From Lactiplantibacillus daoliensis (GTDB taxonomy: Bacteria > Bacillota > Bacilli > Lactobacillales > Lactobacillaceae), in assembly GCF_005405005.1 (NCBI RefSeq), contig NZ_BJDH01000003.1:62001-126000 (forward strand): DNA of 64,000 bases, written 5' to 3'. The position numbers and the translations under genes were made by a program. The notes beneath the pieces were generated by a model. It saw nothing but the letters and a program-made list of their open reading frames with translations. It did not search any database and was not told the DNA's origin. Shown here in pieces: positions 1 to 64,000 of the stretch. How positions within the stretch are numbered: position 1 is the stretch's first letter; each line of letters begins with the position of its first letter.

Positions 1-1945
1 CCATCAGCTTCATATTACTAGTCCCAGAGGCTTCCTTCGAGGCCGTTGAAATCTGTTCACTGACATCCGCTGCCGGAATAATTAGCTCACCCAAGGACAC
101 CCCGTAATTTGGAATGAACGCCACTTTTAGTCGATCCCCAATCGCAGGATCATGGTTCACTAAGTCGGCCAATGCATTGATCAGTTTAATGATCGACTTC
201 GCATAATGATAACTTGGCGCCGCCTTCGCACCAAAAATATGCACACGTGGCGGCGTGACTGTTTTGGGCTCATCCTTGATTGCTAAATACTCCCGAATAA
301 TCTCAAAAACGTGTAGTAACTGGCGCTTATAGGCATGTAGTCGCTTAATCTGAACATCGAAAATGGCATCCGTCCGTACTGTAATTCCTAATTCCGACTT
401 GATATAGGCCCCCAACGCGGCCTTATTGGTTGTTTTGACCGCTGTCAGTTGTTTTAAAAACTTAGCATCACTTTGGTAAGCTGTCAGTGTCTTCAATTGG
501 TTCGGTTGGCGGCGCCAAGTTGGCCCGATCTTTGAATCAATCAAGCTGGATAACGGCTCATTGGCCAATTGCTGCCAACGACGCGTTGCAATCCCGTTCG
601 TCTTATTATTAAAGCGCTCTGGGTAAACTTGATATAAGTCGCGCAGCACGTCTTCCTTCAGAAGTTGCGTGTGCAATGGTGCGACGCCGTTGACACTGTG
701 ACTCCCAATGACCGCTAAAAAGGCCATCCGAACTTGCCCGTTGCCCAGTGGTGCCGTGCGATTAACTAGGTCTTCGCCAAAGATCGGTGTTTGGGCCTCA
801 CGATAGCGTCGATCAATTTCAACGACAATTTGATAGATTCGTGGCAATAAGCCTTTGAACATATCGATTGGCCACGTCTCCAAAGCTTCTTGCATGATCG
901 TGTGATTGGTATAACTCATCACCTGCGTTGTAAGAGCCCAGGCGACTTCCCAAGAACAATGATGTTCATCCATCAAAAGTCGCATTAATTCTGGAATCAC
1001 CAGTGTCGGATGGGTGTCATTAATGTGAATCGCCACCTTTTTAGCCAAGGCTTTGACGCCTTGATGTCGCAAGCCATAATGGCGGACGATACTCTGCACC
1101 CCAGCGGATGAAAAGAAGTATTCTTGCCGTAAGCGAAGTGCTTGACCAGCCGAATTAGAATCATCCGGATATAGGACCTGCGTAATTTCATCGATTCGAT
1201 CCCGCCTTGCCTGTGAGAAGCCCGTTTTATCGGCACTGGGCGGCAATTCCGCCGACCAAAGTCGTAACGTATTGGTCACGTCATTACGATAGCCTACTAA
1301 CCCAGTATCGTAGGGCACGGCCCAAACATCGTCCGTATTCTCATACATCGCCTTTAGACTGCCGTCTGGTTGTGGCGCCATCCAGACATTACCACCAAAG
1401 CGAACCAGACAAGCCTTATTTTCCCGCCGAATCTCCCAGACGTTGCCGTTTCGCAGCCAGTCATCCGGTAGTTCAACTTGGTAACCATCCATGAACACCT
1501 GCTTGAAAAGGCCATAGCGATAACGAATCCCATTCCCGTTACCCGCGATACCTAAACTGGCCATGGAATCCATGTAACAAGCCGCTAGTCGGCCTAAACC
1601 ACCATTTCCTAAACCAGGATCGGGCTCAGCCGTACTAATCTCGTCAAAGTCCAAGCCAAGGTCTTTTAGCCCCTGCCGAACCGTGTCCAGTAGGCCTAAA
1701 TTCAGTAAGTTGGATTTTAATAACCGCCCCGGCAAGAACTCAATCGAAAAATAATACACTTGCTTGCGATCTTGTTCGCGATACTGGTCAGACGTATGCG
1801 TCCAATTTGGCCCATCGTAACGCCGAACCAAGTGGCCTAACGCCAGAAACTGACCAAACTTCGACGTGTCACTCAAATCAGTCGCGTACAACGTTTTGAT
1901 TTCTGCTAAAAAGTCTTGTTTAAATTGTGCCTGTGTTAACTTCAA
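1..1945 (-). CDS. glgP: Glycogen phosphorylase, C-terminus cut by window edge
   Basis: Releases glucose-1-phosphate from glycogen using phosphate and pyridoxal phosphate. About 648 codons are visible from a TTG start at 1945, which sits behind a GAGGGGGTG ribosome site; the family is about 800 residues. The reading frame holds recognisable phosphorylase blocks, including SIEFLPGR and NGGLGRLAACYMDS. It ends at the window edge in EASGTSNMK, whose lysine is the PLP-binding residue in this family. Last visible gene of the glycogen operon, 19 bp after glgA. The start is chosen because no ATG lies near and glgB has the same ribosome site plus TTG layout. Confidence 0.93.
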   Translation of the reverse strand, partial: MKLTQAQFKQDFLAEIKTLYATDLSDTSKFGQFLALGHLVRRYDGPNWTHTSDQYREQDRKQVYYFSIEFLPGRLLKSNLLNLGLLDTVRQGLKDLGLDFDEISTAEPDPGLGNGGLGRLAACYMDSMASLGIAGNGNGIRYRYGLFKQVFMDGYQVELPDDWLRNGNVWEIRRENKACLVRFGGNVWMAPQPDGSLKAMYENTDDVWAVPYDTGLVGYRNDVTNTLRLWSAELPPSADKTGFSQARRDRIDEITQVLYPDDSNSAGQALRLRQEYFFSSAGVQSIVRHYGLRHQGVKALAKKVAIHINDTHPTLVIPELMRLLMDEHHCSWEVAWALTTQVMSYTNHTIMQEALETWPIDMFKGLLPRIYQIVVEIDRRYREAQTPIFGEDLVNRTAPLGNGQVRMAFLAVIGSHSVNGVAPLHTQLLKEDVLRDLYQVYPERFNNKTNGIATRRWQQLANEPLSSLIDSKIGPTWRRQPNQLKTLTAYQSDAKFLKQLTAVKTTNKAALGAYIKSELGITVRTDAIFDVQIKRLHAYKRQLLHVFEIIREYLAIKDEPKTVTPPRVHIFGAKAAPSYHYAKSIIKLINALADLVNHDPAIGDRLKVAFIPNYGVSLGELIIPAADVSEQISTASKEASGTSNMKLM

Positions 1946-1964
1946 AAACCGCACCCCCTCAGTC

Positions 1965-3404
1965 CTAACTCGTAATCATCTGATAAATATGTTGATACTT
2001 CTTAGCCGATTTTCCCCAGCCAAAGTCTGGCATCATCGCTTGTTGCTGCAATTGCCGCCAAGCCTTGGGATCTTCGTGATATAAGGTAACCGCCAATGTC
2101 ATGATTTTGCGCAAAACCACGGGCTGATAGTCATCGAAACCAAACCCGGTGCCCGCACCGGTATATTGGTTATAAGGCACAACCGTATCCTTCAAGCCAC
2201 CGACTAGATGCACAAGCGGCAAGGTCCCATAACGCATGGCCATCATTTGTGATAAGCCTGAAGGTTCAAATGCAGATGGCATTATGAAAATGTCACTGCC
2301 GGCGTAAATTTGTTGCGCCAGTTTAACATCAAACTTAATTTGGGCCGCAACTTGGTCAGGATAGGCTAACTGATAGATTTCAAAAGCATGTTCTAACGCC
2401 GGATCACCCGTCCCCAAGACGATGACCTGCGCCGCTTGCTTTTTGAGAAACTCGTCCAAAGCATCCAGTAATAAATCCATGCCTTTTTGCGTGGTCAACC
2501 GTGAAACGACCGCCAACACCGGGACATCAGCCTCTGGCAGGCCCACCGCTTTTTGCAAGGCCGCTTTGTCGAGTGCTTTTGGCGTTAAGTCTTTTGCAGA
2601 ATAAGTCGCCGTCAACGCCGCGTCCGTCGCTGGATCATACAGTTGCATGTCAATCCCATTCATAATGCCGCTCAGCTTCGCCTGATTAGCCCGTAAAACC
2701 CCGTCTAAGCGTTCCCCGAACTGTGGCGTTTGAATCTCTTGTGCGTAAGTCGGCGATACGGTATTGACCGCATCCGCAAAATTAATGCCAGCCTTTAAAA
2801 AGTTGACCTGATCGTAAAAAGCGATTCCGTCTTCGTTAAAAGTCTGCCAACCAATCTTAAAAAGGCTATCCAAAATCACTGGATCATAAATTCCCTGAAA
2901 CTGCATGTTGTGAATCGTCAGGACGGTTTTAATCTGCCGGTAGGCCTTGATCCAGTAGTACTTTTCTTTCAAAAGAACCGGAATAAACGCAGTATGCCAG
3001 TCATTTAGGTGAAGCACATCCGGAATATAGTCGACCCGTTCTAACATTTCACAAATCGCCATCTGGAAAAAGGCGAACCGTTCACCGTCGTCCCAATAGC
3101 CATACAATCCCTCGCGGCCAAAGTAGTCCTGATTATCAATCAAATAATAGTCAAGTCCATCTAACTGGAGTGTTTTGATGCCACAATATTGTAACTTGTC
3201 GCCAACTTGGACCGTGAAATGCAACAAATCTTTGACCTGATCACGATACTTTTCCGGAAATAAGGCCTCATAGTAAGGAATCACCACCCGAATCTTGACG
3301 CCAGCCGCTTTCAACGCCTTGGGCAACGCCAGGCTCACGTCACCCAGACCACCCGTCTTATAAAACGGCGCAGCTTCCGCGGCAGCAAACAGTACCTTAG
3401 TCAC
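1965..3404 (-). CDS. glgA: Glycogen synthase (ADP-glucose)
   Basis: GT5 glucosyltransferase that adds glucose from ADP-glucose to growing alpha-1,4-glucan. The 479 residues match the usual family length. The N-terminal KTGGLGDV motif (about residues 17-24) binds ADP-glucose, and the C-terminal half carries the EPSGLSQMMAMRYG block that contains the conserved glutamate of the retaining fold. Its start overlaps the end of glgD by 8 bp, so the two are likely translationally coupled. Cytoplasmic, acting with GlgC/GlgD upstream and GlgB downstream in glycogen synthesis. Confidence 0.95.
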   Translation of the reverse strand: MTKVLFAAAEAAPFYKTGGLGDVSLALPKALKAAGVKIRVVIPYYEALFPEKYRDQVKDLLHFTVQVGDKLQYCGIKTLQLDGLDYYLIDNQDYFGREGLYGYWDDGERFAFFQMAICEMLERVDYIPDVLHLNDWHTAFIPVLLKEKYYWIKAYRQIKTVLTIHNMQFQGIYDPVILDSLFKIGWQTFNEDGIAFYDQVNFLKAGINFADAVNTVSPTYAQEIQTPQFGERLDGVLRANQAKLSGIMNGIDMQLYDPATDAALTATYSAKDLTPKALDKAALQKAVGLPEADVPVLAVVSRLTTQKGMDLLLDALDEFLKKQAAQVIVLGTGDPALEHAFEIYQLAYPDQVAAQIKFDVKLAQQIYAGSDIFIMPSAFEPSGLSQMMAMRYGTLPLVHLVGGLKDTVVPYNQYTGAGTGFGFDDYQPVVLRKIMTLAVTLYHEDPKAWRQLQQQAMMPDFGWGKSAKKYQHIYQMITS

Positions 3405-4569
3405 TCGTGACCACCTCCGTTTGGCGAAAGATATGCTGGCCCTTGCTAATAACGAGCGGTTCCGTCGGCGTGCCCTTGAGAATCAAGTTGGGACCAATGA
3501 CGACATTTTTATCAATGATCACATTTTCAATCCTGGTGCCGGCACCGATCCGAGTGCCTTGCATAATCACGGCATCCTTAATCTGACTGCCACGATTAAT
3601 CAGAACATTCCGGAAAATGACTGAATGGTCCACTTGACCTTCAATGTAACCCCCGGTGCCGCAGAGACTCGCCCGAAATTGCGACCCTTCGGCGAAGAAA
3701 GTCGGCACTTCATTTTTAACTTTGGTATAGATCCGCCGAGAACTATAGAACAGTGCACGGAAATTAGCTTCATCCAAGATTGACATATTCGCTGCAAAAT
3801 AACTGGCTAAATCATGAATATTTGCTTGGAATCCTGTATATTCAAAGGCATTGGCATTATGCTGAATCACCGCCTGCTTCATGAGTTCTTCCAAACTAAT
3901 CAAGTCACCGCGCCGATTGGCTTCATCCAAGATTTCAATCAAATCCACGGTACTCATTAAATAAATATCCATATTTTTAGCAGCTTTTTTGGCCGTTTTT
4001 GGTAATTTCGCTTTTTCAGTTGGAATCACTGCCGTTGCCATACCTTTGTCTGTTAATTGCAAAATCGTATTCTGTGGCATCAATTGTTTAGGATCAACGC
4101 TCTTATACACGGTCGTGACCGGATTATCGCGTTCTTCGTGATAACGTAACAGCGCTTTCAAATCGATATTACCCACATTTCGTGTGCTCATGACTACCGA
4201 ATATTCGCTGTGACTGCGCTTCAAAAATAGGATTGAATTATCATAATAATGATGAATCAGGGTCGCCTTCTTTTCAGGCGCAACCAGCTTCAAATCATTG
4301 TATGGATACATGAACAAACCGCCCCGAATGGTATCCAGATTCCAATCACGGCCGCTACGCAGATGATCGGAGACAGAACGTCCCGATCGTGGTGACGTGA
4401 CCATTACATTTTGGATACCGGCGTTAATCGCACTTGATAACGGAAAATCTAATAGTCGATAGCGACCACCAAATGGCAACATGCCGACCGGACGCGCGGT
4501 GGTTAATGGTTCTAAGGCTTCCCACGGTTCCACTAGGTTAATAATTGCGCTTACACTTCCACGTTTCAT
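3397..4569 (-). CDS. glgD: ADP-glucose pyrophosphorylase subunit GlgD
   Basis: Non-catalytic or modulating partner of GlgC in the heteromeric ADP-glucose pyrophosphorylase of Firmicutes. The 390-residue protein has a nucleotidyltransferase fold at the N-terminus ([20 protein letters not shown]) but lacks the G-G-x-G-T-R-L loop that GlgC has, which is typical of GlgD. The C-terminal 100 residues are a left-handed beta-helix of hexapeptide type ([20 protein letters not shown]). It overlaps glgC by 4 bp and glgA by 8 bp. Function is from family knowledge; the missing loop is seen directly. Confidence 0.93.
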
Positions 4570-5705
4570 GGTTTCTCCACCCCCACAACTTCGTTATAAC
4601 CAACGACCGCAATATCTGTCGCGGTGCCTTTTACAATCGCATCATCGCCAATCACCGCTTCTTCACCAATCAAGGCATGGTCAATCACCACATTTTTGCC
4701 AATCGTTGCGCCTGGCATGACCATACTGTCAACGACTCGACTCCCCATACCAACAGAGACCCGCTGTGACAAGATCGAATGGTCTACTTCACCCGCAACG
4801 TAACAACTATCAACAATCATCGAATTGTTGACCTGACTCGTCTCGGTTAAAAACATTGGCGGCAAAACTTGCGCCTTGGAATAGATCCGCCAGTTATTAT
4901 CTCCAATGTTGAGTCGATTATGCGGTGACAGAAATTCCATATTGGCTTGCCATAGACTCTGAATCGTCCCGACGTCGCGCCAGTATCCTTTAAAAGCATA
5001 GGCATAAACGGATTCGTTGTGTGCCAAGTATGATGGAATGACGTTTTTACCAAAGTCCTCCATTGATTTATCAGTTGCATAGCTTTTGACCAAATAATCA
5101 CGTAACGTCGACCAATTGAAGATATAAATTCCCATTGAAGCCTTGTCACTCTTGGGATGTTCCGGCTTTTCTTCAAATTCAATAATCCGATCTGTTTCAT
5201 CAGTATTCATCATCCCGAACCGCTTGGCCTCTTGCTTCGTCACCGGAATAACCCCTACAGTCAGTGAGGCTTTTTTGGCCTTGTGATAGTCCAACATCGC
5301 GTCATAATCCATTTTATAAATATGATCGCCGGATAAAACTAATAAATATTTTGGATTTTGTTGATCAATATATTCAATATTTTGATAAATCGCGTGGGCG
5401 GTCCCTTCAAAGAATTTCTCGCCTTCGCTGGATGAATAGGGCTGCAACACGGTTACACCGCCATTTAAATCATCTAAGCCCCAGCTCGCACCATTGCCGA
5501 TGTGCGCGTTGAGTTCCAGTGGCTGATATTGCGTGATGACCCCAACTGTATTAACGCCCGAATTTGCACAGTTGCTCAAGGTGAAATCAATGATGCGATA
5601 ACGCCCACCAAATGGTACCGCGGGCTTAGCCGTCCCTTTGGTCAACTTGCCTAGCCGGGTCCCCTGACCACCAGCTAAAATAATGCCTAACATGTCATCA
5701 TTCAT
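4566..5705 (-). CDS. glgC: Glucose-1-phosphate adenylyltransferase (catalytic subunit)
   Basis: Makes ADP-glucose and pyrophosphate from ATP and glucose-1-phosphate, the committed step of glycogen synthesis. The 379-residue protein opens with the nucleotide-binding loop [13 protein letters not shown] (about residues 11-23), followed by the sugar-phosphate region and a C-terminal hexapeptide beta-helix ([21 protein letters not shown]). It overlaps glgB upstream by 4 bp and glgD downstream by 4 bp, consistent with coupled translation and fixed subunit ratios. Confidence 0.95.
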
Positions 5706-7600
5706 TTTTTCGACTCCCCTTTGACTTTGACAGGCCGAATTAGCAAGGCTCCCATGGCTGGCAATGTTGCCTCAAAGCTCGCCGGTTGCCCCTTATACGG
5801 CCGATTAACCGCTGTAAATGTCGTTTCCAATTGCGTCCAAGTTCCCCCGAAAGCCTTCGCCTCCGTATTGAGTAACAATTCGTATTCCCCGGGATATGGC
5901 ACCCCAATGCGATATTGCCGCCGTTCAACAGGGACAAAATTAAACGCTGCAATCACGAAACTATATTTGCGCTTCGCTTGGCGAATGAAACCCATCGTGG
6001 AGCTAGCCGCATCATCCGTATTGCTATAAACGATGCCGGTTGACTCATGGTCGAGTTCCCACAACGGCCGATTCGCATGGTAGACCTGATTCAAAGCGGC
6101 CGTATAATGCTGCATCTGTCGATTAAGTGGGTCTTTTAAATCAACCCACTCCAGTTGATCCCAATCACGCCATTCCAAAAATTGACCCCATTCTGCGCCC
6201 ATGAAATTTAACTGTTTGCCAGGAAATGCCGCCATATAAGCCATCATCGTCCGTAAATTAGCAAATTGGTTATAGCGATCGCCCGGCATTTTATGCATTA
6301 AGGACTTTTTGCCATGCACAACCTCATCGTGTGAGAATGGTAAGATAAACTGCTCGTCAAACATGTAAACAAACGCAAACGTGAGTAAATTGAAATGATC
6401 ATGCCGATAGAGTGGATCCATTTCAAAGAAGTCTAGCGTATCGTGCATCCATCCCATATTCCATTTGTAATTAAAGCCCAAGCCGCCCTGATCAACGCGA
6501 CCGGTAACCTGTGGAAAGGCGGACGATTCTTCCGCAATCATCAAAACGTCCGGATGTCGTTTGAAGATCTCTGTGTTTAACTCTTGTAAAAACGCGATCC
6601 CTGCCAAGTTGCGATTATCGCCATACTGGTTAACTTGACCTTCACGACCCTCGTCATAGTCTAAATACAACATATTTGAGACCGCATCAACGCGAAGCCC
6701 ATCTAAATGACAGGTATTCAGCCAATATAAGGCACTTGAGATCAAGAAGCTCTGAACCTGTGTTTTCCCAAGGTCAAAGTTCCAAGCACCCCAACGACGA
6801 TTATCAGCCTGATTCGGATCCGCATATTCGTAAGTCGGCGTGCCGTCATACTGATATAACGCATCGTAATTACGAATAAAATGCCCCGGCACCCAGTCCA
6901 CAATCACACCAAGATTGGCTTGATGGCACTGATCAACAAAGCTTAAAAACTCATCGCGGGTCCCAAATCGGCTGGTCGGTGCAAAGTAGCCCATCTGCTG
7001 ATAACCCCATGACGCGTCCAGTAAATGTTCCATGACTGGCATTAGTTCCAGATGCGAATAACCCATTTGATGCGCATATGGGATCAGTTCTTCCGCCAGC
7101 TCCGCGTACGTGTAATAATCGCCATTATCGTGCCGGCGCCACGATCCAAGATGAACCTCATATATATTAATTGGGCGATTTGCGGGGTTCGATTTCTTGC
7201 GCCGCGCTAACCACAAACTGTCATGCCACTGTTCTGCAATCGGTGCCACGACTATCGCCGCATCACCAGGTTTACGCTCGAATTGTTGCGCAAATGGATC
7301 AATTTTAAGCTGCTTTTCACCAGTTGCACTCGTAATCTCAAACTTATACAAATCACCTAGCTTAACTTGCGAAAATAACCCCTGCCAAATCCCCGTTGCC
7401 CCAACTGGCGACAACGGCGCTGCTTGCCAATCGTTGAAAGTCCCGACGACCCCGACCGCCTGAGCATGTGGTGCCCAAACCCGAAAGCTAACCTGACCAT
7501 CAGTTTCAACATGACAGCCTAAATAATTCTGACTTTCAAATCCCCGTCCCGTATTAAATAAATAACTCTGGGTTGCTGACGTCATTTCTGAATCTGCCAA
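5702..7600 (-). CDS. glgB: 1,4-alpha-glucan branching enzyme
   Basis: GH13 enzyme that introduces alpha-1,6 branches into glycogen. The N-terminal carbohydrate-binding module ([19 protein letters not shown]) is followed by a GH13 barrel with the nucleophile region ([15 protein letters not shown]) and the acid region ([10 protein letters not shown]), then [13 protein letters not shown] place the start at a TTG at 7600, because AGGGGG (7611-7616) lies 10 bp before it. An upstream ATG at 7636 has no ribosome site, and another ATG lies at 7585. With the TTG start the protein is 632 residues. First gene of the glycogen operon. Confidence 0.93.
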
Positions 7601-7653
7601 AATAGCCACACCCCCTGCATGTGATATATTGAACAATAATAAGACTTAACTTT

Positions 7654-7699
7654 AGTATACGTGGGCGAACTGGCCTTGCCTATCCTTGATAAGTTCGCC
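7654..7699 (-). promoter_or_regulatory. Putative glg operon promoter with inverted repeat
   Basis: A TATACT -10 candidate (minus strand, 7654-7659) lies about 55 bp before glgB. No strong -35 is seen. The inverted repeat GGCGAACT (7664-7671) and AGTTCGCC (7692-7699) covers the -35 region and could be an operator. This is inferred from position only. Confidence 0.35.
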
Positions 7700-7700
7700 T

Positions 7701-7940
7701 TATTAAGTTAATAATAGCCACTATAAATACCGTTATATCGGGGTTTTAGTTAATTTTCGGGCACAAACACTGCAAACTGTTGCCAGAACCCTATTCACAG
7801 GAACTCGGTCACGACAAGGTTTGGCGTCGTATCGGTCGCCCTAAGCGAATTAGCTAGAAAAAACACCTTTTTTCGTCTTGTTCATTCGGTCACTTTCTAA
7901 ATGAATCAGGTTAGCACTCGGCAACTCATCACGATGACTA
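7701..7940. other. Gene-free stretch between glgB and proA
   Basis: About 240 bp without a credible coding region on either strand. Apart from the putative glg promoter on one side and the proBA terminator on the other, I see no repeat or RNA structure here. Confidence 0.5.
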
Positions 7941-7992
7941 AAAAAGCTGGTAATACCAATTACGATGATGTAATTAGTATTACCAGCTTTTT
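7941..7992 (-). terminator. Terminator of proBA
   Basis: A perfect 16-bp stem (7941-7956 with 7977-7992) with A/T runs at both ends. It lies 26 bp after the proA stop and would work in either direction. Confidence 0.85.
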
Positions 7993-8018
7993 GGCGTTAT
8001 TTAATTATTTATGAACGA

Positions 8019-9269
8019 CTATTCCCGAACTTGACCGTTCCCGTCGATCACGTATTTGTAAGAGGTGAGTTCTGCCAGTCCCATTGGTCCACGGGCATGC
8101 AATTTTTGCGTGGAAATCCCAATTTCAGCACCAAAACCAAATTCAAAACCATCCGTGAAACGCGTTGAAGCATTAATATAAACACAAGCAGCATTAATCC
8201 GTTGTTGGAATAACTTACCGGCCTGATAATTATCAGTGACGATTACTTCTGAATGTTGCGTATTATAGTGATTGATATGTTGAATCGCTTCAGCTTCGGA
8301 ATCAACGACTTTAACCGCAATAATCAAGTCGTTATATTCAGTTCCCCAATCCACTTCAGTCGCGGGCACAACATCGGGCACAATTGCTTGTGTCGCTGCA
8401 TCCCCACGAACCTCAACCCCCTGATCTCGTAATGCAGTAATAATGGTTGGTAAATAGTCCGCAGCAACTGCACGATGGATCAACAATTTTTCAGTCGCAT
8501 TGCAAACAGATGGCCGTTGCACTTTACCATTGACGACAATCGCCGTTGCCATCGGTAATTGCGCGGCTTGATCAACATAGACATGACAGTTACCAGCACC
8601 CGTTTCAATTACAGGAACCGTGGCTTTAGCCAGCACCGTTTGGATCAAACGTGCACTTCCGCGTGGAATCAAGACATCAATATAATCCGTCAACTGCATG
8701 AATTTAGCGGCCGTCTCGTGTGAGGTATCTTGAATCAACTGAATGGCATTTTCGTCAACACCAGCATCGGCTAAAGCGCTCCGCAAGACATTCACTAGCG
8801 CTTGATTGGAGTGTAACGCTTCTTTACCACCACGTAAGATCACTGCATTCCCGGTTTTAAAACAAAGCGCCGATGCATCCACAGTTACATTGGGCCGAGC
8901 TTCAAAAATCATCCCAATGACACCTAATGGTACGCGTTCCTTCGCAATCATCAAACCAGCTTCATTGCGCCAAGCACGGTCAACATTCCCGATTGGATCT
9001 GGTAAGGCCGCAACTTGCTTGAGTCCAGTCGCCATATCCTTCAGTCGATCCGCTGTTAATGTAAGCCGATCAATGAACTTATCAGCGACCTGTGGGTTCT
9101 CAAGGTCCTCTGCATTTGCTGCTAAAATAGCAGCTTGATTTTCATCAAGCGCCGTCGCCATTGCGAGTAAAACCTCATTTTTTTTGGCAGTACTCAGTAA
9201 CCCTAACGCATAACTAGCTGTTTGTGCCTGTTGACCAAGTGTCTGTAAGGTACTTGTTGCCACATCCAT
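8019..9269 (-). CDS. proA: Gamma-glutamyl phosphate reductase
   Basis: Second step of proline synthesis: reduces gamma-glutamyl phosphate to glutamate semialdehyde with NADPH. The 416-residue protein has the aldehyde-dehydrogenase-like fold; PSVCNATEKLLIH holds the catalytic cysteine and ETGAGNCHVYVD is a family signature. The ATG at 9269 is chosen because AGGAGG lies 7 bp before it; the longer frame from 9287 has no such site. It follows proB by 24 bp and ends before a strong terminator. Confidence 0.95.
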   Translation of the reverse strand: MDVATSTLQTLGQQAQTASYALGLLSTAKKNEVLLAMATALDENQAAILAANAEDLENPQVADKFIDRLTLTADRLKDMATGLKQVAALPDPIGNVDRAWRNEAGLMIAKERVPLGVIGMIFEARPNVTVDASALCFKTGNAVILRGGKEALHSNQALVNVLRSALADAGVDENAIQLIQDTSHETAAKFMQLTDYIDVLIPRGSARLIQTVLAKATVPVIETGAGNCHVYVDQAAQLPMATAIVVNGKVQRPSVCNATEKLLIHRAVAADYLPTIITALRDQGVEVRGDAATQAIVPDVVPATEVDWGTEYNDLIIAVKVVDSEAEAIQHINHYNTQHSEVIVTDNYQAGKLFQQRINAACVYINASTRFTDGFEFGFGAEIGISTQKLHARGPMGLAELTSYKYVIDGNGQVRE

Positions 9270-9293
9270 CTGAATTCCTCCTGTCATTTCAAG

Positions 9294-10103
9294 TTAACCA
9301 AATAAAGTTCCGACGGGTTCACCCGCTAAAATTTGAAAAATAATTGACGGGTCTTCGCCATTTGCCAAAATCATTTGACCATCTGCCTTTAACATCCGCT
9401 CAGCCGCCTTTAACTTAGTGATCATGCCACCGGTTCCAAAGCGACTGCCACTGCCACCAGCAAGCTCATAGGTGTGTTGTGTGACCGTCTCAATATGCGG
9501 CAATAGGTTTGCGGCCGCATCGCCATTCGGATTGCCATCATAGAAGCCATCAATATCCGACAACATAATGAGCAAGTCAGCGCCAATGTTCGTTGCAACG
9601 ATTGCCGACAGCTGATCATTGTCACCAAATTTTGTTTCATGGTCCAATTCATCAACCGCAACGGTATCATTTTCATTCACAATCGGTACGATATTTTGTG
9701 CCAATAAAGCGTCAAACGTATTGAGTACGTTGTGATGACTCTTTGGATAAACAAAAATATCACGAGTCAACAGTAACTGACCGATTTTTTGTTCATAGAC
9801 AGCAAAGCGTTCCTTATAAATCGAAATCAATTCCGTCTGACCAATCGCAGCAACGGCTTGTTGTTCCGGAATGGCTTTGGGACGTTGTTTAAGTCCCATA
9901 TAATTTAAACCGACGCCAATCGCCCCCGATGAAACGAGGACAACTTCACGACCACGATGCCGCATTGCGCTAATTACAAAAGCTAACTGGTCGATTGCGC
10001 GCAGATTAATCGAGCCATCAGGATAGACTAAGGTACTCGTCCCAACCTTGATGACCACTCGTTTTGCGCGTAACTTTCGCATGACTTTCACTACTGCCAC
10101 CAA
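9294..10103 (-). CDS. proB: Glutamate 5-kinase
   Basis: First step of proline synthesis: phosphorylates the gamma-carboxyl of glutamate. The amino-acid kinase fold is clear (VVIKVGTSTL near the N-terminus, VLVSSGAIGVG, NENDTVAVDE, SGSRFGTGGMITKL). At about 262-269 residues it lacks the C-terminal PUA domain of the E. coli enzyme, as is common in Gram-positives. The start is uncertain: TTG at 10103 gives 269 residues and ATG at 10082 gives 262; neither has a strong ribosome site. The parS site lies just upstream, so the promoter may lie within the preceding gene. Confidence 0.93.
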   Translation of the reverse strand: MVAVVKVMRKLRAKRVVIKVGTSTLVYPDGSINLRAIDQLAFVISAMRHRGREVVLVSSGAIGVGLNYMGLKQRPKAIPEQQAVAAIGQTELISIYKERFAVYEQKIGQLLLTRDIFVYPKSHHNVLNTFDALLAQNIVPIVNENDTVAVDELDHETKFGDNDQLSAIVATNIGADLLIMLSDIDGFYDGNPNGDAAANLLPHIETVTQHTYELAGGSGSRFGTGGMITKLKAAERMLKADGQMILANGEDPSIIFQILAGEPVGTLFG

Positions 10104-10117
10104 CTTCTACATTATTT

Positions 10118-10133
10118 TGTTTCACGTGAAACA
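10118..10133. other. parS: parS centromere site (left of origin)
   Basis: TGTTTCACGTGAAACA matches the 16-bp ParB/Spo0J-binding consensus TGTTNCACGTGAAACA at every fixed position. It lies in the 31-bp gap between the MFS gene and proB, about 16.7 kb from oriC. A second identical copy lies at 39376. Confidence 0.9.
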
Positions 10134-10134
10134 T

Positions 10135-11340
10135 TCACTCTGATTTAATTTCCGTATTAAGATAATTCTTGGCTTGATGCTGATTAACATGAACGACACC
10201 CATGTTAACCGCTAGTACTATTAATAATACTACGAAGGCTAATAAGAACAAGGCTTTGTAAGACCAATTGTCGATCACAACCCCACCGAAAAGTGGCCCC
10301 AATGACCGGCCCAAAGCACTAAACGCTTGAACTAATCCTTGATAACGTCCCTTGGCACTAACCGGTGACAGCTGACTAACTAACGTCGGCATTGCCGGTG
10401 ACCAAGTGGCTTCACCAATGGTCAACAAGACCATTGCGAAGACAAAGTGCAAATAATCATGGGCACTGACGAGCGACAAGAACGATAACCCAACAAATAA
10501 CATGCCAAAGAAAAATTGATAATATAAGTTTTTAATTCGGTTGCCTAGTAAGCTCAGGATAGCCTGAATAATCACTAACAAGCCAGCATTCACAGTCCAT
10601 AAAAAGCTATAATTTCGTAATGGCATGCCCAAATCTGTCATGTGTACCGATAAATTGCTGACCCACTGTTCGTACAGTAGCCAAATAATAAATAAGCTAA
10701 TAAAAAATGTCCAAACCATGCGGGCATTGGCTTTAGGTAGTTTTACATTTCGAGCCTGACGAGGATCAACCCCAGTCACACCGGAGGAATCAACATTATA
10801 CTCCAGAAAAGCGATGACTAAGAAAATGGCGTAGAGGCCCGTCACCATTGAGAAAAGCAATGCCATCCCCATGCTATAAACGATTCCGACAAACATTGTC
10901 CCAAACACAACGCCGAGATTAGCTGCTAAATACATGAAGGTAAATGTCCGCCGAACCTTGTCATGGGGCACACTCGCCGCTAGCGCATTAAACATCGTAT
11001 TCAACCAGCCACTCGCAAAGCCAGTCACGACGAGTAAGATTGGGTACATCGGCCAGCCATGCAAGAAAATCAAACTAAAGTTGGCCACGCCATTTAGGAT
11101 GATACCCATTAGTAAGAGATAGTATGGATTACTGCGGTCAAAAATACGACCACCTAACGTACTAGCCAAAACATTAGCAATTGAATTAAGCATCAGAACT
11201 ACACCAGTTTCAGTCAGCGACTTTCCTAGCACATTGTGCATATAGATCGTCGTCAACGGCCAAATAAAGCTCATCCCGATGTTATTCATAAACTGTCCCA
11301 CAATTAACCATGGAATCCCAATCGTTTGTTTCCGCCCCAT
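10135..11340 (-). CDS. MFS transporter, probably drug or metabolite efflux
   Basis: Integral membrane protein of 401 residues with about 12 hydrophobic segments, beginning IGIPWLIVGQFMNNIGMSFIW. The loop between segments 2 and 3 contains GGRIFDRSNP, an MFS signature of the G-x-x-x-D-R type. The fold is that of proton-coupled exporters of the MdtG/YttB kind; the substrate is unknown. The ATG at 11340 is preferred because AAAGGTGG lies 7 bp before it. It ends 2 bp before the left parS site and may be cotranscribed with proBA. Confidence 0.85.
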   Translation of the reverse strand: MGRKQTIGIPWLIVGQFMNNIGMSFIWPLTTIYMHNVLGKSLTETGVVLMLNSIANVLASTLGGRIFDRSNPYYLLLMGIILNGVANFSLIFLHGWPMYPILLVVTGFASGWLNTMFNALAASVPHDKVRRTFTFMYLAANLGVVFGTMFVGIVYSMGMALLFSMVTGLYAIFLVIAFLEYNVDSSGVTGVDPRQARNVKLPKANARMVWTFFISLFIIWLLYEQWVSNLSVHMTDLGMPLRNYSFLWTVNAGLLVIIQAILSLLGNRIKNLYYQFFFGMLFVGLSFLSLVSAHDYLHFVFAMVLLTIGEATWSPAMPTLVSQLSPVSAKGRYQGLVQAFSALGRSLGPLFGGVVIDNWSYKALFLLAFVVLLIVLAVNMGVVHVNQHQAKNYLNTEIKSE

Positions 11341-11420
11341 TACATCGCCACCTTTTAAAAACACTATTTTAATCATAGCAAAATTTAATCAAAATAACAG
11401 GAACGCGGCCGATTTCACGA

Positions 11421-11456
11421 AAAATAAAAAGGCTCACAATCCGAAGATTGCAAGCC
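11421..11456 (-). terminator. Terminator downstream of dnaB
   Basis: An 11-bp stem with a TTCG tetraloop (11431-11456), followed on the minus strand by a T-rich run at 11421-11430. It starts 10 bp after the dnaB stop and ends the replication-gene unit. Confidence 0.88.
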
Positions 11457-11466
11457 AGCCTTAATT

Positions 11467-12894
11467 TTAGCCTTGCGGTTCTTGTGCATACGAGACAGAT
11501 GAAAACTTATTAAATGGTTTTACAAATAATAGTTTCACGGTCCCACGCGCACCCGCACGGTTCTTTTCAATAATTACTTCGACTTCACCAACATCTTGGT
11601 CATCCTCATCACGAGGATCACCGCCATTGAAGTCATTACCACCACCGCCAAAATTGCCGCCACCATTATCATCATCGCCATCTTCATCGCGATAATAATC
11701 TTCACGATAAAGAAACGCAACAATATCCGCATCTTGTTCAATTGACCCAGATTCACGAATATCTGACAATACTGGTCGCTTATCTTGTCGTTGTTCCACG
11801 CCACGCGATAATTGAGATAACGCAATGACTGGAATTCCGAGTTCCTTGGCTAATTTTTTCATTTGCCGCGAAATTTCGGAAACTTCCTGTTGCCGACTTT
11901 CAGTGTTGCCGCCTTCGATCAGCTGCAAATAATCGACAACAATCAGTCCCAAGTTACCTTGTTCCTTGGCTAAACGGCGACTCTTAGCACGGATTTCAGA
12001 CATTTTGATTCCTGGGGTATCATCGATGAATATGCTGGCCTTGGAGAGACTCCCCATGGCAACCACCAAGTGTTCCCACTCTTCTTCATCTAATTGCCCA
12101 GTTCGCAAATGCCCAGCATCGATACTGCCTTCCGCGCAAAGCATCCGATTGACTAACGACTCAGCCCCCATTTCCAAACTAAAAATGGCAACGGTCGTAT
12201 CGGTCTTGGTCGCCACGTTTTGCGCAATGTTTAACGCAAACGCGGTTTTCCCGACGGCTGGCCGTGCAGCCAAAATAATCAAGTTATCTGGTTGCAACCC
12301 AGCCGTCATTTTATCGAGTTCGCCAAATCCGGTCGGTAACCCGGTAATATCATCATCATTTTGGTATAAGCGATCAATTTCTTCAATTGATGAGTTTAAG
12401 ACGTCCGCAATCGACTTAAACCCACTTTGATTCCGTTGTTCCGAGACATTCATGATATCTCGTTCAGCATCATCTAATAAGGTCGTGACGTCATCATTTT
12501 CGGTGTACGCTTTAGTCGTGATTTCAGTCGCCGTTTTGATTAATCGCCGCACGGTGGCTTTTTGGGCCACAATTTTGGCATAGTAACCCGCATTAGCTGC
12601 GGTTGGCACTGACCCAGCCAGTTCAGCAATATAGGCCATGCCGCCAACATCATCTAATTGATTTTGCGCAGTGAGTAAATCACTAACGGTCACCGCATCA
12701 ATCGCTTCATCACGGTCATTTAAAGTAACCATGCTGGCGAAAATAATCTGATGCGCACGTCGATAAAAATCTTGGGCTTCCACGAATTCCATCGCTTCAA
12801 CTAAGGCATCACTGTTTAAAAAAATGGCCCCTAAAACGGCTTTCTCGGCCTCAATATTTTGTGGTGGGGTTTGATCCAGCCCATCATTGTTCAT
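11467..12894 (-). CDS. dnaB: Replicative DNA helicase
   Basis: Hexameric helicase of the replication fork (named DnaC in Bacillus). The N-terminal DnaG-interacting domain covers roughly residues 10-110, and the RecA-like motor follows with Walker A AARPAVGKTAF and Walker B LIVVDYLQLIEGG. An unusual feature is a stretch of about 35 residues near residue 400 made almost only of Asp, Gly, Asn and Glu (YRDEDGDDDNGGG onward), between the conserved DADIVAFLYRED block and VEVIIEKNRAGARG. The usual linker there is shorter. It follows rplI by 15 bp. Confidence 0.95.
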   Translation of the reverse strand: MNNDGLDQTPPQNIEAEKAVLGAIFLNSDALVEAMEFVEAQDFYRRAHQIIFASMVTLNDRDEAIDAVTVSDLLTAQNQLDDVGGMAYIAELAGSVPTAANAGYYAKIVAQKATVRRLIKTATEITTKAYTENDDVTTLLDDAERDIMNVSEQRNQSGFKSIADVLNSSIEEIDRLYQNDDDITGLPTGFGELDKMTAGLQPDNLIILAARPAVGKTAFALNIAQNVATKTDTTVAIFSLEMGAESLVNRMLCAEGSIDAGHLRTGQLDEEEWEHLVVAMGSLSKASIFIDDTPGIKMSEIRAKSRRLAKEQGNLGLIVVDYLQLIEGGNTESRQQEVSEISRQMKKLAKELGIPVIALSQLSRGVEQRQDKRPVLSDIRESGSIEQDADIVAFLYREDYYRDEDGDDDNGGGNFGGGGNDFNGGDPRDEDDQDVGEVEVIIEKNRAGARGTVKLLFVKPFNKFSSVSYAQEPQG

Positions 12895-12909
12895 GCGCAG
12901 TCCGTCCTT

Positions 12910-13362
12910 TTATTGTGCGACAACGTGGACGCGAATCTTGGCCGTTACTTCAGAATGTAACTTCACCGGCACATTGGTGTAACCCAACACCCGGATTGGC
13001 TCTGGTAATTCGATCTTGCGTTTGTCTAACTTAACTTGATATTGGTCTGCCAAAGCAGTTGCAATTTGTTTGCTAGGAATTGACCCAAATAATCGGCCAT
13101 CTTTGCCGGCCTTCGCCGTCAATTCAACAACTGTGGTATCAGCCTCTAAAGCGGTCTTAGTCGTTTTTGCTTCTGCCAATTCTTCGGCTTCGCGTGCGGC
13201 TTCATTTTTTTGTTCAGCCTTTAAAGTACTGATTGCAGCTTTGGTAGCTTCTTTCGCTAACCCTTTTTTAATTAAAAAATTCGTGGCATAGCCATCGGGA
13301 ACGTTCTTGATTTGGCCTCGTTGGCCCTTACCACGTACATCGTCTAAGAAAATAACTTTCAT
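12910..13362 (-). CDS. rplI: 50S ribosomal protein L9
   Basis: Binds 23S rRNA and spans the large-subunit surface. The 150 residues match the family. The N-terminal signature [21 protein letters not shown] and the following [14 protein letters not shown] are diagnostic; a long Ala/Glu/Lys helix links to the C-terminal domain. It lies between gdpP (12-bp gap) and dnaB (15-bp gap), the usual Firmicutes order, and is likely cotranscribed with both. Confidence 0.96.
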
Positions 13363-13374
13363 GTGTGTTCACTC

Positions 13375-15387
13375 CTAATTAGATTCTGGATTCTTATCTT
13401 CTGGTGCTGTCAGCAAATCAATCAAGGTTTGTTTGACCTCTTCGACTGATTGACCTTCAATTTGAGTAGCGGCATTTGATAAATGTCCACCGCCACCTAA
13501 TTTTTCCATGTAAACCTGGACGTTGATCTCACCTAATGATCGGGCTGAAATCCCAATCCGACCATCTTCACGGCGCGTGATGACAAAGGACGCATCGACC
13601 CCAGACATGGATAACAACGAGTCTGCGGCTTGCGCAGCCGTGACCGGATCATAAACCTGATCATTTTCGCCGACACACAGCGCCATGTCCTGATTAACAA
13701 ATTCAACCGATTCAATCAAATGATTGCGTTGCAAGTAACTATCAACGTTTTCTTTCATGAATTGTTGCACGAGCAAACTGTCTGCGCCAGCTGAACGTAA
13801 ATAACTGGCCGCATCAAAGGTCCGTGAGCCGGAACGCAGCGAGAACGACTTCGTGTCAATGACGATCCCTGTCAGCATTGCTGTGGCTTCAATCTTATTG
13901 ATTGGTTCCGCATCATGCGATTGATACTCGAACATTTCGGTAATCAGCTCACAAGTTGATGACGCATATGGTTCAATATAAACCAAAACTGGGTTTTCCG
14001 GAAATTCTTCGCCTCGACGATGATGATCAATAATCATCACGTGATTTTCAAGCCGTTCATAGAGTTCCTTGGACATTGAAATACTTGGCTTAGAATGATC
14101 CGCCATGACCAATAAACTTTGGTCGGTCGCTTTTTCCAACGCTTCAGCCGGTGAAATAATCGACGCTTCGATCTTTTCGTCGGCCTTTAGTTGGTCTAAC
14201 AACCGTTGAATATCTGAATGTAAATTCTGTTCATCCAAGACGATCCAACACTGCTTACCGTTCATTTCTGCAATCCGTCGAATCCCCAAGCAGGCGCCAA
14301 CAGCATCCATATCAGGTTGATGATGTCCTTGAACAAAGACTTGGTCCGATTGATTCATCAGTTCCTGTAGCGTCTGACTGATCATCCGAGCACGAACCCG
14401 CGTCCGTTTCTCCATTGGATTCGTCTTCCCGCCATAGAAACGAGCCGGTTCATCTTCGGCTTTGACCACGACCTGATCCCCACCCCGACCGAGCGCAAGA
14501 TCCATATTACTTTGTGCCAAGTCCGCCAAGGTATTCATGTTCCGTTCACCGTATGCAATCCCAATACTCAACGTTAGCGGGAAGTTTTGCTTGGAAGTGG
14601 ACTCACGAATCCGATCTAAAATCCTGAACTTATTCGCCTCAACCCGCTGTAAACTGCTAGCGTAACCTAATAGGAAAAAGTGGTCATCATCCAACCGTTT
14701 GAGATACATCCCAAACATTTGCGTCCATTTGGATAATTCATTAGTAACATAATTATTTAAATTCGAAATATCAGTATCAGCCATTGATTGAGTAATTTCA
14801 TCGTAATTATCTAAAAATATTTGCCCAATCACAAGTTTCTCAGCTTCAAATTGATCTGCCAACTCAGCATACTTCGTCACATCCATCAAATACAACGTAT
14901 TGGTACTCTGTTGGACGCGTAAATCAAACTGGTAATCTTGCCAACGGATTGTTGCGGGCGTCTCTAAATTAGCACTAACAGCCGCTGCCAGCTCCTCATC
15001 AACATCTTCAAGTCGATAACCAATCACATCTTGATTACCAAAGTATCGTTGCAAATAAGGATTGACCCATTCAATCGACTGATCAGCATTAAAAATCAAC
15101 ACCCCAATCGGCATTTGAATGAGGGCTTCTTGCTCCCCACGTTTGATTCGGTACGATAAATCCGAAATATATTCATTAGCACTGGAACTCAATTCGATCA
15201 GTGTATTGTACGACATAAAACCGGCCATAATGATGAGTACCAGCACCACCGTGCCAAAGATCCAGTTCATTAAATAACCGGTCACCAAAGTAATCAACGA
15301 TAAGCCCACGATAACGATTGCTAGTAGGCGTAATTGTTGATTCTGTAAGAAAAATGGAATGTTTTCGCGCGAAAAAAACTTTTTCAT
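13375..15387 (-). CDS. gdpP: Cyclic-di-AMP phosphodiesterase
   Basis: Membrane-bound enzyme that hydrolyses c-di-AMP to pApA. The 670-residue chain has two N-terminal membrane helices (about residues 20-70), a PAS domain (about 80-160), a degenerate GGDEF domain (ending near GGDQVVVK), a DHH domain with DMDAVGACLG and IDHH, and a DHHA1 domain with GGGGHLSNAATQ. The ATG at 15387 follows GAGGGA by 8 bp; the longer frame from 15402 would start inside that site. It is followed by rplI and dnaB. Confidence 0.95.
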   Translation of the reverse strand: MKKFFSRENIPFFLQNQQLRLLAIVIVGLSLITLVTGYLMNWIFGTVVLVLIIMAGFMSYNTLIELSSSANEYISDLSYRIKRGEQEALIQMPIGVLIFNADQSIEWVNPYLQRYFGNQDVIGYRLEDVDEELAAAVSANLETPATIRWQDYQFDLRVQQSTNTLYLMDVTKYAELADQFEAEKLVIGQIFLDNYDEITQSMADTDISNLNNYVTNELSKWTQMFGMYLKRLDDDHFFLLGYASSLQRVEANKFRILDRIRESTSKQNFPLTLSIGIAYGERNMNTLADLAQSNMDLALGRGGDQVVVKAEDEPARFYGGKTNPMEKRTRVRARMISQTLQELMNQSDQVFVQGHHQPDMDAVGACLGIRRIAEMNGKQCWIVLDEQNLHSDIQRLLDQLKADEKIEASIISPAEALEKATDQSLLVMADHSKPSISMSKELYERLENHVMIIDHHRRGEEFPENPVLVYIEPYASSTCELITEMFEYQSHDAEPINKIEATAMLTGIVIDTKSFSLRSGSRTFDAASYLRSAGADSLLVQQFMKENVDSYLQRNHLIESVEFVNQDMALCVGENDQVYDPVTAAQAADSLLSMSGVDASFVITRREDGRIGISARSLGEINVQVYMEKLGGGGHLSNAATQIEGQSVEEVKQTLIDLLTAPEDKNPESN

Positions 15388-15530
15388 TTGAAATTCCCTC
15401 AAGTGTTCTCAGTAATAATTATATTTTATCACAAACCAGGGTAACGTTTCAGCGATTGCGGGTGAAAAGGAAGGTTCAACTCGATTCCCGGCACCAAACT
15501 AATCAACTCGCCTCGTTTTCCAAAAATTAG

Positions 15531-15564
15531 GCCAAAATAAAAACCACAGAATAATCTGTGGTTT
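15531..15564 (-). terminator. Terminator after rpsR
   Basis: A 10-bp stem (15541-15550 with 15555-15564) and an A/T-rich run at 15531-15540 on the exit side. It lies 12 bp after the rpsR stop and separates the rpsF-ssb-rpsR unit from gdpP. Confidence 0.85.
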
Positions 15565-15576
15565 AACTGGCTTAAA

Positions 15577-15813
15577 TTATTCTTCAGAAACGAATGGTAA
15601 TAAGCCCATGATCCGTGCGCGTTTGATAGCAATAGTTAAAGAACGTTGGTTCTTAGCACTAGTACCCGTTACACGACGAGGCAAAATCTTGCCTCGTTCT
15701 GAAACGAAACGACGTAATAAATCAGTATCTTTATAATCGATGTATTCGATATGGTTAGCGGCGATGAAGTCGACTTTACGACGACGACGGCCACCTCTTC
15801 TTTGTTGTGCCAT
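15577..15813 (-). CDS. rpsR: 30S ribosomal protein S18
   Basis: Small-subunit protein that pairs with S6 on 16S rRNA. The 78 residues are a normal length. The basic N-terminus ([13 protein letters not shown]) and the [20 protein letters not shown] motif are diagnostic. Third gene of the rpsF-ssb-rpsR operon, 35 bp after ssb, with its own terminator. Confidence 0.97.
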
Positions 15814-15848
15814 TGGTATTTCCCTCCTCGATATCTGTAGCTAAGCTA

Positions 15849-16454
15849 CTAGAATGGTAAATCATCATCCGAAATATCAATTTGATCCCCATTATTGGCA
15901 AACGGATCTGCTTGGTTATTATTGGACCCACTCGTTGGGGCACCATTATTACCAGCAGGCGCATTAGTGCTTGTTGCACTAGTAGGCGCACCATTACCAA
16001 AAGGATTATTATTGTTATTCGATGAAGATTGTTGAGGAGCTGCATTTTGGTCTTGACGATTGTACCCATTGTTATTGTTGTACCCAGCGTTACCGCCGTT
16101 ACCACCATTTGCAGCCTGATGACGTTCAGATTCTGCGCGTGATTCTAATAATGAGAAGTTGTCAACGACCACTTCTGTAACATAAACGCGTTGTCCTTGT
16201 TGGTTTTCATAATTCCGGGTTTGAATCCGGCCATCAATCCCAACAAGTGACCCCTTATGGGTAAAGTTCGCAAAGTTTTCAGCAGCTTTACGCCAAATGA
16301 CGCAATTGATGAAATCTGCTTCACGCTCCCCATTTTGATTAGTAAAACTCCGGTTAACGGCCAAGGTGAACGATGCCACCGCGGCGCCACCAGAAGTGTA
16401 TCGTAATTCGGGATCTCTTGTTAGTCGGCCAACAAGAACTGAACGGTTAATCAT
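15849..16454 (-). CDS. ssb: Single-stranded DNA-binding protein
   Basis: Coats single-stranded DNA at forks and recruits partners. An OB fold occupies residues 1-110 ([20 protein letters not shown]). A low-complexity linker of about 80 residues rich in Asn, Gly, Gln and Ser follows, then the acidic partner-binding tip DISDDDLPF. The linker is made of near-repeats of Asn runs, which would make it a hotspot for length change. It lies between rpsF and rpsR as in most Firmicutes. Confidence 0.97.
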
Positions 16455-16488
16455 AGAAGTGCTCCTCTCGTAAATTATTTCGAATTAA

Positions 16489-16788
16489 TTAGTCTTCGCG
16501 ACGAACGATCATGTGACGTAAAATGTCATCATTGATCTTTGAAAGACGATCGAATTCGTTCAATGAAGCATCATCAGTAGTCGTTAAGTTAACGATATGA
16601 TAAGTACCTTCGGTGAACCCGCCGATTTCGTATGCGAAACGACGCTTCGACCAGTCTTTTGAATCAATTACTTCTGCACCGTTATCGGTTAAGATTTTGT
16701 CAAAACGATCAACTAAGGCTGTTTTAGCAGCATCATCGATGTCTGGACGTACGATGTAAGTAATTTCATATTTCTTTGATTCACTCAT
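16489..16788 (-). CDS. rpsF: 30S ribosomal protein S6
   Basis: Binds 16S rRNA together with S18. The 99-residue sequence carries the family motifs [31 protein letters not shown] and the C-terminal [14 protein letters not shown] strong AAGGAGG lies before the ATG. First gene of the rpsF-ssb-rpsR operon, driven by a near-consensus promoter about 90 bp upstream. Confidence 0.97.
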
Positions 16789-16878
16789 GAAATTTGCACC
16801 TCCTTATGGACTTCAGGCCCTTTCTTTTGAAAGAGCAAGGAAAGTAATCTAATCAAGCTTAGATACTCACGAATTAAA

Positions 16879-16907
16879 AGTATAACATCTAACTCATTAT
16901 GTTGCAA
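16879..16907 (-). promoter_or_regulatory. rpsF operon promoter
   Basis: TTGCAA (16902-16907), a 17-bp spacer and TATACT (16879-16884), with TG one base before the -10 on the minus strand (extended -10). It fits a sigma-A promoter about 90 bp before the rpsF start. Confidence 0.8.
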
Positions 16908-16994
16908 GGTTTGAAGCGGCCGACGTACAAAAAATCTCAATCACGTTACAGTTATCAGTTACGACTATTTCCCGGGAAATAGTTTTTATTTCAG

Positions 16995-17035
16995 AAAAAA
17001 AGTTGTGACCAGTGAAAAAATTGGTCACAACTTTT
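16995..17035 (-). terminator. Terminator after gyrA
   Basis: A perfect 14-bp stem (16998-17011 with 17022-17035) with an A/T run on each side, 8 bp after the gyrA stop. Confidence 0.88.
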
Positions 17036-17043
17036 AAACTACT

Positions 17044-19614
17044 TTAAGCTTCTGAATCTGGTGTATCTGTTGTTGGTTCACTCGTTGCAGCTTCACTCGC
17101 TGTTGCATCGTTGCCGTCAGTTTGAGCTCCTTCAGCAGTCGTTTCACCATCAATGGCTTGATCACCGTCATCTTCTGGTTCTGGATCAACCTTCGCCATT
17201 GTTGCGACTTGCCCATTATCGTCCAAACGAATCAAACGAACCCCTAAGGTCGCCCGACCAGTTTGTGAGACAGTCGCAATATTAAAGCGAATCATAACCC
17301 CTTGGTTAGTCATCACCATAATATCTTCGAGCCCAGTCACAGTCGTCAAACCAGCTAAATGACCATTTTTGTCGGTCACGTTGGCTGTCTTGATCCCTTT
17401 ACCGCCACGTCCCTTAATCGGATATTCCGCAGCAGGCGTCTGTTTACCATAACCTTTTTCGGTGATGATAAAGACGTTGCTGTCAGGTTTAAGAATATCA
17501 AAGCCAATGACAAAATCATCGTCACGAAGTCGAATGCCTCGAACCCCAGCAGCTGTCCGACCCATTGAACGCACCGTCTTCTCATCGAAACTAACAGCAT
17601 AGCCGTCATGAGTCCCAATGATCATGTTTTGGGCACCATCCGTGATCGTGACACCAATCAATTCATCGTCATCTTTCAACGTAATAGCTTTCAGACCATT
17701 ACTCCGGATATTTGAGAATTCTTGGACAGGTGTCCGCTTAACGACCCCTTTGACGGTTGTAAAGAACAAGAACTTATCACTATCACTGGCATCACCAGAG
17801 ACATTGACAACCGCTTGAATCTTTTCGCCAGAGTTAACGCCCAGCAAGTTGATCACTGGGATCCCCTTGGCTGTCCGACCATATTCAGGAATTTCGTAGG
17901 CTTTCATCCGATAGACTTTCCCAGCATTGGTGAAGAACAACAACACATCATGCGTTGAAGTCGTCAACAGATGTTCGATAAAGTCATCATCATGGACGTC
18001 CATCCCTTGAATCCCACGACCACCACGATGTTGTGATTTGAATTCAGTCGTTGGAAGACGTTTGATATAACCGTTGTGTGTCAAGGTCACAGCGACCTCT
18101 TCTTCTTCAATCAGGTCTTCGTCTTCAATACTTAAGACTTCACCGACCATCAATTCAGTCCGACGCGCATCCCCAAATTTACGTTGAATCTCAAGTAATT
18201 CTTCGTAGATCAATTGGTTAATGCGTTCCTTGCTAGCTAAGATGGCTTTGTAATCCGCGATTGATTTCAACAGATCTTGATATTCGCTCTCAATCTTTTC
18301 ACGTTCCAAGCCAGTTAAACGAACAAGCCGCATATCTAAGATAGCCTGTGCTTGCTTGTCAGATAACCCATAGTTATCCATCAACTGGTTCTTCGCAATA
18401 TCACTAGTTTGTGATTGACGAATGATCGTGATGATTTCGTCGATATGATCAAGTGCAATCCGCAATCCTTCTAGAATATGAGCCCGCGCTTGGGCCTTCT
18501 TCAAATCAAACTGCGTCCGCCGCCGAATAACGTCTTCTTGATGTTCCAAATAATAAATCAAGATTTGCTTCAAGCTCAACACTTTTGGTGCGCCCTTAAC
18601 GATGGCCAACATGTTGAAGCCAAAGTTTGTTTGCATCAATGTCATCTTGTATAAATTGTTCAGAATTACCGAAGCACTGGCATCCCGCCGAACGTCAATA
18701 ACAACGCGCATCCCTTCACGGTCACTTTCATCGTTGATATCTGTGATACCTTCGATTTCTTTATCCCGTGCTAAGGAGGCAATCCGTTCGATTAATTTAG
18801 CTTTATTGACCATATATGGTAATTCGGTTACAACAATGCGTTCCTTACCATTCTTTTGGTCTTGAATATCCACCTTAGCGCGAATAATAATATTCCCGCG
18901 ACCAGTTTCGTAAGCTTTCCGAATCCCAGACTTACCCATGACGATCCCGCCAGTAGGAAAGTCAGGTCCCGGTACAGCTTCCATCAAGTCCGCCGTCGTC
19001 GCATCCGGGTTATCCATCAATAAATGGATGGCCGAGATAACTTCAGACAAGTTATGTGGTGGAATATTTGTCGTCATCCCGACAGCAATCCCAGTCGCAC
19101 CATTGACTAATAAGTTCGGAAAACGTGCTGGTAATACTTCTGGTTCACGTTCGGTGTCATCATAGTTTGGTTGCCAGTTAACGGTATCCTTGTTGATATC
19201 GCGTAACATTTCAACGGCAATTTTACTCAGTCGAGCTTCGGTATACCGCATTGCGGCCGCCCCGTCACCATCGACTGAACCGAAGTTCCCATGACCATCC
19301 ACTAGCATATAGCGGTAACTAAAGTCTTGAGCCATCCGGACCATTGATTCATAAATTGCGGAGTCCCCATGAGGATGATACTTCCCCATGACGTCCCCAA
19401 CAATTCTGGCTGACTTCTTGTACGGTTTGTCGGGGGTCACCCCAAGTTCACTCATCCCGTAAAGAATCCGCCGGTGAACAGGCTTCAAGCCATCACGCAC
19501 GTCTGGTAAGGCCCGCGCCACGATAACACTCATGGCGTAGCTTAGAAATGACGTCCGCATGGTCTTGGACAAGTTCACATCGGTTATTCGATTTGGTAAA
19601 TCTGATTCAGCCAA
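17044..19614 (-). CDS. gyrA: DNA gyrase subunit A
   Basis: Breaks and rejoins DNA for negative supercoiling. The 856-residue protein has the catalytic tyrosine Y124 ([10 protein letters not shown]). The quinolone-determining region reads [17 protein letters not shown], with serine 85 and glutamate 89 in the normal sensitive state. Six beta-propeller blades make up the C-terminal third, with the gyrase box [12 protein letters not shown] 40-residue acidic Asp/Glu/Ala/Thr tail ends the protein. Start is a TTG behind AAGGAGG. It is separated from gyrB by 430 bp of structured repeats, unusual for these adjacent genes. Confidence 0.97.
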
Positions 19615-19691
19615 GTCTTGTATCCTCCTTCATCTGTGTTTGCCAATTCGTTTTTAAGTTTCTTGATTACTTATTTTGTGCTCGCTTCACC

Positions 19692-19832
19692 GTCCGCTCG
19701 TCGCCGTGACGGGCTGGAACGCTGTGAACACGACTTGAAGCCGACAACCCACGTCTCCAAGCTCGGTTTTCCCTAAGCCACCAAAAGAGCGACTAAGGGA
19801 ATCCCACGGCTGAGCCCCGGCGACGAGCGGAC
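19692..19832. repeat. Structured repeat, family 2, copy A1
   Basis: A 141-bp unit closed by a perfect 15-bp inverted repeat, GTCCGCTCGTCGCCG (19692-19706) and its complement (19818-19832). Two inner hairpins are visible. Read on the minus strand, one loop has the pattern ACG...GG shared with the other copies. It lies divergent to copy A2 in the gyrB-gyrA gap. Confidence 0.75.
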
Positions 19833-19871
19833 TAATATTCAGTCCTCACAGTGTCAGGCTATGACGCTGGA

Positions 19872-20028
19872 GTCGACCAGTAATAACACCGTGGTAAGCC
19901 AATTAGCTGGATGTTTTACCCAGCTTAGTGGCTTGGCCAACTTTTCAGACGCGTTCTTCCGGCTGAAAAGCGCCCTGCAGACCGCTCTTTGGCTGCAGGT
20001 CTACCTCACAGTGTTATCACTGGTCGAC
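19872..20028. repeat. Structured repeat, family 2, copy A2
   Basis: A 157-bp unit closed by arms starting GTCGACCAGT (19872) and ending ACTGGTCGAC (20028). Three inner hairpins have stems AGCTGG/CCAGCT, CTTTTCAG/CTGAAAAG and CTGCAG/CTGCAG. The last two loops read ACGCGTTCTTCCGG and ACCGCTCTTTGG. A CCTCACAG motif precedes the right arm, as in copies D and E2. No coding potential. Confidence 0.78.
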
Positions 20029-20047
20029 GAAAGCAGCGAAATAACCG

Positions 20048-21994
20048 CTAGACGTCTAAGTCCTTAACGAACACAGCGTTGTCTTCGATAAATTCACGCC
20101 GTGGTTTAACTTGGTCCCCCATCAACATGGAGAACACGCCATCGGCATCCGCTGCATCTTCATCACGAACTCGAAGTAAGCGCCGTTTGTCGGGATCCAT
20201 CGTGGTTTCCCACAATTGTTCTGCATCCATTTCACCAAGCCCCTTGTACCGTTGTACAACAGGTTTTGGTGATGGCGCTAATTGACCAACGACTTCTTTT
20301 AATTCTTCATCAGAATCAATATACTTCACGAATTTACCTTGCCGCACTTGATACAACGGTGGCTGGGCAATATAGACGAATCCGGCATCAACAAGTGGCC
20401 GCATATAGCGATAGAACAAGGTCAATAACAACGTCCGAATATGGGCGCCATCGACATCGGCATCGGTCATGATGATCAATTTGTGATAGTTGGCTTTACT
20501 TAAATCAAAGTCACCGCCGAAACCAGTTCCCATCGCGGTAAATAGTGACCGAATTTCTTCGTTAGCCAAGATCTTATCGATGCTGGCTTTTTCGACGTTT
20601 AAAATCTTCCCACGAATTGGGAGGATTGCTTGCGTCAAACGTGAACGGCCTTGCTTGGCCGACCCACCGGCGGAATCCCCTTCGACAATGAACAATTCAC
20701 TGATTTCAGGATCTTTACTGGTGTTGTCAGCTAATTTACCAGGTAAATTACTGATTTCCAGACCGCTCTTTTTACGAGTCACTTCACGCGCCCGTTTAGC
20801 TGCAACCCGCGCTTTGGAAGCTAACGTCCCTTTATCGACAACTTTACGGCCGATGCTAGGATTTTCCATCAAGTACTTGCTGAAATGTTCAGAGAACAAG
20901 CGATCAACCGCAGCCCGCGCATCCGAGTTTCCTAATTTGGTCTTGGTTTGACCTTCAAATTGGGGATCTGGGTGTTTTACGCTGACAACGGCAGTCATGC
21001 CTTCACGCACATCTTCACCAGACAAGTTAGAATCATTATCTTTCAACATGCCATTCTTACGAGCGTAGTCATTAATGACCCGCGTTAAAGCGCGTTTGAA
21101 CCCTTCTTCATGGGTCCCACCTTCGTAGGTATGGATGTTGTTCGTGAATGTCATCAAATTACTGTGATAGTCATCCGTATATTGTAAAGCGACTTCAACG
21201 GTAATCCCGTTTTGTTCACCTTCGACGTAAATTGGTTCAGGGAACAAGACCGTTTTATTTTTATCGAGGAATTCAACATAGTGCCGAATCCCGCCTTCAT
21301 ACAAGAAGTCTTTTTCAGTGGGTTCTTCTGGCCGTTCATCGCGAATTGAAATTTGGAGACCTTTGTTCAAGAAGGCCAATTCACGAATCCGAGTCGTTAA
21401 AATATCAATATCATAAGTCGTGGTTTCTCGGAAGATATCTGGATCTGGCAAGAAATGGACCACGGTGCCATGCGCATCTTCTGGGCAAGTGTCGATGACT
21501 TTCATTGGCGTTTTGACTTTACCACGGGCAAAGTCCATGTAATAAACTTGACCTTCATGGAAAACCTTGACGTCTAGTTCCGTGGATAAGGCATTGACGA
21601 CCGAAGCCCCAACCCCATGTAACCCACCAGAAACTTTATAACCGCCACCGCCGAATTTACCCCCAGCATGGAGAATCGTGAAAACTGTTTCCAAAGCTGG
21701 CTTTCCAGTCTTTGCTTGCGTGCCAACTGGAATCCCACGACCATTATCAGTCACGGTGATACTATTGTCTTTTTCAACGGTCACGTGAATCTTGTCAGCA
21801 AAACCAGCTAACGCTTCATCAATCCCGTTATCGACAATTTCCCAGACTAAATGATGTAGTCCTTGACTACTGGTCGTCCCGATATACATACCGGGACGTT
21901 TCCGGACAGCTTCGAGGCCTTCCAAGACTTGAATTTGGCTGGCGTCATATTCGCGTGCCCGTTCAAGCTTGGTTTCTTTTTCATTTTCGGTCAA
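20048..21994 (-). CDS. gyrB: DNA gyrase subunit B
   Basis: ATPase subunit of gyrase. The 648-residue protein has the GHKL ATP site ([34 protein letters not shown]), the transducer, and a Toprim domain with [13 protein letters not shown] and [19 protein letters not shown]. The start is a TTG with AGGAGG 7 bp upstream, overlapping the recF end by 4 bp. Last gene of the S4-recF-gyrB unit before the structured gap to gyrA. Confidence 0.97.
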
Positions 21995-23115
21995 TGCGGT
22001 TCCTCCTCATGTAAAATGCCATGGTTAACTTCAAATACTTTGGGTTCATTAATTAATTTTCTTGCAACGCCATCCAAACTCGGCGTTGTCAAAAAAGTTT
22101 GAACTTTATTTTGAATCGCCGTCAACAGATGTGTCTGTCGTGCGGCGTCTAATTCTGATAACACATCGTCTAATAGCAAGACCGGATATTCACCCGTTTC
22201 AGCTTTCATAAGATCAATTTCAGCTAACTTCACCGACAAAGCAGTCGTTCGCTGTTGACCTTGCGAGCCAAAAGTCTGTACATTTTTACCATTGACGCTA
22301 AATTGAAGATCATCGCGATGTGGTCCCAGCAACGTTGTGCCCTGAAAAATTTCCTTGGTTTGTTGCTGCGCGTACATTTTTTGTAGCGTTTGATAGATTT
22401 GGTCCACCGACGTTAACTCCTCGGTGGCAACTTGCGTCACATAATGAAAGCTGAGTTGTTCCTGGTCCTGTGTAATTTCAGCATGGATCACTTGAGCCCA
22501 GTGTTCGAGTTGTTTTAACAGTTCTAAACGTTTGGCAATAATTTCAGCGCCAAACGCCGCCAACTGGTCCGACAACACCCCGAGGTATACCTTATCCTTA
22601 GCTTCATGATGATTTAACTGGCGTAAGTATTGATTACGCTGTTTCAGAATTGCTCGATACTGACTAAGGTTATAAAGATAGCGCGGACTCATTTGCCCGA
22701 ATTCCATATCCATGAAGCGGCGCCGAATTGACGGCGCCCCCTTCACAATCGATAGGTCTTCCGGTGCAAAGACGATCACGTTCAAATTGCCAATATATTG
22801 TGACAACTTGGCCTGTTCCAGGTGATTCACTTTGGCACGTTTACCTTTTTTGCCCAGTTCCAACTCTAACGGTAAGCTACCGGTTGCTTTATGTAACCGA
22901 CCCTTTAAAGTTGCCGTGGACGCCTGCCAGCGAATGAGTTCCTTATCGTTAGCCGTACGATGGCTACGGGTCAGCGCTAAAACATAAATGGCTTCTAGCA
23001 AGTTTGTCTTACCTTGGGCATTTTCGCCCAACAATACATTGACACCCTGGCTAAAAGTCACCGCTAACTGCTCATAATTCCGAAAGTCATGCAGTTCCAA
23101 ATTCTCTAAGTACAT
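21991..23115 (-). CDS. recF: DNA replication and repair protein RecF
   Basis: SMC-like ATPase that loads RecA at gaps. The 374-residue protein has Walker [16 protein letters not shown] near residue 30, the ABC signature [16 protein letters not shown], and Walker [14 protein letters not shown]. Its ATG directly abuts the S4-domain gene and its stop overlaps gyrB. The dnaN-S4-recF-gyrB order is the standard Firmicutes origin layout. Confidence 0.96.
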
Positions 23116-23352
23116 CTAATCAGTCGTTTCTGTCCGATTTGAGCGAATAAAAAATGACCCGTTCGCCTCAACTTCAATCGTGTCGCCGGGATAAAGCTTT
23201 CGACCACGTCGATCATCGGGTTCACCATTGACTAAGACTTTGGTCTCACGTAAAAACCACTTAGCCTGACCACCAGAACTAATAATGGCCTCTTCTTTTA
23301 ACATCTGTCCCAAAGTAATAAAGGACGTGTCAATCTGTACTGGCTGTTTCAA
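23116..23352 (-). CDS. yaaA: S4-domain RNA-binding protein YaaA
   Basis: Small protein of 78 residues with one S4 domain (ITLGQMLKEEAIISSGGQAKWFLRE, then VLVNGEPDDRRGRKLYPGDTIEV). Family members between dnaN and recF are thought to act in ribosome assembly; that is family knowledge and not shown here. Starts with TTG after AGGTGA. First gene of the recF-gyrB unit, about 80 bp after a consensus-like promoter. Confidence 0.93.
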   Translation of the reverse strand: MKQPVQIDTSFITLGQMLKEEAIISSGGQAKWFLRETKVLVNGEPDDRRGRKLYPGDTIEVEANGSFFIRSNRTETTD

Positions 23353-23431
23353 AATGTCACCTGCCTAACTTTCAATTACAAGCTATCAAACGTCTGTGCC
23401 GAGTGTTTTTGCACACTCCTCAACAGGTTAT

Positions 23432-23460
23432 ATTATACCTGTTTTATTATGAAAATTCAA
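23432..23460 (-). promoter_or_regulatory. Promoter for yaaA-recF-gyrB
   Basis: TTGAAT (complement of 23455-23460), a 17-bp spacer and TATAAT (23432-23437) on the minus strand. The -10 sits inside a small palindrome ACAGGT-N8-ACCTGT, which could be an operator. Confidence 0.8.
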
Positions 23461-23910
23461 TTTATAACGGCATTCAGAGCCATTTTAAGACGATTTAAGC
23501 AAAACTAATGTCGGGGTACTCACCTAGGGGTAAATTTGCTAGAATTCGAAAAATTTACGGATTTTCGCGAAATTGGTTAATTTTTTACATCAAAAGTTAG
23601 GTCAATTTCGTTTTCATACTGAAATAGACCTTAAATTGAGTCTATTTCGACCTGTTCGATTACAGCCTGAAACAGTTACATGCGCCGATAATGCTATTTT
23701 AAGCTCGCCAGACCTACTTTCTAATCCAATCAACGAGAATCGCTCAGATCGACAATCAGTCGACTTATTATCAAAACTGACCGTTGCTTTCCAAACTCAC
23801 GTCATCTTTCAAACTAGAAATTGTATAAACGTCACTTAACGATGTCACTTTAAAAGTTACACCAGTTGTAATCCTATGATTGCCAAGCGTTTTCAAACCT
23901 ATAAACCAAC
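23461..23910. other. Gene-free stretch between dnaN and yaaA
   Basis: About 450 bp. An 88-codon plus-strand frame (23573-23839) has no ribosome site and no recognisable domain, so I do not call it. A and T are frequent. I see no repeat or strong structure. Confidence 0.5.
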
Positions 23911-23948
23911 AAAAAAAGGCCTCCTATTTCGGTTGAAATTAGGTGACC
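23911..23948 (-). terminator. Terminator after dnaN
   Basis: An imperfect GC-ended stem around a GGTT loop, followed on the minus strand by seven T residues (23911-23917). It lies 30 bp after the dnaN stop. Confidence 0.8.
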
Positions 23949-23978
23949 TTTTGCGCTGATTGTATATTTATTCAGTAA

Positions 23979-25118
23979 TTAGAACGTCCGTACTGGCGTA
24001 ATCAATTGAATAAAGTTCTCGCCTTCTTCGGTTGGCACCAAAGTGAATGGACGCAATGCCATCGTGAACGAAATCTTGATCATCGCTTGGCCAAAGGAAC
24101 GGAGTGCTTCTTTCATGTAATCTGGGTTAAATGAAATTTCGAGTTCATCGCCATCTAACTCAGCGGGTTGCAACTGTTCGGTTACTTCACCAACATCGGG
24201 TGAGTTACCAAAAATCGTAATAGTCTTATCAGTTGGATTGACTGAGAAACGAACCACGTTATTGCGACTTTCATGTGAAAGCAAGGATGCCCGTTCAATC
24301 GCAGCGGATAAAGCAGGTGCCTCAATTTCAACGGTCGTGTTTGATTCTTTTGGAATCAATCGTGAGGTATCGGGGTAGTTTCCTTCCAGCAATCGTGAAT
24401 AGAACGAGGTGTTACCAAGGACAAAGAGCACTTGATTTTCAGATAAACGCATTTGCACGTCTGGGTTATCATCGCCGATCATCCGTGATAGTTCAGTCAA
24501 GCTTTTCCCAGGAATAATCACGTCGTAGTCGGCATTATTAGCTTCTGGTAACTTGATTTTCCGTTGGCTTAAACGATGAGAATCAGTAGCAACAGCCAAA
24601 AATTCACCATTAGCCAAAATAAAATGAACCCCAGTTAAAATCGGCCGGCTTTCTTGATTAGAAACCGCGATGACGGTTTGACCAATCAACTCTTTGAAAA
24701 CATCACCAGCCAAAGTAATGGTGTTGGTCGTATCAATTTCTGGCAGATGCGGATAATTTTCAGGATCTAAGCCATTAATTGTAAAGGAAGCGGCGCCAGA
24801 AGTAATTTGGGTTTGAAAGCCGTCGGTAACGGCAACTGTCATCGTATCTTCTGGTAACTTTTTAACGATTTCGCTAAAGAAACGCGCTGGTAACACAATT
24901 GAACCGGTATCTTCAACAACTAATGTATTGTTATCGTCGTCTGCTGGAATTGTTGTTTCAATGGAAATGTCAGCGTCGCTACCCGTTAAGGTAATGCCTT
25001 CAGTAGCAACGTCTAATTTTAGTCCCGTTAAAATGGGAATCGTTGTTTTTGATGAAATAGCGCGTTGAACATTATTTAACTCTTTAATAAATGCAGATCG
25101 ATTGATTGTGAACTTCAT
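23979..25118 (-). CDS. dnaN: DNA polymerase III beta clamp
   Basis: Ring-shaped sliding clamp that tethers polymerase to DNA. The 379-residue protein begins MKFTINRSAFIKELNNVQRAI and ends in LITPVRTF, like the family. Three repeated clamp folds can be traced (ATEGITLTGSDADIS; AVSNQESRPILTGVHF; DELEISFNPDYMKEALR). It follows dnaA by 173 bp, a gap that holds DnaA boxes. Confidence 0.97.
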   Translation of the reverse strand: MKFTINRSAFIKELNNVQRAISSKTTIPILTGLKLDVATEGITLTGSDADISIETTIPADDDNNTLVVEDTGSIVLPARFFSEIVKKLPEDTMTVAVTDGFQTQITSGAASFTINGLDPENYPHLPEIDTTNTITLAGDVFKELIGQTVIAVSNQESRPILTGVHFILANGEFLAVATDSHRLSQRKIKLPEANNADYDVIIPGKSLTELSRMIGDDNPDVQMRLSENQVLFVLGNTSFYSRLLEGNYPDTSRLIPKESNTTVEIEAPALSAAIERASLLSHESRNNVVRFSVNPTDKTITIFGNSPDVGEVTEQLQPAELDGDELEISFNPDYMKEALRSFGQAMIKISFTMALRPFTLVPTEEGENFIQLITPVRTF

Positions 25119-25194
25119 AACTGAATCCTCTCTTCTTCGTGATGTCTCTATATTAGATTAAGTAATAAAAGGTCGTAGTAATAGTAGAGCAGTG

Positions 25195-25291
25195 GGTAAT
25201 GTGGAAAAGTTTTAGAAATGCGATGACTGTCGAGTTTTCCACATGTGCATAAGTTGTGGAAAACTTTTTGAGTTATGCCCTTTTATCCACA
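25195..25291. other. DnaA-box cluster between dnaA and dnaN
   Basis: A perfect TTATCCACA box (25283-25291) ends next to the dnaA stop. Nearby are TTTTCCACA-type sites in both orientations (GTTTTCCACATG; TTGTGGAAAAC; ATGTGGAAAAG). Together with the upstream cluster this gives a bipartite origin like that of B. subtilis. Confidence 0.75.
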
Positions 25292-26653
25292 CTAAGCTTT
25301 AAGCTGACTTTTCAAATCTCCGATGGCTTGTTGAAGATCAAGGTCAGTTTTAAGTGCTGCTGCAATTTTATCATAGGCATGGATGACCGTGGTATGATCC
25401 TTACCGCCAAATTCATTCCCAATGCGCGGTAAAGAGCTATCCGTTAATTCGCGGGATAGGTACATTGCAATCTGTCGTGGCATAACGATTTGCTTATTAC
25501 GTTTTTTACCCTTTAATTCGGCCATTGTGACGTGATAATACTTCGCGACTTTTTCCTGAATGACCGGAATTGAGACTTCCGATAATTTATTGCTTAAATT
25601 GAGACTCTTCAAAGCATCTGCGACTAAACTTGTGGTGATTGGTGAGTTATTCAAACGTGAATAGGCTTGAACACGTGCCAAGGCACCTTCAAGTTCACGG
25701 ACGTTGGAATCAATTTGTCCCGCGATGTAACTTAACGTGTCATCGGGAATGTCGATGCCTTCTAAATCGGCTTTATTCCGTAAAATTGCGATCCGGGTTT
25801 CAAGATCCGGTGGTGTGATATCAACAGATAAGCCCCATTTGAATCGAGAAACTAGCCGATCTTGTAATTTTGGAATCTCGTTTGGTAACCGATCAGAAGT
25901 GAGGACGATTTGTTTATCATCTTCATATAAAGCATTGAAAGTATGGAAGAACTCTTCTTGCGTTGCTTCCTTATTAGCAAAGAATTGAATATCGTCGACC
26001 AACAGGAGATCAACGTTACGGTATTCTTCCCGAAAAGATTCTTGCGTCCCCGTTTGGATGGCGTTGATCAAGTCATTCGTGAAAGCTTCACTCGTCACGT
26101 ATTTAACCTTGCTATTCGGGTCGGTCTCTAATAATTTGTTACCAATAGCGTGCATCAAGTGGGTCTTGCCCAACCCGACGCCCCCATAGAAAAACAACGG
26201 ATTATACATTGTGCCTGGTTCTTCGGACACGACTAAAGCCGCGGCGTGCGCCATTTGGTTACCTTTACCAATGACAAAGCTTTCAAATGTATATTTTGGG
26301 TTGAGTTTCGTTTCCCGCATAAATGTGGGGGTAGTTGCAGTGGCTGCTTCACCAGATGCAACGTTACCGGTAGTCGCTTGCGATTTTTTCGTAAGCTGCT
26401 GACGTTCTTCTTCAGTTATCATCACTGGCGTAATCTGCTCGTTAGTTGCTTGGAAGGCATAATCTGTAAATTTGGCCGCCAAGTTGTTTTCCCAATAATC
26501 GCGATGTAATTTAGTCGGAACTTCAATTGTCATCTGTAAATTATTGAGTTGGAGTGGTTTCGCCGGTTCGACAAACGTCTGAAAAGTGATCGATGAAAGA
26601 TCACCTTTCATGGAGAACTTAATGATATTCCATAAGTCATTACGTTCCAGCAC
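25292..26653 (-). CDS. dnaA: Chromosomal replication initiator DnaA
   Basis: AAA+ protein that opens the origin. The 453-residue chain has an N-terminal interaction domain, a short linker rich in Thr and Ala, Walker [17 protein letters not shown], Walker [15 protein letters not shown], and the DNA-binding signature [15 protein letters not shown]. The start is GTG at 26653, with AAAGGGG upstream. A DnaA box (26709-26717) lies just upstream of its promoter -10, consistent with autoregulation. Confidence 0.97.
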
Positions 26654-26686
26654 GTGGATACCCCTTTTCTTAAAAAACGTAATTCT

Positions 26687-26695
26687 ATTCTAGCA
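26687..26695 (-). promoter_or_regulatory. dnaA promoter (extended -10)
   Basis: TGCTAGAAT on the minus strand, an extended -10 about 35 bp before the GTG start. No clear -35 is seen; the TTTTCCACA DnaA box at 26709-26717 falls near the -35 region. Confidence 0.6.
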
Positions 26696-26704
26696 TGAAC
26701 AACT

Positions 26705-26980
26705 GGAGTTTTCCACAAGTGGACAAACAGATGTTAAAATAAATCACAGGGTGTTTTTAGTGTTGTCCACAGGATGTTCAAAAAAAGTCCTTAGCTTAAA
26801 TTTGTTCGAGTTATACACAACGGAGCGTTCAAAATTAAGCTTGCTACAATAGACTTTAGAAGAGTTATACACACTCAAAATAACTCTTGTGGATAACTAA
26901 ATCACAGGCTGTCATTTTGTCGATAAGCCTGTGCACAAATTGGGGACAGCTAAAAAGGCTACGAGGTGTTTCCACAAGCT
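26705..26980. other. oriC: oriC, upstream DnaA-box cluster
   Basis: Six boxes or near-boxes lie in 270 bp: TTTTCCACA (26709), TTGTCCACA (26763), TTATACACA (26811 and 26865), TGTGGATAA (26888, reverse) and GTTTCCACA (26968). It lies between divergent dnaA and rpmH, where gene orientation switches from minus to plus. AT-rich sequence follows toward rpmH. The layout is that of a Firmicutes oriC. Confidence 0.85.
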
Positions 26981-27040
26981 TTTTCCTAAAAGGATTAAAT
27001 GTATAGGGCGTTTTAATATAAGGGCAAAACAATTTTATGG

Positions 27041-27069
27041 TTTTCAAAATTGACAATATATGCTATAGT
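27041..27069 (+). promoter_or_regulatory. Putative rpmH promoter
   Basis: Extended -10 TGCTATAGT (27061-27069) about 90 bp before rpmH, with a weak TTTTCA at -35 spacing (27041-27046). A TTGACA at 27050 is too close to this -10 to pair with it. Confidence 0.5.
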
Positions 27070-27160
27070 ATTCAGGAAATGCGTTTAGAGTTTGACTGCG
27101 TTTTGAAAATAACGACTTAATCGAATTGATTCATGTCATTATAGAGAAGGAGGTGTCATG

Positions 27161-27295
27161 ATGAAGAGAACTTACCAACCAAAGAAGCGGCATCGTCAAC
27201 GTGTCCATGGTTTCCGCAAACGGATGAGCACCAGCGATGGCCGTAAAGTGTTAGCCCGTCGACGCCAACGAGGCAGAAAAGTATTGTCTGCATAG
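27161..27295 (+). CDS. rpmH: 50S ribosomal protein L34
   Basis: Very basic 44-residue ribosomal protein: [20 protein letters not shown], then a C-terminal [12 protein letters not shown]. Length and sequence are those of L34. The second of two adjacent ATGs (27161) is chosen because family members begin MKRTYQP and AGGAGG then lies at a good distance. First gene right of oriC, followed by its own terminator. Confidence 0.97.
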
Positions 27296-27323
27296 GCCAC
27301 TGATAATCAGTGGCTTTTTCTTT
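27296..27323 (+). terminator. Terminator after rpmH
   Basis: Stem GCCACTGA/TCAGTGGC with a TAA loop, then TTTTTCTTT. It starts directly at the rpmH stop. Confidence 0.85.
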
Positions 27324-27359
27324 ACAGTCCTAGACCTTCATTAGTCTAGGACTGTAAAG
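27320..27359. repeat. Perfect 16-bp hairpin between rpmH and rnpA
   Basis: CTTTACAGTCCTAGAC (27320-27335) pairs fully with 27344-27359 around an 8-nt loop. No T-run follows the right arm, so it is not a standard terminator. It lies in the leader of rnpA. Confidence 0.7.
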
Positions 27360-27410
27360 TTATGTAGCAATTCGCTCAGGTTAGCTTGAGTGCACACATG
27401 GAGATGGATT

Positions 27411-27755
27411 ATGCGAAAATCATATCGGGTAAAAAAAGAAACTGAGTTTCAGCAAGTTTTTGAGACCCGCAACTCGTATGCCAATCGTCAATTTGTCATT
27501 TACGTTTTGGATAAACCGGAGCAACCGCATTTTCGGGTCGGCATCTCAGTCGGTAAAAAGATTGGGAATGCGGTGGCTCGGAACTGGGTTAAGCGCCGGA
27601 TTCGGCAATCAATCACTGAGTTGAAACCGCAACTCAAACAAGATGCGGATTTTCTCGTCATTGCTCGACCAACCGTTGCCGGTAAGTCGCAAGCCGAAAC
27701 CAAAGCTTATCTTAGCCATGCGCTAAAGCTAGCGCACCTGCTGGACAATGATTAA
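27411..27755 (+). CDS. rnpA: Ribonuclease P protein component
   Basis: Protein subunit that helps the catalytic RNA mature tRNA 5' ends. The 114-residue protein contains the family RNA-binding block AVARNWVKRRIRQ and HFRVGISVGKKIGNA. The ATG at 27411 is used, 7 bp after GGAGATG; the longer frame from a GTG at 27390 adds residues atypical for the family. It lies 15 bp before yidC in the standard rpmH-rnpA-yidC-jag-mnmE order. Confidence 0.95.
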   Translation: MRKSYRVKKETEFQQVFETRNSYANRQFVIYVLDKPEQPHFRVGISVGKKIGNAVARNWVKRRIRQSITELKPQLKQDADFLVIARPTVAGKSQAETKAYLSHALKLAHLLDND

Positions 27756-27770
27756 AGTGAGGACATTCGT

Positions 27771-28604
27771 TTGAAAAAGTACAGAAAAATACTGGCAATG
27801 CTGGCCGTACTAGCCTTAGTGTTAGTTTTGAGTGGGTGTAGTAATACCCCAATCACGGATAAGAGTACCGGGTTTTGGGATGGCTTGATCATCTTGAATT
27901 TCTCACGGGCGATTATTTGGCTGGCACACTTGTTTGGTCATAGTTATGGACTTGGGATCATCGCGTTTACGTTGATTATCCGAATCATCATCTTACCGTT
28001 GATGATTTTCCAAACTCGGAGCATGGTTGCGATGCAAGAAATCCAACCGCAGATGAAAGCTTTGCAAAAGCAATATTCATCACGCGATATGGAAACTCAG
28101 CAGAAGCTTCAATCCGAGATGAAGAAGTTATACTCACAGTATGGCGTTCATCCAATGGCCAGCATGTTGCCGTTGCTAGTTCAAATGCCAGTTTTGATTG
28201 CCTTATACCAAGCAATTTGGCGGACGCAAGCGTTGAAGACGGGCTCGTTCTTATGGTTGCAACTTGGGAGTAAAGATCCGTATTACGTTTTGCCAATCCT
28301 AGCGGCGTTGTTCACGTTTGCTAGTTCGTGGTTGTCGATGAAGTCGCAACCAGAGCAAAACGGGATGACCACTTCGATGACGTACTTGATGCCAGTGATT
28401 ATTTTGATTACTGCCATCAACGTACCATCCGCGTTGTCCTTGTACTGGGTTATTTCCAACGCTTTCCAAGTTGGTCAAACCTTACTACTTCAAAATCCCT
28501 TCAAGATTAATCGCGAACGGGAAGAGAAGAAGAAAAAAGAACGTGATCGTAAACGCGACCTTGAAAAAGCTAGAAAGCGTGCGATTCGGAATCATAAACG
28601 TTAA
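27771..28604 (+). CDS. yidC: Membrane protein insertase YidC
   Basis: Inserts proteins into the membrane, alone or with SecYEG. The 277-residue precursor has a lipoprotein signal ending in LSGC (cysteine 23 is the lipidation site), five membrane segments, and a very basic cytoplasmic tail (EREEKKKKERDRKRDLEKARKRA). The start is TTG at 27771 behind GTGAGG. Many lactobacilli have a second YidC elsewhere; this is the rnpA-linked copy. Confidence 0.95.
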   Translation: MKKYRKILAMLAVLALVLVLSGCSNTPITDKSTGFWDGLIILNFSRAIIWLAHLFGHSYGLGIIAFTLIIRIIILPLMIFQTRSMVAMQEIQPQMKALQKQYSSRDMETQQKLQSEMKKLYSQYGVHPMASMLPLLVQMPVLIALYQAIWRTQALKTGSFLWLQLGSKDPYYVLPILAALFTFASSWLSMKSQPEQNGMTTSMTYLMPVIILITAINVPSALSLYWVISNAFQVGQTLLLQNPFKINREREEKKKKERDRKRDLEKARKRAIRNHKR

Positions 28605-28612
28605 ATACAAAT

Positions 28613-28641
28613 GGACCTGCCCATGTGGTGGGTCTTTTTTT
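28613..28641 (+). terminator. Terminator after yidC
   Basis: A short imperfect GGACC...GGTC stem followed by seven T residues, 9 bp after the yidC stop. Confidence 0.7.
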
Positions 28642-28642
28642 G

Positions 28643-28773
28643 TAGAGTGGTAAAATCAACGGGTTGCTAGCGAGCATTATCGTGGCTAAATCATTGCTCG
28701 GCGTTTTTCCGAGCAGTGATTTAGCTGGGATAAGCGGAACTCGCAGTTGGTTTTACCACGTTTCGACTATAAA
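28643..28773. repeat. Structured repeat, family 1, copy B
   Basis: About 130 bp closed by GTGGTAAAATCAAC (28647) and GTTGGTTTTACCAC (to 28759), with a long inner hairpin GCTAAATCA...TGATTTAGC. It ends in CCACGTTTCGACTATAAA. The other copy at 36172 is in the opposite orientation and keeps that end sequence, but its stems differ in sequence. Confidence 0.75.
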
Positions 28774-28921
28774 GCTAAGAAAAGTGCCTAATCCCCAGCC
28801 AAAATAAGCACGCCTTCAATTTTTACCATTCAGTCAACAATAATTCTCGTCGCTAAATTTATCCTTTCGTGACCAACAAACTGTCCAATCATGCCCTCGA
28901 TTCCCGCCTGCCATGGTGTAA
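28774..28921. other. Gene-free stretch before jag
   Basis: About 150 bp between repeat copy B and the jag promoter. No coding frame, repeat or strong hairpin is seen. Confidence 0.5.
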
Positions 28922-28930
28922 TGCTATAAT
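28922..28930 (+). promoter_or_regulatory. jag promoter (extended -10)
   Basis: TGCTATAAT, a perfect extended -10, about 35 bp before the jag ATG. The -35 is poor. Confidence 0.65.
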
Positions 28931-28963
28931 AGTCCTAGGTATTTTTATCGAGGAGGAAATCGG

Positions 28964-29857
28964 ATGACAGTATTTGAAGGTAATACCGTCGCAGCTGCCA
29001 TGGCAGCTGGTTTAAAACAAATGCAATTAAACCGCGATCAAGTTGAGCTTGAAGTTCTCGCGGAACCCAAGAAGGGCTTTTTAGGAATCGGTAAGCAGGC
29101 GGCTAAGGTTCGTTTAACTGCGAAACCACAGCCAAGTTCACAAGCAAAGGTGTCGGTAAGTGCGGCAACGATCGTTAAGCCACAATCACAAGCTGAGGAG
29201 CCTGCCACTAGTGCGCCAGTGGCTAAGAAGTCAGTGAAGACCGTGGCACCAAAAGTCAGTGTTTCAAAGCCAGTCGTCACTTCAGCACCAGTTTCAGCGC
29301 AACCAGTCGTGACTTCGGCGGCAACCATGAGTGTGACCGACACGGCTGCCGACACCACGGCCCCAGTGCGAACCCCGGAACAAATTGCGGCCCGGCAAGC
29401 GGCTAATGAAACGGCCGTCCGTGAGTTAAGTGCCTACTTGCTAGAAGTTGTGAAGCAACTTGGTATTACGGCTGATTTGGATGTCGACTTTGGCAATCGC
29501 TATGCCACGCTTAATTTTGATACGGCGAAGCAAGGGCTCTTGATTGGCAAACATGGTCGGACAATTAATGCTTTGCAAGATTTGGCACAGGTGTATATGA
29601 ATCATCATGGCGCGTCTCACGTGAATGTTGTTTTGGACGTCGATGATTATCGTGAACGACGTGAGGAAACTTTGCAACGCTTGGCAGAAAGTACCGCGCG
29701 TGAGGCCATTGCGACTGGTAAGCAGGTTTTCTTGGATCCAATGCCCTCTTTTGAGCGCAAATTGATTCATGCGGAACTTGCCAATAATCGGCACGTTACA
29801 ACGTTCTCAGAGGGCCGAGATCCGCATCGGGCCGTTGTTGTGGCCGCTCGTAAATAA
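28964..29857 (+). CDS. jag: RNA-binding protein Jag (KhpB/EloR)
   Basis: RNA-binding regulator linked to cell elongation and division in lactic streptococci. The 297-residue protein has an N-terminal Jag domain (residues 1-50, ending KKGFLGIGKQAAKVRL), a low-complexity linker rich in Ala, Val, Pro, Ser and Thr (about 53-130), a KH domain with the GLLIGKHGRTINALQ loop, and an R3H domain with ERKLIH and RDPHRAVVV. AGGAGG precedes the ATG. Confidence 0.95.
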   Translation: MTVFEGNTVAAAMAAGLKQMQLNRDQVELEVLAEPKKGFLGIGKQAAKVRLTAKPQPSSQAKVSVSAATIVKPQSQAEEPATSAPVAKKSVKTVAPKVSVSKPVVTSAPVSAQPVVTSAATMSVTDTAADTTAPVRTPEQIAARQAANETAVRELSAYLLEVVKQLGITADLDVDFGNRYATLNFDTAKQGLLIGKHGRTINALQDLAQVYMNHHGASHVNVVLDVDDYRERREETLQRLAESTAREAIATGKQVFLDPMPSFERKLIHAELANNRHVTTFSEGRDPHRAVVVAARK

Positions 29858-29884
29858 GGAAATATTTGGCGGGCAAACAGGCGT

Positions 29885-29913
29885 TTGACAAACGACAAAT
29901 GTGCTATTATAGT
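29885..29913 (+). promoter_or_regulatory. Promoter of candidate small RNA
   Basis: TTGACA (29885-29890), exactly 17 bp, then TATAGT (29908-29913). A near-consensus sigma-A promoter inside the jag-mnmE gap. Confidence 0.8.
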
Positions 29914-29918
29914 AAGTG

Positions 29919-30000
29919 TTAATCATTCTTATCTTTTAGATAAAGTAGTCAAAGTGCTTTATCCACGCTTTAAGGTGGCGTGGAGTAGGCACTTTTTTTC
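29919..30000 (+). ncRNA. Candidate small RNA between jag and mnmE
   Basis: The transcript predicted from the promoter at 29885 would run about 80-85 nt to a strong terminator. The terminator has an outer AAAGTGC/GCACTTT stem (29951-29957, 29989-29995), an inner TCCACGC/GCGTGGA stem, and a T7 tail. An upstream segment GATAAAG could pair instead with CTTTATC, which overlaps the terminator's left arm. A separate promoter for mnmE follows, so the unit is likely independent of mnmE. No reading frame is evident. It could instead be an attenuator leader. Confidence 0.55.
29951..29999 (+). terminator. Terminator of candidate small RNA
   Basis: Nested stem AAAGTGC/GCACTTT with inner TCCACGC/GCGTGGA, then a run of seven T residues. 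It stops transcription about 100 bp before mnmE. Confidence 0.82.
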
Positions 30001-30027
30001 TGCATTTTAGGACATATTATTAACTAA

Positions 30028-30055
30028 TTGACGGCAAAATTTGGTATGGTATTAG
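30028..30055 (+). promoter_or_regulatory. mnmE promoter
   Basis: TTGACG (30028-30033), a 16-bp spacer and TATTAG (30050-30055), about 45 bp before the mnmE start and downstream of the terminator at 29951. Confidence 0.65.
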
Positions 30056-30099
30056 GCGGTAAAACGCTGAAACGACGTTAAGAAAGGACTTGATCGGTT

Positions 30100-31491
30100 A
30101 TGCCAACGACCACGGAATTTGATACAATTGCGGCGGTTTCGACGCCACCTGGTGAAGGTGGGATTTCTATCATTCGCATTAGCGGTGATAAGACATTTGA
30201 TGTAATAGCAAAGATTTTTAAAGGGAAGGATCTAAGAAAGGTTCATTCACACACAATTAATTATGGCCATATTGTGGACCCCGAGTCACAACAGGAAGTT
30301 GATGAAGTGATGGCTTCCGTCATGCGAGCACCTAAGACGTATACACGTGAAGATGTGATTGAAATCAACTGCCATGGTGGCCTTGTTGCGACTAACGAAA
30401 TCTTGCAACTGATTCTGAGCCACGGCGCACGAATGGCCGAACCTGGTGAATTTACCAAGCGAGCCTTCTTAAATGGTCGTTTGGACCTCTCGCAAGCTGA
30501 AGCTGTTATGGATCTGATTCGTGCCAAAACGGATAAGTCCATGAAAGTGGCGCTAAACCAATTAGATGGTGACCTATCAACCTTAATTCGTCATTTACGT
30601 CAAGATATCTTGGATGTGTTGGCGCAAGTTGAAGTTAATATTGATTATCCTGAATATGACGCAGTTGAAGCGATGACAACCAAGATGCTGAAAGAAAAAG
30701 CAGCCGAAGTCAGTCAAAGTATCGACCAACTTTTAGCTACGGCCAAGCAAGGTAAAGTCTTGCGTGAAGGGCTGGCAACGGCCATTATTGGTCGGCCGAA
30801 TGTTGGTAAATCGAGTTTGCTGAATCATTTGTTACATGAAGATAAGGCAATCGTGACTGATGTTGCTGGGACGACCCGGGATGTCATCGAAGAATATGTG
30901 AATGTCCGCGGTGTACCGTTGAAATTAGTCGATACTGCCGGGATTCGTGATACTGACGATAAGGTCGAAAAAATTGGGGTCGAGCGCAGTCGTAAAGCGA
31001 TTGGTGCGGCTGATTTAGTCTTGTTAGTATTGGATAATAGTCAACCGCTCACGGCGGAAGATGAAGCCTTATTAGCCGATACAAAGGATTCTAAACGAAT
31101 TGTGATTTTGAACAAAACTGATTTGCCAGCGCAACTAGATCAAACGAGATTAGCTAAATTTGTAGATGCGAGTGACGTGTTAAGCATGTCCGTCCTACAA
31201 CGCGCGGGTGTTGAGCAACTTGAACAACGGATTGCAAAGTTGTTCTTTAGTGAAGGCATTGAGAGCAGTCAGAATAGCGTCATGGTGACTAATGCGCGCC
31301 ATATCGGGTTATTAAATCAAGCTAAACAGGCGTTACAGGATGTCCAAACAGGGATTGCAACTGGCATGCCTGTCGACTTGGTTCAAATCGATATGACCCG
31401 TTGTTGGGAATTTCTCGGTCAAATTACCGGGGACAGTTATGAAGACGAATTAATCGACCAATTATTTAGCCAATTCTGTTTGGGTAAGTAA
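30100..31491 (+). CDS. mnmE: tRNA modification GTPase MnmE
   Basis: With MnmG it forms the 5-carboxymethylaminomethyl group on U34 of certain tRNAs. The 463-residue protein has the N-terminal tetrahydrofolate-binding domain ([22 protein letters not shown]), a helical domain, a Ras-like G domain ([28 protein letters not shown]) and the catalytic C-terminal CLGK. mnmG follows 24 bp downstream, and the two gene products act as a complex. Confidence 0.97.
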
Positions 31492-31515
31492 ACGGTACGG
31501 AGGAAAGATTTAATT

Positions 31516-33429
31516 ATGACAGAAGTAAAGGAATATACTGGTCGCGACTATGATGTGATCGTCGTTGGTGCCGGTCATGCCGGTTCTGAAGCTGCTTTAG
31601 CAGCCGCACGGATGGGCAATCGCACGTTGTTAATGACCATTAATTTGGATATGGTCGCCTTTATGCCTTGTAACCCATCTGTTGGGGGACCAGCTAAGGG
31701 AATCGTTGTGCGCGAAATTGATGCCTTAGGTGGCGAAATGGGTCGTAATATCGATAAAACCTATGTCCAGATGCGGATGCTGAATACGGGTAAAGGCCCA
31801 GCCGTGCGGGCATTACGGGCCCAAGCCGACAAGCATGCTTACCATTCAGAAATGAAACACACGATTGAACGCGAACCTAACTTGACCTTGCGTCAAGGAA
31901 TTGTCGATGGGTTAATCGTTGAAGATGGCGTCTGCAAAGGGGTTATCACCAACACGGGGGCGCGTTATAGTGCCAAAAGTGTCGTCTTAACCACTGGGAC
32001 CGCGGCTCGCGGGAAGATTATCATCGGTGAACTGATGTATTCTTCGGGTCCGAACAACTCCCAACCAGCCATGAAATTATCTGGTGATTTGGAACGCCTT
32101 GGTTTTGATCTCGAACGGTTTAAGACTGGGACACCACCACGAGTTGACGGTAATACTATCGACTACAGTGTGACCGAAGAACAACCTGGTGATCCAGAAC
32201 CACATCACTTTAGTTTTGAAACTAAAGATGAAGATTACTTGGATTTGACGCATCAATTATCTTGCTGGTTAACTTATACTAATGAAACCACGCATAAGAT
32301 TATTCGTGAAAACTTAGATCGCGCGCCGATGTTTACTGGCGTGATCGAAGGGGTCGGCCCTCGTTATTGTCCTTCAATTGAAGATAAGATCGTTCGTTTC
32401 GCTGATAAGAAACGGCATCAACTCTTCTTGGAACCAGAAGGCCGGAATACGGATGAATGGTATGTTCAAGGGTTATCGACTTCGATGCCTGAAGAAGTTC
32501 AACAACGGATTCTGCATTCAATCAAAGGGCTAGAAGACGCTGAAATGATGCGTCCTGGTTACGCGATTGAATATGATGTGGTTGCCCCTTACCAATTGAA
32601 GGCCACTTTGGAAACTAAGTTGGTTAAGAACCTCTACACTGCGGGTCAAACGAATGGGACTTCTGGGTATGAAGAAGCTGCCGGACAAGGCTTGATGGCC
32701 GGAATTAATGCCGGTTTACGTGCGTTGGATCGTGGTCAATTCACCTTGAAGCGGAGCGATGCTTATATTGGTGTCATGATTGATGACTTAGTGACTAAAG
32801 GAACCAACGAACCTTACCGTCTGCTAACGAGTCGTGCCGAATATCGATTGATTCTACGCCATGATAACGCCGATTTACGTTTGACCGACAAAGGGCGTGA
32901 ACTTGGGCTGATCGATGATGATCGCTATGCGGTTTTTGAAGCTAAGCGTCAAGCAATCACAGACGAACTTGACCGCTTAGACAACATTCGAATCAAGCCC
33001 AATGACGCTGTTAACCAGTTCTTGATTGCGCACAATTCTGGCGCCCTTAAGGATGCAGTTTTGGCGACTGACTTCTTAAAGCGGCCGGAAGTGCGTTACG
33101 ATGATTTGATGAAATTTATTCCAGCACCGGCTGAACCATTGGAACGCCACATTGTGGAACAAGTTGAAATCCAAATCAAATATGCGGGCTACATTAAAAA
33201 AGCCGAAGAACGGGTAGCGCATTTGAAGAAGATGGAAGCGAAGAAGATTCCTGATCGGATTGATTATGATGCGATTGATGGCCTAGCAACTGAAGCCCAT
33301 CAAAAGTTGAAGAAAATCCAACCAGCGACAATTGCGCAAGCCTCACGAATCAGTGGCGTTAACCCCGCTGATATCGCTATCCTGAGTGTTTACATTCAAC
33401 AAGGGCGAATCGCTAAGGTTCAAGATTAA
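31516..33429 (+). CDS. mnmG: tRNA modification enzyme MnmG (GidA)
   Basis: FAD-dependent partner of MnmE. The 637-residue protein opens with the dinucleotide fold [19 protein letters not shown], followed by family blocks [33 protein letters not shown] and [16 protein letters not shown]. The C-terminal helical domain (about residues 550-620) contacts MnmE. An AGGAAAG ribosome site precedes the ATG. Confidence 0.97.
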
Positions 33430-33454
33430 ACGAAATAAGTGATATATATATGAG

Positions 33455-33489
33455 CGCTAGTCATCTTTTACGGTGGCTGGCGTTTTTTT
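33455..33489 (+). terminator. Terminator after mnmG
   Basis: A 9-bp stem with two G-T wobbles (33455-33463 and 33474-33482), then seven T residues. Confidence 0.8.
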
Positions 33490-33584
33490 ATAGTTGAGAT
33501 TGTTGCCTACCCGACAGGCGGCAAGCAAGCATGGTTAAAGATTGAACAGTGAGGTTACGAATTTGTAAACCAATTGACTATTAT

Positions 33585-33613
33585 CGGACAGGAACCCGTA
33601 ATTGGGCTATAAT
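33585..33613 (+). promoter_or_regulatory. lepB promoter
   Basis: A perfect TATAAT (33608-33613) with CGGACA at -35, spaced 17 bp, about 40 bp before lepB. Confidence 0.6.
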
Positions 33614-33652
33614 TATTGAAAGTTACCATGGGGATAAGGGAGAAACGGGTGG

Positions 33653-34240
33653 ATGAAAACTTTTAAAAATATCATGAGTTGGGTATTACCAATTGTCGTG
33701 GGGCTGTTGATTGCCATGGTGATTCGCCACTTTGTGTTCACGATGGTTCGTGTCGATGGGCCATCAATGGAACCTAATTTGGAGAATAGTGAACGTGTCG
33801 CTGTGGTTAAACCGGCCAAAGTTAAACATTTGAGCGTGATTGTTTTTTATGCGCATAATGTTGACCCGGACGCGCATTCCAAGACGGTGAAATATGTGAA
33901 ACGTGTGGTTGGCATGCCTGGTGATACGGTTAGTTCGCGAGACGGCAAGCTATACATCAATGGCAAGGCGTTAAACGAGAAATTCATTAGCCAATTTGAA
34001 CGGACACAAGGCACTGGCAATTGGGATCTAGGTGGTTTGACAGACAAGTATGGTTGGACCGTCAAGACGACGCGAGTGCCCAAGAATAGCTACTTTGTTT
34101 TAGGCGATCATCGCTCGGTTTCAAACGATAGTCGTTATTGGGGGTTTGTTCCGGCGAACAAGGTTTTAGGTGTTGTTAAGGTGCCGTTCTGGGACACCAA
34201 CGCGACTAAACGTCATAATGTAAATTCAATCAGTTATTAG
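33653..34240 (+). CDS. lepB: Signal peptidase I
   Basis: Membrane protease that removes signal peptides from secreted proteins. The 195-residue protein has one N-terminal membrane segment (about residues 7-30), then the catalytic serine S38 in DGPSMEPNL and the catalytic lysine K83 in VKYVKRVVGMPGD. Box E (LGDHRSVSNDSRYWG) is intact. A single membrane segment is the Gram-positive type. It is a stand-alone unit with promoter and terminator. Confidence 0.95.
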   Translation: MKTFKNIMSWVLPIVVGLLIAMVIRHFVFTMVRVDGPSMEPNLENSERVAVVKPAKVKHLSVIVFYAHNVDPDAHSKTVKYVKRVVGMPGDTVSSRDGKLYINGKALNEKFISQFERTQGTGNWDLGGLTDKYGWTVKTTRVPKNSYFVLGDHRSVSNDSRYWGFVPANKVLGVVKVPFWDTNATKRHNVNSISY

Positions 34241-34246
34241 AAAAAT

Positions 34247-34289
34247 AAACGGCTAACCATCAATGAAAATTTGGTGATTGGTCGTTTTT
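34247..34289 (+). terminator. Terminator after lepB
   Basis: A stem of about 15 bp with bulges (AACG...CGTT ends) followed by a T5 run, 6 bp after the lepB stop. Confidence 0.78.
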
Positions 34290-34405
34290 GTTTAGAAAAG
34301 TAAACAAATTGAGCCCGTTTACATTGAACTCCAGTGCCAACAAGGCTAAAATTGTGACCAATGAGATAAAATTAATTTTAAATGAGTATTGATGGAGGTA
34401 ATTAA

Positions 34406-35722
34406 ATGGCAACTGAATTAACGAAAGCCGCGCTGACTGCACTTCGTACTAAACAGGCAGAAGATCAACTCGCACCTGTTTTGACCCGCGCAATCACCAA
34501 AAACGGCATTAAAGCCACTAGTTATGATAACCAAGCAGCCAGCCGGTTAGATCGGACCTTTTCGATTGATCTGCCTACAGGCAAGGTTAGTAATCAGAAG
34601 CACAGTGGCCGTTGTTGGGAATTTTCATTATTAAATACCTTACGACACAAATTTGCGACTAAGTACCACGTCAAAGATTTTGAATTATCACAAAATTATT
34701 TATTTTTCTGGGATAAAATTGAACGCGCTAACATGTTCTACCGTAATGTGGAACAAACTGCTCGCCAGCCAATTAATGATCGTTTAGTCCAGTTTTTATT
34801 TGATAATCCTGGTGAAGATGGTGGTCAATGGGCGATGGCTGCGAGTCTCGTGCAGAAGTACGGTGTGATACCAGCGAGTGCAATGCCTGAGACTTTCAAC
34901 ACGACTAACACTAGTGATTTTCAAGAGGTTATGAGTCGGAAGTTACGTAAAGATGGGTTAAAGCTCCGTCAATTGGTCATGGATGGGGCCGATGAAGCCG
35001 AACTCCAGTCACTTGAAAAAAGTATGTTACAAGAAGTTTATCGCATTGCGGTGTATTCTTTCGGTGAACCACCAATGACTTTTGACTTGGAATACCGGGA
35101 TGATGATAAAAATTATCATCGCGAAGCCGGTTTAACGCCTCAGGACTTCTATCAGAACTATTTTGATACTGATCTGGATGACTATGTGGTAGTGACTAAT
35201 TCACCAGATAAGCCATTAAATCAGCTATATAGCTTACCAGATGAGGACAACGTCATTGGTGGTAAACCGATTGAATTTTTGAACGTCGATATGGGTGTTT
35301 TGACGGATGTGGCGGTACAACAACTCAAATCTGGCGAAACGATTTGGTTTGGTAATGATGTGTTACGCCAAATGGACCGGAAAGCGGGTTATTTGGATGC
35401 CCATTTATATGAATCTGCTAAATTATTTGGCATCAACGGTCATTTGACCAAGGCCCAACGGTTACAGACGGGCGAGGGTGAAGTGAGTCACGCCATGACG
35501 TTAACGGGTGTTGATATCGTTGATGACACACCAACTAAATGGAAAGTTGAAAATAGTTGGGGCGAAGCTAATGGTGACAAAGGCTATTTTGTGATGACAC
35601 AAGACTGGTTCGATGAGTATGTCTATGAAGTTGTTGTTCACAAACAGTTTCTCGCACCAGAGTTTCAAGCATTGCTTAAGGAACCAGCACGGCGATTGCC
35701 AGCCTGGGATCCGTTGCACTAA
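34406..35722 (+). CDS. pepC: Aminopeptidase C (bleomycin hydrolase family)
   Basis: Intracellular C1 cysteine aminopeptidase used in peptide breakdown. The 438-residue protein has the catalytic triad: C70 in HSGRCWEFS, H362 in EVSHAMTL and N383 in VENSWGEANGDKG. There is no signal peptide, consistent with a cytosolic enzyme. The usual family length is about 440. The ribosome site GGAGG is strong. The HTH gene follows 20 bp later and may be cotranscribed. Confidence 0.95.
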   Translation: MATELTKAALTALRTKQAEDQLAPVLTRAITKNGIKATSYDNQAASRLDRTFSIDLPTGKVSNQKHSGRCWEFSLLNTLRHKFATKYHVKDFELSQNYLFFWDKIERANMFYRNVEQTARQPINDRLVQFLFDNPGEDGGQWAMAASLVQKYGVIPASAMPETFNTTNTSDFQEVMSRKLRKDGLKLRQLVMDGADEAELQSLEKSMLQEVYRIAVYSFGEPPMTFDLEYRDDDKNYHREAGLTPQDFYQNYFDTDLDDYVVVTNSPDKPLNQLYSLPDEDNVIGGKPIEFLNVDMGVLTDVAVQQLKSGETIWFGNDVLRQMDRKAGYLDAHLYESAKLFGINGHLTKAQRLQTGEGEVSHAMTLTGVDIVDDTPTKWKVENSWGEANGDKGYFVMTQDWFDEYVYEVVVHKQFLAPEFQALLKEPARRLPAWDPLH

Positions 35723-35742
35723 ACCTGATGGGAGGAAAACAC

Positions 35743-36120
35743 ATGAGTATTTTTGCAGAACGACTCGAAACCGCGATGCAGCACGCCCAAATGACGTCCG
35801 CCCAATTAGCCAAAGCGACCGGGATTGGTCGGTCATCGATTAGTCAGTGGTTGAGTAGTAAATATGTGGCCAAACACGATAAAGTTGTCACTTTGGCAAC
35901 TGCACTAAAGGTAGAGCCGGAGTGGTTATTGGGTGCTAAAAGCTCTGTCACTGCTACGGAACCGGTGAGTTCAGTTGATCCCGAACTTGTCACGATTTGG
36001 GAACAGTTAGATGCGGCTGGACGCAAGAAGTTATTGAAGAAAGCTCATCGGTTAGTTGAGAAAGATAAAGCACCGACTGGCAAGAAAAAAGGTAAAAAGA
36101 AGAAAAAAGCGAAAGCTTAA
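35743..36120 (+). CDS. XRE-family HTH regulator
   Basis: DNA-binding protein of 125 residues. A cro/C1-type helix-turn-helix covers about residues 5-65 (TSAQLAKATGIGRSSISQWLSSKY). The C-terminus (last 20 residues) is almost all Lys and Gly, an unusual basic tail. The ATG at 35743 is preferred (GGGAGG 7 bp upstream) over one at 35728. Target unknown. It resembles phage-type repressors, but no prophage genes are near. Confidence 0.85.
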   Translation: MSIFAERLETAMQHAQMTSAQLAKATGIGRSSISQWLSSKYVAKHDKVVTLATALKVEPEWLLGAKSSVTATEPVSSVDPELVTIWEQLDAAGRKKLLKKAHRLVEKDKAPTGKKKGKKKKKAKA

Positions 36121-36123
36121 CTA

Positions 36124-36158
36124 AAAATGAGTCTGGGATAAGATCCCAGGCTCATTTT
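36124..36158 (+). terminator. Terminator after the HTH gene
   Basis: A 16-bp stem with one mismatch (36124-36139 with 36143-36158), A-rich on the left and T-rich on the right, so it may act in both directions. Confidence 0.85.
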
Positions 36159-36171
36159 GTTATTCCTAATA

Positions 36172-36298
36172 TTTATAGCCGAAACGTGGAACAAAAGGCT
36201 GCGACCGCCGCTTAGCTACGAAAGTCGAACGATTGAAAATGCCAATCATTCGACTTTCTAGGCTATGTTCGGTAGCAAACCGCCTTTTGTCCCACTCT
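36172..36298. repeat. Structured repeat, family 1, copy C
   Basis: In reverse orientation relative to copy B. It begins TTTATAGCCGAAACGTGG and is closed by ACAAAAGG (36191-36198) and CCTTTTGT (36283-36290). An inner 16-bp hairpin (36220-36235 with 36243-36258) has one mismatch. Between the pepC/HTH unit and degV, without coding potential. Confidence 0.75.
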
Positions 36299-36321
36299 CC
36301 TAATTTGATTTTTAAGTTAAC

Positions 36322-37188
36322 TTATTTGGGCCATTTTTCCCAATCTTTAGCCCAGAATAGTCCCATGACCCCTTCGCCAACGTGAACGCCGACGACTGGA
36401 CCGATTTCACTCTGGTCAATGGTCAAGCCAGGGAAGCTTTCGGCAATATCTGCGACCCAAGCGGCTTGCAATTTAGGGTTATTCCCATTAACAATCGTAA
36501 TTCGCAATGGATAGTCGGTTGTTTCGATGGCAGCGGCCAATTTTGCCTTAATTGCAGCATAGGCCCGTCGCATGGTGCGTTCCTTCTCAATGGCGACGAT
36601 TTTTCCATCTTCAAAAGTTAGCACTGGTTTGATACGTAATAAGTTACCAACCAAGCGTGACGCATTAGAAAGGCGGCCCGTGCGTACCAAATGGCTGAGG
36701 TTATCGACGACGAAGTAAACTTCGGTCGTATCGCGCAAATGTTTAAGTTGGGCAATCACTTCTTCAGGTGTCTTGCCTTCCGCGATTAATTTAGCTGCTA
36801 AAAGCGCCATGTTGGCCTCACCCGCGGCGGTAATTAAGGAATCAAATGGATAAACTTTAATGTTTGTAATATTTGGTAGATAGCTTTCAAGGTTAGTGAT
36901 GAAACTGGTGATGCCAGAAGAAAGATGAATACTAATTACGGCATCATAACCGTCAGCAGCTAACTGGTCATACATCTGCTGCATCTGACCCAACGTGATT
37001 TGTGTGGTTGTTGGTAATTCTGGTGCGGTCCGCATCCGTTCATAAAATTCTTTGGACGTGATTTCAACGTTTTCCAAGTAAGTCTGTTGACCAAAGATAA
37101 CGGTAATCGGAACGACAAAAATATTATATTTTTTGATATCGGCGGCCGATAGATAACTTGCACTATCGGTAACAATTGCTGTTCGCAT
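36322..37188 (-). CDS. DegV family fatty acid-binding protein
   Basis: Cytosolic protein of 288 residues that binds a fatty acid; in some Firmicutes the relative FakB feeds the acyl kinase FakA. Motifs include AIVTDSASYL at the N-terminus, TTTQITLGQM, ISIHLSSGITS and, at the C-terminus, IGPVVGVHVGEGVMGLFW. These fit the DegV fold with its bound-lipid pocket. Minus strand, convergent with the HTH gene across repeat copy C. The paralog type cannot be told from sequence alone. Confidence 0.9.
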   Translation of the reverse strand: MRTAIVTDSASYLSAADIKKYNIFVVPITVIFGQQTYLENVEITSKEFYERMRTAPELPTTTQITLGQMQQMYDQLAADGYDAVISIHLSSGITSFITNLESYLPNITNIKVYPFDSLITAAGEANMALLAAKLIAEGKTPEEVIAQLKHLRDTTEVYFVVDNLSHLVRTGRLSNASRLVGNLLRIKPVLTFEDGKIVAIEKERTMRRAYAAIKAKLAAAIETTDYPLRITIVNGNNPKLQAAWVADIAESFPGLTIDQSEIGPVVGVHVGEGVMGLFWAKDWEKWPK

Positions 37189-37325
37189 TTTTCCCCTGCT
37201 TTCATCGTGACAGATTATGCTGTATTATACCGCTTGTGCTGTGTTGAATGCTAGTTTTCATGAATGTGTGCGCTAGGGGGCTGATTTACAAGATTATTTT
37301 CCCAGGGTAACAATTAGCGCTGAAG

Positions 37326-37354
37326 TTGTATTCTAATGCTAAAACCGCCATAAT
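37326..37354 (+). promoter_or_regulatory. Promoter of the GNAT gene
   Basis: TTGTAT (37326-37331), 17 bp, CATAAT (37349-37354), about 30 bp before the start codon. Confidence 0.6.
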
Positions 37355-37384
37355 AACTTTAATGATGGGGGAGGGTGATCAACG

Positions 37385-37840
37385 ATGGCAACAATTGAAA
37401 TTAAAACGGCAACGGCGGCGGATCGAGCTGCGTTGGCTGAGATTTATTTGATTGACCGGCAGCAAGATTTTCCATGGGTGACAGATCCTCAATTGGCTGA
37501 TTTTGAACACGATAGCCGCGGGGAATTTATTCAGGTTGCATGGGTGGACGGTCAGCGCGCTGGTTTCTGTTCGTTATATCGGTTAGCAAACTTTATTCAT
37601 CTTTTATTCATTGCACCGGAGTTTCGACAAATGGGGATTGGTGAAAGCTTGTTGACGGAAATGCGTCAATACGCGACGGAACCTATGACGCTCAAATGTG
37701 TCATGGCCAATGAGGGCGCCTTAAAATTTTATGCACGGGTTGGGTTTCAGATTGTGAAGGCCGATCGCGATGCTTTACCCCCGAATTACACGTTACGTGA
37801 TACGCATACTGAACAATATGTCGCCTTAAATTTAAATTAA
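37385..37840 (+). CDS. GNAT family N-acetyltransferase
   Basis: Acetyl-CoA-dependent transferase of 151 residues. The GNAT core includes the beta-strand plus loop HLLFIAPEFRQMGIGESLLTEM, where the Q-x-x-G-I-G loop binds the acetyl-CoA pyrophosphate, and FYARVGFQIV. The acceptor substrate is unknown. It stands alone with its own promoter and terminator. A strong ribosome site (GGGGGAGGG) precedes it. Confidence 0.88.
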   Translation: MATIEIKTATAADRAALAEIYLIDRQQDFPWVTDPQLADFEHDSRGEFIQVAWVDGQRAGFCSLYRLANFIHLLFIAPEFRQMGIGESLLTEMRQYATEPMTLKCVMANEGALKFYARVGFQIVKADRDALPPNYTLRDTHTEQYVALNLN

Positions 37841-37868
37841 TTCACAAAACTGAATAAAATTATCAAGT

Positions 37869-37917
37869 GTGAGCAAAAAGGAATTACTAGCAATTTTGGT
37901 AATTCCTTTTACTCACA
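37869..37917 (+). terminator. Terminator after the GNAT gene
   Basis: A long stem of about 20 bp with one mismatch (37869-37888 with 37899-37917). It includes AAAAGGAATTAC and its complement, so T or A runs lie in both directions. Confidence 0.8.
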
Positions 37918-37936
37918 TTTATTTTTAATAATGCAC

Positions 37937-37965
37937 TTGACACAGACTAAATCACGCGCTAAACT
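37937..37965 (+). promoter_or_regulatory. Promoter of the T-box leader
   Basis: TTGACA (37937-37942), 17 bp, TAAACT (37960-37965). Confidence 0.7.
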
Positions 37966-37971
37966 CAATTC

Positions 37972-38263
37972 ATAAATTAAATTTTGATTAAAAACTTTGA
38001 AAAGGAACGGAATTAAGCGTGTCCAGTTAGCGAGCTGTAGATTGGTGTGAGGCAGTCTGGATAACTTAGTTATGATCACCTTTGAGTTGAACCCCGAAAT
38101 TAAGTGGAGGCGGTTCTGGATGGTACCCATTAGTGTACCGGCGTATCGCATTTTGCTGTACGCGCTAAGGTATTCATTGTGAGATGAATGCGAACAAAGG
38201 TGGTAACCCGTTATCGACGTCCTTTAACTAACTCAGTAGAGCTAGTGAAGGACGTCTTTTTTT
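37972..38263 (+). ncRNA. T-box riboswitch leader
   Basis: A leader of about 290 nt with a long stem I region, the T-box sequence AAGGTGGTAACCCG (38196-38209), and a terminator made of GACGTCCTT and AAGGACGTC followed by T7 (38215-38263). This is the usual uncharged-tRNA antitermination design. GGAAC near 38001 may pair with GTTCT near 38113 at the base of stem I. The specifier codon cannot be settled by eye; TGG (38106-38108) is one option. No synthetase, amino-acid biosynthesis or transport gene follows. Confidence 0.8.
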
Positions 38264-38287
38264 AGTCAATTCAAGGTGGTGAGGACG

Positions 38288-38410
38288 ATGAAATCGGACA
38301 TTAGAGTGGCTGGTACCCAACAGAAATGGCCAAGGGGGGCCAGTCCACTGACGACTTTGACGGATAGCGATTTGAACGTCCAATCAGCTCAGTCGTCGAA
38401 ACGGTCATAA
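38288..38410 (+). CDS. Short ORF directly behind the T-box
   Basis: A 40-codon frame (ATG at 38288, TAA ending 38410) preceded by GGTGGTGAGG 3 bp upstream. The protein begins MKSDIRVAGTQQKWPRG and is hydrophilic, Ser- and Thr-rich, with no domain that I recognise. Its place, 25 bp after the T-box terminator, suggests it is translated from read-through transcripts. It could be a true small protein, a leader peptide, or the remains of a lost amino-acid gene. Codon use is unremarkable. Confidence 0.4.
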   Translation: MKSDIRVAGTQQKWPRGASPLTTLTDSDLNVQSAQSSKRS

Positions 38411-38526
38411 AGTTCACATAGTAGTAATCAGCTTAGCTTGCGAGCTAAACACATAATAAGTTTTAACACATAGTAACAACACTTATCACTGAATTAATAA
38501 CACACATAGAAATGGAGTCTTAGCTT

Positions 38527-39327
38527 ATGACGACAAATACGAAAGCAACAGAAACTGAAGTGGCCCAGCAATTATTTGAGGCCTATCAAACGCAACATGC
38601 TTTAAAAATGGCAGATTTTGAGACGGCAGTTGCTGATGAAGACGCGGCCTATCGTGTTCAAGCTGAATTGACCGCGTTAAAAAAGCAACCGGTTGGCGGC
38701 TACAAGGTTTCGCTAACTAGTGCCGAAACTCAAAAGATGTTCGATGCACATACGCCATTATATGGCGCTCAGGTCGCAAGTCATTTTTTAGCAGCGCCAG
38801 CGATGGTTCGACTGGGACAGTTAATGGCACCACTCGTTGAGGTGGAATTGGTTTTTAAAGCTAAGGAAACTTTGTCAGCGACAGATTCACTAACTGACTT
38901 GTGGCATAAGACGACTGTGGCGCCAGGCTTAGAATTACCAGATTCGCGGTTTGCAGACTGGTTCCCAAGTTTACCAAAGAATTTGGTTGTTGCCGATGCG
39001 GCCGTTGGTGGTTTAGTTGTCTATGGTGAAGAGCATGATACGGATCAACGCTTTGATTCAGTTGATGCTGTTGCGACTGTCAACTGTCGTTTAACACATG
39101 ATGGTCGAGAGCTTAAAACTGGTACAGCCAGCGAGGTGCTCGGAAATCCCTTAAAGTCGTTACACTGGTTGGTGGGCAAACTAGCAGAACAAGGAAAAAC
39201 CTTAAGCGCTGGGCAACGGGTCTCTTCTGGCACTTTCGTGTTACCACCGCATTTAACAGCGGGGCACTGGCAGGCTGATTTTGATCAGCAACTTGGAGCA
39301 GTTGTTTTAGATGTCAGTCATGATTAA
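38527..39327 (+). CDS. MhpD-type 2-keto-4-pentenoate hydratase / decarboxylase
   Basis: Member of the fumarylacetoacetate-hydrolase-like family that includes 2-keto-4-pentenoate hydratase and 4-oxalocrotonate decarboxylase. The 266-residue protein has GYKVSLTSAETQKMF, PLVEVELVF and PDSRFADW, with the metal-binding glutamates in the PLVEVEL block. It may be expressed from the T-box transcript. It is convergent with padA, and a role in aromatic or keto-acid breakdown is possible but unproven. Start at 38527 follows a GGAG site. Confidence 0.8.
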   Translation: MTTNTKATETEVAQQLFEAYQTQHALKMADFETAVADEDAAYRVQAELTALKKQPVGGYKVSLTSAETQKMFDAHTPLYGAQVASHFLAAPAMVRLGQLMAPLVEVELVFKAKETLSATDSLTDLWHKTTVAPGLELPDSRFADWFPSLPKNLVVADAAVGGLVVYGEEHDTDQRFDSVDAVATVNCRLTHDGRELKTGTASEVLGNPLKSLHWLVGKLAEQGKTLSAGQRVSSGTFVLPPHLTAGHWQADFDQQLGAVVLDVSHD

Positions 39328-39336
39328 GTATATTAG

Positions 39337-39373
39337 AAAAAAACGGTCGTCACATTTTTGTGGCGGCCGTTTT
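39337..39373. terminator. Bidirectional terminator between hydratase and padA
   Basis: Stem AACGGTCGTCAC/GTGGCGGCCGTT with flanking A and T runs. It separates the two convergent genes and abuts the right parS site. Confidence 0.83.
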
Positions 39374-39375
39374 GA

Positions 39376-39391
39376 TGTTTCACGTGAAACA
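39376..39391. other. parS: parS centromere site (right of origin)
   Basis: A second exact TGTTTCACGTGAAACA, 12.5 kb from the origin, between the terminator and the padA stop. Identical to the site at 10118. Confidence 0.9.
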
Positions 39392-39928
39392 TTATTTATT
39401 TAAACGATGATAATCTTTGTCAAAATAGTTACCATTACGAATATCGTCAGGTAAACCTTGATAAGGTTCTTCGCTGATGACATCGTCATTATTTTGACCA
39501 GCATCACCCATATACGTAATTGTCGCAAATTCTGGAACGACTAATTTTGGATAAGTTGCGTATTTTTCACGAGCTTCTTCCATTAAATCAATGTGTTCAT
39601 TTTGGAAAGTTACTGTGATTTCAGGATGTTCTTGAACCCATTTCGGGAAGAAGATGGTGCCGTTAACTTTACCTTCGTTTGGTAAAAAGTCTAACGCAAC
39701 GTCAGTACCAGTTGGTTCTGTCCAAGCAACCTTATAGATACCTTCGGTGAGCATAACGATATTAGCTTCCTGGTCTTTGACCCAACGACCAGCGACCATC
39801 CCGCCGTGAATTCGGTAGTCAACGGTATGATCGTTTTTAGCGTACCATTCGTATTCCCAACCGTTATCGTAAGTGTAGATAAAGTGAGTTCCTAGAAAAT
39901 CGTCTAAAGTTTTAAATGTTTTAGTCAT
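39392..39928 (-). CDS. padA: Phenolic acid decarboxylase
   Basis: Cofactor-free decarboxylase turning p-coumaric, caffeic and ferulic acids into vinylphenols, a detoxification step. The 178-residue protein matches the well-studied L. plantarum enzyme in length, and its known active-site residues are in place: Y18 and Y20 (FIYTYDNGW), R48 (GRWVKD), E71 (AWTEPT). ATG 39928 is chosen (GGAGGG 9 bp upstream); a longer frame from 39973 would run into the operator. Divergent from padR, with the PadR operator between. Confidence 0.97.
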
Positions 39929-39966
39929 ATTAGTTTTCCCTCCGTAATTAAAAGTACAAGTAAAGT

Positions 39967-39992
39967 AAAACATGTAACTTATTACATGTTTT
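39967..39992. promoter_or_regulatory. PadR operator
   Basis: A perfect inverted repeat AAAACATGTAA-N4-TTACATGTTTT containing the ATGT-N8-ACAT core known for PadR sites in lactic acid bacteria. It lies 39 bp before padA and 56 bp before padR, so it could control both. Confidence 0.85.
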
Positions 39993-40047
39993 AAACAACA
40001 AGGTTAGTGTATACTGAAGTTAATCATTCGTCAAGGAGGAAAGTCCC

Positions 40048-40593
40048 ATGGCGCAAAAAAACAAACTACAATTCATTATTCTTGGGTTGTTAGATCAACA
40101 ACCATTGACTGGTTATGACTTGACCAAAGCTTTTGATCACGAAATCGGTGAATTCTGGCAAGCACAACACAGTCAAATCTATCCGCAGCTAAAGCGGCTT
40201 GAGGAGCAGGGCTATATCACCCATGAAATCACGATTAGTGGCGAAAAACTCGAGAAAAAACTTTATCATACGACACCCACGGGGCAGGCAGTCTTAACGA
40301 CCTGGATTACTGCTGGAACGCCGGAGCTCACCGCGACTAAAGATGAGTTTATTTTAAAGCTCTATTTTGTGCGGACGAATCGCGATCCACGCTTGCCAGA
40401 AATGTTGCTGGAACAGTTACAACTTCATGTTGATAAAAGTGAGCATCTACAGGCAAGATTGGCGACAGTCTTTCCAACTAAAAAGTCACAGGCTGAAAAC
40501 TTTGGTCATTACTTGATTTTGCAACATGCGATTGGTCGAGAAAACTATTACGTGACTTGGTTAAAACAGACCTTAGCGGCCTTACCTAAATAA
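40048..40593 (+). CDS. padR: PadR transcriptional repressor
   Basis: Represses padA until phenolic acids are sensed. The 181-residue protein has an N-terminal winged helix (ILGLLDQQPLTGYDLTKAFD, then QIYPQLKRLEEQGYI) and C-terminal dimer helices (residues about 100-180). The start ATG follows AAGGAGG. It lies divergent from padA across the operator at 39967. Confidence 0.93.
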   Translation: MAQKNKLQFIILGLLDQQPLTGYDLTKAFDHEIGEFWQAQHSQIYPQLKRLEEQGYITHEITISGEKLEKKLYHTTPTGQAVLTTWITAGTPELTATKDEFILKLYFVRTNRDPRLPEMLLEQLQLHVDKSEHLQARLATVFPTKKSQAENFGHYLILQHAIGRENYYVTWLKQTLAALPK

Positions 40594-40700
40594 GCTGGTT
40601 GGATCGGAAAAAGCGTTAATGAACGCCCACGTTCGGCTGGTGAATGGGTTATAATAATAGTGGCAATTACCAATTCAACTCAATGAGGAGGGTCACAAAA

Positions 40701-41162
40701 ATGGATAGTCATCAAATGAATGAACCGTTGATTTATCGTCGAATTCTTTTGACGGTGGATGAAGATGATAATACGTCTTCAGAACGGGCTTTTCGGTATG
40801 CAACGACCTTAGCACGCGATTATAGTGTGCCACTCGGAATCGTTTCCGTGATGGAAAGTGAAGATATCAATATTTTTGATTCACTGACGCCGTCTAAGAT
40901 TCAGGCTAAACGAAGGCATGTCGAGCAAGTGGTACAAGACTATGTCAAATTAGCAGAAAATAGTGGGATTAAACAAGTTGAACCGCTGGTATATGAAGGC
41001 GGGGATGTCGACGATGTGATTTTGGAACAAGTGATTCCGGATTTTAAACCGGACTTGTTGGTCACGGGTGCCGATACGGAATTTGCACACTCGAAGATTG
41101 CTGGTGCAATTGGACCGCGGTTAGCGCGGAAAGCGCCAATCTCCGTAATTGTCGTGCGTTAA
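40701..41162 (+). CDS. Universal stress protein (UspA family)
   Basis: Small cytosolic protein of 153 residues with the Usp fold: RRILLTVDEDD at the N-terminus, ALTV-type core and a C-terminal VTGADTEFAHSKIAGAIGPRLARKAPISVIVVR. The last block resembles the G-x2-G ATP-binding loop but is imperfect. The ATG at 40701 follows GAGGAGG; a longer frame starting at 40644 is unlikely. mntH begins 64 bp later and may be cotranscribed. Confidence 0.9.
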   Translation: MDSHQMNEPLIYRRILLTVDEDDNTSSERAFRYATTLARDYSVPLGIVSVMESEDINIFDSLTPSKIQAKRRHVEQVVQDYVKLAENSGIKQVEPLVYEGGDVDDVILEQVIPDFKPDLLVTGADTEFAHSKIAGAIGPRLARKAPISVIVVR

Positions 41163-41226
41163 AAAATTAAAAATTTAGCTCAACCCCCTCAGGAGTTGTA
41201 GATACGCAGAAAGAGGGCGTACCGTT

Positions 41227-42597
41227 TTGAAAAAGGAAACGGGCGAAAAAAAGCAGTCCAGTAAGTTCATTAAAGAAACTGGCTCGCAACGTAAGAGCTT
41301 AGATGAAATCAATGGGACGATCGAGGTCCCAGAAGATAAAGGTTATTTTCGGACATTATTGGCTTATACGGGGCCAGGAGCGCTAATTGCAGTGGGGTAT
41401 ATGGACCCTGGGAACTGGATTACGTCGATTGGTGGGGGTGCGAGTTTTAAGTACACCTTATTGAGCGTTGTTTTACTTTCCAGCTTAATTGCGATGTTAT
41501 TGCAAGCCATGTCCGCGCGACTGGGAATTGTGACTGGCCGTGATTTGGCGCAATTAACCCGGGAACGAACGTCCAAATGGGCCGGATTAGGCTTATGGGT
41601 CATCACTGAATTAGCCATCATGGCGACGGATATTGCTGAAATCATTGGTTCTGGGATTGCGCTAGAACTTTTATTCGGTTTCCCACTAATTGTTGGGATA
41701 ACGATTACGGCGTTTGATGTGTTGATTCTATTGTTCCTAATGAAATTAGGCTTCCATAAGATTGAAGCAATTGTGGCAACCTTAGTGGCCGTCATTCTGT
41801 TTGTCTTTGCATATGAAGTGTTCTTGTCGAAACCGGATGCATTGGGCGTTTTAGGTGGGTATGTGCCGCGAGCACAGATTCTGACCAATCAGCCAATGTT
41901 GTATTTGGCTTTAGGGATTGTTGGTGCAACGGTGATGCCACATGATTTGTATTTAGGGTCATCGATTTCACAGACGCGGAAATATGATATTCACGATGAA
42001 GCTTCAGTACGTAAAACGATTCGGTTTACGATTGCTGATTCGAATATTCAATTGACGCTGGCCTTTGTGGTTAACAGTTTGTTATTAATCTTAGGAGCAG
42101 CGTTGTTCTTTGGGACGCATAGTGATTTAGGCCGCTTCGCTGATTTATTCAACGCATTGAATAATTCGAAAATCGTTGGCGCGATTGCTAGTCCGATGTT
42201 AAGTATGTTGTTTGCAATTGCGTTGTTAGCATCTGGGCAAAGCTCCACGATTACCGGGACTCTTGCCGGGCAGATCATCATGGAAGGTTTTATCCATTTA
42301 CGGATGCCACTGTGGGCTCAACGGTTATTGACCCGGTTGCTATCAATCACACCAGTATTGATTTTTGCGGTTTACTATCACGGTAACGAAGCGAAGATTG
42401 AAGGGTTACTGACATTATCACAGGTCTTTCTGTCGGTCGCTTTACCATTTGCGATGATTCCGTTAATTATTTTTACGAGTGATAAAAAGTTGATGGGTGT
42501 CTTTGCTAATCGGCCTTGGGTGAAATATACTTCGTGGGTCGTGGCCGTTATTTTAATTATTTTGAATTTGCAATTGATTTGGACAACCTTAGTTTGA
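41227..42597 (+). CDS. mntH: Nramp divalent metal transporter, probably Mn2+
   Basis: Proton-coupled importer of manganese, an important antioxidant metal in L. plantarum. The 456-residue protein has about 11 membrane segments; the metal-binding DPGNW motif is at D60-W64 and [11 protein letters not shown] is the second one. The first 40 residues are cytoplasmic and highly charged. Start TTG at 41227 after AGAGGG. Placed behind a Usp gene, a layout seen in other lactobacilli. Substrate is from family and host knowledge. Confidence 0.9.
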
Positions 42598-42611
42598 GGT
42601 TGAAAAAGGGC

Positions 42612-42647
42612 GAGTTTCAGTTCTTGATGAACTGGGACTCTTTTTTT
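42612..42647 (+). terminator. Terminator after mntH
   Basis: Stem GAGTTTCAGTTC/GAACTGGGACTC around TTGAT, followed by T7. The toxin gene on the other strand ends within it. Confidence 0.82.
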
Positions 42648-42957
42648 AGTTGGACAGCGTGTGATTCTCAGATAAATAGCTGCGGAGTTGTTGATAGAAG
42701 TTTTCGTGTGTACCGGCAATGAGAAGTAGGACTAGTCTTTGAGTTGTAATTGTATAAGCAATACGATACTGTGTCCCCTTATATTTGAATGATCGAACAT
42801 AAATACCGGCAAGGTCACCTTTCTTTTGGTTACCTGCAGTTGGTGTATTTGCAATTAAATCATAAATAATCGTTACAAAAGTTTGCTTGAGTGGTCGTTC
42901 TTTTAACTTTTTTAGATAGCGTCTAACTTGATTGGAAGGAACCACTTCATAAACCAA
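42646..42957 (-). CDS. RelE/ParE-family toxin
   Basis: Predicted mRNA-interferase-type toxin of 103 residues. VPSNQVRRYLKKLKERP opens like RelE/YafQ proteins. The C-terminal half has the core beta-strands (YVRSFKYKGTQYRIAYTI, RLVLLLIAGTHENFYQQLRSY), including arginines and the His-Glu-x-Phe-Tyr end typical of this group. It starts with TTG at 42957, overlapping the antitoxin by 11 bp. The antitoxin precedes it, as in most type II pairs. Confidence 0.85.
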   Translation of the reverse strand: MVYEVVPSNQVRRYLKKLKERPLKQTFVTIIYDLIANTPTAGNQKKGDLAGIYVRSFKYKGTQYRIAYTITTQRLVLLLIAGTHENFYQQLRSYLSENHTLSN

Positions 42958-43279
42958 TATCGTTTTCTAGCTGTTTTTTAGTCACAGGTGTTGCACGGGC
43001 CAAAGTTTCGTGCTCAATTTTTTTGATGGCTTGCGGTATCGCCTGCTGGCGTTTTTTAAACTCGTCAACTAACTTGTAGCTGGGAGTCTTCTCAGCAATT
43101 AGGTCTGTTAGAATTTCCGCGTCAAAGTTTAGAATTGGATTTTCTTCAACGAATCGGTAAAAGATACCATTAGTTGTTAACTCTGGTTCCACAGTTACAC
43201 CAGCACCAATGTTGAAAGTACCAGGGACGGTTAGGGTGATTGAGTTACCTTGTTTTCTAGTCTTAGTTCGATTTTCAAT
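42947..43279 (-). CDS. AbrB/MazE-type antitoxin with unusual start
   Basis: Antitoxin for the RelE-like toxin. The obvious start is GTG at 43192 (81 residues). In the same frame, however, the upstream sequence encodes TRKQGNSITLTVPGTFNIGAGVT, an AbrB-like swapped-hairpin domain. The frame opens at 43279 with ATT, reading ENRTKTRKQGNS, behind AAAGGAG at a 7-bp spacing. No ATG, GTG or TTG begins it. A TTG in the next frame would give KIELR, then a stop. So either ATT is used, or a base change or deletion has damaged the gene. Confidence 0.6.
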   Translation of the reverse strand: MENRTKTRKQGNSITLTVPGTFNIGAGVTVEPELTTNGIFYRFVEENPILNFDAEILTDLIAEKTPSYKLVDEFKKRQQAIPQAIKKIEHETLARATPVTKKQLENDIGL

Positions 43280-43296
43280 TTAAAGTCTCCTTTTGT

Positions 43297-43332
43297 ACAA
43301 ACATGTAATTACGTTTAGAGCGTAACGTTTGT
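43297..43332. promoter_or_regulatory. Inverted repeat upstream of the toxin-antitoxin pair
   Basis: ACGTT (43311-43315) and AACGT (43324-43328) lie inside a larger ACAAAC/GTTTGT pair. Position directly before the antitoxin suggests an autoregulatory operator. No clear -10 is seen. Confidence 0.4.
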
Positions 43333-43339
43333 GTGATAT

Positions 43340-43798
43340 AAAGACAAGACTAAAAAAAACGGTGATATGGCAGGAGAGTTAGCGGTGCCTGGATTTGATG
43401 CAACGGCCAGCGATGATGAATTTTGACTGAGCCTTGATGAATTGTGAATCAAAAATCTATCTAGAAAAAGCGAACGGTTAAACATGAAAAGGTCGTTAAA
43501 ATAACATGTGAAAACATGAGCGAATTATGCCTTTCTTTTGAGAAAAAGGGTGCTGAATTAGCTCGCAGATATTAGATTAATCTGTATATACTTATAATAA
43601 AAATGTATGCTTAAATGATTTTTATTAGTTTACATAATTTACAAATGCCTATAAATGGGCATTTGTGAGTGGTGGGTACAAATGTATGAAAAAAATTTCA
43701 TTAGCTGAAATTAATTTAATATCCTGAAACGCCATTCTAAATCCCGTTAACTTATTGCGGTCCAGTAGTGAGCATGCAATAATGAAAATATCAATTGA
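43340..43798. other. Gene-free stretch before the first GH4 gene
   Basis: About 460 bp of AT-rich sequence. It has a 9-bp hairpin ACAAATGCC/GGCATTTGT (43641-43666), without a T-run, and a 19-codon frame (MAGELAVPGF...) followed by in-frame stops, too short to call. No other structure is seen. Confidence 0.5.
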
Positions 43799-43812
43799 TG
43801 AAAGCGCTTTAT
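43799..43812 (+). promoter_or_regulatory. cre-like site before GH4 gene 1
   Basis: TGAAAGCGCTTTAT fits the CcpA consensus TGNAARCGNWWWCA except for its last two bases. It is 34 bp before the start codon, between a TTGATG and a TATAAA that could form a weak promoter with a 19-bp spacer. Confidence 0.65.
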
Positions 43813-43824
43813 ATGAAGCTATAA

Positions 43825-45189
<1,365 letters not shown>

Positions 45190-45207
45190 TTTTGACAAGT
45201 AGTAGTT

Positions 45208-45248
45208 AAGAAAGACTGTTGCAATCATTTGTACTAGTCTTTCTTTTT
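45208..45248 (+). terminator. Terminator between GH4 gene 1 and EIICB
   Basis: Perfect AAGAAAGACT/AGTCTTTCTT stem followed by T5. It could set a lower level for the downstream transporter. Confidence 0.75.
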
Positions 45249-45276
45249 AATTTAAAAAAAGTGAGATGAATTAATC

Positions 45277-47142
45277 ATGATGCAGAAATTGCAAAAATTC
45301 GGGGCTGCGATGTTCGTACCAGTTTTGCTCTTCTCCTTTGCTGGGTTGATTGTTGCTTTTGGCTCCCTGTTTACTAATGCTGCTATTTTTCCAAGTTTAG
45401 CTAAGACCACGACGACTTGGTACGGCATTTGGTACACCATTGAAGAAGGTGGGTGGACTATCTTCCGTCAAGTTCCATTGCTGTTCGTTGTTGGGTTACC
45501 AATTGGCCTAGCTAAGAAATCACAAGGTCGGGCCGCACTAGAATCATTAGTCACTTATTTAACTTTTAATTATTTTGTAGGTGCTATTTTAAGTATCTGG
45601 GGCCCAACCTTTGGTGTTAAAAATTATGCCGCTGAACTTTCTGCGAACTCGACTAACGGTGGGTTAACTATGATTGCAGGTATCAAGACACTTGATACTA
45701 GTATCGTCGGGGCCTTAGTTGTTGCTGGGATCGTGGTTTGGTTACACAATAAGTACTTTGACAAGAAGTTACCTGATTGGTTAGGAACGTTCCAAGGGTC
45801 ATCATATGTTGTCATTTTAGGCTTTGCTGCAATGTTTGTTTTAGCTTTCGTGACTTGTTTAGTATGGCCAAAGATTCAATTAGGCATTTCTGCGCTACAA
45901 GGATTTATGAAGACATCGGGTGTCATAGGGGTCTGGGTCTACTGTTTCTTGCAACGTGTCTTGATTCCTACTGGGTTACATCACTTTATTTACATTCCAT
46001 TCCAATATGGACCAGCTGCAGTTGCCGGCGGGTTGGAACCATACTGGTTACAACATTTATCACAATTTGCAACCAGTACCGCACCAATCAAGTCATTGGC
46101 ACCAGAAATGGGCTTTGAATTGTTTGGTAATGAAAAAGTCTTCGGTATTCCTGCAATTTGTTACGCCTTCTATGTTACTGCTAAGAAGAGCCGTAAGAAG
46201 CAAACCGCTGCATTGTTAATTCCTGCTGGGTTGACTTCAATCGCTGCTGGGATTACTGAACCCGTTGAATTTACTTTCTTGTTTGCTGCTCCTGTTCTCT
46301 GGGTCGTTCACTCATTATTAGCTGCTACTTTGGATGCCACGATGTTCGCTTTTGGGATCGTCGGTCAATTCGATGGTGGGTTAATTAACTTCTTGAGTAT
46401 GAACTGGATCCCACTGTGGGCTAACCATTGGCACACTTGGGTTCTTCAAATTGTAATCGGTTTAATTTTCTCAGTTATTTACTTCTTTGTCTTCAAGATT
46501 ATGATCCAACACTTCAACTATGCAACGCCAGGTCGTGAAGCAGAAGGTGAAGATACTAAGCTAATCAATAAGAAAGAATACAAAGCAAAGACTGGTTCAC
46601 CATCAAATCCATATATCGAACGTGCTCAAGCTTACCTTGAAGGTCTTGGCGGTGCCGGAAACATTGAGGACATGACTAGTTGTGCCACACGTTTACGGGT
46701 TACGGTTAAAGATCCTGAAAAGGTTGCCTCAGATGGCATGTTTAAAGCTAATAAAGCCGTCGGTGTAGTTCGGCATGGTAAGGCAATCCAAGTCATTGTT
46801 GGCTTAGATGTTGCTCAAGTGCTTGAAAAGATGACCGATTTGTCAAGTGGTCCACTCCAAATGGATACTGAATCAAAACCAGAAGTTAAAGAACTGACAC
46901 CAATGCAACAGAATGCTGTTTTACTGATGGATTCGTTAGGGACTGATCAAAATATTGAAAATGTTGAAGATATTGCTAATGAATTAGTCGTTACTGTTGT
47001 TAATCCAGCTGAGGTTGACCAGGAGTCAGTCTTTAAAGAATTAAATATTGGCATTAACAGTGTTAAAGTTGATGCTAAGAAAGTAACAATTGATATGAAG
47101 GATCATGAAAAGTTTGCGCAAGCAATGTTGTCGTTGATTTAG
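45277..47142 (+). CDS. PTS EIICB, alpha-glucoside type, with extra EIIB-like domain
   Basis: Takes up and phosphorylates alpha-glucosides at the membrane. EIIC of the glucose/glucoside family covers residues 1-430, with about ten membrane segments (FGAAMFVPVLLFSFAGLIVAF). EIIB follows, with phosphocysteine C469 in DMTSCATRLRVTV. A third domain (about residues 545-621) repeats the EIIB pattern but has isoleucine in place of cysteine. GlvC/MalT-like transporters are the closest. EIIA is absent and may come from the gene at 52501. It starts with two adjacent ATGs; the first is used. Confidence 0.9.
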   Translation: MMQKLQKFGAAMFVPVLLFSFAGLIVAFGSLFTNAAIFPSLAKTTTTWYGIWYTIEEGGWTIFRQVPLLFVVGLPIGLAKKSQGRAALESLVTYLTFNYFVGAILSIWGPTFGVKNYAAELSANSTNGGLTMIAGIKTLDTSIVGALVVAGIVVWLHNKYFDKKLPDWLGTFQGSSYVVILGFAAMFVLAFVTCLVWPKIQLGISALQGFMKTSGVIGVWVYCFLQRVLIPTGLHHFIYIPFQYGPAAVAGGLEPYWLQHLSQFATSTAPIKSLAPEMGFELFGNEKVFGIPAICYAFYVTAKKSRKKQTAALLIPAGLTSIAAGITEPVEFTFLFAAPVLWVVHSLLAATLDATMFAFGIVGQFDGGLINFLSMNWIPLWANHWHTWVLQIVIGLIFSVIYFFVFKIMIQHFNYATPGREAEGEDTKLINKKEYKAKTGSPSNPYIERAQAYLEGLGGAGNIEDMTSCATRLRVTVKDPEKVASDGMFKANKAVGVVRHGKAIQVIVGLDVAQVLEKMTDLSSGPLQMDTESKPEVKELTPMQQNAVLLMDSLGTDQNIENVEDIANELVVTVVNPAEVDQESVFKELNIGINSVKVDAKKVTIDMKDHEKFAQAMLSLI

Positions 47143-47179
47143 TTGTGAATTACTAGTTAGTAGGTAGGGGGTCAGCCAG

Positions 47180-47680
47180 ATGGTTGCAAAGAATGGTAGA
47201 ATTTCAAGATTTTTTGACCGAGTCATCACCGGATTGCACTATGATTTACGGAAAGCGTTAAATATTTATATTGCAGTTTTGATGATTGTCCCAGTAGCTT
47301 ACTTTGCTTATATTGCTCTGGCTTTAAACATGAATAACATGGGGTTAGAGACTTACTTTAAGCAGAGTCCAATTACAACGATTATGTTCATCGTGACACT
47401 GATGGATTTGATTGTTGCCTATGTCCTTTACTTTAGAAAGTCGGTCTTGCTAACCAATCGGATGACAGTAATTGTCACATTTAGTATTTTGACAATACTA
47501 CAATTGATGGTTGGCAACATCATCTCAGTTATTCTTGGCTTAATTGTGCTCTATCTATCGAAAAATATTAATGCAGCGCAATCAACAACCATTGATAAAC
47601 AAACTTTAGCCGTGATTATTGGAAGTACACCATTTTACCTAATCTGTACGTGGTTACTATTTACAATTGGTTTGAAATAA
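47180..47680 (+). CDS. Unknown membrane protein, four predicted helices
   Basis: A 166-residue protein with about five hydrophobic stretches, at least four of them long enough to span the membrane (IYIAVLMIVPVAYFAYIALAL; TIMFIVTLMDLIVAYVLYF; VIVTFSILTILQLMVG). The N-terminus is basic. I recognise no family. It begins 38 bp after the EIICB gene, behind AGGGGG, and ends before a terminator, so it is likely the last gene of that unit. Confidence 0.65.
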   Translation: MVAKNGRISRFFDRVITGLHYDLRKALNIYIAVLMIVPVAYFAYIALALNMNNMGLETYFKQSPITTIMFIVTLMDLIVAYVLYFRKSVLLTNRMTVIVTFSILTILQLMVGNIISVILGLIVLYLSKNINAAQSTTIDKQTLAVIIGSTPFYLICTWLLFTIGLK

Positions 47681-47719
47681 CCGCCATTGGATTAAGTAAA
47701 GTTTGTGATAGTTGATTGA

Positions 47720-47764
47720 GGACAGCTTAGCCAGCACTTATTGTGATGACTGGGCTGTCCTTTT
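47720..47764 (+). terminator. Terminator after the membrane protein gene
   Basis: Stem GGACAGC...GCTGTCC with an inner CCAG/CTGG pairing, followed by TTTT. Confidence 0.78.
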
Positions 47765-47850
47765 GTAAAAATAACTAAAAGTTGAAAGTTAAAAAGTTGC
47801 CGGTTTGCTCGAGGACATCAACAATTAGGTCATGAAAATTAGTCGATTAT

Positions 47851-48010
47851 GGCCGTTTCTGGTTGTTGCGGATAACATGCGGACGAGGGACCGGTTCAAG
47901 CCTTAGGAACGTCTTGACCCTCGACCGGCAGCTTTGCCAAAACCGCAAATCTCCCGGACCGTCCTTTGGCTGGCGCCGTCCCTCACAGCACATCGGTTTT
48001 GACTGATGGA
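47851..48010. repeat. Structured repeat, family 2, fused copy D
   Basis: The left part (GGTTGTTGCGGATAACATG, then GGTTCAAG...CTTGACCC and CCGG...CCCGG hairpins) follows copy E1. The right part (CTTTGGCTGGCGCC, CCTCACAGCACATCGG, TTTTGACTGA) follows copy E2. The middle found in the E pair is absent, and the outer arms of the two halves do not pair well. It lies in a gap of more than 350 bp without a gene. Confidence 0.65.
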
Positions 48011-48121
48011 GCGCTAGTTTGGGCAGGTCTACTTTAGATGTGATGGTTACTGGTACAACGACATGTGTAATGCTATTGAGTCTTTCAACCTAGTAAAAAT
48101 AACTATTTAGGAGTGATTAAC

Positions 48122-48802
48122 ATGATCAATACCATGATTTTTGACTTTAACGGCACAATGTTTTTTGATGCTGTTTTTCAAAAGGCTTCTTGGGGAAATT
48201 TTTTGGCCAAAAAGTTCAACGTTAAAATGACCGAATCGGAGTTTCAAAATCATATTGCCGGACGTAACAATCGTTATACTTTTGAATACTATTCGCATCG
48301 GCCAATTACTGAGACTGAGTTAGCAACCATGAGCGAAGAAAAAGAACAAGGTTATCGTGCCCTGTGTCTATCTCAGTCAGCTGATTTTCATCTGGTCCCT
48401 GGTTTACCGGAATTTTTGGATGACTGTCGTGCTCAGGGCGTTAAGTTAAATATTGCCACTGCTTCAGAACGACCCAATGTTGAGTTCTTTTTTAAACATT
48501 TGGATTTGGAACGTTGGTTTACTATTGATCAGGTGGCTTTGAATGATTCTTCACTACCTGGTAAACCAGCACCAGACATCTTTTTGAAAGCCATGGCGAA
48601 CGTAGGTGCAGATCAGGCCGAAAGTGCTATTTTTGAGGACTCTGTTTCAGGTATCCAAGCTGCGAACCGCGCTCAAGCTGGTCAGGTTGTTTTGGTGACA
48701 GATCCACAAGAGAACAGTGTTAGCTTGCCGGTGGACCTACGTGTGGATCAGCGGATTAATGATTATTTTCGGATTGGTGAAACGCTATTAGGAAATCAAT
48801 AG
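48122..48802 (+). CDS. HAD-superfamily hydrolase, beta-phosphoglucomutase-like
   Basis: A 226-residue HAD protein. Motif I reads FDFNGTMF: nucleophile D8 is kept, but the acid/base position is asparagine (N10) where most phosphatases and beta-phosphoglucomutases have aspartate. Motif II (IATASERP), motif III lysine (PGKPAPDIFLKA) and motif IV (FEDSVSGIQAA) are intact. ATG at 48122 follows AGGAG. Between sugar-phosphate genes, so a hexose-phosphate substrate is possible. Mutase or phosphatase cannot be decided. Confidence 0.8.
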   Translation: MINTMIFDFNGTMFFDAVFQKASWGNFLAKKFNVKMTESEFQNHIAGRNNRYTFEYYSHRPITETELATMSEEKEQGYRALCLSQSADFHLVPGLPEFLDDCRAQGVKLNIATASERPNVEFFFKHLDLERWFTIDQVALNDSSLPGKPAPDIFLKAMANVGADQAESAIFEDSVSGIQAANRAQAGQVVLVTDPQENSVSLPVDLRVDQRINDYFRIGETLLGNQ

Positions 48803-48897
48803 CGGTGCTCCAGGCGTTGAAAACCCCTTGTTTTAGGGATTCTAAAGCTAAAAAGGTGTTGAAATATATTTCAATTTATGAAACATGGGATGGCTTG

Positions 48898-48911
48898 TGA
48901 AACCGTTTCCA
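48898..48911 (+). promoter_or_regulatory. Weak cre-like site before GH4 gene 2
   Basis: TGAAACCGTTTCCA matches 12 of 14 positions of the CcpA consensus. It lies 31 bp upstream of a better site at 48929. Confidence 0.45.
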
Positions 48912-48928
48912 AGCTCGCTTCAAAGTAT

Positions 48929-48942
48929 TGTAAGCGCTTAAA
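48929..48942 (+). promoter_or_regulatory. cre site before GH4 gene 2
   Basis: TGTAAGCGCTTAAA matches 13 of 14 consensus positions. It overlaps the TTGTAA (48928-48933) of a possible promoter with TAGTAT (48950-48955), so CcpA binding would block the -35. Confidence 0.7.
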
Positions 48943-48991
48943 TTTAGAGTAGTATTAAGCATGTAATCAAGTGAGACATAAATAGTTCTAG

Positions 48992-50335
<1,344 letters not shown>

Positions 50336-50363
50336 TTCGAAAAACAGAATAGGGACAACAATT

Positions 50364-50411
50364 GGAGAGCAAACTTTAGATAGTAAAATAAGGGTGCTCT
50401 CCTTTATTTTT
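50364..50411 (+). terminator. Terminator after GH4 gene 2
   Basis: GGAGAGCA/TGCTCTCC stem with a 23-nt loop and a T-rich tail. Confidence 0.72.
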
Positions 50412-50481
50412 ATCAGTGATAGGTGATTATTTATGTCTGAGACTGTGGCAACTAAAAATTAAAATAGTCATTTAAGCAGCA

Positions 50482-50490
50482 TGTTATAAT
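50482..50490 (+). promoter_or_regulatory. Promoter of the RpiR gene (extended -10)
   Basis: TGTTATAAT, a full extended -10, 65 bp before the start codon. The -35 is weak. Confidence 0.55.
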
Positions 50491-50555
50491 CTAAGTGGTT
50501 TAGTAATTAGTAAGATTTACTAAATAAATAAACGAGTTAGATTGAGGGATGCGAT

Positions 50556-51332
50556 TTGAACTTAGAAGCTTTGGAAAACGAACACTTTAGTGAATTGAAT
50601 GAAACGGATAAGGAAATAATCCAGTTTATTAATCGAAATCGAACGATGGTTAGAGAGGCAAGTTTAGCAGATGTTGCAACGAAGTCATTATTTTCTAAGT
50701 CGTCCATATTTAGAGCGTGTCAGAAGTTAGGACTAACTGGGTTTAGCCAACTCAAATATTTACTACAAGAAGAAGCCAAACAAGTTCAAGATGTGAACAT
50801 TGATTTTGTTTCACAAACAGTTAAATCGGTTTTATGGATGTCTAATCAATTTAAAAGTACTAAATTAGATGATATCTATGAAATGTTAAACCGGGCAAAA
50901 ACGATTTTTATCTATTCGACTGGTTGGGAGCAACAAATTGTCGCACAACAACTGCAACGAAACCTGTATTTATCAGGAAAAATGGCCTTTAGTTTTCCGA
51001 GTGCAGTCGATGAAATGAGCTTGTCACGAACACATATTGATGCAAATGATGCACTGATTGTGATTTCTTATTCTGGCATGAATGATGTGGTTTTAAAGAT
51101 GGTCCAAAACTTTAATTTGCAAGGGGTACAAACCTTGGCCTTTACATCGTTTCGACAAAACAAATTGTCACAAATAGCAAAGTACAATCTTTATTACGAT
51201 ACGGTCTCAAAGAATGTGAGTTATGAGAATCGAAAAGAACAATTCTTCTCAGATCTACATGTTTTAATAGATTTATTCAGTATGGGACTGATAAACTATA
51301 TCAGTACGACTAATCAAGCATTAGAAGATTAG
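50556..51332 (+). CDS. MurR/RpiR-family regulator
   Basis: Sugar-phosphate-sensing transcription regulator, 258 residues. The N-terminal helix-turn-helix (residues about 15-75: TKSLFSKSSIFRACQKLGLTGFSQLKYLL) is followed by an SIS domain (TIFIYSTGWEQQIVAQQLQRNL, DALIVISYSGMND). It most likely controls the surrounding GH4 and PTS genes. Start TTG after GAGGGATG. The ligand is probably a phosphorylated alpha-glucoside, inferred from position. Confidence 0.9.
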   Translation: MNLEALENEHFSELNETDKEIIQFINRNRTMVREASLADVATKSLFSKSSIFRACQKLGLTGFSQLKYLLQEEAKQVQDVNIDFVSQTVKSVLWMSNQFKSTKLDDIYEMLNRAKTIFIYSTGWEQQIVAQQLQRNLYLSGKMAFSFPSAVDEMSLSRTHIDANDALIVISYSGMNDVVLKMVQNFNLQGVQTLAFTSFRQNKLSQIAKYNLYYDTVSKNVSYENRKEQFFSDLHVLIDLFSMGLINYISTTNQALED

Positions 51333-51534
51333 CATTTTTTTAAGCAGTAAATGTTAGCGGTTTCTTATTGGATTTGGGTCAAGTAATTTTAGTTGTTAGC
51401 TTGCCGATATTTTTCTAATTAAGTTCTGAATCGTAAATTTGAAATGGTTAATCAAGAAAAAGTTATGTTAAGTACAATCAGTTTCGCGACTTGTTTTACT
51501 TAGCAATTATTATTGATTCAGGAGGATGTCTAGA

Positions 51535-52116
51535 ATGGGGAAAAAGAATAGCTTCTCTCAGCAGGCGGTTGATTATTTGAAGGATCTAGGCGGCAGCGCT
51601 AATGTCGATGAGATCGTTAATTGTGCCTCACGAATTCGAGTCACTGTGAATGATCCGACAGCGGTGGCTTCCAACGAGCAATTTATTGCGGATGGTGCCA
51701 TTACGGTTGTTCGACGTGGCAAAGCGATTCAAGTAATTGTCGGTTTAGATGTCCCCCAAATACTTAGTGTAATGCGGCAACTCATATCCGGTCTGGACAT
51801 TTATGATGCTGAACTTGATGAATATGGTCTGACACCGATTGGCGAGAAAGCCACGATGCTTTATGAGTGTTTTGGTTTAGATGGCAATATTCAGCAAATT
51901 ACGGTGGTTAATGATCAGATTATGGTACAGGTTAAAGATGTCTCATGGGTAGATCCATTTGATATCATTTTACAGCTAGGAATTGGGGTAACGTCCGTTA
52001 AAACTGTTGATAACCGAATATTTGTTGATATTGCGGATGCTACCGATGTTGCGCGGCAAATGTTGATGATGAATGTGACTAAATCGAAAGAATTGATGCG
52101 GCATGACAGTGATTAA
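51535..52116 (+). CDS. Stand-alone PTS EIIB with a degenerate second EIIB domain
   Basis: A 193-residue soluble protein. The first 85 residues form a glucose-family EIIB with phosphocysteine C30 in DEIVNCASRIRVTV. The second half repeats the EIIB pattern (ATMLYECFGLDGNIQQITVV) but has valine where the cysteine should be. The arrangement equals residues 450-621 of the EIICB at 45277, so this is likely a copy of its C-terminal part without the membrane domain. ATG at 51535 chosen because AGGAGG sits directly against the earlier ATG. Confidence 0.85.
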   Translation: MGKKNSFSQQAVDYLKDLGGSANVDEIVNCASRIRVTVNDPTAVASNEQFIADGAITVVRRGKAIQVIVGLDVPQILSVMRQLISGLDIYDAELDEYGLTPIGEKATMLYECFGLDGNIQQITVVNDQIMVQVKDVSWVDPFDIILQLGIGVTSVKTVDNRIFVDIADATDVARQMLMMNVTKSKELMRHDSD

Positions 52117-52486
52117 AAGATTAATTCATATTGAGTTACCAACAAATAGTGTTTATCATGTTGCTACGGATGAGCACAAAATGAAAATTGTGATGAAGTG
52201 CGAAGATACTAATATTTATGCACCGGTGGCAGGCGTTATCTCAGGTTATTCACAGCGCGATCGAACGATTGATATCATGATTGATGAGTCAAAGACATTA
52301 CTAGTGATGCACTTGCCAGCAGTAGCCACTGAGCTGATTACTTTTTATGTGAACTTAGGCGAGCGGGTCACTAGCGGCTTAAAAATAGCGGATTTGAAAG
52401 CGCTAACGAGTAATTTGTTGATTACAACAGTTGATCTAGACGAAAATTGCCATTACGAGGTCTGTAAACGGCACTCATTAATTTGA
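52103..52486 (+). CDS. Divergent EIIA(Glc)-like protein
   Basis: A 127-residue protein with the beta-sandwich pattern of EIIA (DTNIYAPVAGVISGYSQRD, then LNLGERV-like VNLGERVTSGLKIADL). By alignment with the neighbour at 52501, H70 matches the phosphoacceptor histidine. The partner histidine is threonine (T55), and the KMMGDG and GLDTV segments are missing or changed. It is therefore probably inactive or has another role, such as regulation. It overlaps the EIIB gene by 14 bp. Confidence 0.7.
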   Translation: MTVIKRLIHIELPTNSVYHVATDEHKMKIVMKCEDTNIYAPVAGVISGYSQRDRTIDIMIDESKTLLVMHLPAVATELITFYVNLGERVTSGLKIADLKALTSNLLITTVDLDENCHYEVCKRHSLI

Positions 52487-52500
52487 ACGGAGGATTTATT

Positions 52501-52986
52501 ATGTTTAAACTATTTAAGAAGAACAAAACAGAAGCAGTGGTTGCACCAGCTACAGGTCAATTGATTAAGATTGAATCGGTCTCAGACGATGTGTTTTCAC
52601 AAAAAATGATGGGCGATGGTTTTGCAGTTGAACCAGCACATAATGATATCGTTTCGCCAGTTGCTGGAACAATTTCAACCGTTTTCCCGACCAAACACGC
52701 CATTGGGATCACTACTGATGAAGGCCTTGAAGTCTTAGTTCATATGGGACTCGATACCGTTGAATTAAATGGTGAACCCTTCGAAATGCTCGTTAAACCT
52801 GGAGAACATGTTGAACCAAACACAGCTCTTGCAACCATGGATTTGGACAAGGTTAAAGCTGGTGGTAAAGGGACGACTATCGTCATCGTCTACACAAATA
52901 TGGATAAGATTGATAGCGTTCCGACAGTCGAACCTCAATATGTTGATCACGGTGACTCAGTGGGCACATTAACTTATCAAAAGTAA
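52501..52986 (+). CDS. PTS EIIA component, glucose family
   Basis: Soluble phosphocarrier of 161 residues. All signature parts are present: VFSQKMMGDGFAVEP, SPVAGTISTVFPTKHAIGI with the supporting H66, and LEVLVHMGLDTVEL with phosphoacceptor H81. It could serve the EIICB at 45277, which lacks its own EIIA. ATG at 52501 follows GGAGG; an in-frame ATG at 52483 is less likely. Last gene of the RpiR-linked unit, followed by a shared terminator. Confidence 0.93.
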   Translation: MFKLFKKNKTEAVVAPATGQLIKIESVSDDVFSQKMMGDGFAVEPAHNDIVSPVAGTISTVFPTKHAIGITTDEGLEVLVHMGLDTVELNGEPFEMLVKPGEHVEPNTALATMDLDKVKAGGKGTTIVIVYTNMDKIDSVPTVEPQYVDHGDSVGTLTYQK

Positions 52987-53004
52987 TGTGAGTCTGAATG
53001 ATTA

Positions 53005-53047
53005 AAAAGGGCGTACAGCTAGGTCGACCTAGTTGTACGCCCTTTTT
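53005..53047. terminator. Bidirectional terminator between EIIA and gntR
   Basis: A long stem GGGCGTACA-CTAGG/CCTAG-TGTACGCCC around TCGA, flanked by A5 and T5 runs, ends both convergent genes. Confidence 0.9.
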
Positions 53048-53058
53048 GTGACAACATG

Positions 53059-53778
53059 TTACCAATACTCGCTGCGATGGACATCGACGACGAATTTGGA
53101 ATGGTCTTCGACAAATTGTGATGTGGAATATTCGAAAGCGTCGCCTTTTTGGTCATATGCGATTTGTTCAATGACTAAAAGTGGTGTGCCGACTGTGACG
53201 GCCAAGGCTTGGCTAGATTCTTCGGTAGCGGCTTGGGCATAGACGACCCGGCGTGCATCGGTCATGAAGATATTCTTTTTGACTCCGAGATAATCGTAAA
53301 TGGAGCCAGCGAGGATCTTTTTGTCGAGCGGCGCAATGCGTGTTGGCATGATGGTATGTTCAAAACTGTAATGTTTCCCATCACGATAGCGAACGCGCTT
53401 AATTTCGTAAATGGGTTCATTAGCGGCAATTCGTAAATTTTTTTGTTCGTTTTCATCGGGTAACCGCGCACTGAATAGCAAAATCTTGCTAGTGATCTTT
53501 TGATCACGGTGAGTATAGGTTGTGCCAATGGGGAGGTCTAATGGCAGTAGTTCGCCATTATTATTGGCAATCTGCGACCGGACAATTGTTCCGGAACCTT
53601 GCTGACTGTAGATCAGCCCTTCATCACTCAATAGCTGCAATGACTTACGCAGCGTTAACCGACTTACTTTATATTTGTGTGCTAATGCTTCCTGAGTTGG
53701 CATAGCCGACCCAGCGCGATAATGATTTCGTAAAATGTCGCGTTTAATGTCAGAATAAATTTCTTTATACCTATACAA
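53059..53778 (-). CDS. GntR/HutC-family regulator of the mannoside operon
   Basis: A 239-residue repressor-type protein. The winged helix (residues about 5-70: IKRDILRNHYRAGSAMPTQEALAHKYKVSRLTLRKSLQLLSDEG) is followed by a UTRA ligand domain (about 95-235: RVRYRDGKHYSFEHTIMPTRI). Divergent from the EIIC-GH38-GH125 operon and therefore its likely regulator. Start TTG at 53778 behind GGGGTG. Effector unknown; a mannose phosphate is a reasonable guess. Confidence 0.88.
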   Translation of the reverse strand: MYRYKEIYSDIKRDILRNHYRAGSAMPTQEALAHKYKVSRLTLRKSLQLLSDEGLIYSQQGSGTIVRSQIANNNGELLPLDLPIGTTYTHRDQKITSKILLFSARLPDENEQKNLRIAANEPIYEIKRVRYRDGKHYSFEHTIMPTRIAPLDKKILAGSIYDYLGVKKNIFMTDARRVVYAQAATEESSQALAVTVGTPLLVIEQIAYDQKGDAFEYSTSQFVEDHSKFVVDVHRSEYW

Positions 53779-53813
53779 CTTTTTTCACCCCAACCGTCCT
53801 GATTAATAGTCAT

Positions 53814-53822
53814 ATTGTAGCA
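53814..53822 (-). promoter_or_regulatory. gntR promoter (extended -10)
   Basis: TGCTACAAT on the minus strand, about 35 bp before the TTG start. Confidence 0.5.
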
Positions 53823-53893
53823 CAATTAAATTATATGTATACAAATATTGACAAAATTATAGAAATTTGGCAATACAAATCGGAATATTCCTC

Positions 53894-53921
53894 TTTACAT
53901 TTGTACTATCCTTGCTATAAT
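53894..53921 (+). promoter_or_regulatory. Promoter of the mannoside operon
   Basis: TTTACA (53894-53899), 16 bp, then TATAAT (53916-53921) preceded by TG (extended -10). The spacer holds TTTGTACTA; similar ATTTGTATTG-like sequences occur nearby and may be GntR sites. Confidence 0.75.
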
Positions 53922-53931
53922 CAAAAGTGTT

Positions 53932-53945
53932 AGAAAACGCTTTCT
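53932..53945 (+). promoter_or_regulatory. cre-like site in the mannoside operon
   Basis: AGAAAACGCTTTCT matches the CcpA consensus at 12 of 14 positions. It lies 10 bp after the -10, a roadblock position. Confidence 0.65.
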
Positions 53946-53976
53946 GAAAAATAACTTATCAAAGGGGTAGCAGATT

Positions 53977-55326
53977 ATGGCCTTCAATGTCGAAAAGTTC
54001 CAAGAACCGTTACTTAAAGCTTCCGGTTGGGTGCAACAAAATAGTATTTTGCAAGCAATTAAAAACGCTTTCATCATGACGATTCCTTTCTCAATCATTG
54101 GTTCTTTCTCCAACTTGATTAAGATGCAACTTGATGCCTGGATTAAAAATGCTCATATTACCAATGTTTGGCTCACAAATACGAGTGAGTTGTTTGGTTA
54201 CTTAAATACCGCCACATTAGGAATTATTGGAATTATTGTTGTTTTGAGTTCGTCATATTCATATGCGCGGGAGTTAAAAAAGAAGTATCAAGAAGTTAAC
54301 ATTTTCTTGGCAGTTATTTTAGCACTAGCTGCTTACTTCGTCATGGTGCCAAAAAATATCAACTTTGCTGATCCTAAAGCCAAAGTGATTGAAGGTTTTG
54401 CGACTAGTTTCTTCGACTATTCTGGGATGTTTACCGGTTTAATTGTTGGGATGATTTCTGTTTATATCTATGCTCGCCTAAGTAAGAGCAAGATTACGAT
54501 TAAAATGCCTGATAGCGTCCCACAAAATATTTTTGATTCGTTTGCATCATTGATCCCAATTACTGGGGCTTTACTGATGTTCGGGATTGTCCGGATTATT
54601 ATTCAAAGTTTAGGTTTCGTTTCATTAATTGAATTAATCTCTGAAGTTTTGATTAAGCCACTCTTGACTGTCGGAACTGGGTTACCAGCGATTATTGTGG
54701 TGATTATCGTTGAACAAATTCTGTGGTTCCTTGGGTTACACGGATTCAACATCGTTTGGGGAGTCATGTCCGCATTCTGGTTACCGGTCTTCTTACAAGA
54801 TGTTGCTAAGTATGCCGCAACGCAAAGCTTTGCCGGTATCACGATTGCACCAAACACGATGACTAACGTTTATGCCATGATTGGTGGTTCTGGTGCGACC
54901 TTTGGGCTGATTATTGCCATGTTGATTTTTACCAAAAAGGGTGAAAAAGAACGTGAAATTGCCAAATTAGGATTTATTCCAGGTTGCTTCGGGATTAATG
55001 AACCAATTATCTTCGGGTTACCAATTGTTTTAAATCCAATTATGTTTATTCCATGGTTAGTTGTCCCGCTGATGAATGCGATTATCGCTTACACGGTCAC
55101 TAAAATTGGTTGGGTTGTGCCACTGGTTGTTCTGAACTCTGGTAATGAACCGATCTTCTTGAGTACTTGGATCTTAGGTGCGTTCCACACGAGTCCCGTT
55201 GTCTTGACCTTGGTTTTAGTTATTTTAGATGTCTTGCTCTATTCACCATTTGTCATTTTAAATCAACGAAGCGAACGCGCACAATTTGCAAAGCAAGCTA
55301 AGGCTGCCGCTAAAGAAGCTGCCTAG
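53977..55326 (+). CDS. PTS EIIC, cellobiose/lactose family
   Basis: Membrane permease of 449 residues with about ten helices (AFIMTIPFSIIGSFSNLI, GIIGIIVVLSSSYSYA). Conserved features of the Lac/Cel family include the FLGLHGFNIVWGVMS region and CFGINEPIIFGLPIVLNP. No EIIA or EIIB is encoded nearby, so partners must come from elsewhere. Its position before alpha-mannosidase genes suggests an alpha-mannoside or manno-oligosaccharide as substrate. A strong AAAGGGG precedes the ATG. Confidence 0.9.
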   Translation: MAFNVEKFQEPLLKASGWVQQNSILQAIKNAFIMTIPFSIIGSFSNLIKMQLDAWIKNAHITNVWLTNTSELFGYLNTATLGIIGIIVVLSSSYSYARELKKKYQEVNIFLAVILALAAYFVMVPKNINFADPKAKVIEGFATSFFDYSGMFTGLIVGMISVYIYARLSKSKITIKMPDSVPQNIFDSFASLIPITGALLMFGIVRIIIQSLGFVSLIELISEVLIKPLLTVGTGLPAIIVVIIVEQILWFLGLHGFNIVWGVMSAFWLPVFLQDVAKYAATQSFAGITIAPNTMTNVYAMIGGSGATFGLIIAMLIFTKKGEKEREIAKLGFIPGCFGINEPIIFGLPIVLNPIMFIPWLVVPLMNAIIAYTVTKIGWVVPLVVLNSGNEPIFLSTWILGAFHTSPVVLTLVLVILDVLLYSPFVILNQRSERAQFAKQAKAAAKEAA

Positions 55327-55351
55327 CCATCGTTAGAAAGAGAGTCGACTT

Positions 55352-57973
55352 ATGAAAAAAGTTTCAGTAGTGGCACATACGCATTGGGATTTTGAATGGT
55401 ACTTTACCCGTCAAGATGCTCGTGTACAGTTTGCCTATCATATGGATGAAGTTTTAGCAGCGCTGGCAAGTAACCAACTGGATTATTACTTGTTAGATGG
55501 TCAAATGGCCATTATTGATGACTATTTACAAAGTGATCCAGATCAAAGTGCTGTAATGCGAAAATTCATTAAGGCCGGCCGCTTATTTGTTGGCCCTTGG
55601 TACACGCAAATTGATGAAATGGTGACGACCGGTGAATCGATTGTCCGAAATTTGCAGCAAGGTCTTAAACTCTCAGCCGAACTTGGCGGGACCATGCCAA
55701 TTGGTTATTTACCGGATTCCTTTGGTCAGGGCCAAGATATGCCGAAAATCTATAATGGTTTCGGCATTGATAAAGCAATCTTTTGGCGAGGAATGCCCAA
55801 AGAGAAGTCTGCACGTTACTTCTATTGGACGAGCGATGATGATTCTAAAGTATTAGTGACCAATTTACGTAATGGCTATCCCGTCGGTGCCGAACTGATG
55901 GAGAATGATAACTATGCCGAATTACTGCATAAGATTAGTTCTGATACAGCGGTCACCAACCTGGCTTTACCAGTTGGTGGCGATCAGCGCCCAGTTGATT
56001 TCAACCTTAAGGAACGGATTGCAGCGGCCAATGCCGCTCAAGATGAGTATGAATTAGCTGAAAGTACTTATCCTGAATATTTTAAATCACTCGCAAAAGA
56101 GACCACATTACCAACTTATCAAGGTGAATTTGTGGATCCTAGTACTTCTAAGATTCACCGCGGTATCTATTCTTCTCGAGCGGACCTTAAGCAACTTTAT
56201 GATCGCATTGAACGCTTGATGACGTATGAGGTTGAACCATTGATGGCGATTGCCCAAGTGCATGGTATTCCAACGAAACAAGGCCTCGTCGGCGAAATTT
56301 GGAAGGCAGTTGCTAGAGGCCAAGCCCATGATTCATCGGGTGGTTGCAATAGCGATGAGACTAATCGTGACATTTTCCATCGGGGAACGGTTGCGCTGCA
56401 ACTTGGTATTTCACTAAAAGCCTACTTGTTGCGTAAATTGAGTAGCAATGTGCAGGCCGATTTAGACTTGTTTTTCTGGAATGCGGCGCCTAGTTCACTG
56501 ACAGCTGTTAAAGAAGTCAAAATTGAGTCACGCTTACCGAAGTTTATGTTAACCGATGAGCAACAGCAACCAGTGCCTTTCCAAGTCCTGAGCCAGCGAA
56601 CGGTAGATTGGGCGACCTTACGGCATGACTCGGCCGAAATGACCGCAGACTTGTCTTATGAGACAACGGTGGCAGTGTCGTTAACGATTCCAGCAACGGA
56701 CTGGACTGGATTAAAAGTGACGGAAATTGCAGGGAACTTCGGTGACCAAGCAACCACTAATATGATTGAAAATGAGTATTATCAAGTTTCTGCTAACTCG
56801 ACCGGGATTACTTTGATTGACAAGCGTACCCAAACCACGTATCGGGATTTCCTAAAATTAGAAGATGGTGGCGATGAAGGCGACACGTATGACTATTCAC
56901 CGGCCTATCAAGATTGGCTGTTAAACTTAGACTTCAAATCAGCTCAAGTGGCAGGCATTGCGGGACCGCTGATGTCACAATTGAAACTCACTGGTAGCTG
57001 GCGATTGCCAGCTGATTTGACTGAACGAGCTGATCAAAAGCGGAGTGCCAACATCCCTTATACGTTGACTTTAACTTTAAAGCAGGCAGATTCAGTGTTG
57101 GGTGTCGACTTAACGGTAGACAATCAAGCTAAGGATCATCGACTACGCTTGATGATTCAGACCGATGTGCAAGCACAAGCAAGCTACGCAGATACGCCTT
57201 TTGGCTATATCGAACGGCCGGTGATTGATCCGCATTTAGCCGATTGGCGCGAAATCGGGTACCATGAAGAACCGACAACTTTACGGCCATTCTTACACTT
57301 TGCCAATACCCACGATATGCAACATAGTTGGACCTGGCTGGGATTAGGTGAGAAGGACTTTCAGCTTGTCGGTAACCAGTTTGATCAGTTGGCAATCACG
57401 TTATATCGCGGTGTCGGCTACCTAGGCCGGCCGGACTTGTTACGGCGACCAAGCGATGCTTCTGGGTTGCAAACGAAGTATGTGCCAACACCAGATAGCC
57501 AACTGCTAGGAACGATGACCTTTAGTGGGGGCCTTTGTTTGGATGCGACATTTGATCCAGCATGGTTGCAAGCTCGTCACCATACCTTGTCGGCAGGGAC
57601 GCTGGCGTATCAGAATCAGACTTTAGATCGATTTACGAGCCCGATTCAATACTTCCAAATTAATCCAATGACTGCTGGGTTAAAACATGCGCCCATCGTT
57701 GAGGCTAAGACACCGCAATTGGTTATTAGTGCTTTAACAACGACCACGGATCGGACCGGTTTTGTTTTACGGGTTTATAATCCAACGAAACAAGCCTTGC
57801 ACCATCCTGGTGACCTGGTATTGGGTCAAAATAGCGTCATCAAACAACTTAACTTAAACAACGTTGTGACCAAACATCTGGCCACGAACGTGCTAGAATT
57901 AGCTTTAGCGGACTTTGGTCCTGGTGAAATTCGGACCTATGGCATTTATCCAGTTCAATCGGCTTGTTGCTAA
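55352..57973 (+). CDS. Alpha-mannosidase, GH38
   Basis: Retaining, metal-dependent enzyme that removes alpha-linked mannose. The 873-residue protein begins with the zinc-binding HTHWDFEW (residues 9-16). The nucleophile D122 is in YLPDSFGQGQDMP. RGQAHDSSGGCNSDETN carries further metal ligands. The C-terminal half is the usual beta-sandwich domain. There is no signal peptide, so it acts in the cytosol after uptake. 26 bp after the EIIC gene. Confidence 0.93.
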   Translation: MKKVSVVAHTHWDFEWYFTRQDARVQFAYHMDEVLAALASNQLDYYLLDGQMAIIDDYLQSDPDQSAVMRKFIKAGRLFVGPWYTQIDEMVTTGESIVRNLQQGLKLSAELGGTMPIGYLPDSFGQGQDMPKIYNGFGIDKAIFWRGMPKEKSARYFYWTSDDDSKVLVTNLRNGYPVGAELMENDNYAELLHKISSDTAVTNLALPVGGDQRPVDFNLKERIAAANAAQDEYELAESTYPEYFKSLAKETTLPTYQGEFVDPSTSKIHRGIYSSRADLKQLYDRIERLMTYEVEPLMAIAQVHGIPTKQGLVGEIWKAVARGQAHDSSGGCNSDETNRDIFHRGTVALQLGISLKAYLLRKLSSNVQADLDLFFWNAAPSSLTAVKEVKIESRLPKFMLTDEQQQPVPFQVLSQRTVDWATLRHDSAEMTADLSYETTVAVSLTIPATDWTGLKVTEIAGNFGDQATTNMIENEYYQVSANSTGITLIDKRTQTTYRDFLKLEDGGDEGDTYDYSPAYQDWLLNLDFKSAQVAGIAGPLMSQLKLTGSWRLPADLTERADQKRSANIPYTLTLTLKQADSVLGVDLTVDNQAKDHRLRLMIQTDVQAQASYADTPFGYIERPVIDPHLADWREIGYHEEPTTLRPFLHFANTHDMQHSWTWLGLGEKDFQLVGNQFDQLAITLYRGVGYLGRPDLLRRPSDASGLQTKYVPTPDSQLLGTMTFSGGLCLDATFDPAWLQARHHTLSAGTLAYQNQTLDRFTSPIQYFQINPMTAGLKHAPIVEAKTPQLVISALTTTTDRTGFVLRVYNPTKQALHHPGDLVLGQNSVIKQLNLNNVVTKHLATNVLELALADFGPGEIRTYGIYPVQSACC

Positions 57974-57980
57974 ACGACCA

Positions 57981-58009
57981 AACACCCTGCGTAACTGCGG
58001 GGTGTTTTA
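57981..58009 (+). terminator. Small hairpin between GH38 and GH125 genes
   Basis: ACACCC...GGGTGT stem with TTTTAATT. A weak, internal terminator or attenuator; GH125 has its own AGGAGG site 16 bp further on. Confidence 0.5.
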
Positions 58010-58025
58010 ATTAGGAGGGGCTACA

Positions 58026-59297
58026 ATGAAACTTGATTTAAACGACCTAACAGTAAAAATTGACGCTTTCGCTGCCAAGCAGACGTTGTCCACTGATGAA
58101 ACGACGACTTTATTCCGTCACTTATTAAGTGATGCGGTCGCTAAAGCAACGAACGCCGAAGCCGATGGCACATTCTTTGTTAAGACTGGTGACATTCCCG
58201 CCATGTGGTTACGGGATGCGACTTTTCAGGTGCTACCTTATGTCAAACTCATGTCGGTCATTCCCGAGTTAAAAACGGTATTAGTAGGTGTCTTGCGTCG
58301 CGAGTTACGTTATATTCAACATGATCCATACGCAAATGCGTTTAATCAGACGGCATCAGGTGCTCATTGGAGTGATGATGAGTCTGATCAGCCCATCTCT
58401 GACTTAGTTTGGGAACGTAAATTTGAAATTGACTCGCTCTGTGCCCCGCTATTTTTGGCACTGAAACTAATTGAACAGACGGATCAAGTGGATTTTTTGG
58501 ATGCCGAATTCTGGCAGACGCTAGCGCTAATCATGACGGTCTTGGAAACGGAGCAGCATCATGAACAGTCAACTTATTACTTCAAACGGGTCGACTGTCC
58601 AGCTAATGACACGCTGACGAACGATGGCAAGGGGACACCAGTGGGTTACACTGGAATGGTCTGGGATGGCTTTCGGCCGAGTGACAATGCGTGTGAGTAC
58701 GGTTATCATGTGCCATCAAACTTGTTCTTAATTGCCGTTTTGACCCGGCTAAGCCCGTTTATTCCGAATGAGCTTGGTGACCTCAAGGATCGCGTCACAA
58801 CGTTGGTTGCAGCCATTCAACAGGGGATTACTCGTTATGCATTGGTGACATTGCCAACTGGTCAAGTCGGCTATGCGTATGAAGTGGATGGGCTCGGCCA
58901 TCAGAAATTAATGGATGATGCCAATGTCCCAAGCTTGCTGGCGCTACCGTTTATTGGTTATACCACTATTGAGGATGTCATTTATCAAAATACCCGTGAG
59001 TTCATTCTAAGTGCTCAGAATCCTTATTATTATCGTGGTAAGGTATTAGCAGGGATTGGCAGTAATCATACGCCGGAAGCTTATGTCTGGCCGATTAGCC
59101 TGGCTATGGAGGGCTTGACGTCGACGGATCAAACGGTCAAAGTTGCCCAACTTGAAAAGATAGCGACAACGGATAATCAAACTGGTCAATGTCATGAAAG
59201 TGTCAGCGTCGATGATGTTAGTCAGTATACCCGGGACTGGTTCTCGTGGGCGAATATGACCTACTGTGAATTAGCATTAGATGTCTTAGGGGTTTAG
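58026..59297 (+). CDS. Exo-alpha-1,6-mannosidase, GH125
   Basis: Inverting exo-mannosidase of 423 residues. The family signature MWLRDATFQVLPY (D64 region) and WDGFRPSDNACEYGYHVPSNLF are present, as is YYYRGKVLAGIGSNHTPEAYVWPISLAMEGLTS. GH38 plus GH125 next to a PTS permease would together strip alpha-1,3/1,6-mannosides. In S. pneumoniae the same enzyme pair processes N-glycan mannose; that comparison is from family knowledge. Confidence 0.92.
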   Translation: MKLDLNDLTVKIDAFAAKQTLSTDETTTLFRHLLSDAVAKATNAEADGTFFVKTGDIPAMWLRDATFQVLPYVKLMSVIPELKTVLVGVLRRELRYIQHDPYANAFNQTASGAHWSDDESDQPISDLVWERKFEIDSLCAPLFLALKLIEQTDQVDFLDAEFWQTLALIMTVLETEQHHEQSTYYFKRVDCPANDTLTNDGKGTPVGYTGMVWDGFRPSDNACEYGYHVPSNLFLIAVLTRLSPFIPNELGDLKDRVTTLVAAIQQGITRYALVTLPTGQVGYAYEVDGLGHQKLMDDANVPSLLALPFIGYTTIEDVIYQNTREFILSAQNPYYYRGKVLAGIGSNHTPEAYVWPISLAMEGLTSTDQTVKVAQLEKIATTDNQTGQCHESVSVDDVSQYTRDWFSWANMTYCELALDVLGV

Positions 59298-59334
59298 GCC
59301 CCTCGGCGTACGTTGCTCGACTCTTTCCGCTTCC

Positions 59335-59507
59335 GGTTGTTACTGATAACATGCGAACGTGGGACCGGTTCAAGCCATAGAAACGTCTTGAACCTCGCCC
59401 GGAAACTTTGCCAAAACCGCAAATTTCCCGGACCGTCCGTGGTGTAAGGCCGGCAAAAGAACGCCGGTCAAACGCCACCTGCACGTCCGATGCTATCAGC
59501 AACAACC
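59335..59507. repeat. Structured repeat, family 2, copy E1
   Basis: A 173-bp unit closed by GGTTGTTACTGATAACAT (59335) and ATGCTATCAGCAACAACC (ending 59507). Inner hairpins are GGTTCAAG...CTTGAACC, CCGGAAA...TTTCCCGG and GCCGGC...GCCGGT. Read on the minus strand, the loops have the ACG...TTCT...GG pattern of copies A2 and E2, so it is inverted relative to E2. Confidence 0.75.
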
Positions 59508-59562
59508 TCCAGCTAAGTCAGTAGTTCATTTTTGGATAAATGCGTTATTTACGCTTAGCGGA

Positions 59563-59723
59563 GTCAGTCAGAATCGGTGTGCAGTGTCGGCAAGATTAGT
59601 CAGCGTTCTTGGCTGACTAATCTCGCGGGGCAATTCAAAGACGTGTTTTATCGGCTTTGAAGTGAGGTGCCAGACCGTACCTTGGCTGGCGCCGTCCCTC
59701 ACAGCACACCGATTCTGACTGAC
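59563..59723. repeat. Structured repeat, family 2, copy E2
   Basis: A 161-bp unit closed by a perfect 20-bp repeat, GTCAGTCAGAATCGGTGTGC (59563-59582) and its complement (59704-59723). Three inner hairpins: AGATTAGTCAGC/GCTGACTAATCT (perfect), TTCAAAG/CTTTGAA and GGTGCCAG/CTGGCGCC. Their loops are similar to those of A2. CCTCACAG precedes the right arm. Confidence 0.78.
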
Positions 59724-59812
59724 GGAGCGTTCGTCATAAGTTATGAACGACAGTTACTGATATCACGGTAGTTACAATCGTTTTTGACCTTTCAACTTGT
59801 AATTAAATAAAG

Positions 59813-59865
59813 TATAAAAAATGGAACCCGTTAGATGAATTGCACTTTTCATCTAATGGGTTCCA
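59813..59865 (-). terminator. Terminator after kdgA
   Basis: Stem of about 18 bp with two mismatches (GGAACCC...GGGTTCC ends), with T-rich sequence on the minus-strand exit. It separates the uronate operon from the E repeats. Confidence 0.8.
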
Positions 59866-59937
59866 TAATTTTATAACAATATATAGGTTGAGGTAATAGA
59901 AGCGCTTAATAATTTGATGATGGATGAGTGGAAATGA

Positions 59938-60582
59938 TTAAGCGTTTTTAATACGGTTGAATTCTTTCATGTACTTAACGGCATTTTCAGTGACGGTATC
60001 AAAGTCACCTTTGTCGCCAGGTCCAACTAGGTTACCACCGGCACCAACAACAGTTGCACCAGCAGCAAACCAATCTTTCAAGTTGTCAAGATTAACACCG
60101 CCAGAAGGCATGATGCTAATTTGTGGGAATGGTGCCTTGACGTCGCCAATCATCTTAGGAGATAAGATATTTCCAGGGAACATCTTAACAAGACTTGACC
60201 CATATTGCATTGCGGTTTGCATCTCAGTAACACTCATGCAGCCAGGAATGTAAGGAATTTCGTAGAGGTTACATAATCTAGCAACATCGGGATCAAAAGT
60301 AGGAGCCACGATAAATTTAGCGCCAGCAATAATTGCTAATCGAGCGGTTGGTGCGTCAAGCACGGTACCAGCACCAATAACGGCATCAGTATCGGCGTAC
60401 TTTTCAGCTAACTTAGCAATGACTTCATTGGCATTAGGAACTGTAAAAGTTAATTCAATTCCTTTGACGCCACCTTTAATGGCAGCTTCAGAAGTTTTAA
60501 TAGCTTGTTCTGGTGAGTTGCCGCGAACAACGGCAATGACACCAGCAGCTTCGATGTTTTTCAAAATTTCGACTTTTTGCAT
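59938..60582 (-). CDS. kdgA: KDPG/KHG aldolase
   Basis: Splits 2-keto-3-deoxy-6-phosphogluconate into pyruvate and glyceraldehyde-3-phosphate. The 214-residue protein has the Schiff-base lysine K133 (LVKMFPGN), E43 in GIELTFT, and PSGGVN near the C-terminus, with an intact aldolase barrel. The arginine usually found just after the glutamate is not obvious here, so substrate preference is uncertain. It follows kduD in one operon, 60 bp downstream. Confidence 0.92.
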   Translation of the reverse strand: MQKVEILKNIEAAGVIAVVRGNSPEQAIKTSEAAIKGGVKGIELTFTVPNANEVIAKLAEKYADTDAVIGAGTVLDAPTARLAIIAGAKFIVAPTFDPDVARLCNLYEIPYIPGCMSVTEMQTAMQYGSSLVKMFPGNILSPKMIGDVKAPFPQISIMPSGGVNLDNLKDWFAAGATVVGAGGNLVGPGDKGDFDTVTENAVKYMKEFNRIKNA

Positions 60583-60642
60583 GTGTATTACTCTCCTGTA
60601 ATCAATTCAATTTGGTACTCGTAGTAGAATGCCGCAGTTAGC

Positions 60643-61458
60643 TTAACGTACTAAGTAACCACCGTCAACAGCTAATAGATGACCATTGACATAATTTGAA
60701 GCAGCACTTGCTAAGAATACGGCAACACCCATTAATTCGTAAGTACCACCCCAATGACCGGCTGGAATACGATCAAGAATTTCTTTGTTCCGGGCTGGAT
60801 CTTCACGAATAGGTTCCGTGTTAGCAGTCTTGATGTAACCAGGAGCGATAGCATTAACTTGAATGTTGTAAGCAGCTAATTCACTTGCAAATGACTTAGT
60901 TAAGCCGGCAACCCCATGCTTACTTGCGGTGTATGAAGGAATAAACTTACCACCTTGGAATGAAAGCATTGAACCAATGTTAATGATCTTACCTGATTTT
61001 TGCTTAGCCATAACTTTACCAGCAGCCAATGACATGTGGTAAACGGCACTTAAGTTAATTCCGATAACGCGATCCCAGTCTGAATCTTTTGATTCAAGCA
61101 ATGGGTTACGTTTGATCATCCCGGCGTTGTTAACCAAGATATCGATGTGGCCAAATGTGTCAACAGCCTTCTTGATAACTTTATCAGCAATACCTTCTTC
61201 GGTTAAGTCAACGTCCATAAATTCAACTTTACGACCGCGCTTTTCAACCATCTTACGAGTATCTTCCCAACCAGTTTGACCAAAGGTAGGAATAAAGATG
61301 TCAGCACCGGCTTCAGCAAAAGCAATCGTGTAAGCTTGACCTAAACCAGTATCACCACCAGTAACAACGGCAACTTTACCCTTTAATGAGTACAAGTCCA
61401 TATTGAAATGGTCCAAATCCTTTTCACGAGCTAAAATATCTTCGCGTGTATCTGCCAT
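60643..61458 (-). CDS. kduD: 2-dehydro-3-deoxy-D-gluconate 5-dehydrogenase
   Basis: Short-chain dehydrogenase in the breakdown of pectin-derived uronates. The 271-residue protein has NAD-binding VVTGGDTGLGQ (residues 31-41), NNAG (110-113), catalytic S163, Y176 and K180 (IPSYTASKHG), and the C-terminal GGYLVR. The ATG at 61458 follows AAGGAG. The preceding promoter has a cre site in the spacer and a palindromic operator at its start. Confidence 0.9.
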   Translation of the reverse strand: MADTREDILAREKDLDHFNMDLYSLKGKVAVVTGGDTGLGQAYTIAFAEAGADIFIPTFGQTGWEDTRKMVEKRGRKVEFMDVDLTEEGIADKVIKKAVDTFGHIDILVNNAGMIKRNPLLESKDSDWDRVIGINLSAVYHMSLAAGKVMAKQKSGKIINIGSMLSFQGGKFIPSYTASKHGVAGLTKSFASELAAYNIQVNAIAPGYIKTANTEPIREDPARNKEILDRIPAGHWGGTYELMGVAVFLASAASNYVNGHLLAVDGGYLVR

Positions 61459-61496
61459 GTTAAAAACACTCCTTCAAATTTATATTTTTTCTTTAT

Positions 61497-61513
61497 AGGA
61501 AATTGAATTTCCT
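61497..61513. promoter_or_regulatory. Probable KdgR operator at kduD
   Basis: AGGAAATTGAATTTCCT, a 17-bp palindrome centred on one G, starting about 14 bp after the -10. A half-site, ATAGGAAAT, recurs before the divergent IclR gene (61663-61673). Confidence 0.7.
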
Positions 61514-61526
61514 TATCACACCTAAT

Positions 61527-61555
61527 AATATAAAGCGCTTACGACAAAAAATCAA
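61527..61555 (-). promoter_or_regulatory. kduD promoter
   Basis: TTGATT (complement of 61550-61555), 17 bp, TATATT (complement of 61527-61532). Confidence 0.7.
61530..61543 (+). promoter_or_regulatory. cre-like site in the kduD promoter
   Basis: ATAAAGCGCTTACG holds the AAGCGCTT core. It overlaps the -10 and spacer of the kduD promoter, so CcpA would block RNA polymerase. Confidence 0.6.
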
Positions 61556-61613
61556 GTGTTATTTTAATTATCTTTGTACCAAATACGTAGAATTAACGTT
61601 TTGACGGTAATAC

Positions 61614-61642
61614 TTGTTAATCTGGAAAGTAAACAGTATAAT
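61614..61642 (+). promoter_or_regulatory. Promoter of the IclR gene
   Basis: TTGTTA (61614-61619), 17 bp, TATAAT (61637-61642). The inverted repeat CTGGAAA (61622-61628) / TTTCCAG (61657-61663) flanks the -10. Confidence 0.65.
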
Positions 61643-61764
61643 TTAGAATGAATTATTTTCCAGATAGGAAATATTGAAATTAGTCATCATTGGCTGATTG
61701 AATCATTTAGTGTAAAAGCATAGAGATTAAAAGAGAAAATCCATCAATTTGAGGAGAATAGCTG

Positions 61765-62526
61765 ATGGTAAATGATAAACCAAAGCTTTATGGGTCAGTA
61801 CTCATTAAAGCTAAAATGATTTTAGATGCAATTTTGACTGCTGAATCCGCACCAACATTGAATGAAGTGAGCCGAGCTGCAACGATTAATACACCGACAA
61901 CCTTAAAAATTCTGACGACGTTAGAGGCTTTAGGGTTTGTCCGGCGCGATTCCGATTCCAAAAAGTATTATCTTGGTACCCAGTTCTTGATGTACGGTCA
62001 GAAGGCGTCTGAGAGCTTTGATATTCGTTCCGTCACGAGAACGTTGCTCCAGCAGTTACGGGATGCAACGGGTGAGACAGTTAATCTAGGCGTTTGTGAA
62101 GATGATCGCGTTGTTTTAGTCGAAAAGCTCGAGAGTCCTTCGAGTATTAAATTAAAGTCAACAATCGGTGGTCGCATGAACTTGTATTCTTCATCGATGG
62201 GGAAAGCGATTTTATCCCAGTACTCAGATGAGCAGTTAAAAGCTTACTTTGCCCGGACTAAATTATTGCCAGTGACGAAGAACACGCTCACGAAAATTCC
62301 ACAGTTGCGAAGCGACTTAACGAATATCCGAAACGTCGGTTTTTCGATCGATGATGAAGAAAATGAGCCCGATATTTATTGTATTGGGGCGGCAATCGTT
62401 AAGGATCAACAACTTTACGGGGCGTTTAGTGTGAGTGCACCAAAGTATCGCGTTCCAGAAGAACAACGGCGCAATTTTATTCGGCTGGTGTTAGAAACCC
62501 AGCATCAAATTCAAGAATTGCTTTAA
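61765..62526 (+). CDS. kdgR: IclR-family regulator, likely KdgR
   Basis: Transcription regulator of 253 residues. The N-terminal winged helix (residues about 12-75: LNEVSRAATINTPTTLKILTTLEALGFVRRD) is followed by the IclR effector domain (about 90-253: TGETVNLGVCEDDRVVLVEKLESP). It is divergent from kduD-kdgA, whose promoter carries a matching palindrome, and next to kdgT, so control of ketouronate genes is likely. Ligand presumably 2-keto-3-deoxygluconate. Confidence 0.85.
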   Translation: MVNDKPKLYGSVLIKAKMILDAILTAESAPTLNEVSRAATINTPTTLKILTTLEALGFVRRDSDSKKYYLGTQFLMYGQKASESFDIRSVTRTLLQQLRDATGETVNLGVCEDDRVVLVEKLESPSSIKLKSTIGGRMNLYSSSMGKAILSQYSDEQLKAYFARTKLLPVTKNTLTKIPQLRSDLTNIRNVGFSIDDEENEPDIYCIGAAIVKDQQLYGAFSVSAPKYRVPEEQRRNFIRLVLETQHQIQELL

Positions 62527-62531
62527 GCACT

Positions 62532-62574
62532 AAAAAAGGTTGGCACTGTGAGATTTCACAGTACCAACCTTTTT
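62532..62574. terminator. Bidirectional terminator between kdgR and kdgT
   Basis: Stem AAAAAGGTTGG-ACTGTGA/TCACAGT-CCAACCTTTTT, A and T runs on both sides; it serves the two convergent genes. Confidence 0.88.
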
Positions 62575-62631
62575 GGTTCCAATAGTGAAGCGACGAATTA
62601 AAACTCAATTAATCTAGGAGGGATCATGATT

Positions 62632-63612
62632 TTATTTAGTCGGATCCTTTGGAACAAGTCCTTTTCGTTGTAAACGACGGTAATACCACATGGTGACAAT
62701 TGGCGTCAAAATCGCCGTAATCAAGACACAAGTTGCCACAATCGCTGTGGCTGACTCGGCAACTGGTTTAAACGATTTATCCATTTCAGCAATAACGACG
62801 GGGACAGAAATCGCAGCACCTGCAGTTGAAGAAGCCGCCCAGCCCGCTAAACCATCAGAACGCGCGATGTAACGATCGGCAAGATAGAGGACGAAACCAC
62901 TGACAAAGACGACAGCAACGCCCATTAAGATACCGACTAGGCCAGACTTTAAGAGCATACTAAAGTTCATACTATAACCAATTGTAAAAGCAAAGAAAGG
63001 AATTAAAGCCCCACCAACTGGCTGGAACATCTTCCGAATTTCGGGATCTAAACCACCTAGAACGAGTCCTAAAACAAATGGGACCAAGGTCGAAACGAGT
63101 GCTTGCCAAGGGAAAGCGCCAATGCCGGCAATTCCCAGTGTCAGCATCGTAAAGAATGGTCCTGACTGAATACTAAAGAAAGGGTAGGCCGCTAAGTCAA
63201 TTTCACGATTTGGAATCGTGGACATTAAGGCCGTATACAGACCACCATTGGCCGCGTTAAAGGAGGCAATTACGGCTAAGGTTGAGAAACCAGCAAAGAC
63301 ACCGCTGGTAATCCCAGTGATTGGCAATACCTTGTTGATAAGAATCCCAATCAGGGCCGCCAGTAAGACTTTGACGAGTAACATCGTGACCCCTTTGGCC
63401 GCGATTTTTCCAGAGGCTTTTAAATTAATTCCCGTACCGATACAGAAGAAGAAGGCGAATAATAAGGCCGAGGTTCCAACCATAAACGAGCCTGTGACCC
63501 CGGACAATTCAACGTCCAGCTTAGGCCACAGGGTGTGGATCAATACTCCAATAATGAGTGGCACAATCATTATGCCACCAGGTACTTTATCAATTGCTTT
63601 TTTAATTGGCAT
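62632..63612 (-). CDS. kdgT: 2-keto-3-deoxygluconate permease
   Basis: Proton-linked importer of 326 residues with about ten membrane segments. MPIKKAIDKVPGGIMIVPLIIG and the GTGINLKASGKIAAKG region match the KdgT family. Its C-terminal block DGLAGWAASSTAGAAISVPVVIA is conserved. The product would be handled by a KDG kinase (not in this window) and KdgA. AGAGAGAAG precedes the ATG. A perfect cre site lies 33 bp upstream. Confidence 0.92.
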   Translation of the reverse strand: MPIKKAIDKVPGGIMIVPLIIGVLIHTLWPKLDVELSGVTGSFMVGTSALLFAFFFCIGTGINLKASGKIAAKGVTMLLVKVLLAALIGILINKVLPITGITSGVFAGFSTLAVIASFNAANGGLYTALMSTIPNREIDLAAYPFFSIQSGPFFTMLTLGIAGIGAFPWQALVSTLVPFVLGLVLGGLDPEIRKMFQPVGGALIPFFAFTIGYSMNFSMLLKSGLVGILMGVAVVFVSGFVLYLADRYIARSDGLAGWAASSTAGAAISVPVVIAEMDKSFKPVAESATAIVATCVLITAILTPIVTMWYYRRLQRKGLVPKDPTK

Positions 63613-63644
63613 GCTAAAATCTTCTCTCTATGTCTCTTTTTTTG

Positions 63645-63658
63645 TGCAAGCGCTATCA
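63645..63658. promoter_or_regulatory. Perfect cre site before kdgT
   Basis: TGCAAGCGCTATCA fits TGNAARCGNWWWCA at all 14 positions (plus strand). It lies between kduI and kdgT, 33 bp before the kdgT start. Confidence 0.8.
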
Positions 63659-63670
63659 CTCTTGTGAATA

Positions 63671-63700
63671 ATAAATGCAGAGCCGTGGCCCTGCATTTAT
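63671..63700 (-). terminator. Hairpin after kduI
   Basis: ATAAATGCAG/CTGCATTTAT, a perfect 10-bp stem with inner GCC/GGC, followed by a mixed A/T tail. Probable terminator. Confidence 0.6.
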
Positions 63701-63726
63701 CAGAACTATTAGTATTTTACTGATGA

Positions 63727-64000
63727 TTAACGCAAGTCATGCATGTCGACTTGGTCCATGTCATCATAAGTTTGGTTTTCGCCACACATTGCCCAAATGA
63801 ATGAGTAATTAGTTGTCCCAACACCACAGTGAATTGAGAAACTAGGGTTGACAACAGCTTGATCTGGTTCAAGGAAGATATGCTTAGTGTTGTTAGGTGT
63901 ACCCATAAAGTGCGCAACACGAGTATCTGGATCGCCAAATTCAGTGTAAAGGTATGTTTCCATCCGACGAGCATGGGTATGAGCTGGCATCGTATTCCAT
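63727..64000 (-). CDS. kduI: 5-keto-4-deoxyuronate isomerase, N-terminus beyond window
   Basis: Isomerises 5-keto-4-deoxyuronate to 2,5-diketo-3-deoxygluconate, the step before KduD. The visible 90 C-terminal residues include the metal-binding [15 protein letters not shown], then [11 protein letters not shown] and [33 protein letters not shown]. The N-terminal two-thirds lies beyond the right edge. It completes a kduI-kdgT-(kdgR)-kduD-kdgA gene set for pectin fragments. Confidence 0.92.

Follow-up and report, generated by a model that had tools for sequence, protein, structure and literature searches.

The multi-hairpin repeats of the window (the whole 64,000-nucleotide stretch of DNA that was analysed) probably belong to a non-autonomous mobile family, the working part of which consists of two paired structured units that face outward. 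More copies had been expected in relatives, and they were found in the same genome, in the genus and in the family Lactobacillaceae.

Paired units in the window

A unit is about 130-180 nt long, and its closing stem encloses two or three hairpins. In the typical arrangement two units lie back to back, with their 5' ends toward a short variable spacer. The original prediction described two pairs, A1/A2 and E1/E2, and a further copy, D. Checks of sequence, arms and folds showed that these copies are real and lie at the positions given, and that the units of each pair face opposite ways, both outward with the 5' ends inward. E1 and E2 had been taken as two separate elements and are really one. 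The features are listed below.

19615-20047, gyrB-gyrA gap holding the A pair (gyrA and gyrB named by NCBIfam)
19683..20038, unstranded, whole A pair, bounded by CGCTTC and GAAAGCAGCG, with borders placed by eye
19692..19832, minus strand, unit A1, left in pair A; model match 19688-19836 (R2, 49.2 bits)
19872..20028, plus strand, unit A2, right in pair A; model match 19868-20032 (R2, 108.4 bits)
47767-47774 and 48095-48102, 8-bp direct repeat AAAAATAA of D
47775..48094, unstranded, element D, a miniature transposon carrying a terminal repeat at each end
47888-47964, minus strand, partial R2 match in D (40.9 bits)
59327..59802, unstranded, whole of E, made up of the core pair (59327-59729) and a right flank
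59335..59507, minus strand, unit E1, left in pair E; model match 59331-59511 (R2, 108.6 bits)
59508..59562, unstranded, central variable spacer of pair E
59563..59723, plus strand, unit E2, right in pair E; model match 59559-59727 (R2, 154.4 bits)
59789-59802, right terminal repeat of E

No left terminal repeat of E was recognisable. The closing arms measure 15 bp in A1 (100% complementary), 22 bp in A2 (91%) and 24 bp in E2 (96%), and the arms of E1 belong to its predicted fold. RNA folding against 200 dinucleotide shuffles gave z scores of -5.9 for A1, -7.6 for A2, -9.9 for E1 and -12.3 for E2, and no shuffle reached the native stability of any of the four. The plan of two or three inner hairpins holds, A1 having two rather than three. 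The proposal of conserved loops was correct for AGACG...GGCT, which D and each of the four units contain and which also occurs by chance at 19488 and 44325. It was correct for CCTCACAG only in A2, D and E2, where this motif precedes the right arm; at the same position A1 has TTCACAG and E1 has neither. CCTCACAG also occurs once inside the A spacer, at 19844. The near-invariant terminal motifs of the units are AGACG...GGCU and AGACCG...UUUGGCU, followed by CCCCACAG.

D carries both AGACG...GGCT and CCTCACAG, but taken whole it folds no better than shuffles (z -1.1 and +0.5). The reason is that a deletion has fused the two units of an E pair, joining the left half of E1 to the right half of E2 (element consensus positions 1-189 and 418-556). 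D was therefore rejected as an independent folded unit. A tRNA scan gave no match, A and E yielded neither a promoter nor a terminator when scanned, and there is no promoter-like match in 59300-59800. A search for a conserved promoter ahead of the units also found none.

Conservation and distribution of the fold

Aligned units from different genera show compensatory changes that preserve the predicted fold. Among 38 aligned units, both sides have changed in 53 of 65 pairs, and 92.0% of cells are paired, compared with 74.4% in shuffled and at most 42.2% in slid controls. The compensatory base changes expected of a structured RNA gene were found in 421 double-change cells, against 115 in shuffled alignments. 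A larger set of 49 matches from 30 loci, fitted to the model, gave 886 against 243. This abundance of compensatory change in the stems bears out the earlier suggestion of selection on structure. One structure alignment used 79 of 92 loci and kept 150 of 153 matches, leaving out L122, a Rhodopseudomonas pattern match that was taken as chance. In the G020 set, 19 of 20 loci were used and L243 was left out. Loci of G004, G010, G013 and G016 are not independent of those from named genomes, and identical rows were dropped.

The genome of the window, a Lactiplantibacillus, has at least 147 model matches (147 of the 150 candidates scored, out of 600); in the two model searches of this genome, 150 candidates each were scored, out of 662 and 600. 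More than 100 matches per genome were obtained in both genomes counted. Near-full-length E-like sequences occupy 40 places in the same genome among 113 scored candidates, with 84-100% identity and the query included. In the family Lactobacillaceae the unit is present in at least 70 of 301 genomes, this one included, and in at least 12 of 40 genera, with 9 candidates scored per genome in the family search and 7 in the class search. Among the loci examined, neighbouring units as a rule form outward pairs, with 40 of 45 facing outward, 5 in tandem and none facing inward.

The view that no named family fits agrees with the searches. Rfam 15 gave no match at gathering across the window, D included, and none for the E and A regions at E values up to 5. 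No description of the element was found in the one open library of papers that was searched. Plasmid and phage records had no match to E, and plasmids had none to a locus from another genus. In 11 viral contigs with the loop pattern, the model matched only 18-22 positions (10.0-14.6 bits), and therefore no viral carrier was found.

Mobility and insertion sites

The original prediction offered RNA or transposable palindromic elements, and mobility is supported by target duplications, an empty site and presence or absence between species. The E copies make up one subfamily, which moves as a miniature transposon of 560 bp with 14-bp terminal repeats and 8-bp duplications. CTAAAGGTTGAAAG forms terminal inverted repeats at both ends in the E subfamily and in D; with at most two mismatches allowed, the genome contains 129 matches to it and 29 to the reversed pattern. 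Other subfamilies have different ends, as seen by eye. Both terminal repeats were found in 46 copies, 32 from this genome and 14 from five relatives. A target duplication with at least 7 of 8 direct-repeat letters in agreement occurs in 15 of these 46, against 0.55 in shuffled controls. For one 559-bp insertion (L014), the corresponding site in L. nangangensis (L129) is empty. Besides terminal inverted repeats, target duplication and the empty site, the MITE features of multiple copies (the 40 places) and absence of coding capacity were found, since none of 78 classifiable groups overlaps an ORF longer than 450 nt. Two of the 40 fetched terminal-repeat loci (L094 and L098) have no match to the element consensus, and internal deletion forms of the E element occur. 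Pair copies without E-type terminal repeats are present in three genomes, so the E-type shell cannot be the only vehicle.

By eye, no transposase was recognised among the recurring proteins beside the units in 109 loci, which are frames inside the repeats, ordinary enzymes and transporters. Two wide-spaced pairs were considered as autonomous copies with a transposase in the long central spacer, and were rejected because their ORFs were unlike a transposase by eye.

The sites that carry copies differ between species. The A pair fills the gyrB-gyrA gap and is absent there in 16 of 20 genomes. Its orientation is opposite to that in the window in G013, G020 and G010; compared with relatives, L003, L010 and L008 differ and L011 and L019 agree. 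In L008 the insertion points are about 10 bases apart by eye, and thus independent insertions within one gap account for this case. In-place inversion may account for the difference at the other sites. Convergent genes flank 29 of the 78 classifiable groups, compared with 37 of 353 control gaps.

Role of the fold

The mobile family with paired outward units would work as follows. Each unit would fold on the strand that reads outward from the spacer, into a closing stem with up to three hairpins. This fold may be required for propagation of the element itself and not by the genes of the host at the individual sites, and some trans-acting factor may recognise it as RNA or as single-stranded DNA. 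Copies would then decay after insertion, and single units were apparently kept at one place, purD-purE, in a few lineages. More tentatively, what moves in a parasitic element may itself be a family-wide, so far unrecognised class of structured RNA, two outward-facing RNAs with their fold inherited more than their sequence and recognised in trans for mobilisation or insertion tolerance, with occasional retention by the host as a single-copy regulatory RNA at purD-purE, perhaps SSRC8-like.

That the units are regulatory RNAs serving the host is unlikely. Such RNAs would act in cis within transcripts, at 3' ends, in processing or in read-through, and copies would be kept for regulation of their neighbours. 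The breadth of structural conservation across genera and the tolerance of long copies between gyrB and gyrA are consistent with this. A second family, probably Streptococcus, has single units between purD and purE; because 9 of 10 fetched loci share this place, it suggests host use there. The probable Streptococcus genomes sampled have one model match per matching genome at genome scale, and there is one tandem second unit. Two purD-purE regions of this family match the model at 60.7 and 31.1 bits, and weakly match Rfam RF02616 (SSRC8_2) at positions 152-209 and 140-237 (E 2e-9 and 6e-10). Both matches are partial and, at 38.1 and 39.8 bits, below the 72-bit cut-off. The A and E copies in the window do not match RF02616, and 12 further loci, taken within and outside the genus, matched neither it nor any other Rfam family at E up to 0.1. 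According to PMC3675131, SSRC8 of S. pyogenes was detected on Northern blots and its ends were mapped, and it adjoins the cell envelope proteinase gene, unlike the second-family units. Other data argue against a regulatory RNA: no gene common to the copy neighbourhoods was found, insertion sites differ between species, and copies are enriched between convergent genes. Private mutations in the copies of this genome also look near-neutral (21 G-U against 23 A-C, near-identical rows merged) and fall in stems almost as often as elsewhere. Variants common to several copies are depleted in stems. Since private variants hardly show this depletion, the fold seems to serve the spreading of the element.

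A DNA cruciform is rather improbable. Here the palindromes would act double-stranded, in protein binding or chromosome structure, and neither strand alone would matter, in keeping with strong folding of both strands (for example -82.2 and -66.9 kcal/mol at 59341) and with Watson-Crick pairs far exceeding G-U pairs. A cruciform predicts equal G-U and A-C, whereas G-U exceeded A-C about 2 to 1 (662 against 345 cells) when E1 and E2, on opposite genomic strands, were taken together. Read on the outward strands, G-U was in excess in 74 of 106 unequal columns and A-C in 32; the 38-unit alignment alone gave 25 against 16 columns, which is not significant (p 0.21). With antisense duplicates dropped, this analysis used 48 of 49 rows in the alignment labelled A3 and 141 of 150 in that labelled A2. 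The evidence points to folding of a single strand, the one that faces outward, and the G-U excess fits RNA and folded single-stranded DNA alike and does not tell them apart. An ordinary miniature transposon, with a functionless fold left over from an old inverted duplication within it, is very improbable: it would account for the terminal repeats, target duplications and internal deletion forms, but not for covariation far above shuffled and slid controls, nearly invariant loops and pairs without the terminal-repeat shell.

BOX and RUP of Streptococcus pneumoniae resemble the mobile family described here. PMC3049150 gives 125 BOX and 110 RUP in one genome, with terminal repeats, target duplications, a strong predicted fold and overrepresentation between convergent genes; they are regarded as parasites mobilised in trans. 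The likeness extends to all of these observed features, high copy number included. BOX consists of boxA-boxB-boxC modules joined in a chain, and the paper describes BOX and RUP as very infrequent in other streptococci outside S. mitis, with BOX-type elements also prevalent in S. suis (PMC3049150). In contrast, the Lactobacillaceae unit is a four-helix fold in outward pairs found in at least 12 of 40 genera, and is set apart from BOX by description (PMC3049150). Correia and Nezha elements are named there as bacterial MITEs (PMC3049150). Such MITEs are likewise short, non-coding and multicopy, with terminal inverted repeats, target duplications and a base-paired interior. The Lactobacillaceae interior differs in that it covaries across genera with nearly invariant loops, and occurs both with and without a terminal-repeat shell.

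The element is widespread in lactic acid bacteria yet is not listed in Rfam, and the models built here would annotate it. Insertions between core genes, such as gyrB-gyrA, are candidates for expression effects. Since nature offers this one fold in hundreds of variants, selection on it as RNA, as folded DNA or as neither becomes directly testable.

Paired units and the E subfamily

All four predicted units are present in the window, and each folds far better than shuffled sequence. A unit is a closing stem around two or three hairpins, and a pair consists of two units and a short variable spacer. The units of a pair face opposite ways, as had been proposed, and the 5′ ends of both point at the spacer in the A and E pairs. 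D is no separate kind: it is an E-type copy that fuses the left half of E1 to the right half of E2. Features of the window are as follows.

17044-26653, minus strand: dnaA, dnaN, recF, gyrB and gyrA, by gene order the replication origin region
19692-20028: A pair, A1 (left) on the minus strand and A2 (right) on the plus strand
28647-28759: 113-bp near-palindrome, ends GTGGTAAAATCAAC / GTTGGTTTTACCAC, inner stem 25 bp; apparently a further short palindromic repeat, not evidently similar to the units
36186-36295: 110-bp near-palindrome, ends GTGGAACAAAAGGC / GCCTTTTGTCCCAC, inner stem 23 bp; may likewise represent a palindromic repeat family of its own
47775-48094: D, element positions 1-189 joined to 418-556, both terminal repeats kept, with a perfect 8-bp direct repeat AAAAATAA
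59335-59723: E pair, E1 (left) on the minus strand and E2 (right) on the plus strand

With the E pair as query, 113 candidates in its own genome were scored, and 40 of them, including the query itself, are near-full-length places with 84-100% identity. Alignment of 30 places with their flanks showed a longer repeat of about 560 bp, bounded outside the pair by the terminal inverted repeats CTAAAGGTTGAAAG / CTTTCAACCTTTAG. These terminal repeats had 129 matches in the genome, compared with 29 for the reversed pattern. The consensus matched 38 of 40 further fetched stretches, many of which carry internal deletions. Both ends were found in 46 copies (32 from this genome and 14 from five relatives), and 15 of them are flanked by a direct repeat matching in seven or eight of eight letters, where shuffling predicts 0.55. 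In several other copies of this set the flanking repeat matches at an offset of one. The site of one copy, L014, is uninterrupted in the corresponding L. nangangensis locus (L129), which defines an insertion of 559 bp with the flanking repeat TTTTTTAA. The E subfamily is therefore a miniature transposon, as the terminal repeats, target duplications and empty site indicate, and the transposable-element option of the original prediction is upheld for this subfamily.

Distribution and genomic sites

The genes gyrB and gyrA (names from NCBIfam) are separated by the A pair, which fills their gap. This gap was readable in 20 of the 21 genomes of the genus, Lactiplantibacillus, G009 having no match. 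Comparison between species showed the A site occupied or holding a remnant in 4 of the 20 and empty in 16. Model-matched units lie in the gap in the own genome (433 bp), G013 (451 bp) and G020 (298 bp), and a remnant, also detected by blastn, lies in G010 (184 bp; 14.3 bits, E 0.044). The other 16 gaps, of 49-216 bp, gave no model match. The elements of G013, G020 and G010 have the opposite orientation to that of the own genome. Among E loci orientation agrees between species at two and differs at three, which share a gap as follows.

L003: opposite to L101 and L170
L010: opposite to L126
L008: opposite to L043

At one or more of these loci the insertions were probably independent, and inversion may account for the others; elements in opposite orientation in a shared gap would reflect insertion hot spots or inversion.

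Further copies were expected in related genomes and occur in the genus and in the family. With 150 candidates scored per genome, the unit model R1 matched at least 114 times in the own genome and at least 130 times in G020, and the model R2 had at least 147 matches in the own genome (147 of 150 scored candidates). In the family, Lactobacillaceae, 70 of 301 genomes match, the own included, in 12 of 40 genera. Among the matches listed for the E1 pattern, the named genomes were Lactiplantibacillus pingfangensis, nangangensis, xiangfangensis and a metagenome bin; one Rhodopseudomonas match was taken as chance. In the class, 4 of 398 genomes match: the own, two of one genus in another family, and a weak one (E 7.6e-4). 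This second genus, in which 9 of 40 genomes match, is probably Streptococcus, judged from an Rfam match.

By tblastn, nine of ten fetched second-genus loci occupy the purD-purE gap (gene names by NCBIfam).

L322, L323 and L329-L335: purD-purE gap, single units, with two in tandem in L334

These units are kept at one place, in contrast to the mobile copies. L322 and L323, the two of the nine regions run against Rfam, matched SSRC8_2 below the family cut-off, and their units overlap this weak match. SSRC8 of S. pyogenes was detected by Northern blot and its ends mapped (PMC3675131).

Six copies from G004 and G016 and one from G014 (L041) are E-like over the pair (about 82-484) without terminal-repeat flanks, which a second G014 copy, L054, does carry. 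Different ends, by eye resembling TTGCCGC...GGTTGG, mark the A family of G020 and, in the own genome, a short-pair subfamily. Because the pair occurs without terminal repeats or with other ends, it is the constant part of the family. One short-pair copy, L341 (own genome, about 1014-1337), has TGATTAACC on either side, perhaps a target duplication of 8-9 bp from a subfamily whose terminal repeats are different.

In 79 named loci, from which 150 of 153 matches entered the count, units within 700 bp of a neighbour were outward-facing in 40 of 45 cases, tandem in 5 and inward-facing in none. None of 78 classifiable groups overlapped an ORF longer than 450 nt. These groups lay between tandem genes in 42 cases, convergent in 29 and divergent in 7 (control gaps 259, 37 and 57), an enrichment between convergent genes (Fisher p 6.8e-8). 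Own copies, 29 of 30 classifiable, gave 15, 12 and 2 against 18, 2 and 5 (p 0.006). In this the family resembles BOX, RUP and SPRITE, which are likewise reported to lie preferentially between convergent genes (PMC3049150).

Conserved fold and probable acting strand

Compensatory stem changes had been predicted and are present. Thirty-eight right-hand units taken from several species align to a single structure of 65 pairs, in which 92.0% of cells are paired, compared with 74.4% when shuffled and at most 42.2% when slid. Both sides have changed in 53 of the 65 pairs. Double-change cells numbered 421, a count that 0 of 500 shuffles reached (shuffled mean 115); the shuffles leave relatedness in place. 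A set of 49 matches from 30 loci, 21 of them from other genera, gave 92.6% paired and 886 double-change cells against 243 shuffled, in an alignment fitted to, and so biased towards, the model and including one antisense duplicate row. Loop letters are near-constant, as had been noticed (AGACG...GGCU, AGACCG...UUUGGCU, CCCCACAG). Across genera, units start near TTAGC-CGGAG and end near CCGNAG-GCG, with little conserved outside; by inspection, pairing between these edges would be possible around a GGA/GGA purine loop.

A fold that acts as one strand should tolerate G-U more readily than A-C on that strand. In stems with mostly Watson-Crick pairs, G-U exceeded A-C by 327 to 194 on the minus strand of E1 (172 rows) and by 335 to 151 on the plus strand of E2 (106 rows). 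G-U was ahead in 74 columns and A-C in 32 (sign test 5.5e-5). The 38-unit alignment by itself was not significant (25 to 16 columns, p 0.21), and the model-fitted alignments gave 36 to 13 and 41 to 8. The excess favours action as a single strand, on the outward strand, and would be equally compatible with RNA and DNA.

A comparison of variants covered 53 and 51 rows of copies from the own genome. Single-copy variants showed no asymmetry (21 G-U, 23 A-C) and were nearly equal per site in stems (0.44, 0.51) and outside (0.52, 0.62), and those in two or more copies were rarer in stems (0.53, 0.66) than outside (0.85, 1.28). Because shared variants are depleted in stems and single-copy ones hardly so, the lineage that spreads would be under selection, and copies would decay almost neutrally once inserted.

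No transposase was recognised by eye among proteins recurring beside units, and no promoter signal was found ahead of them. The units belong to a non-autonomous mobile element family. It is similar in kind to BOX and other miniature transposons, but differs from them in its structured unit with covariation over many genera of one family, and in its outward pairs, with or without a terminal-repeat shell.
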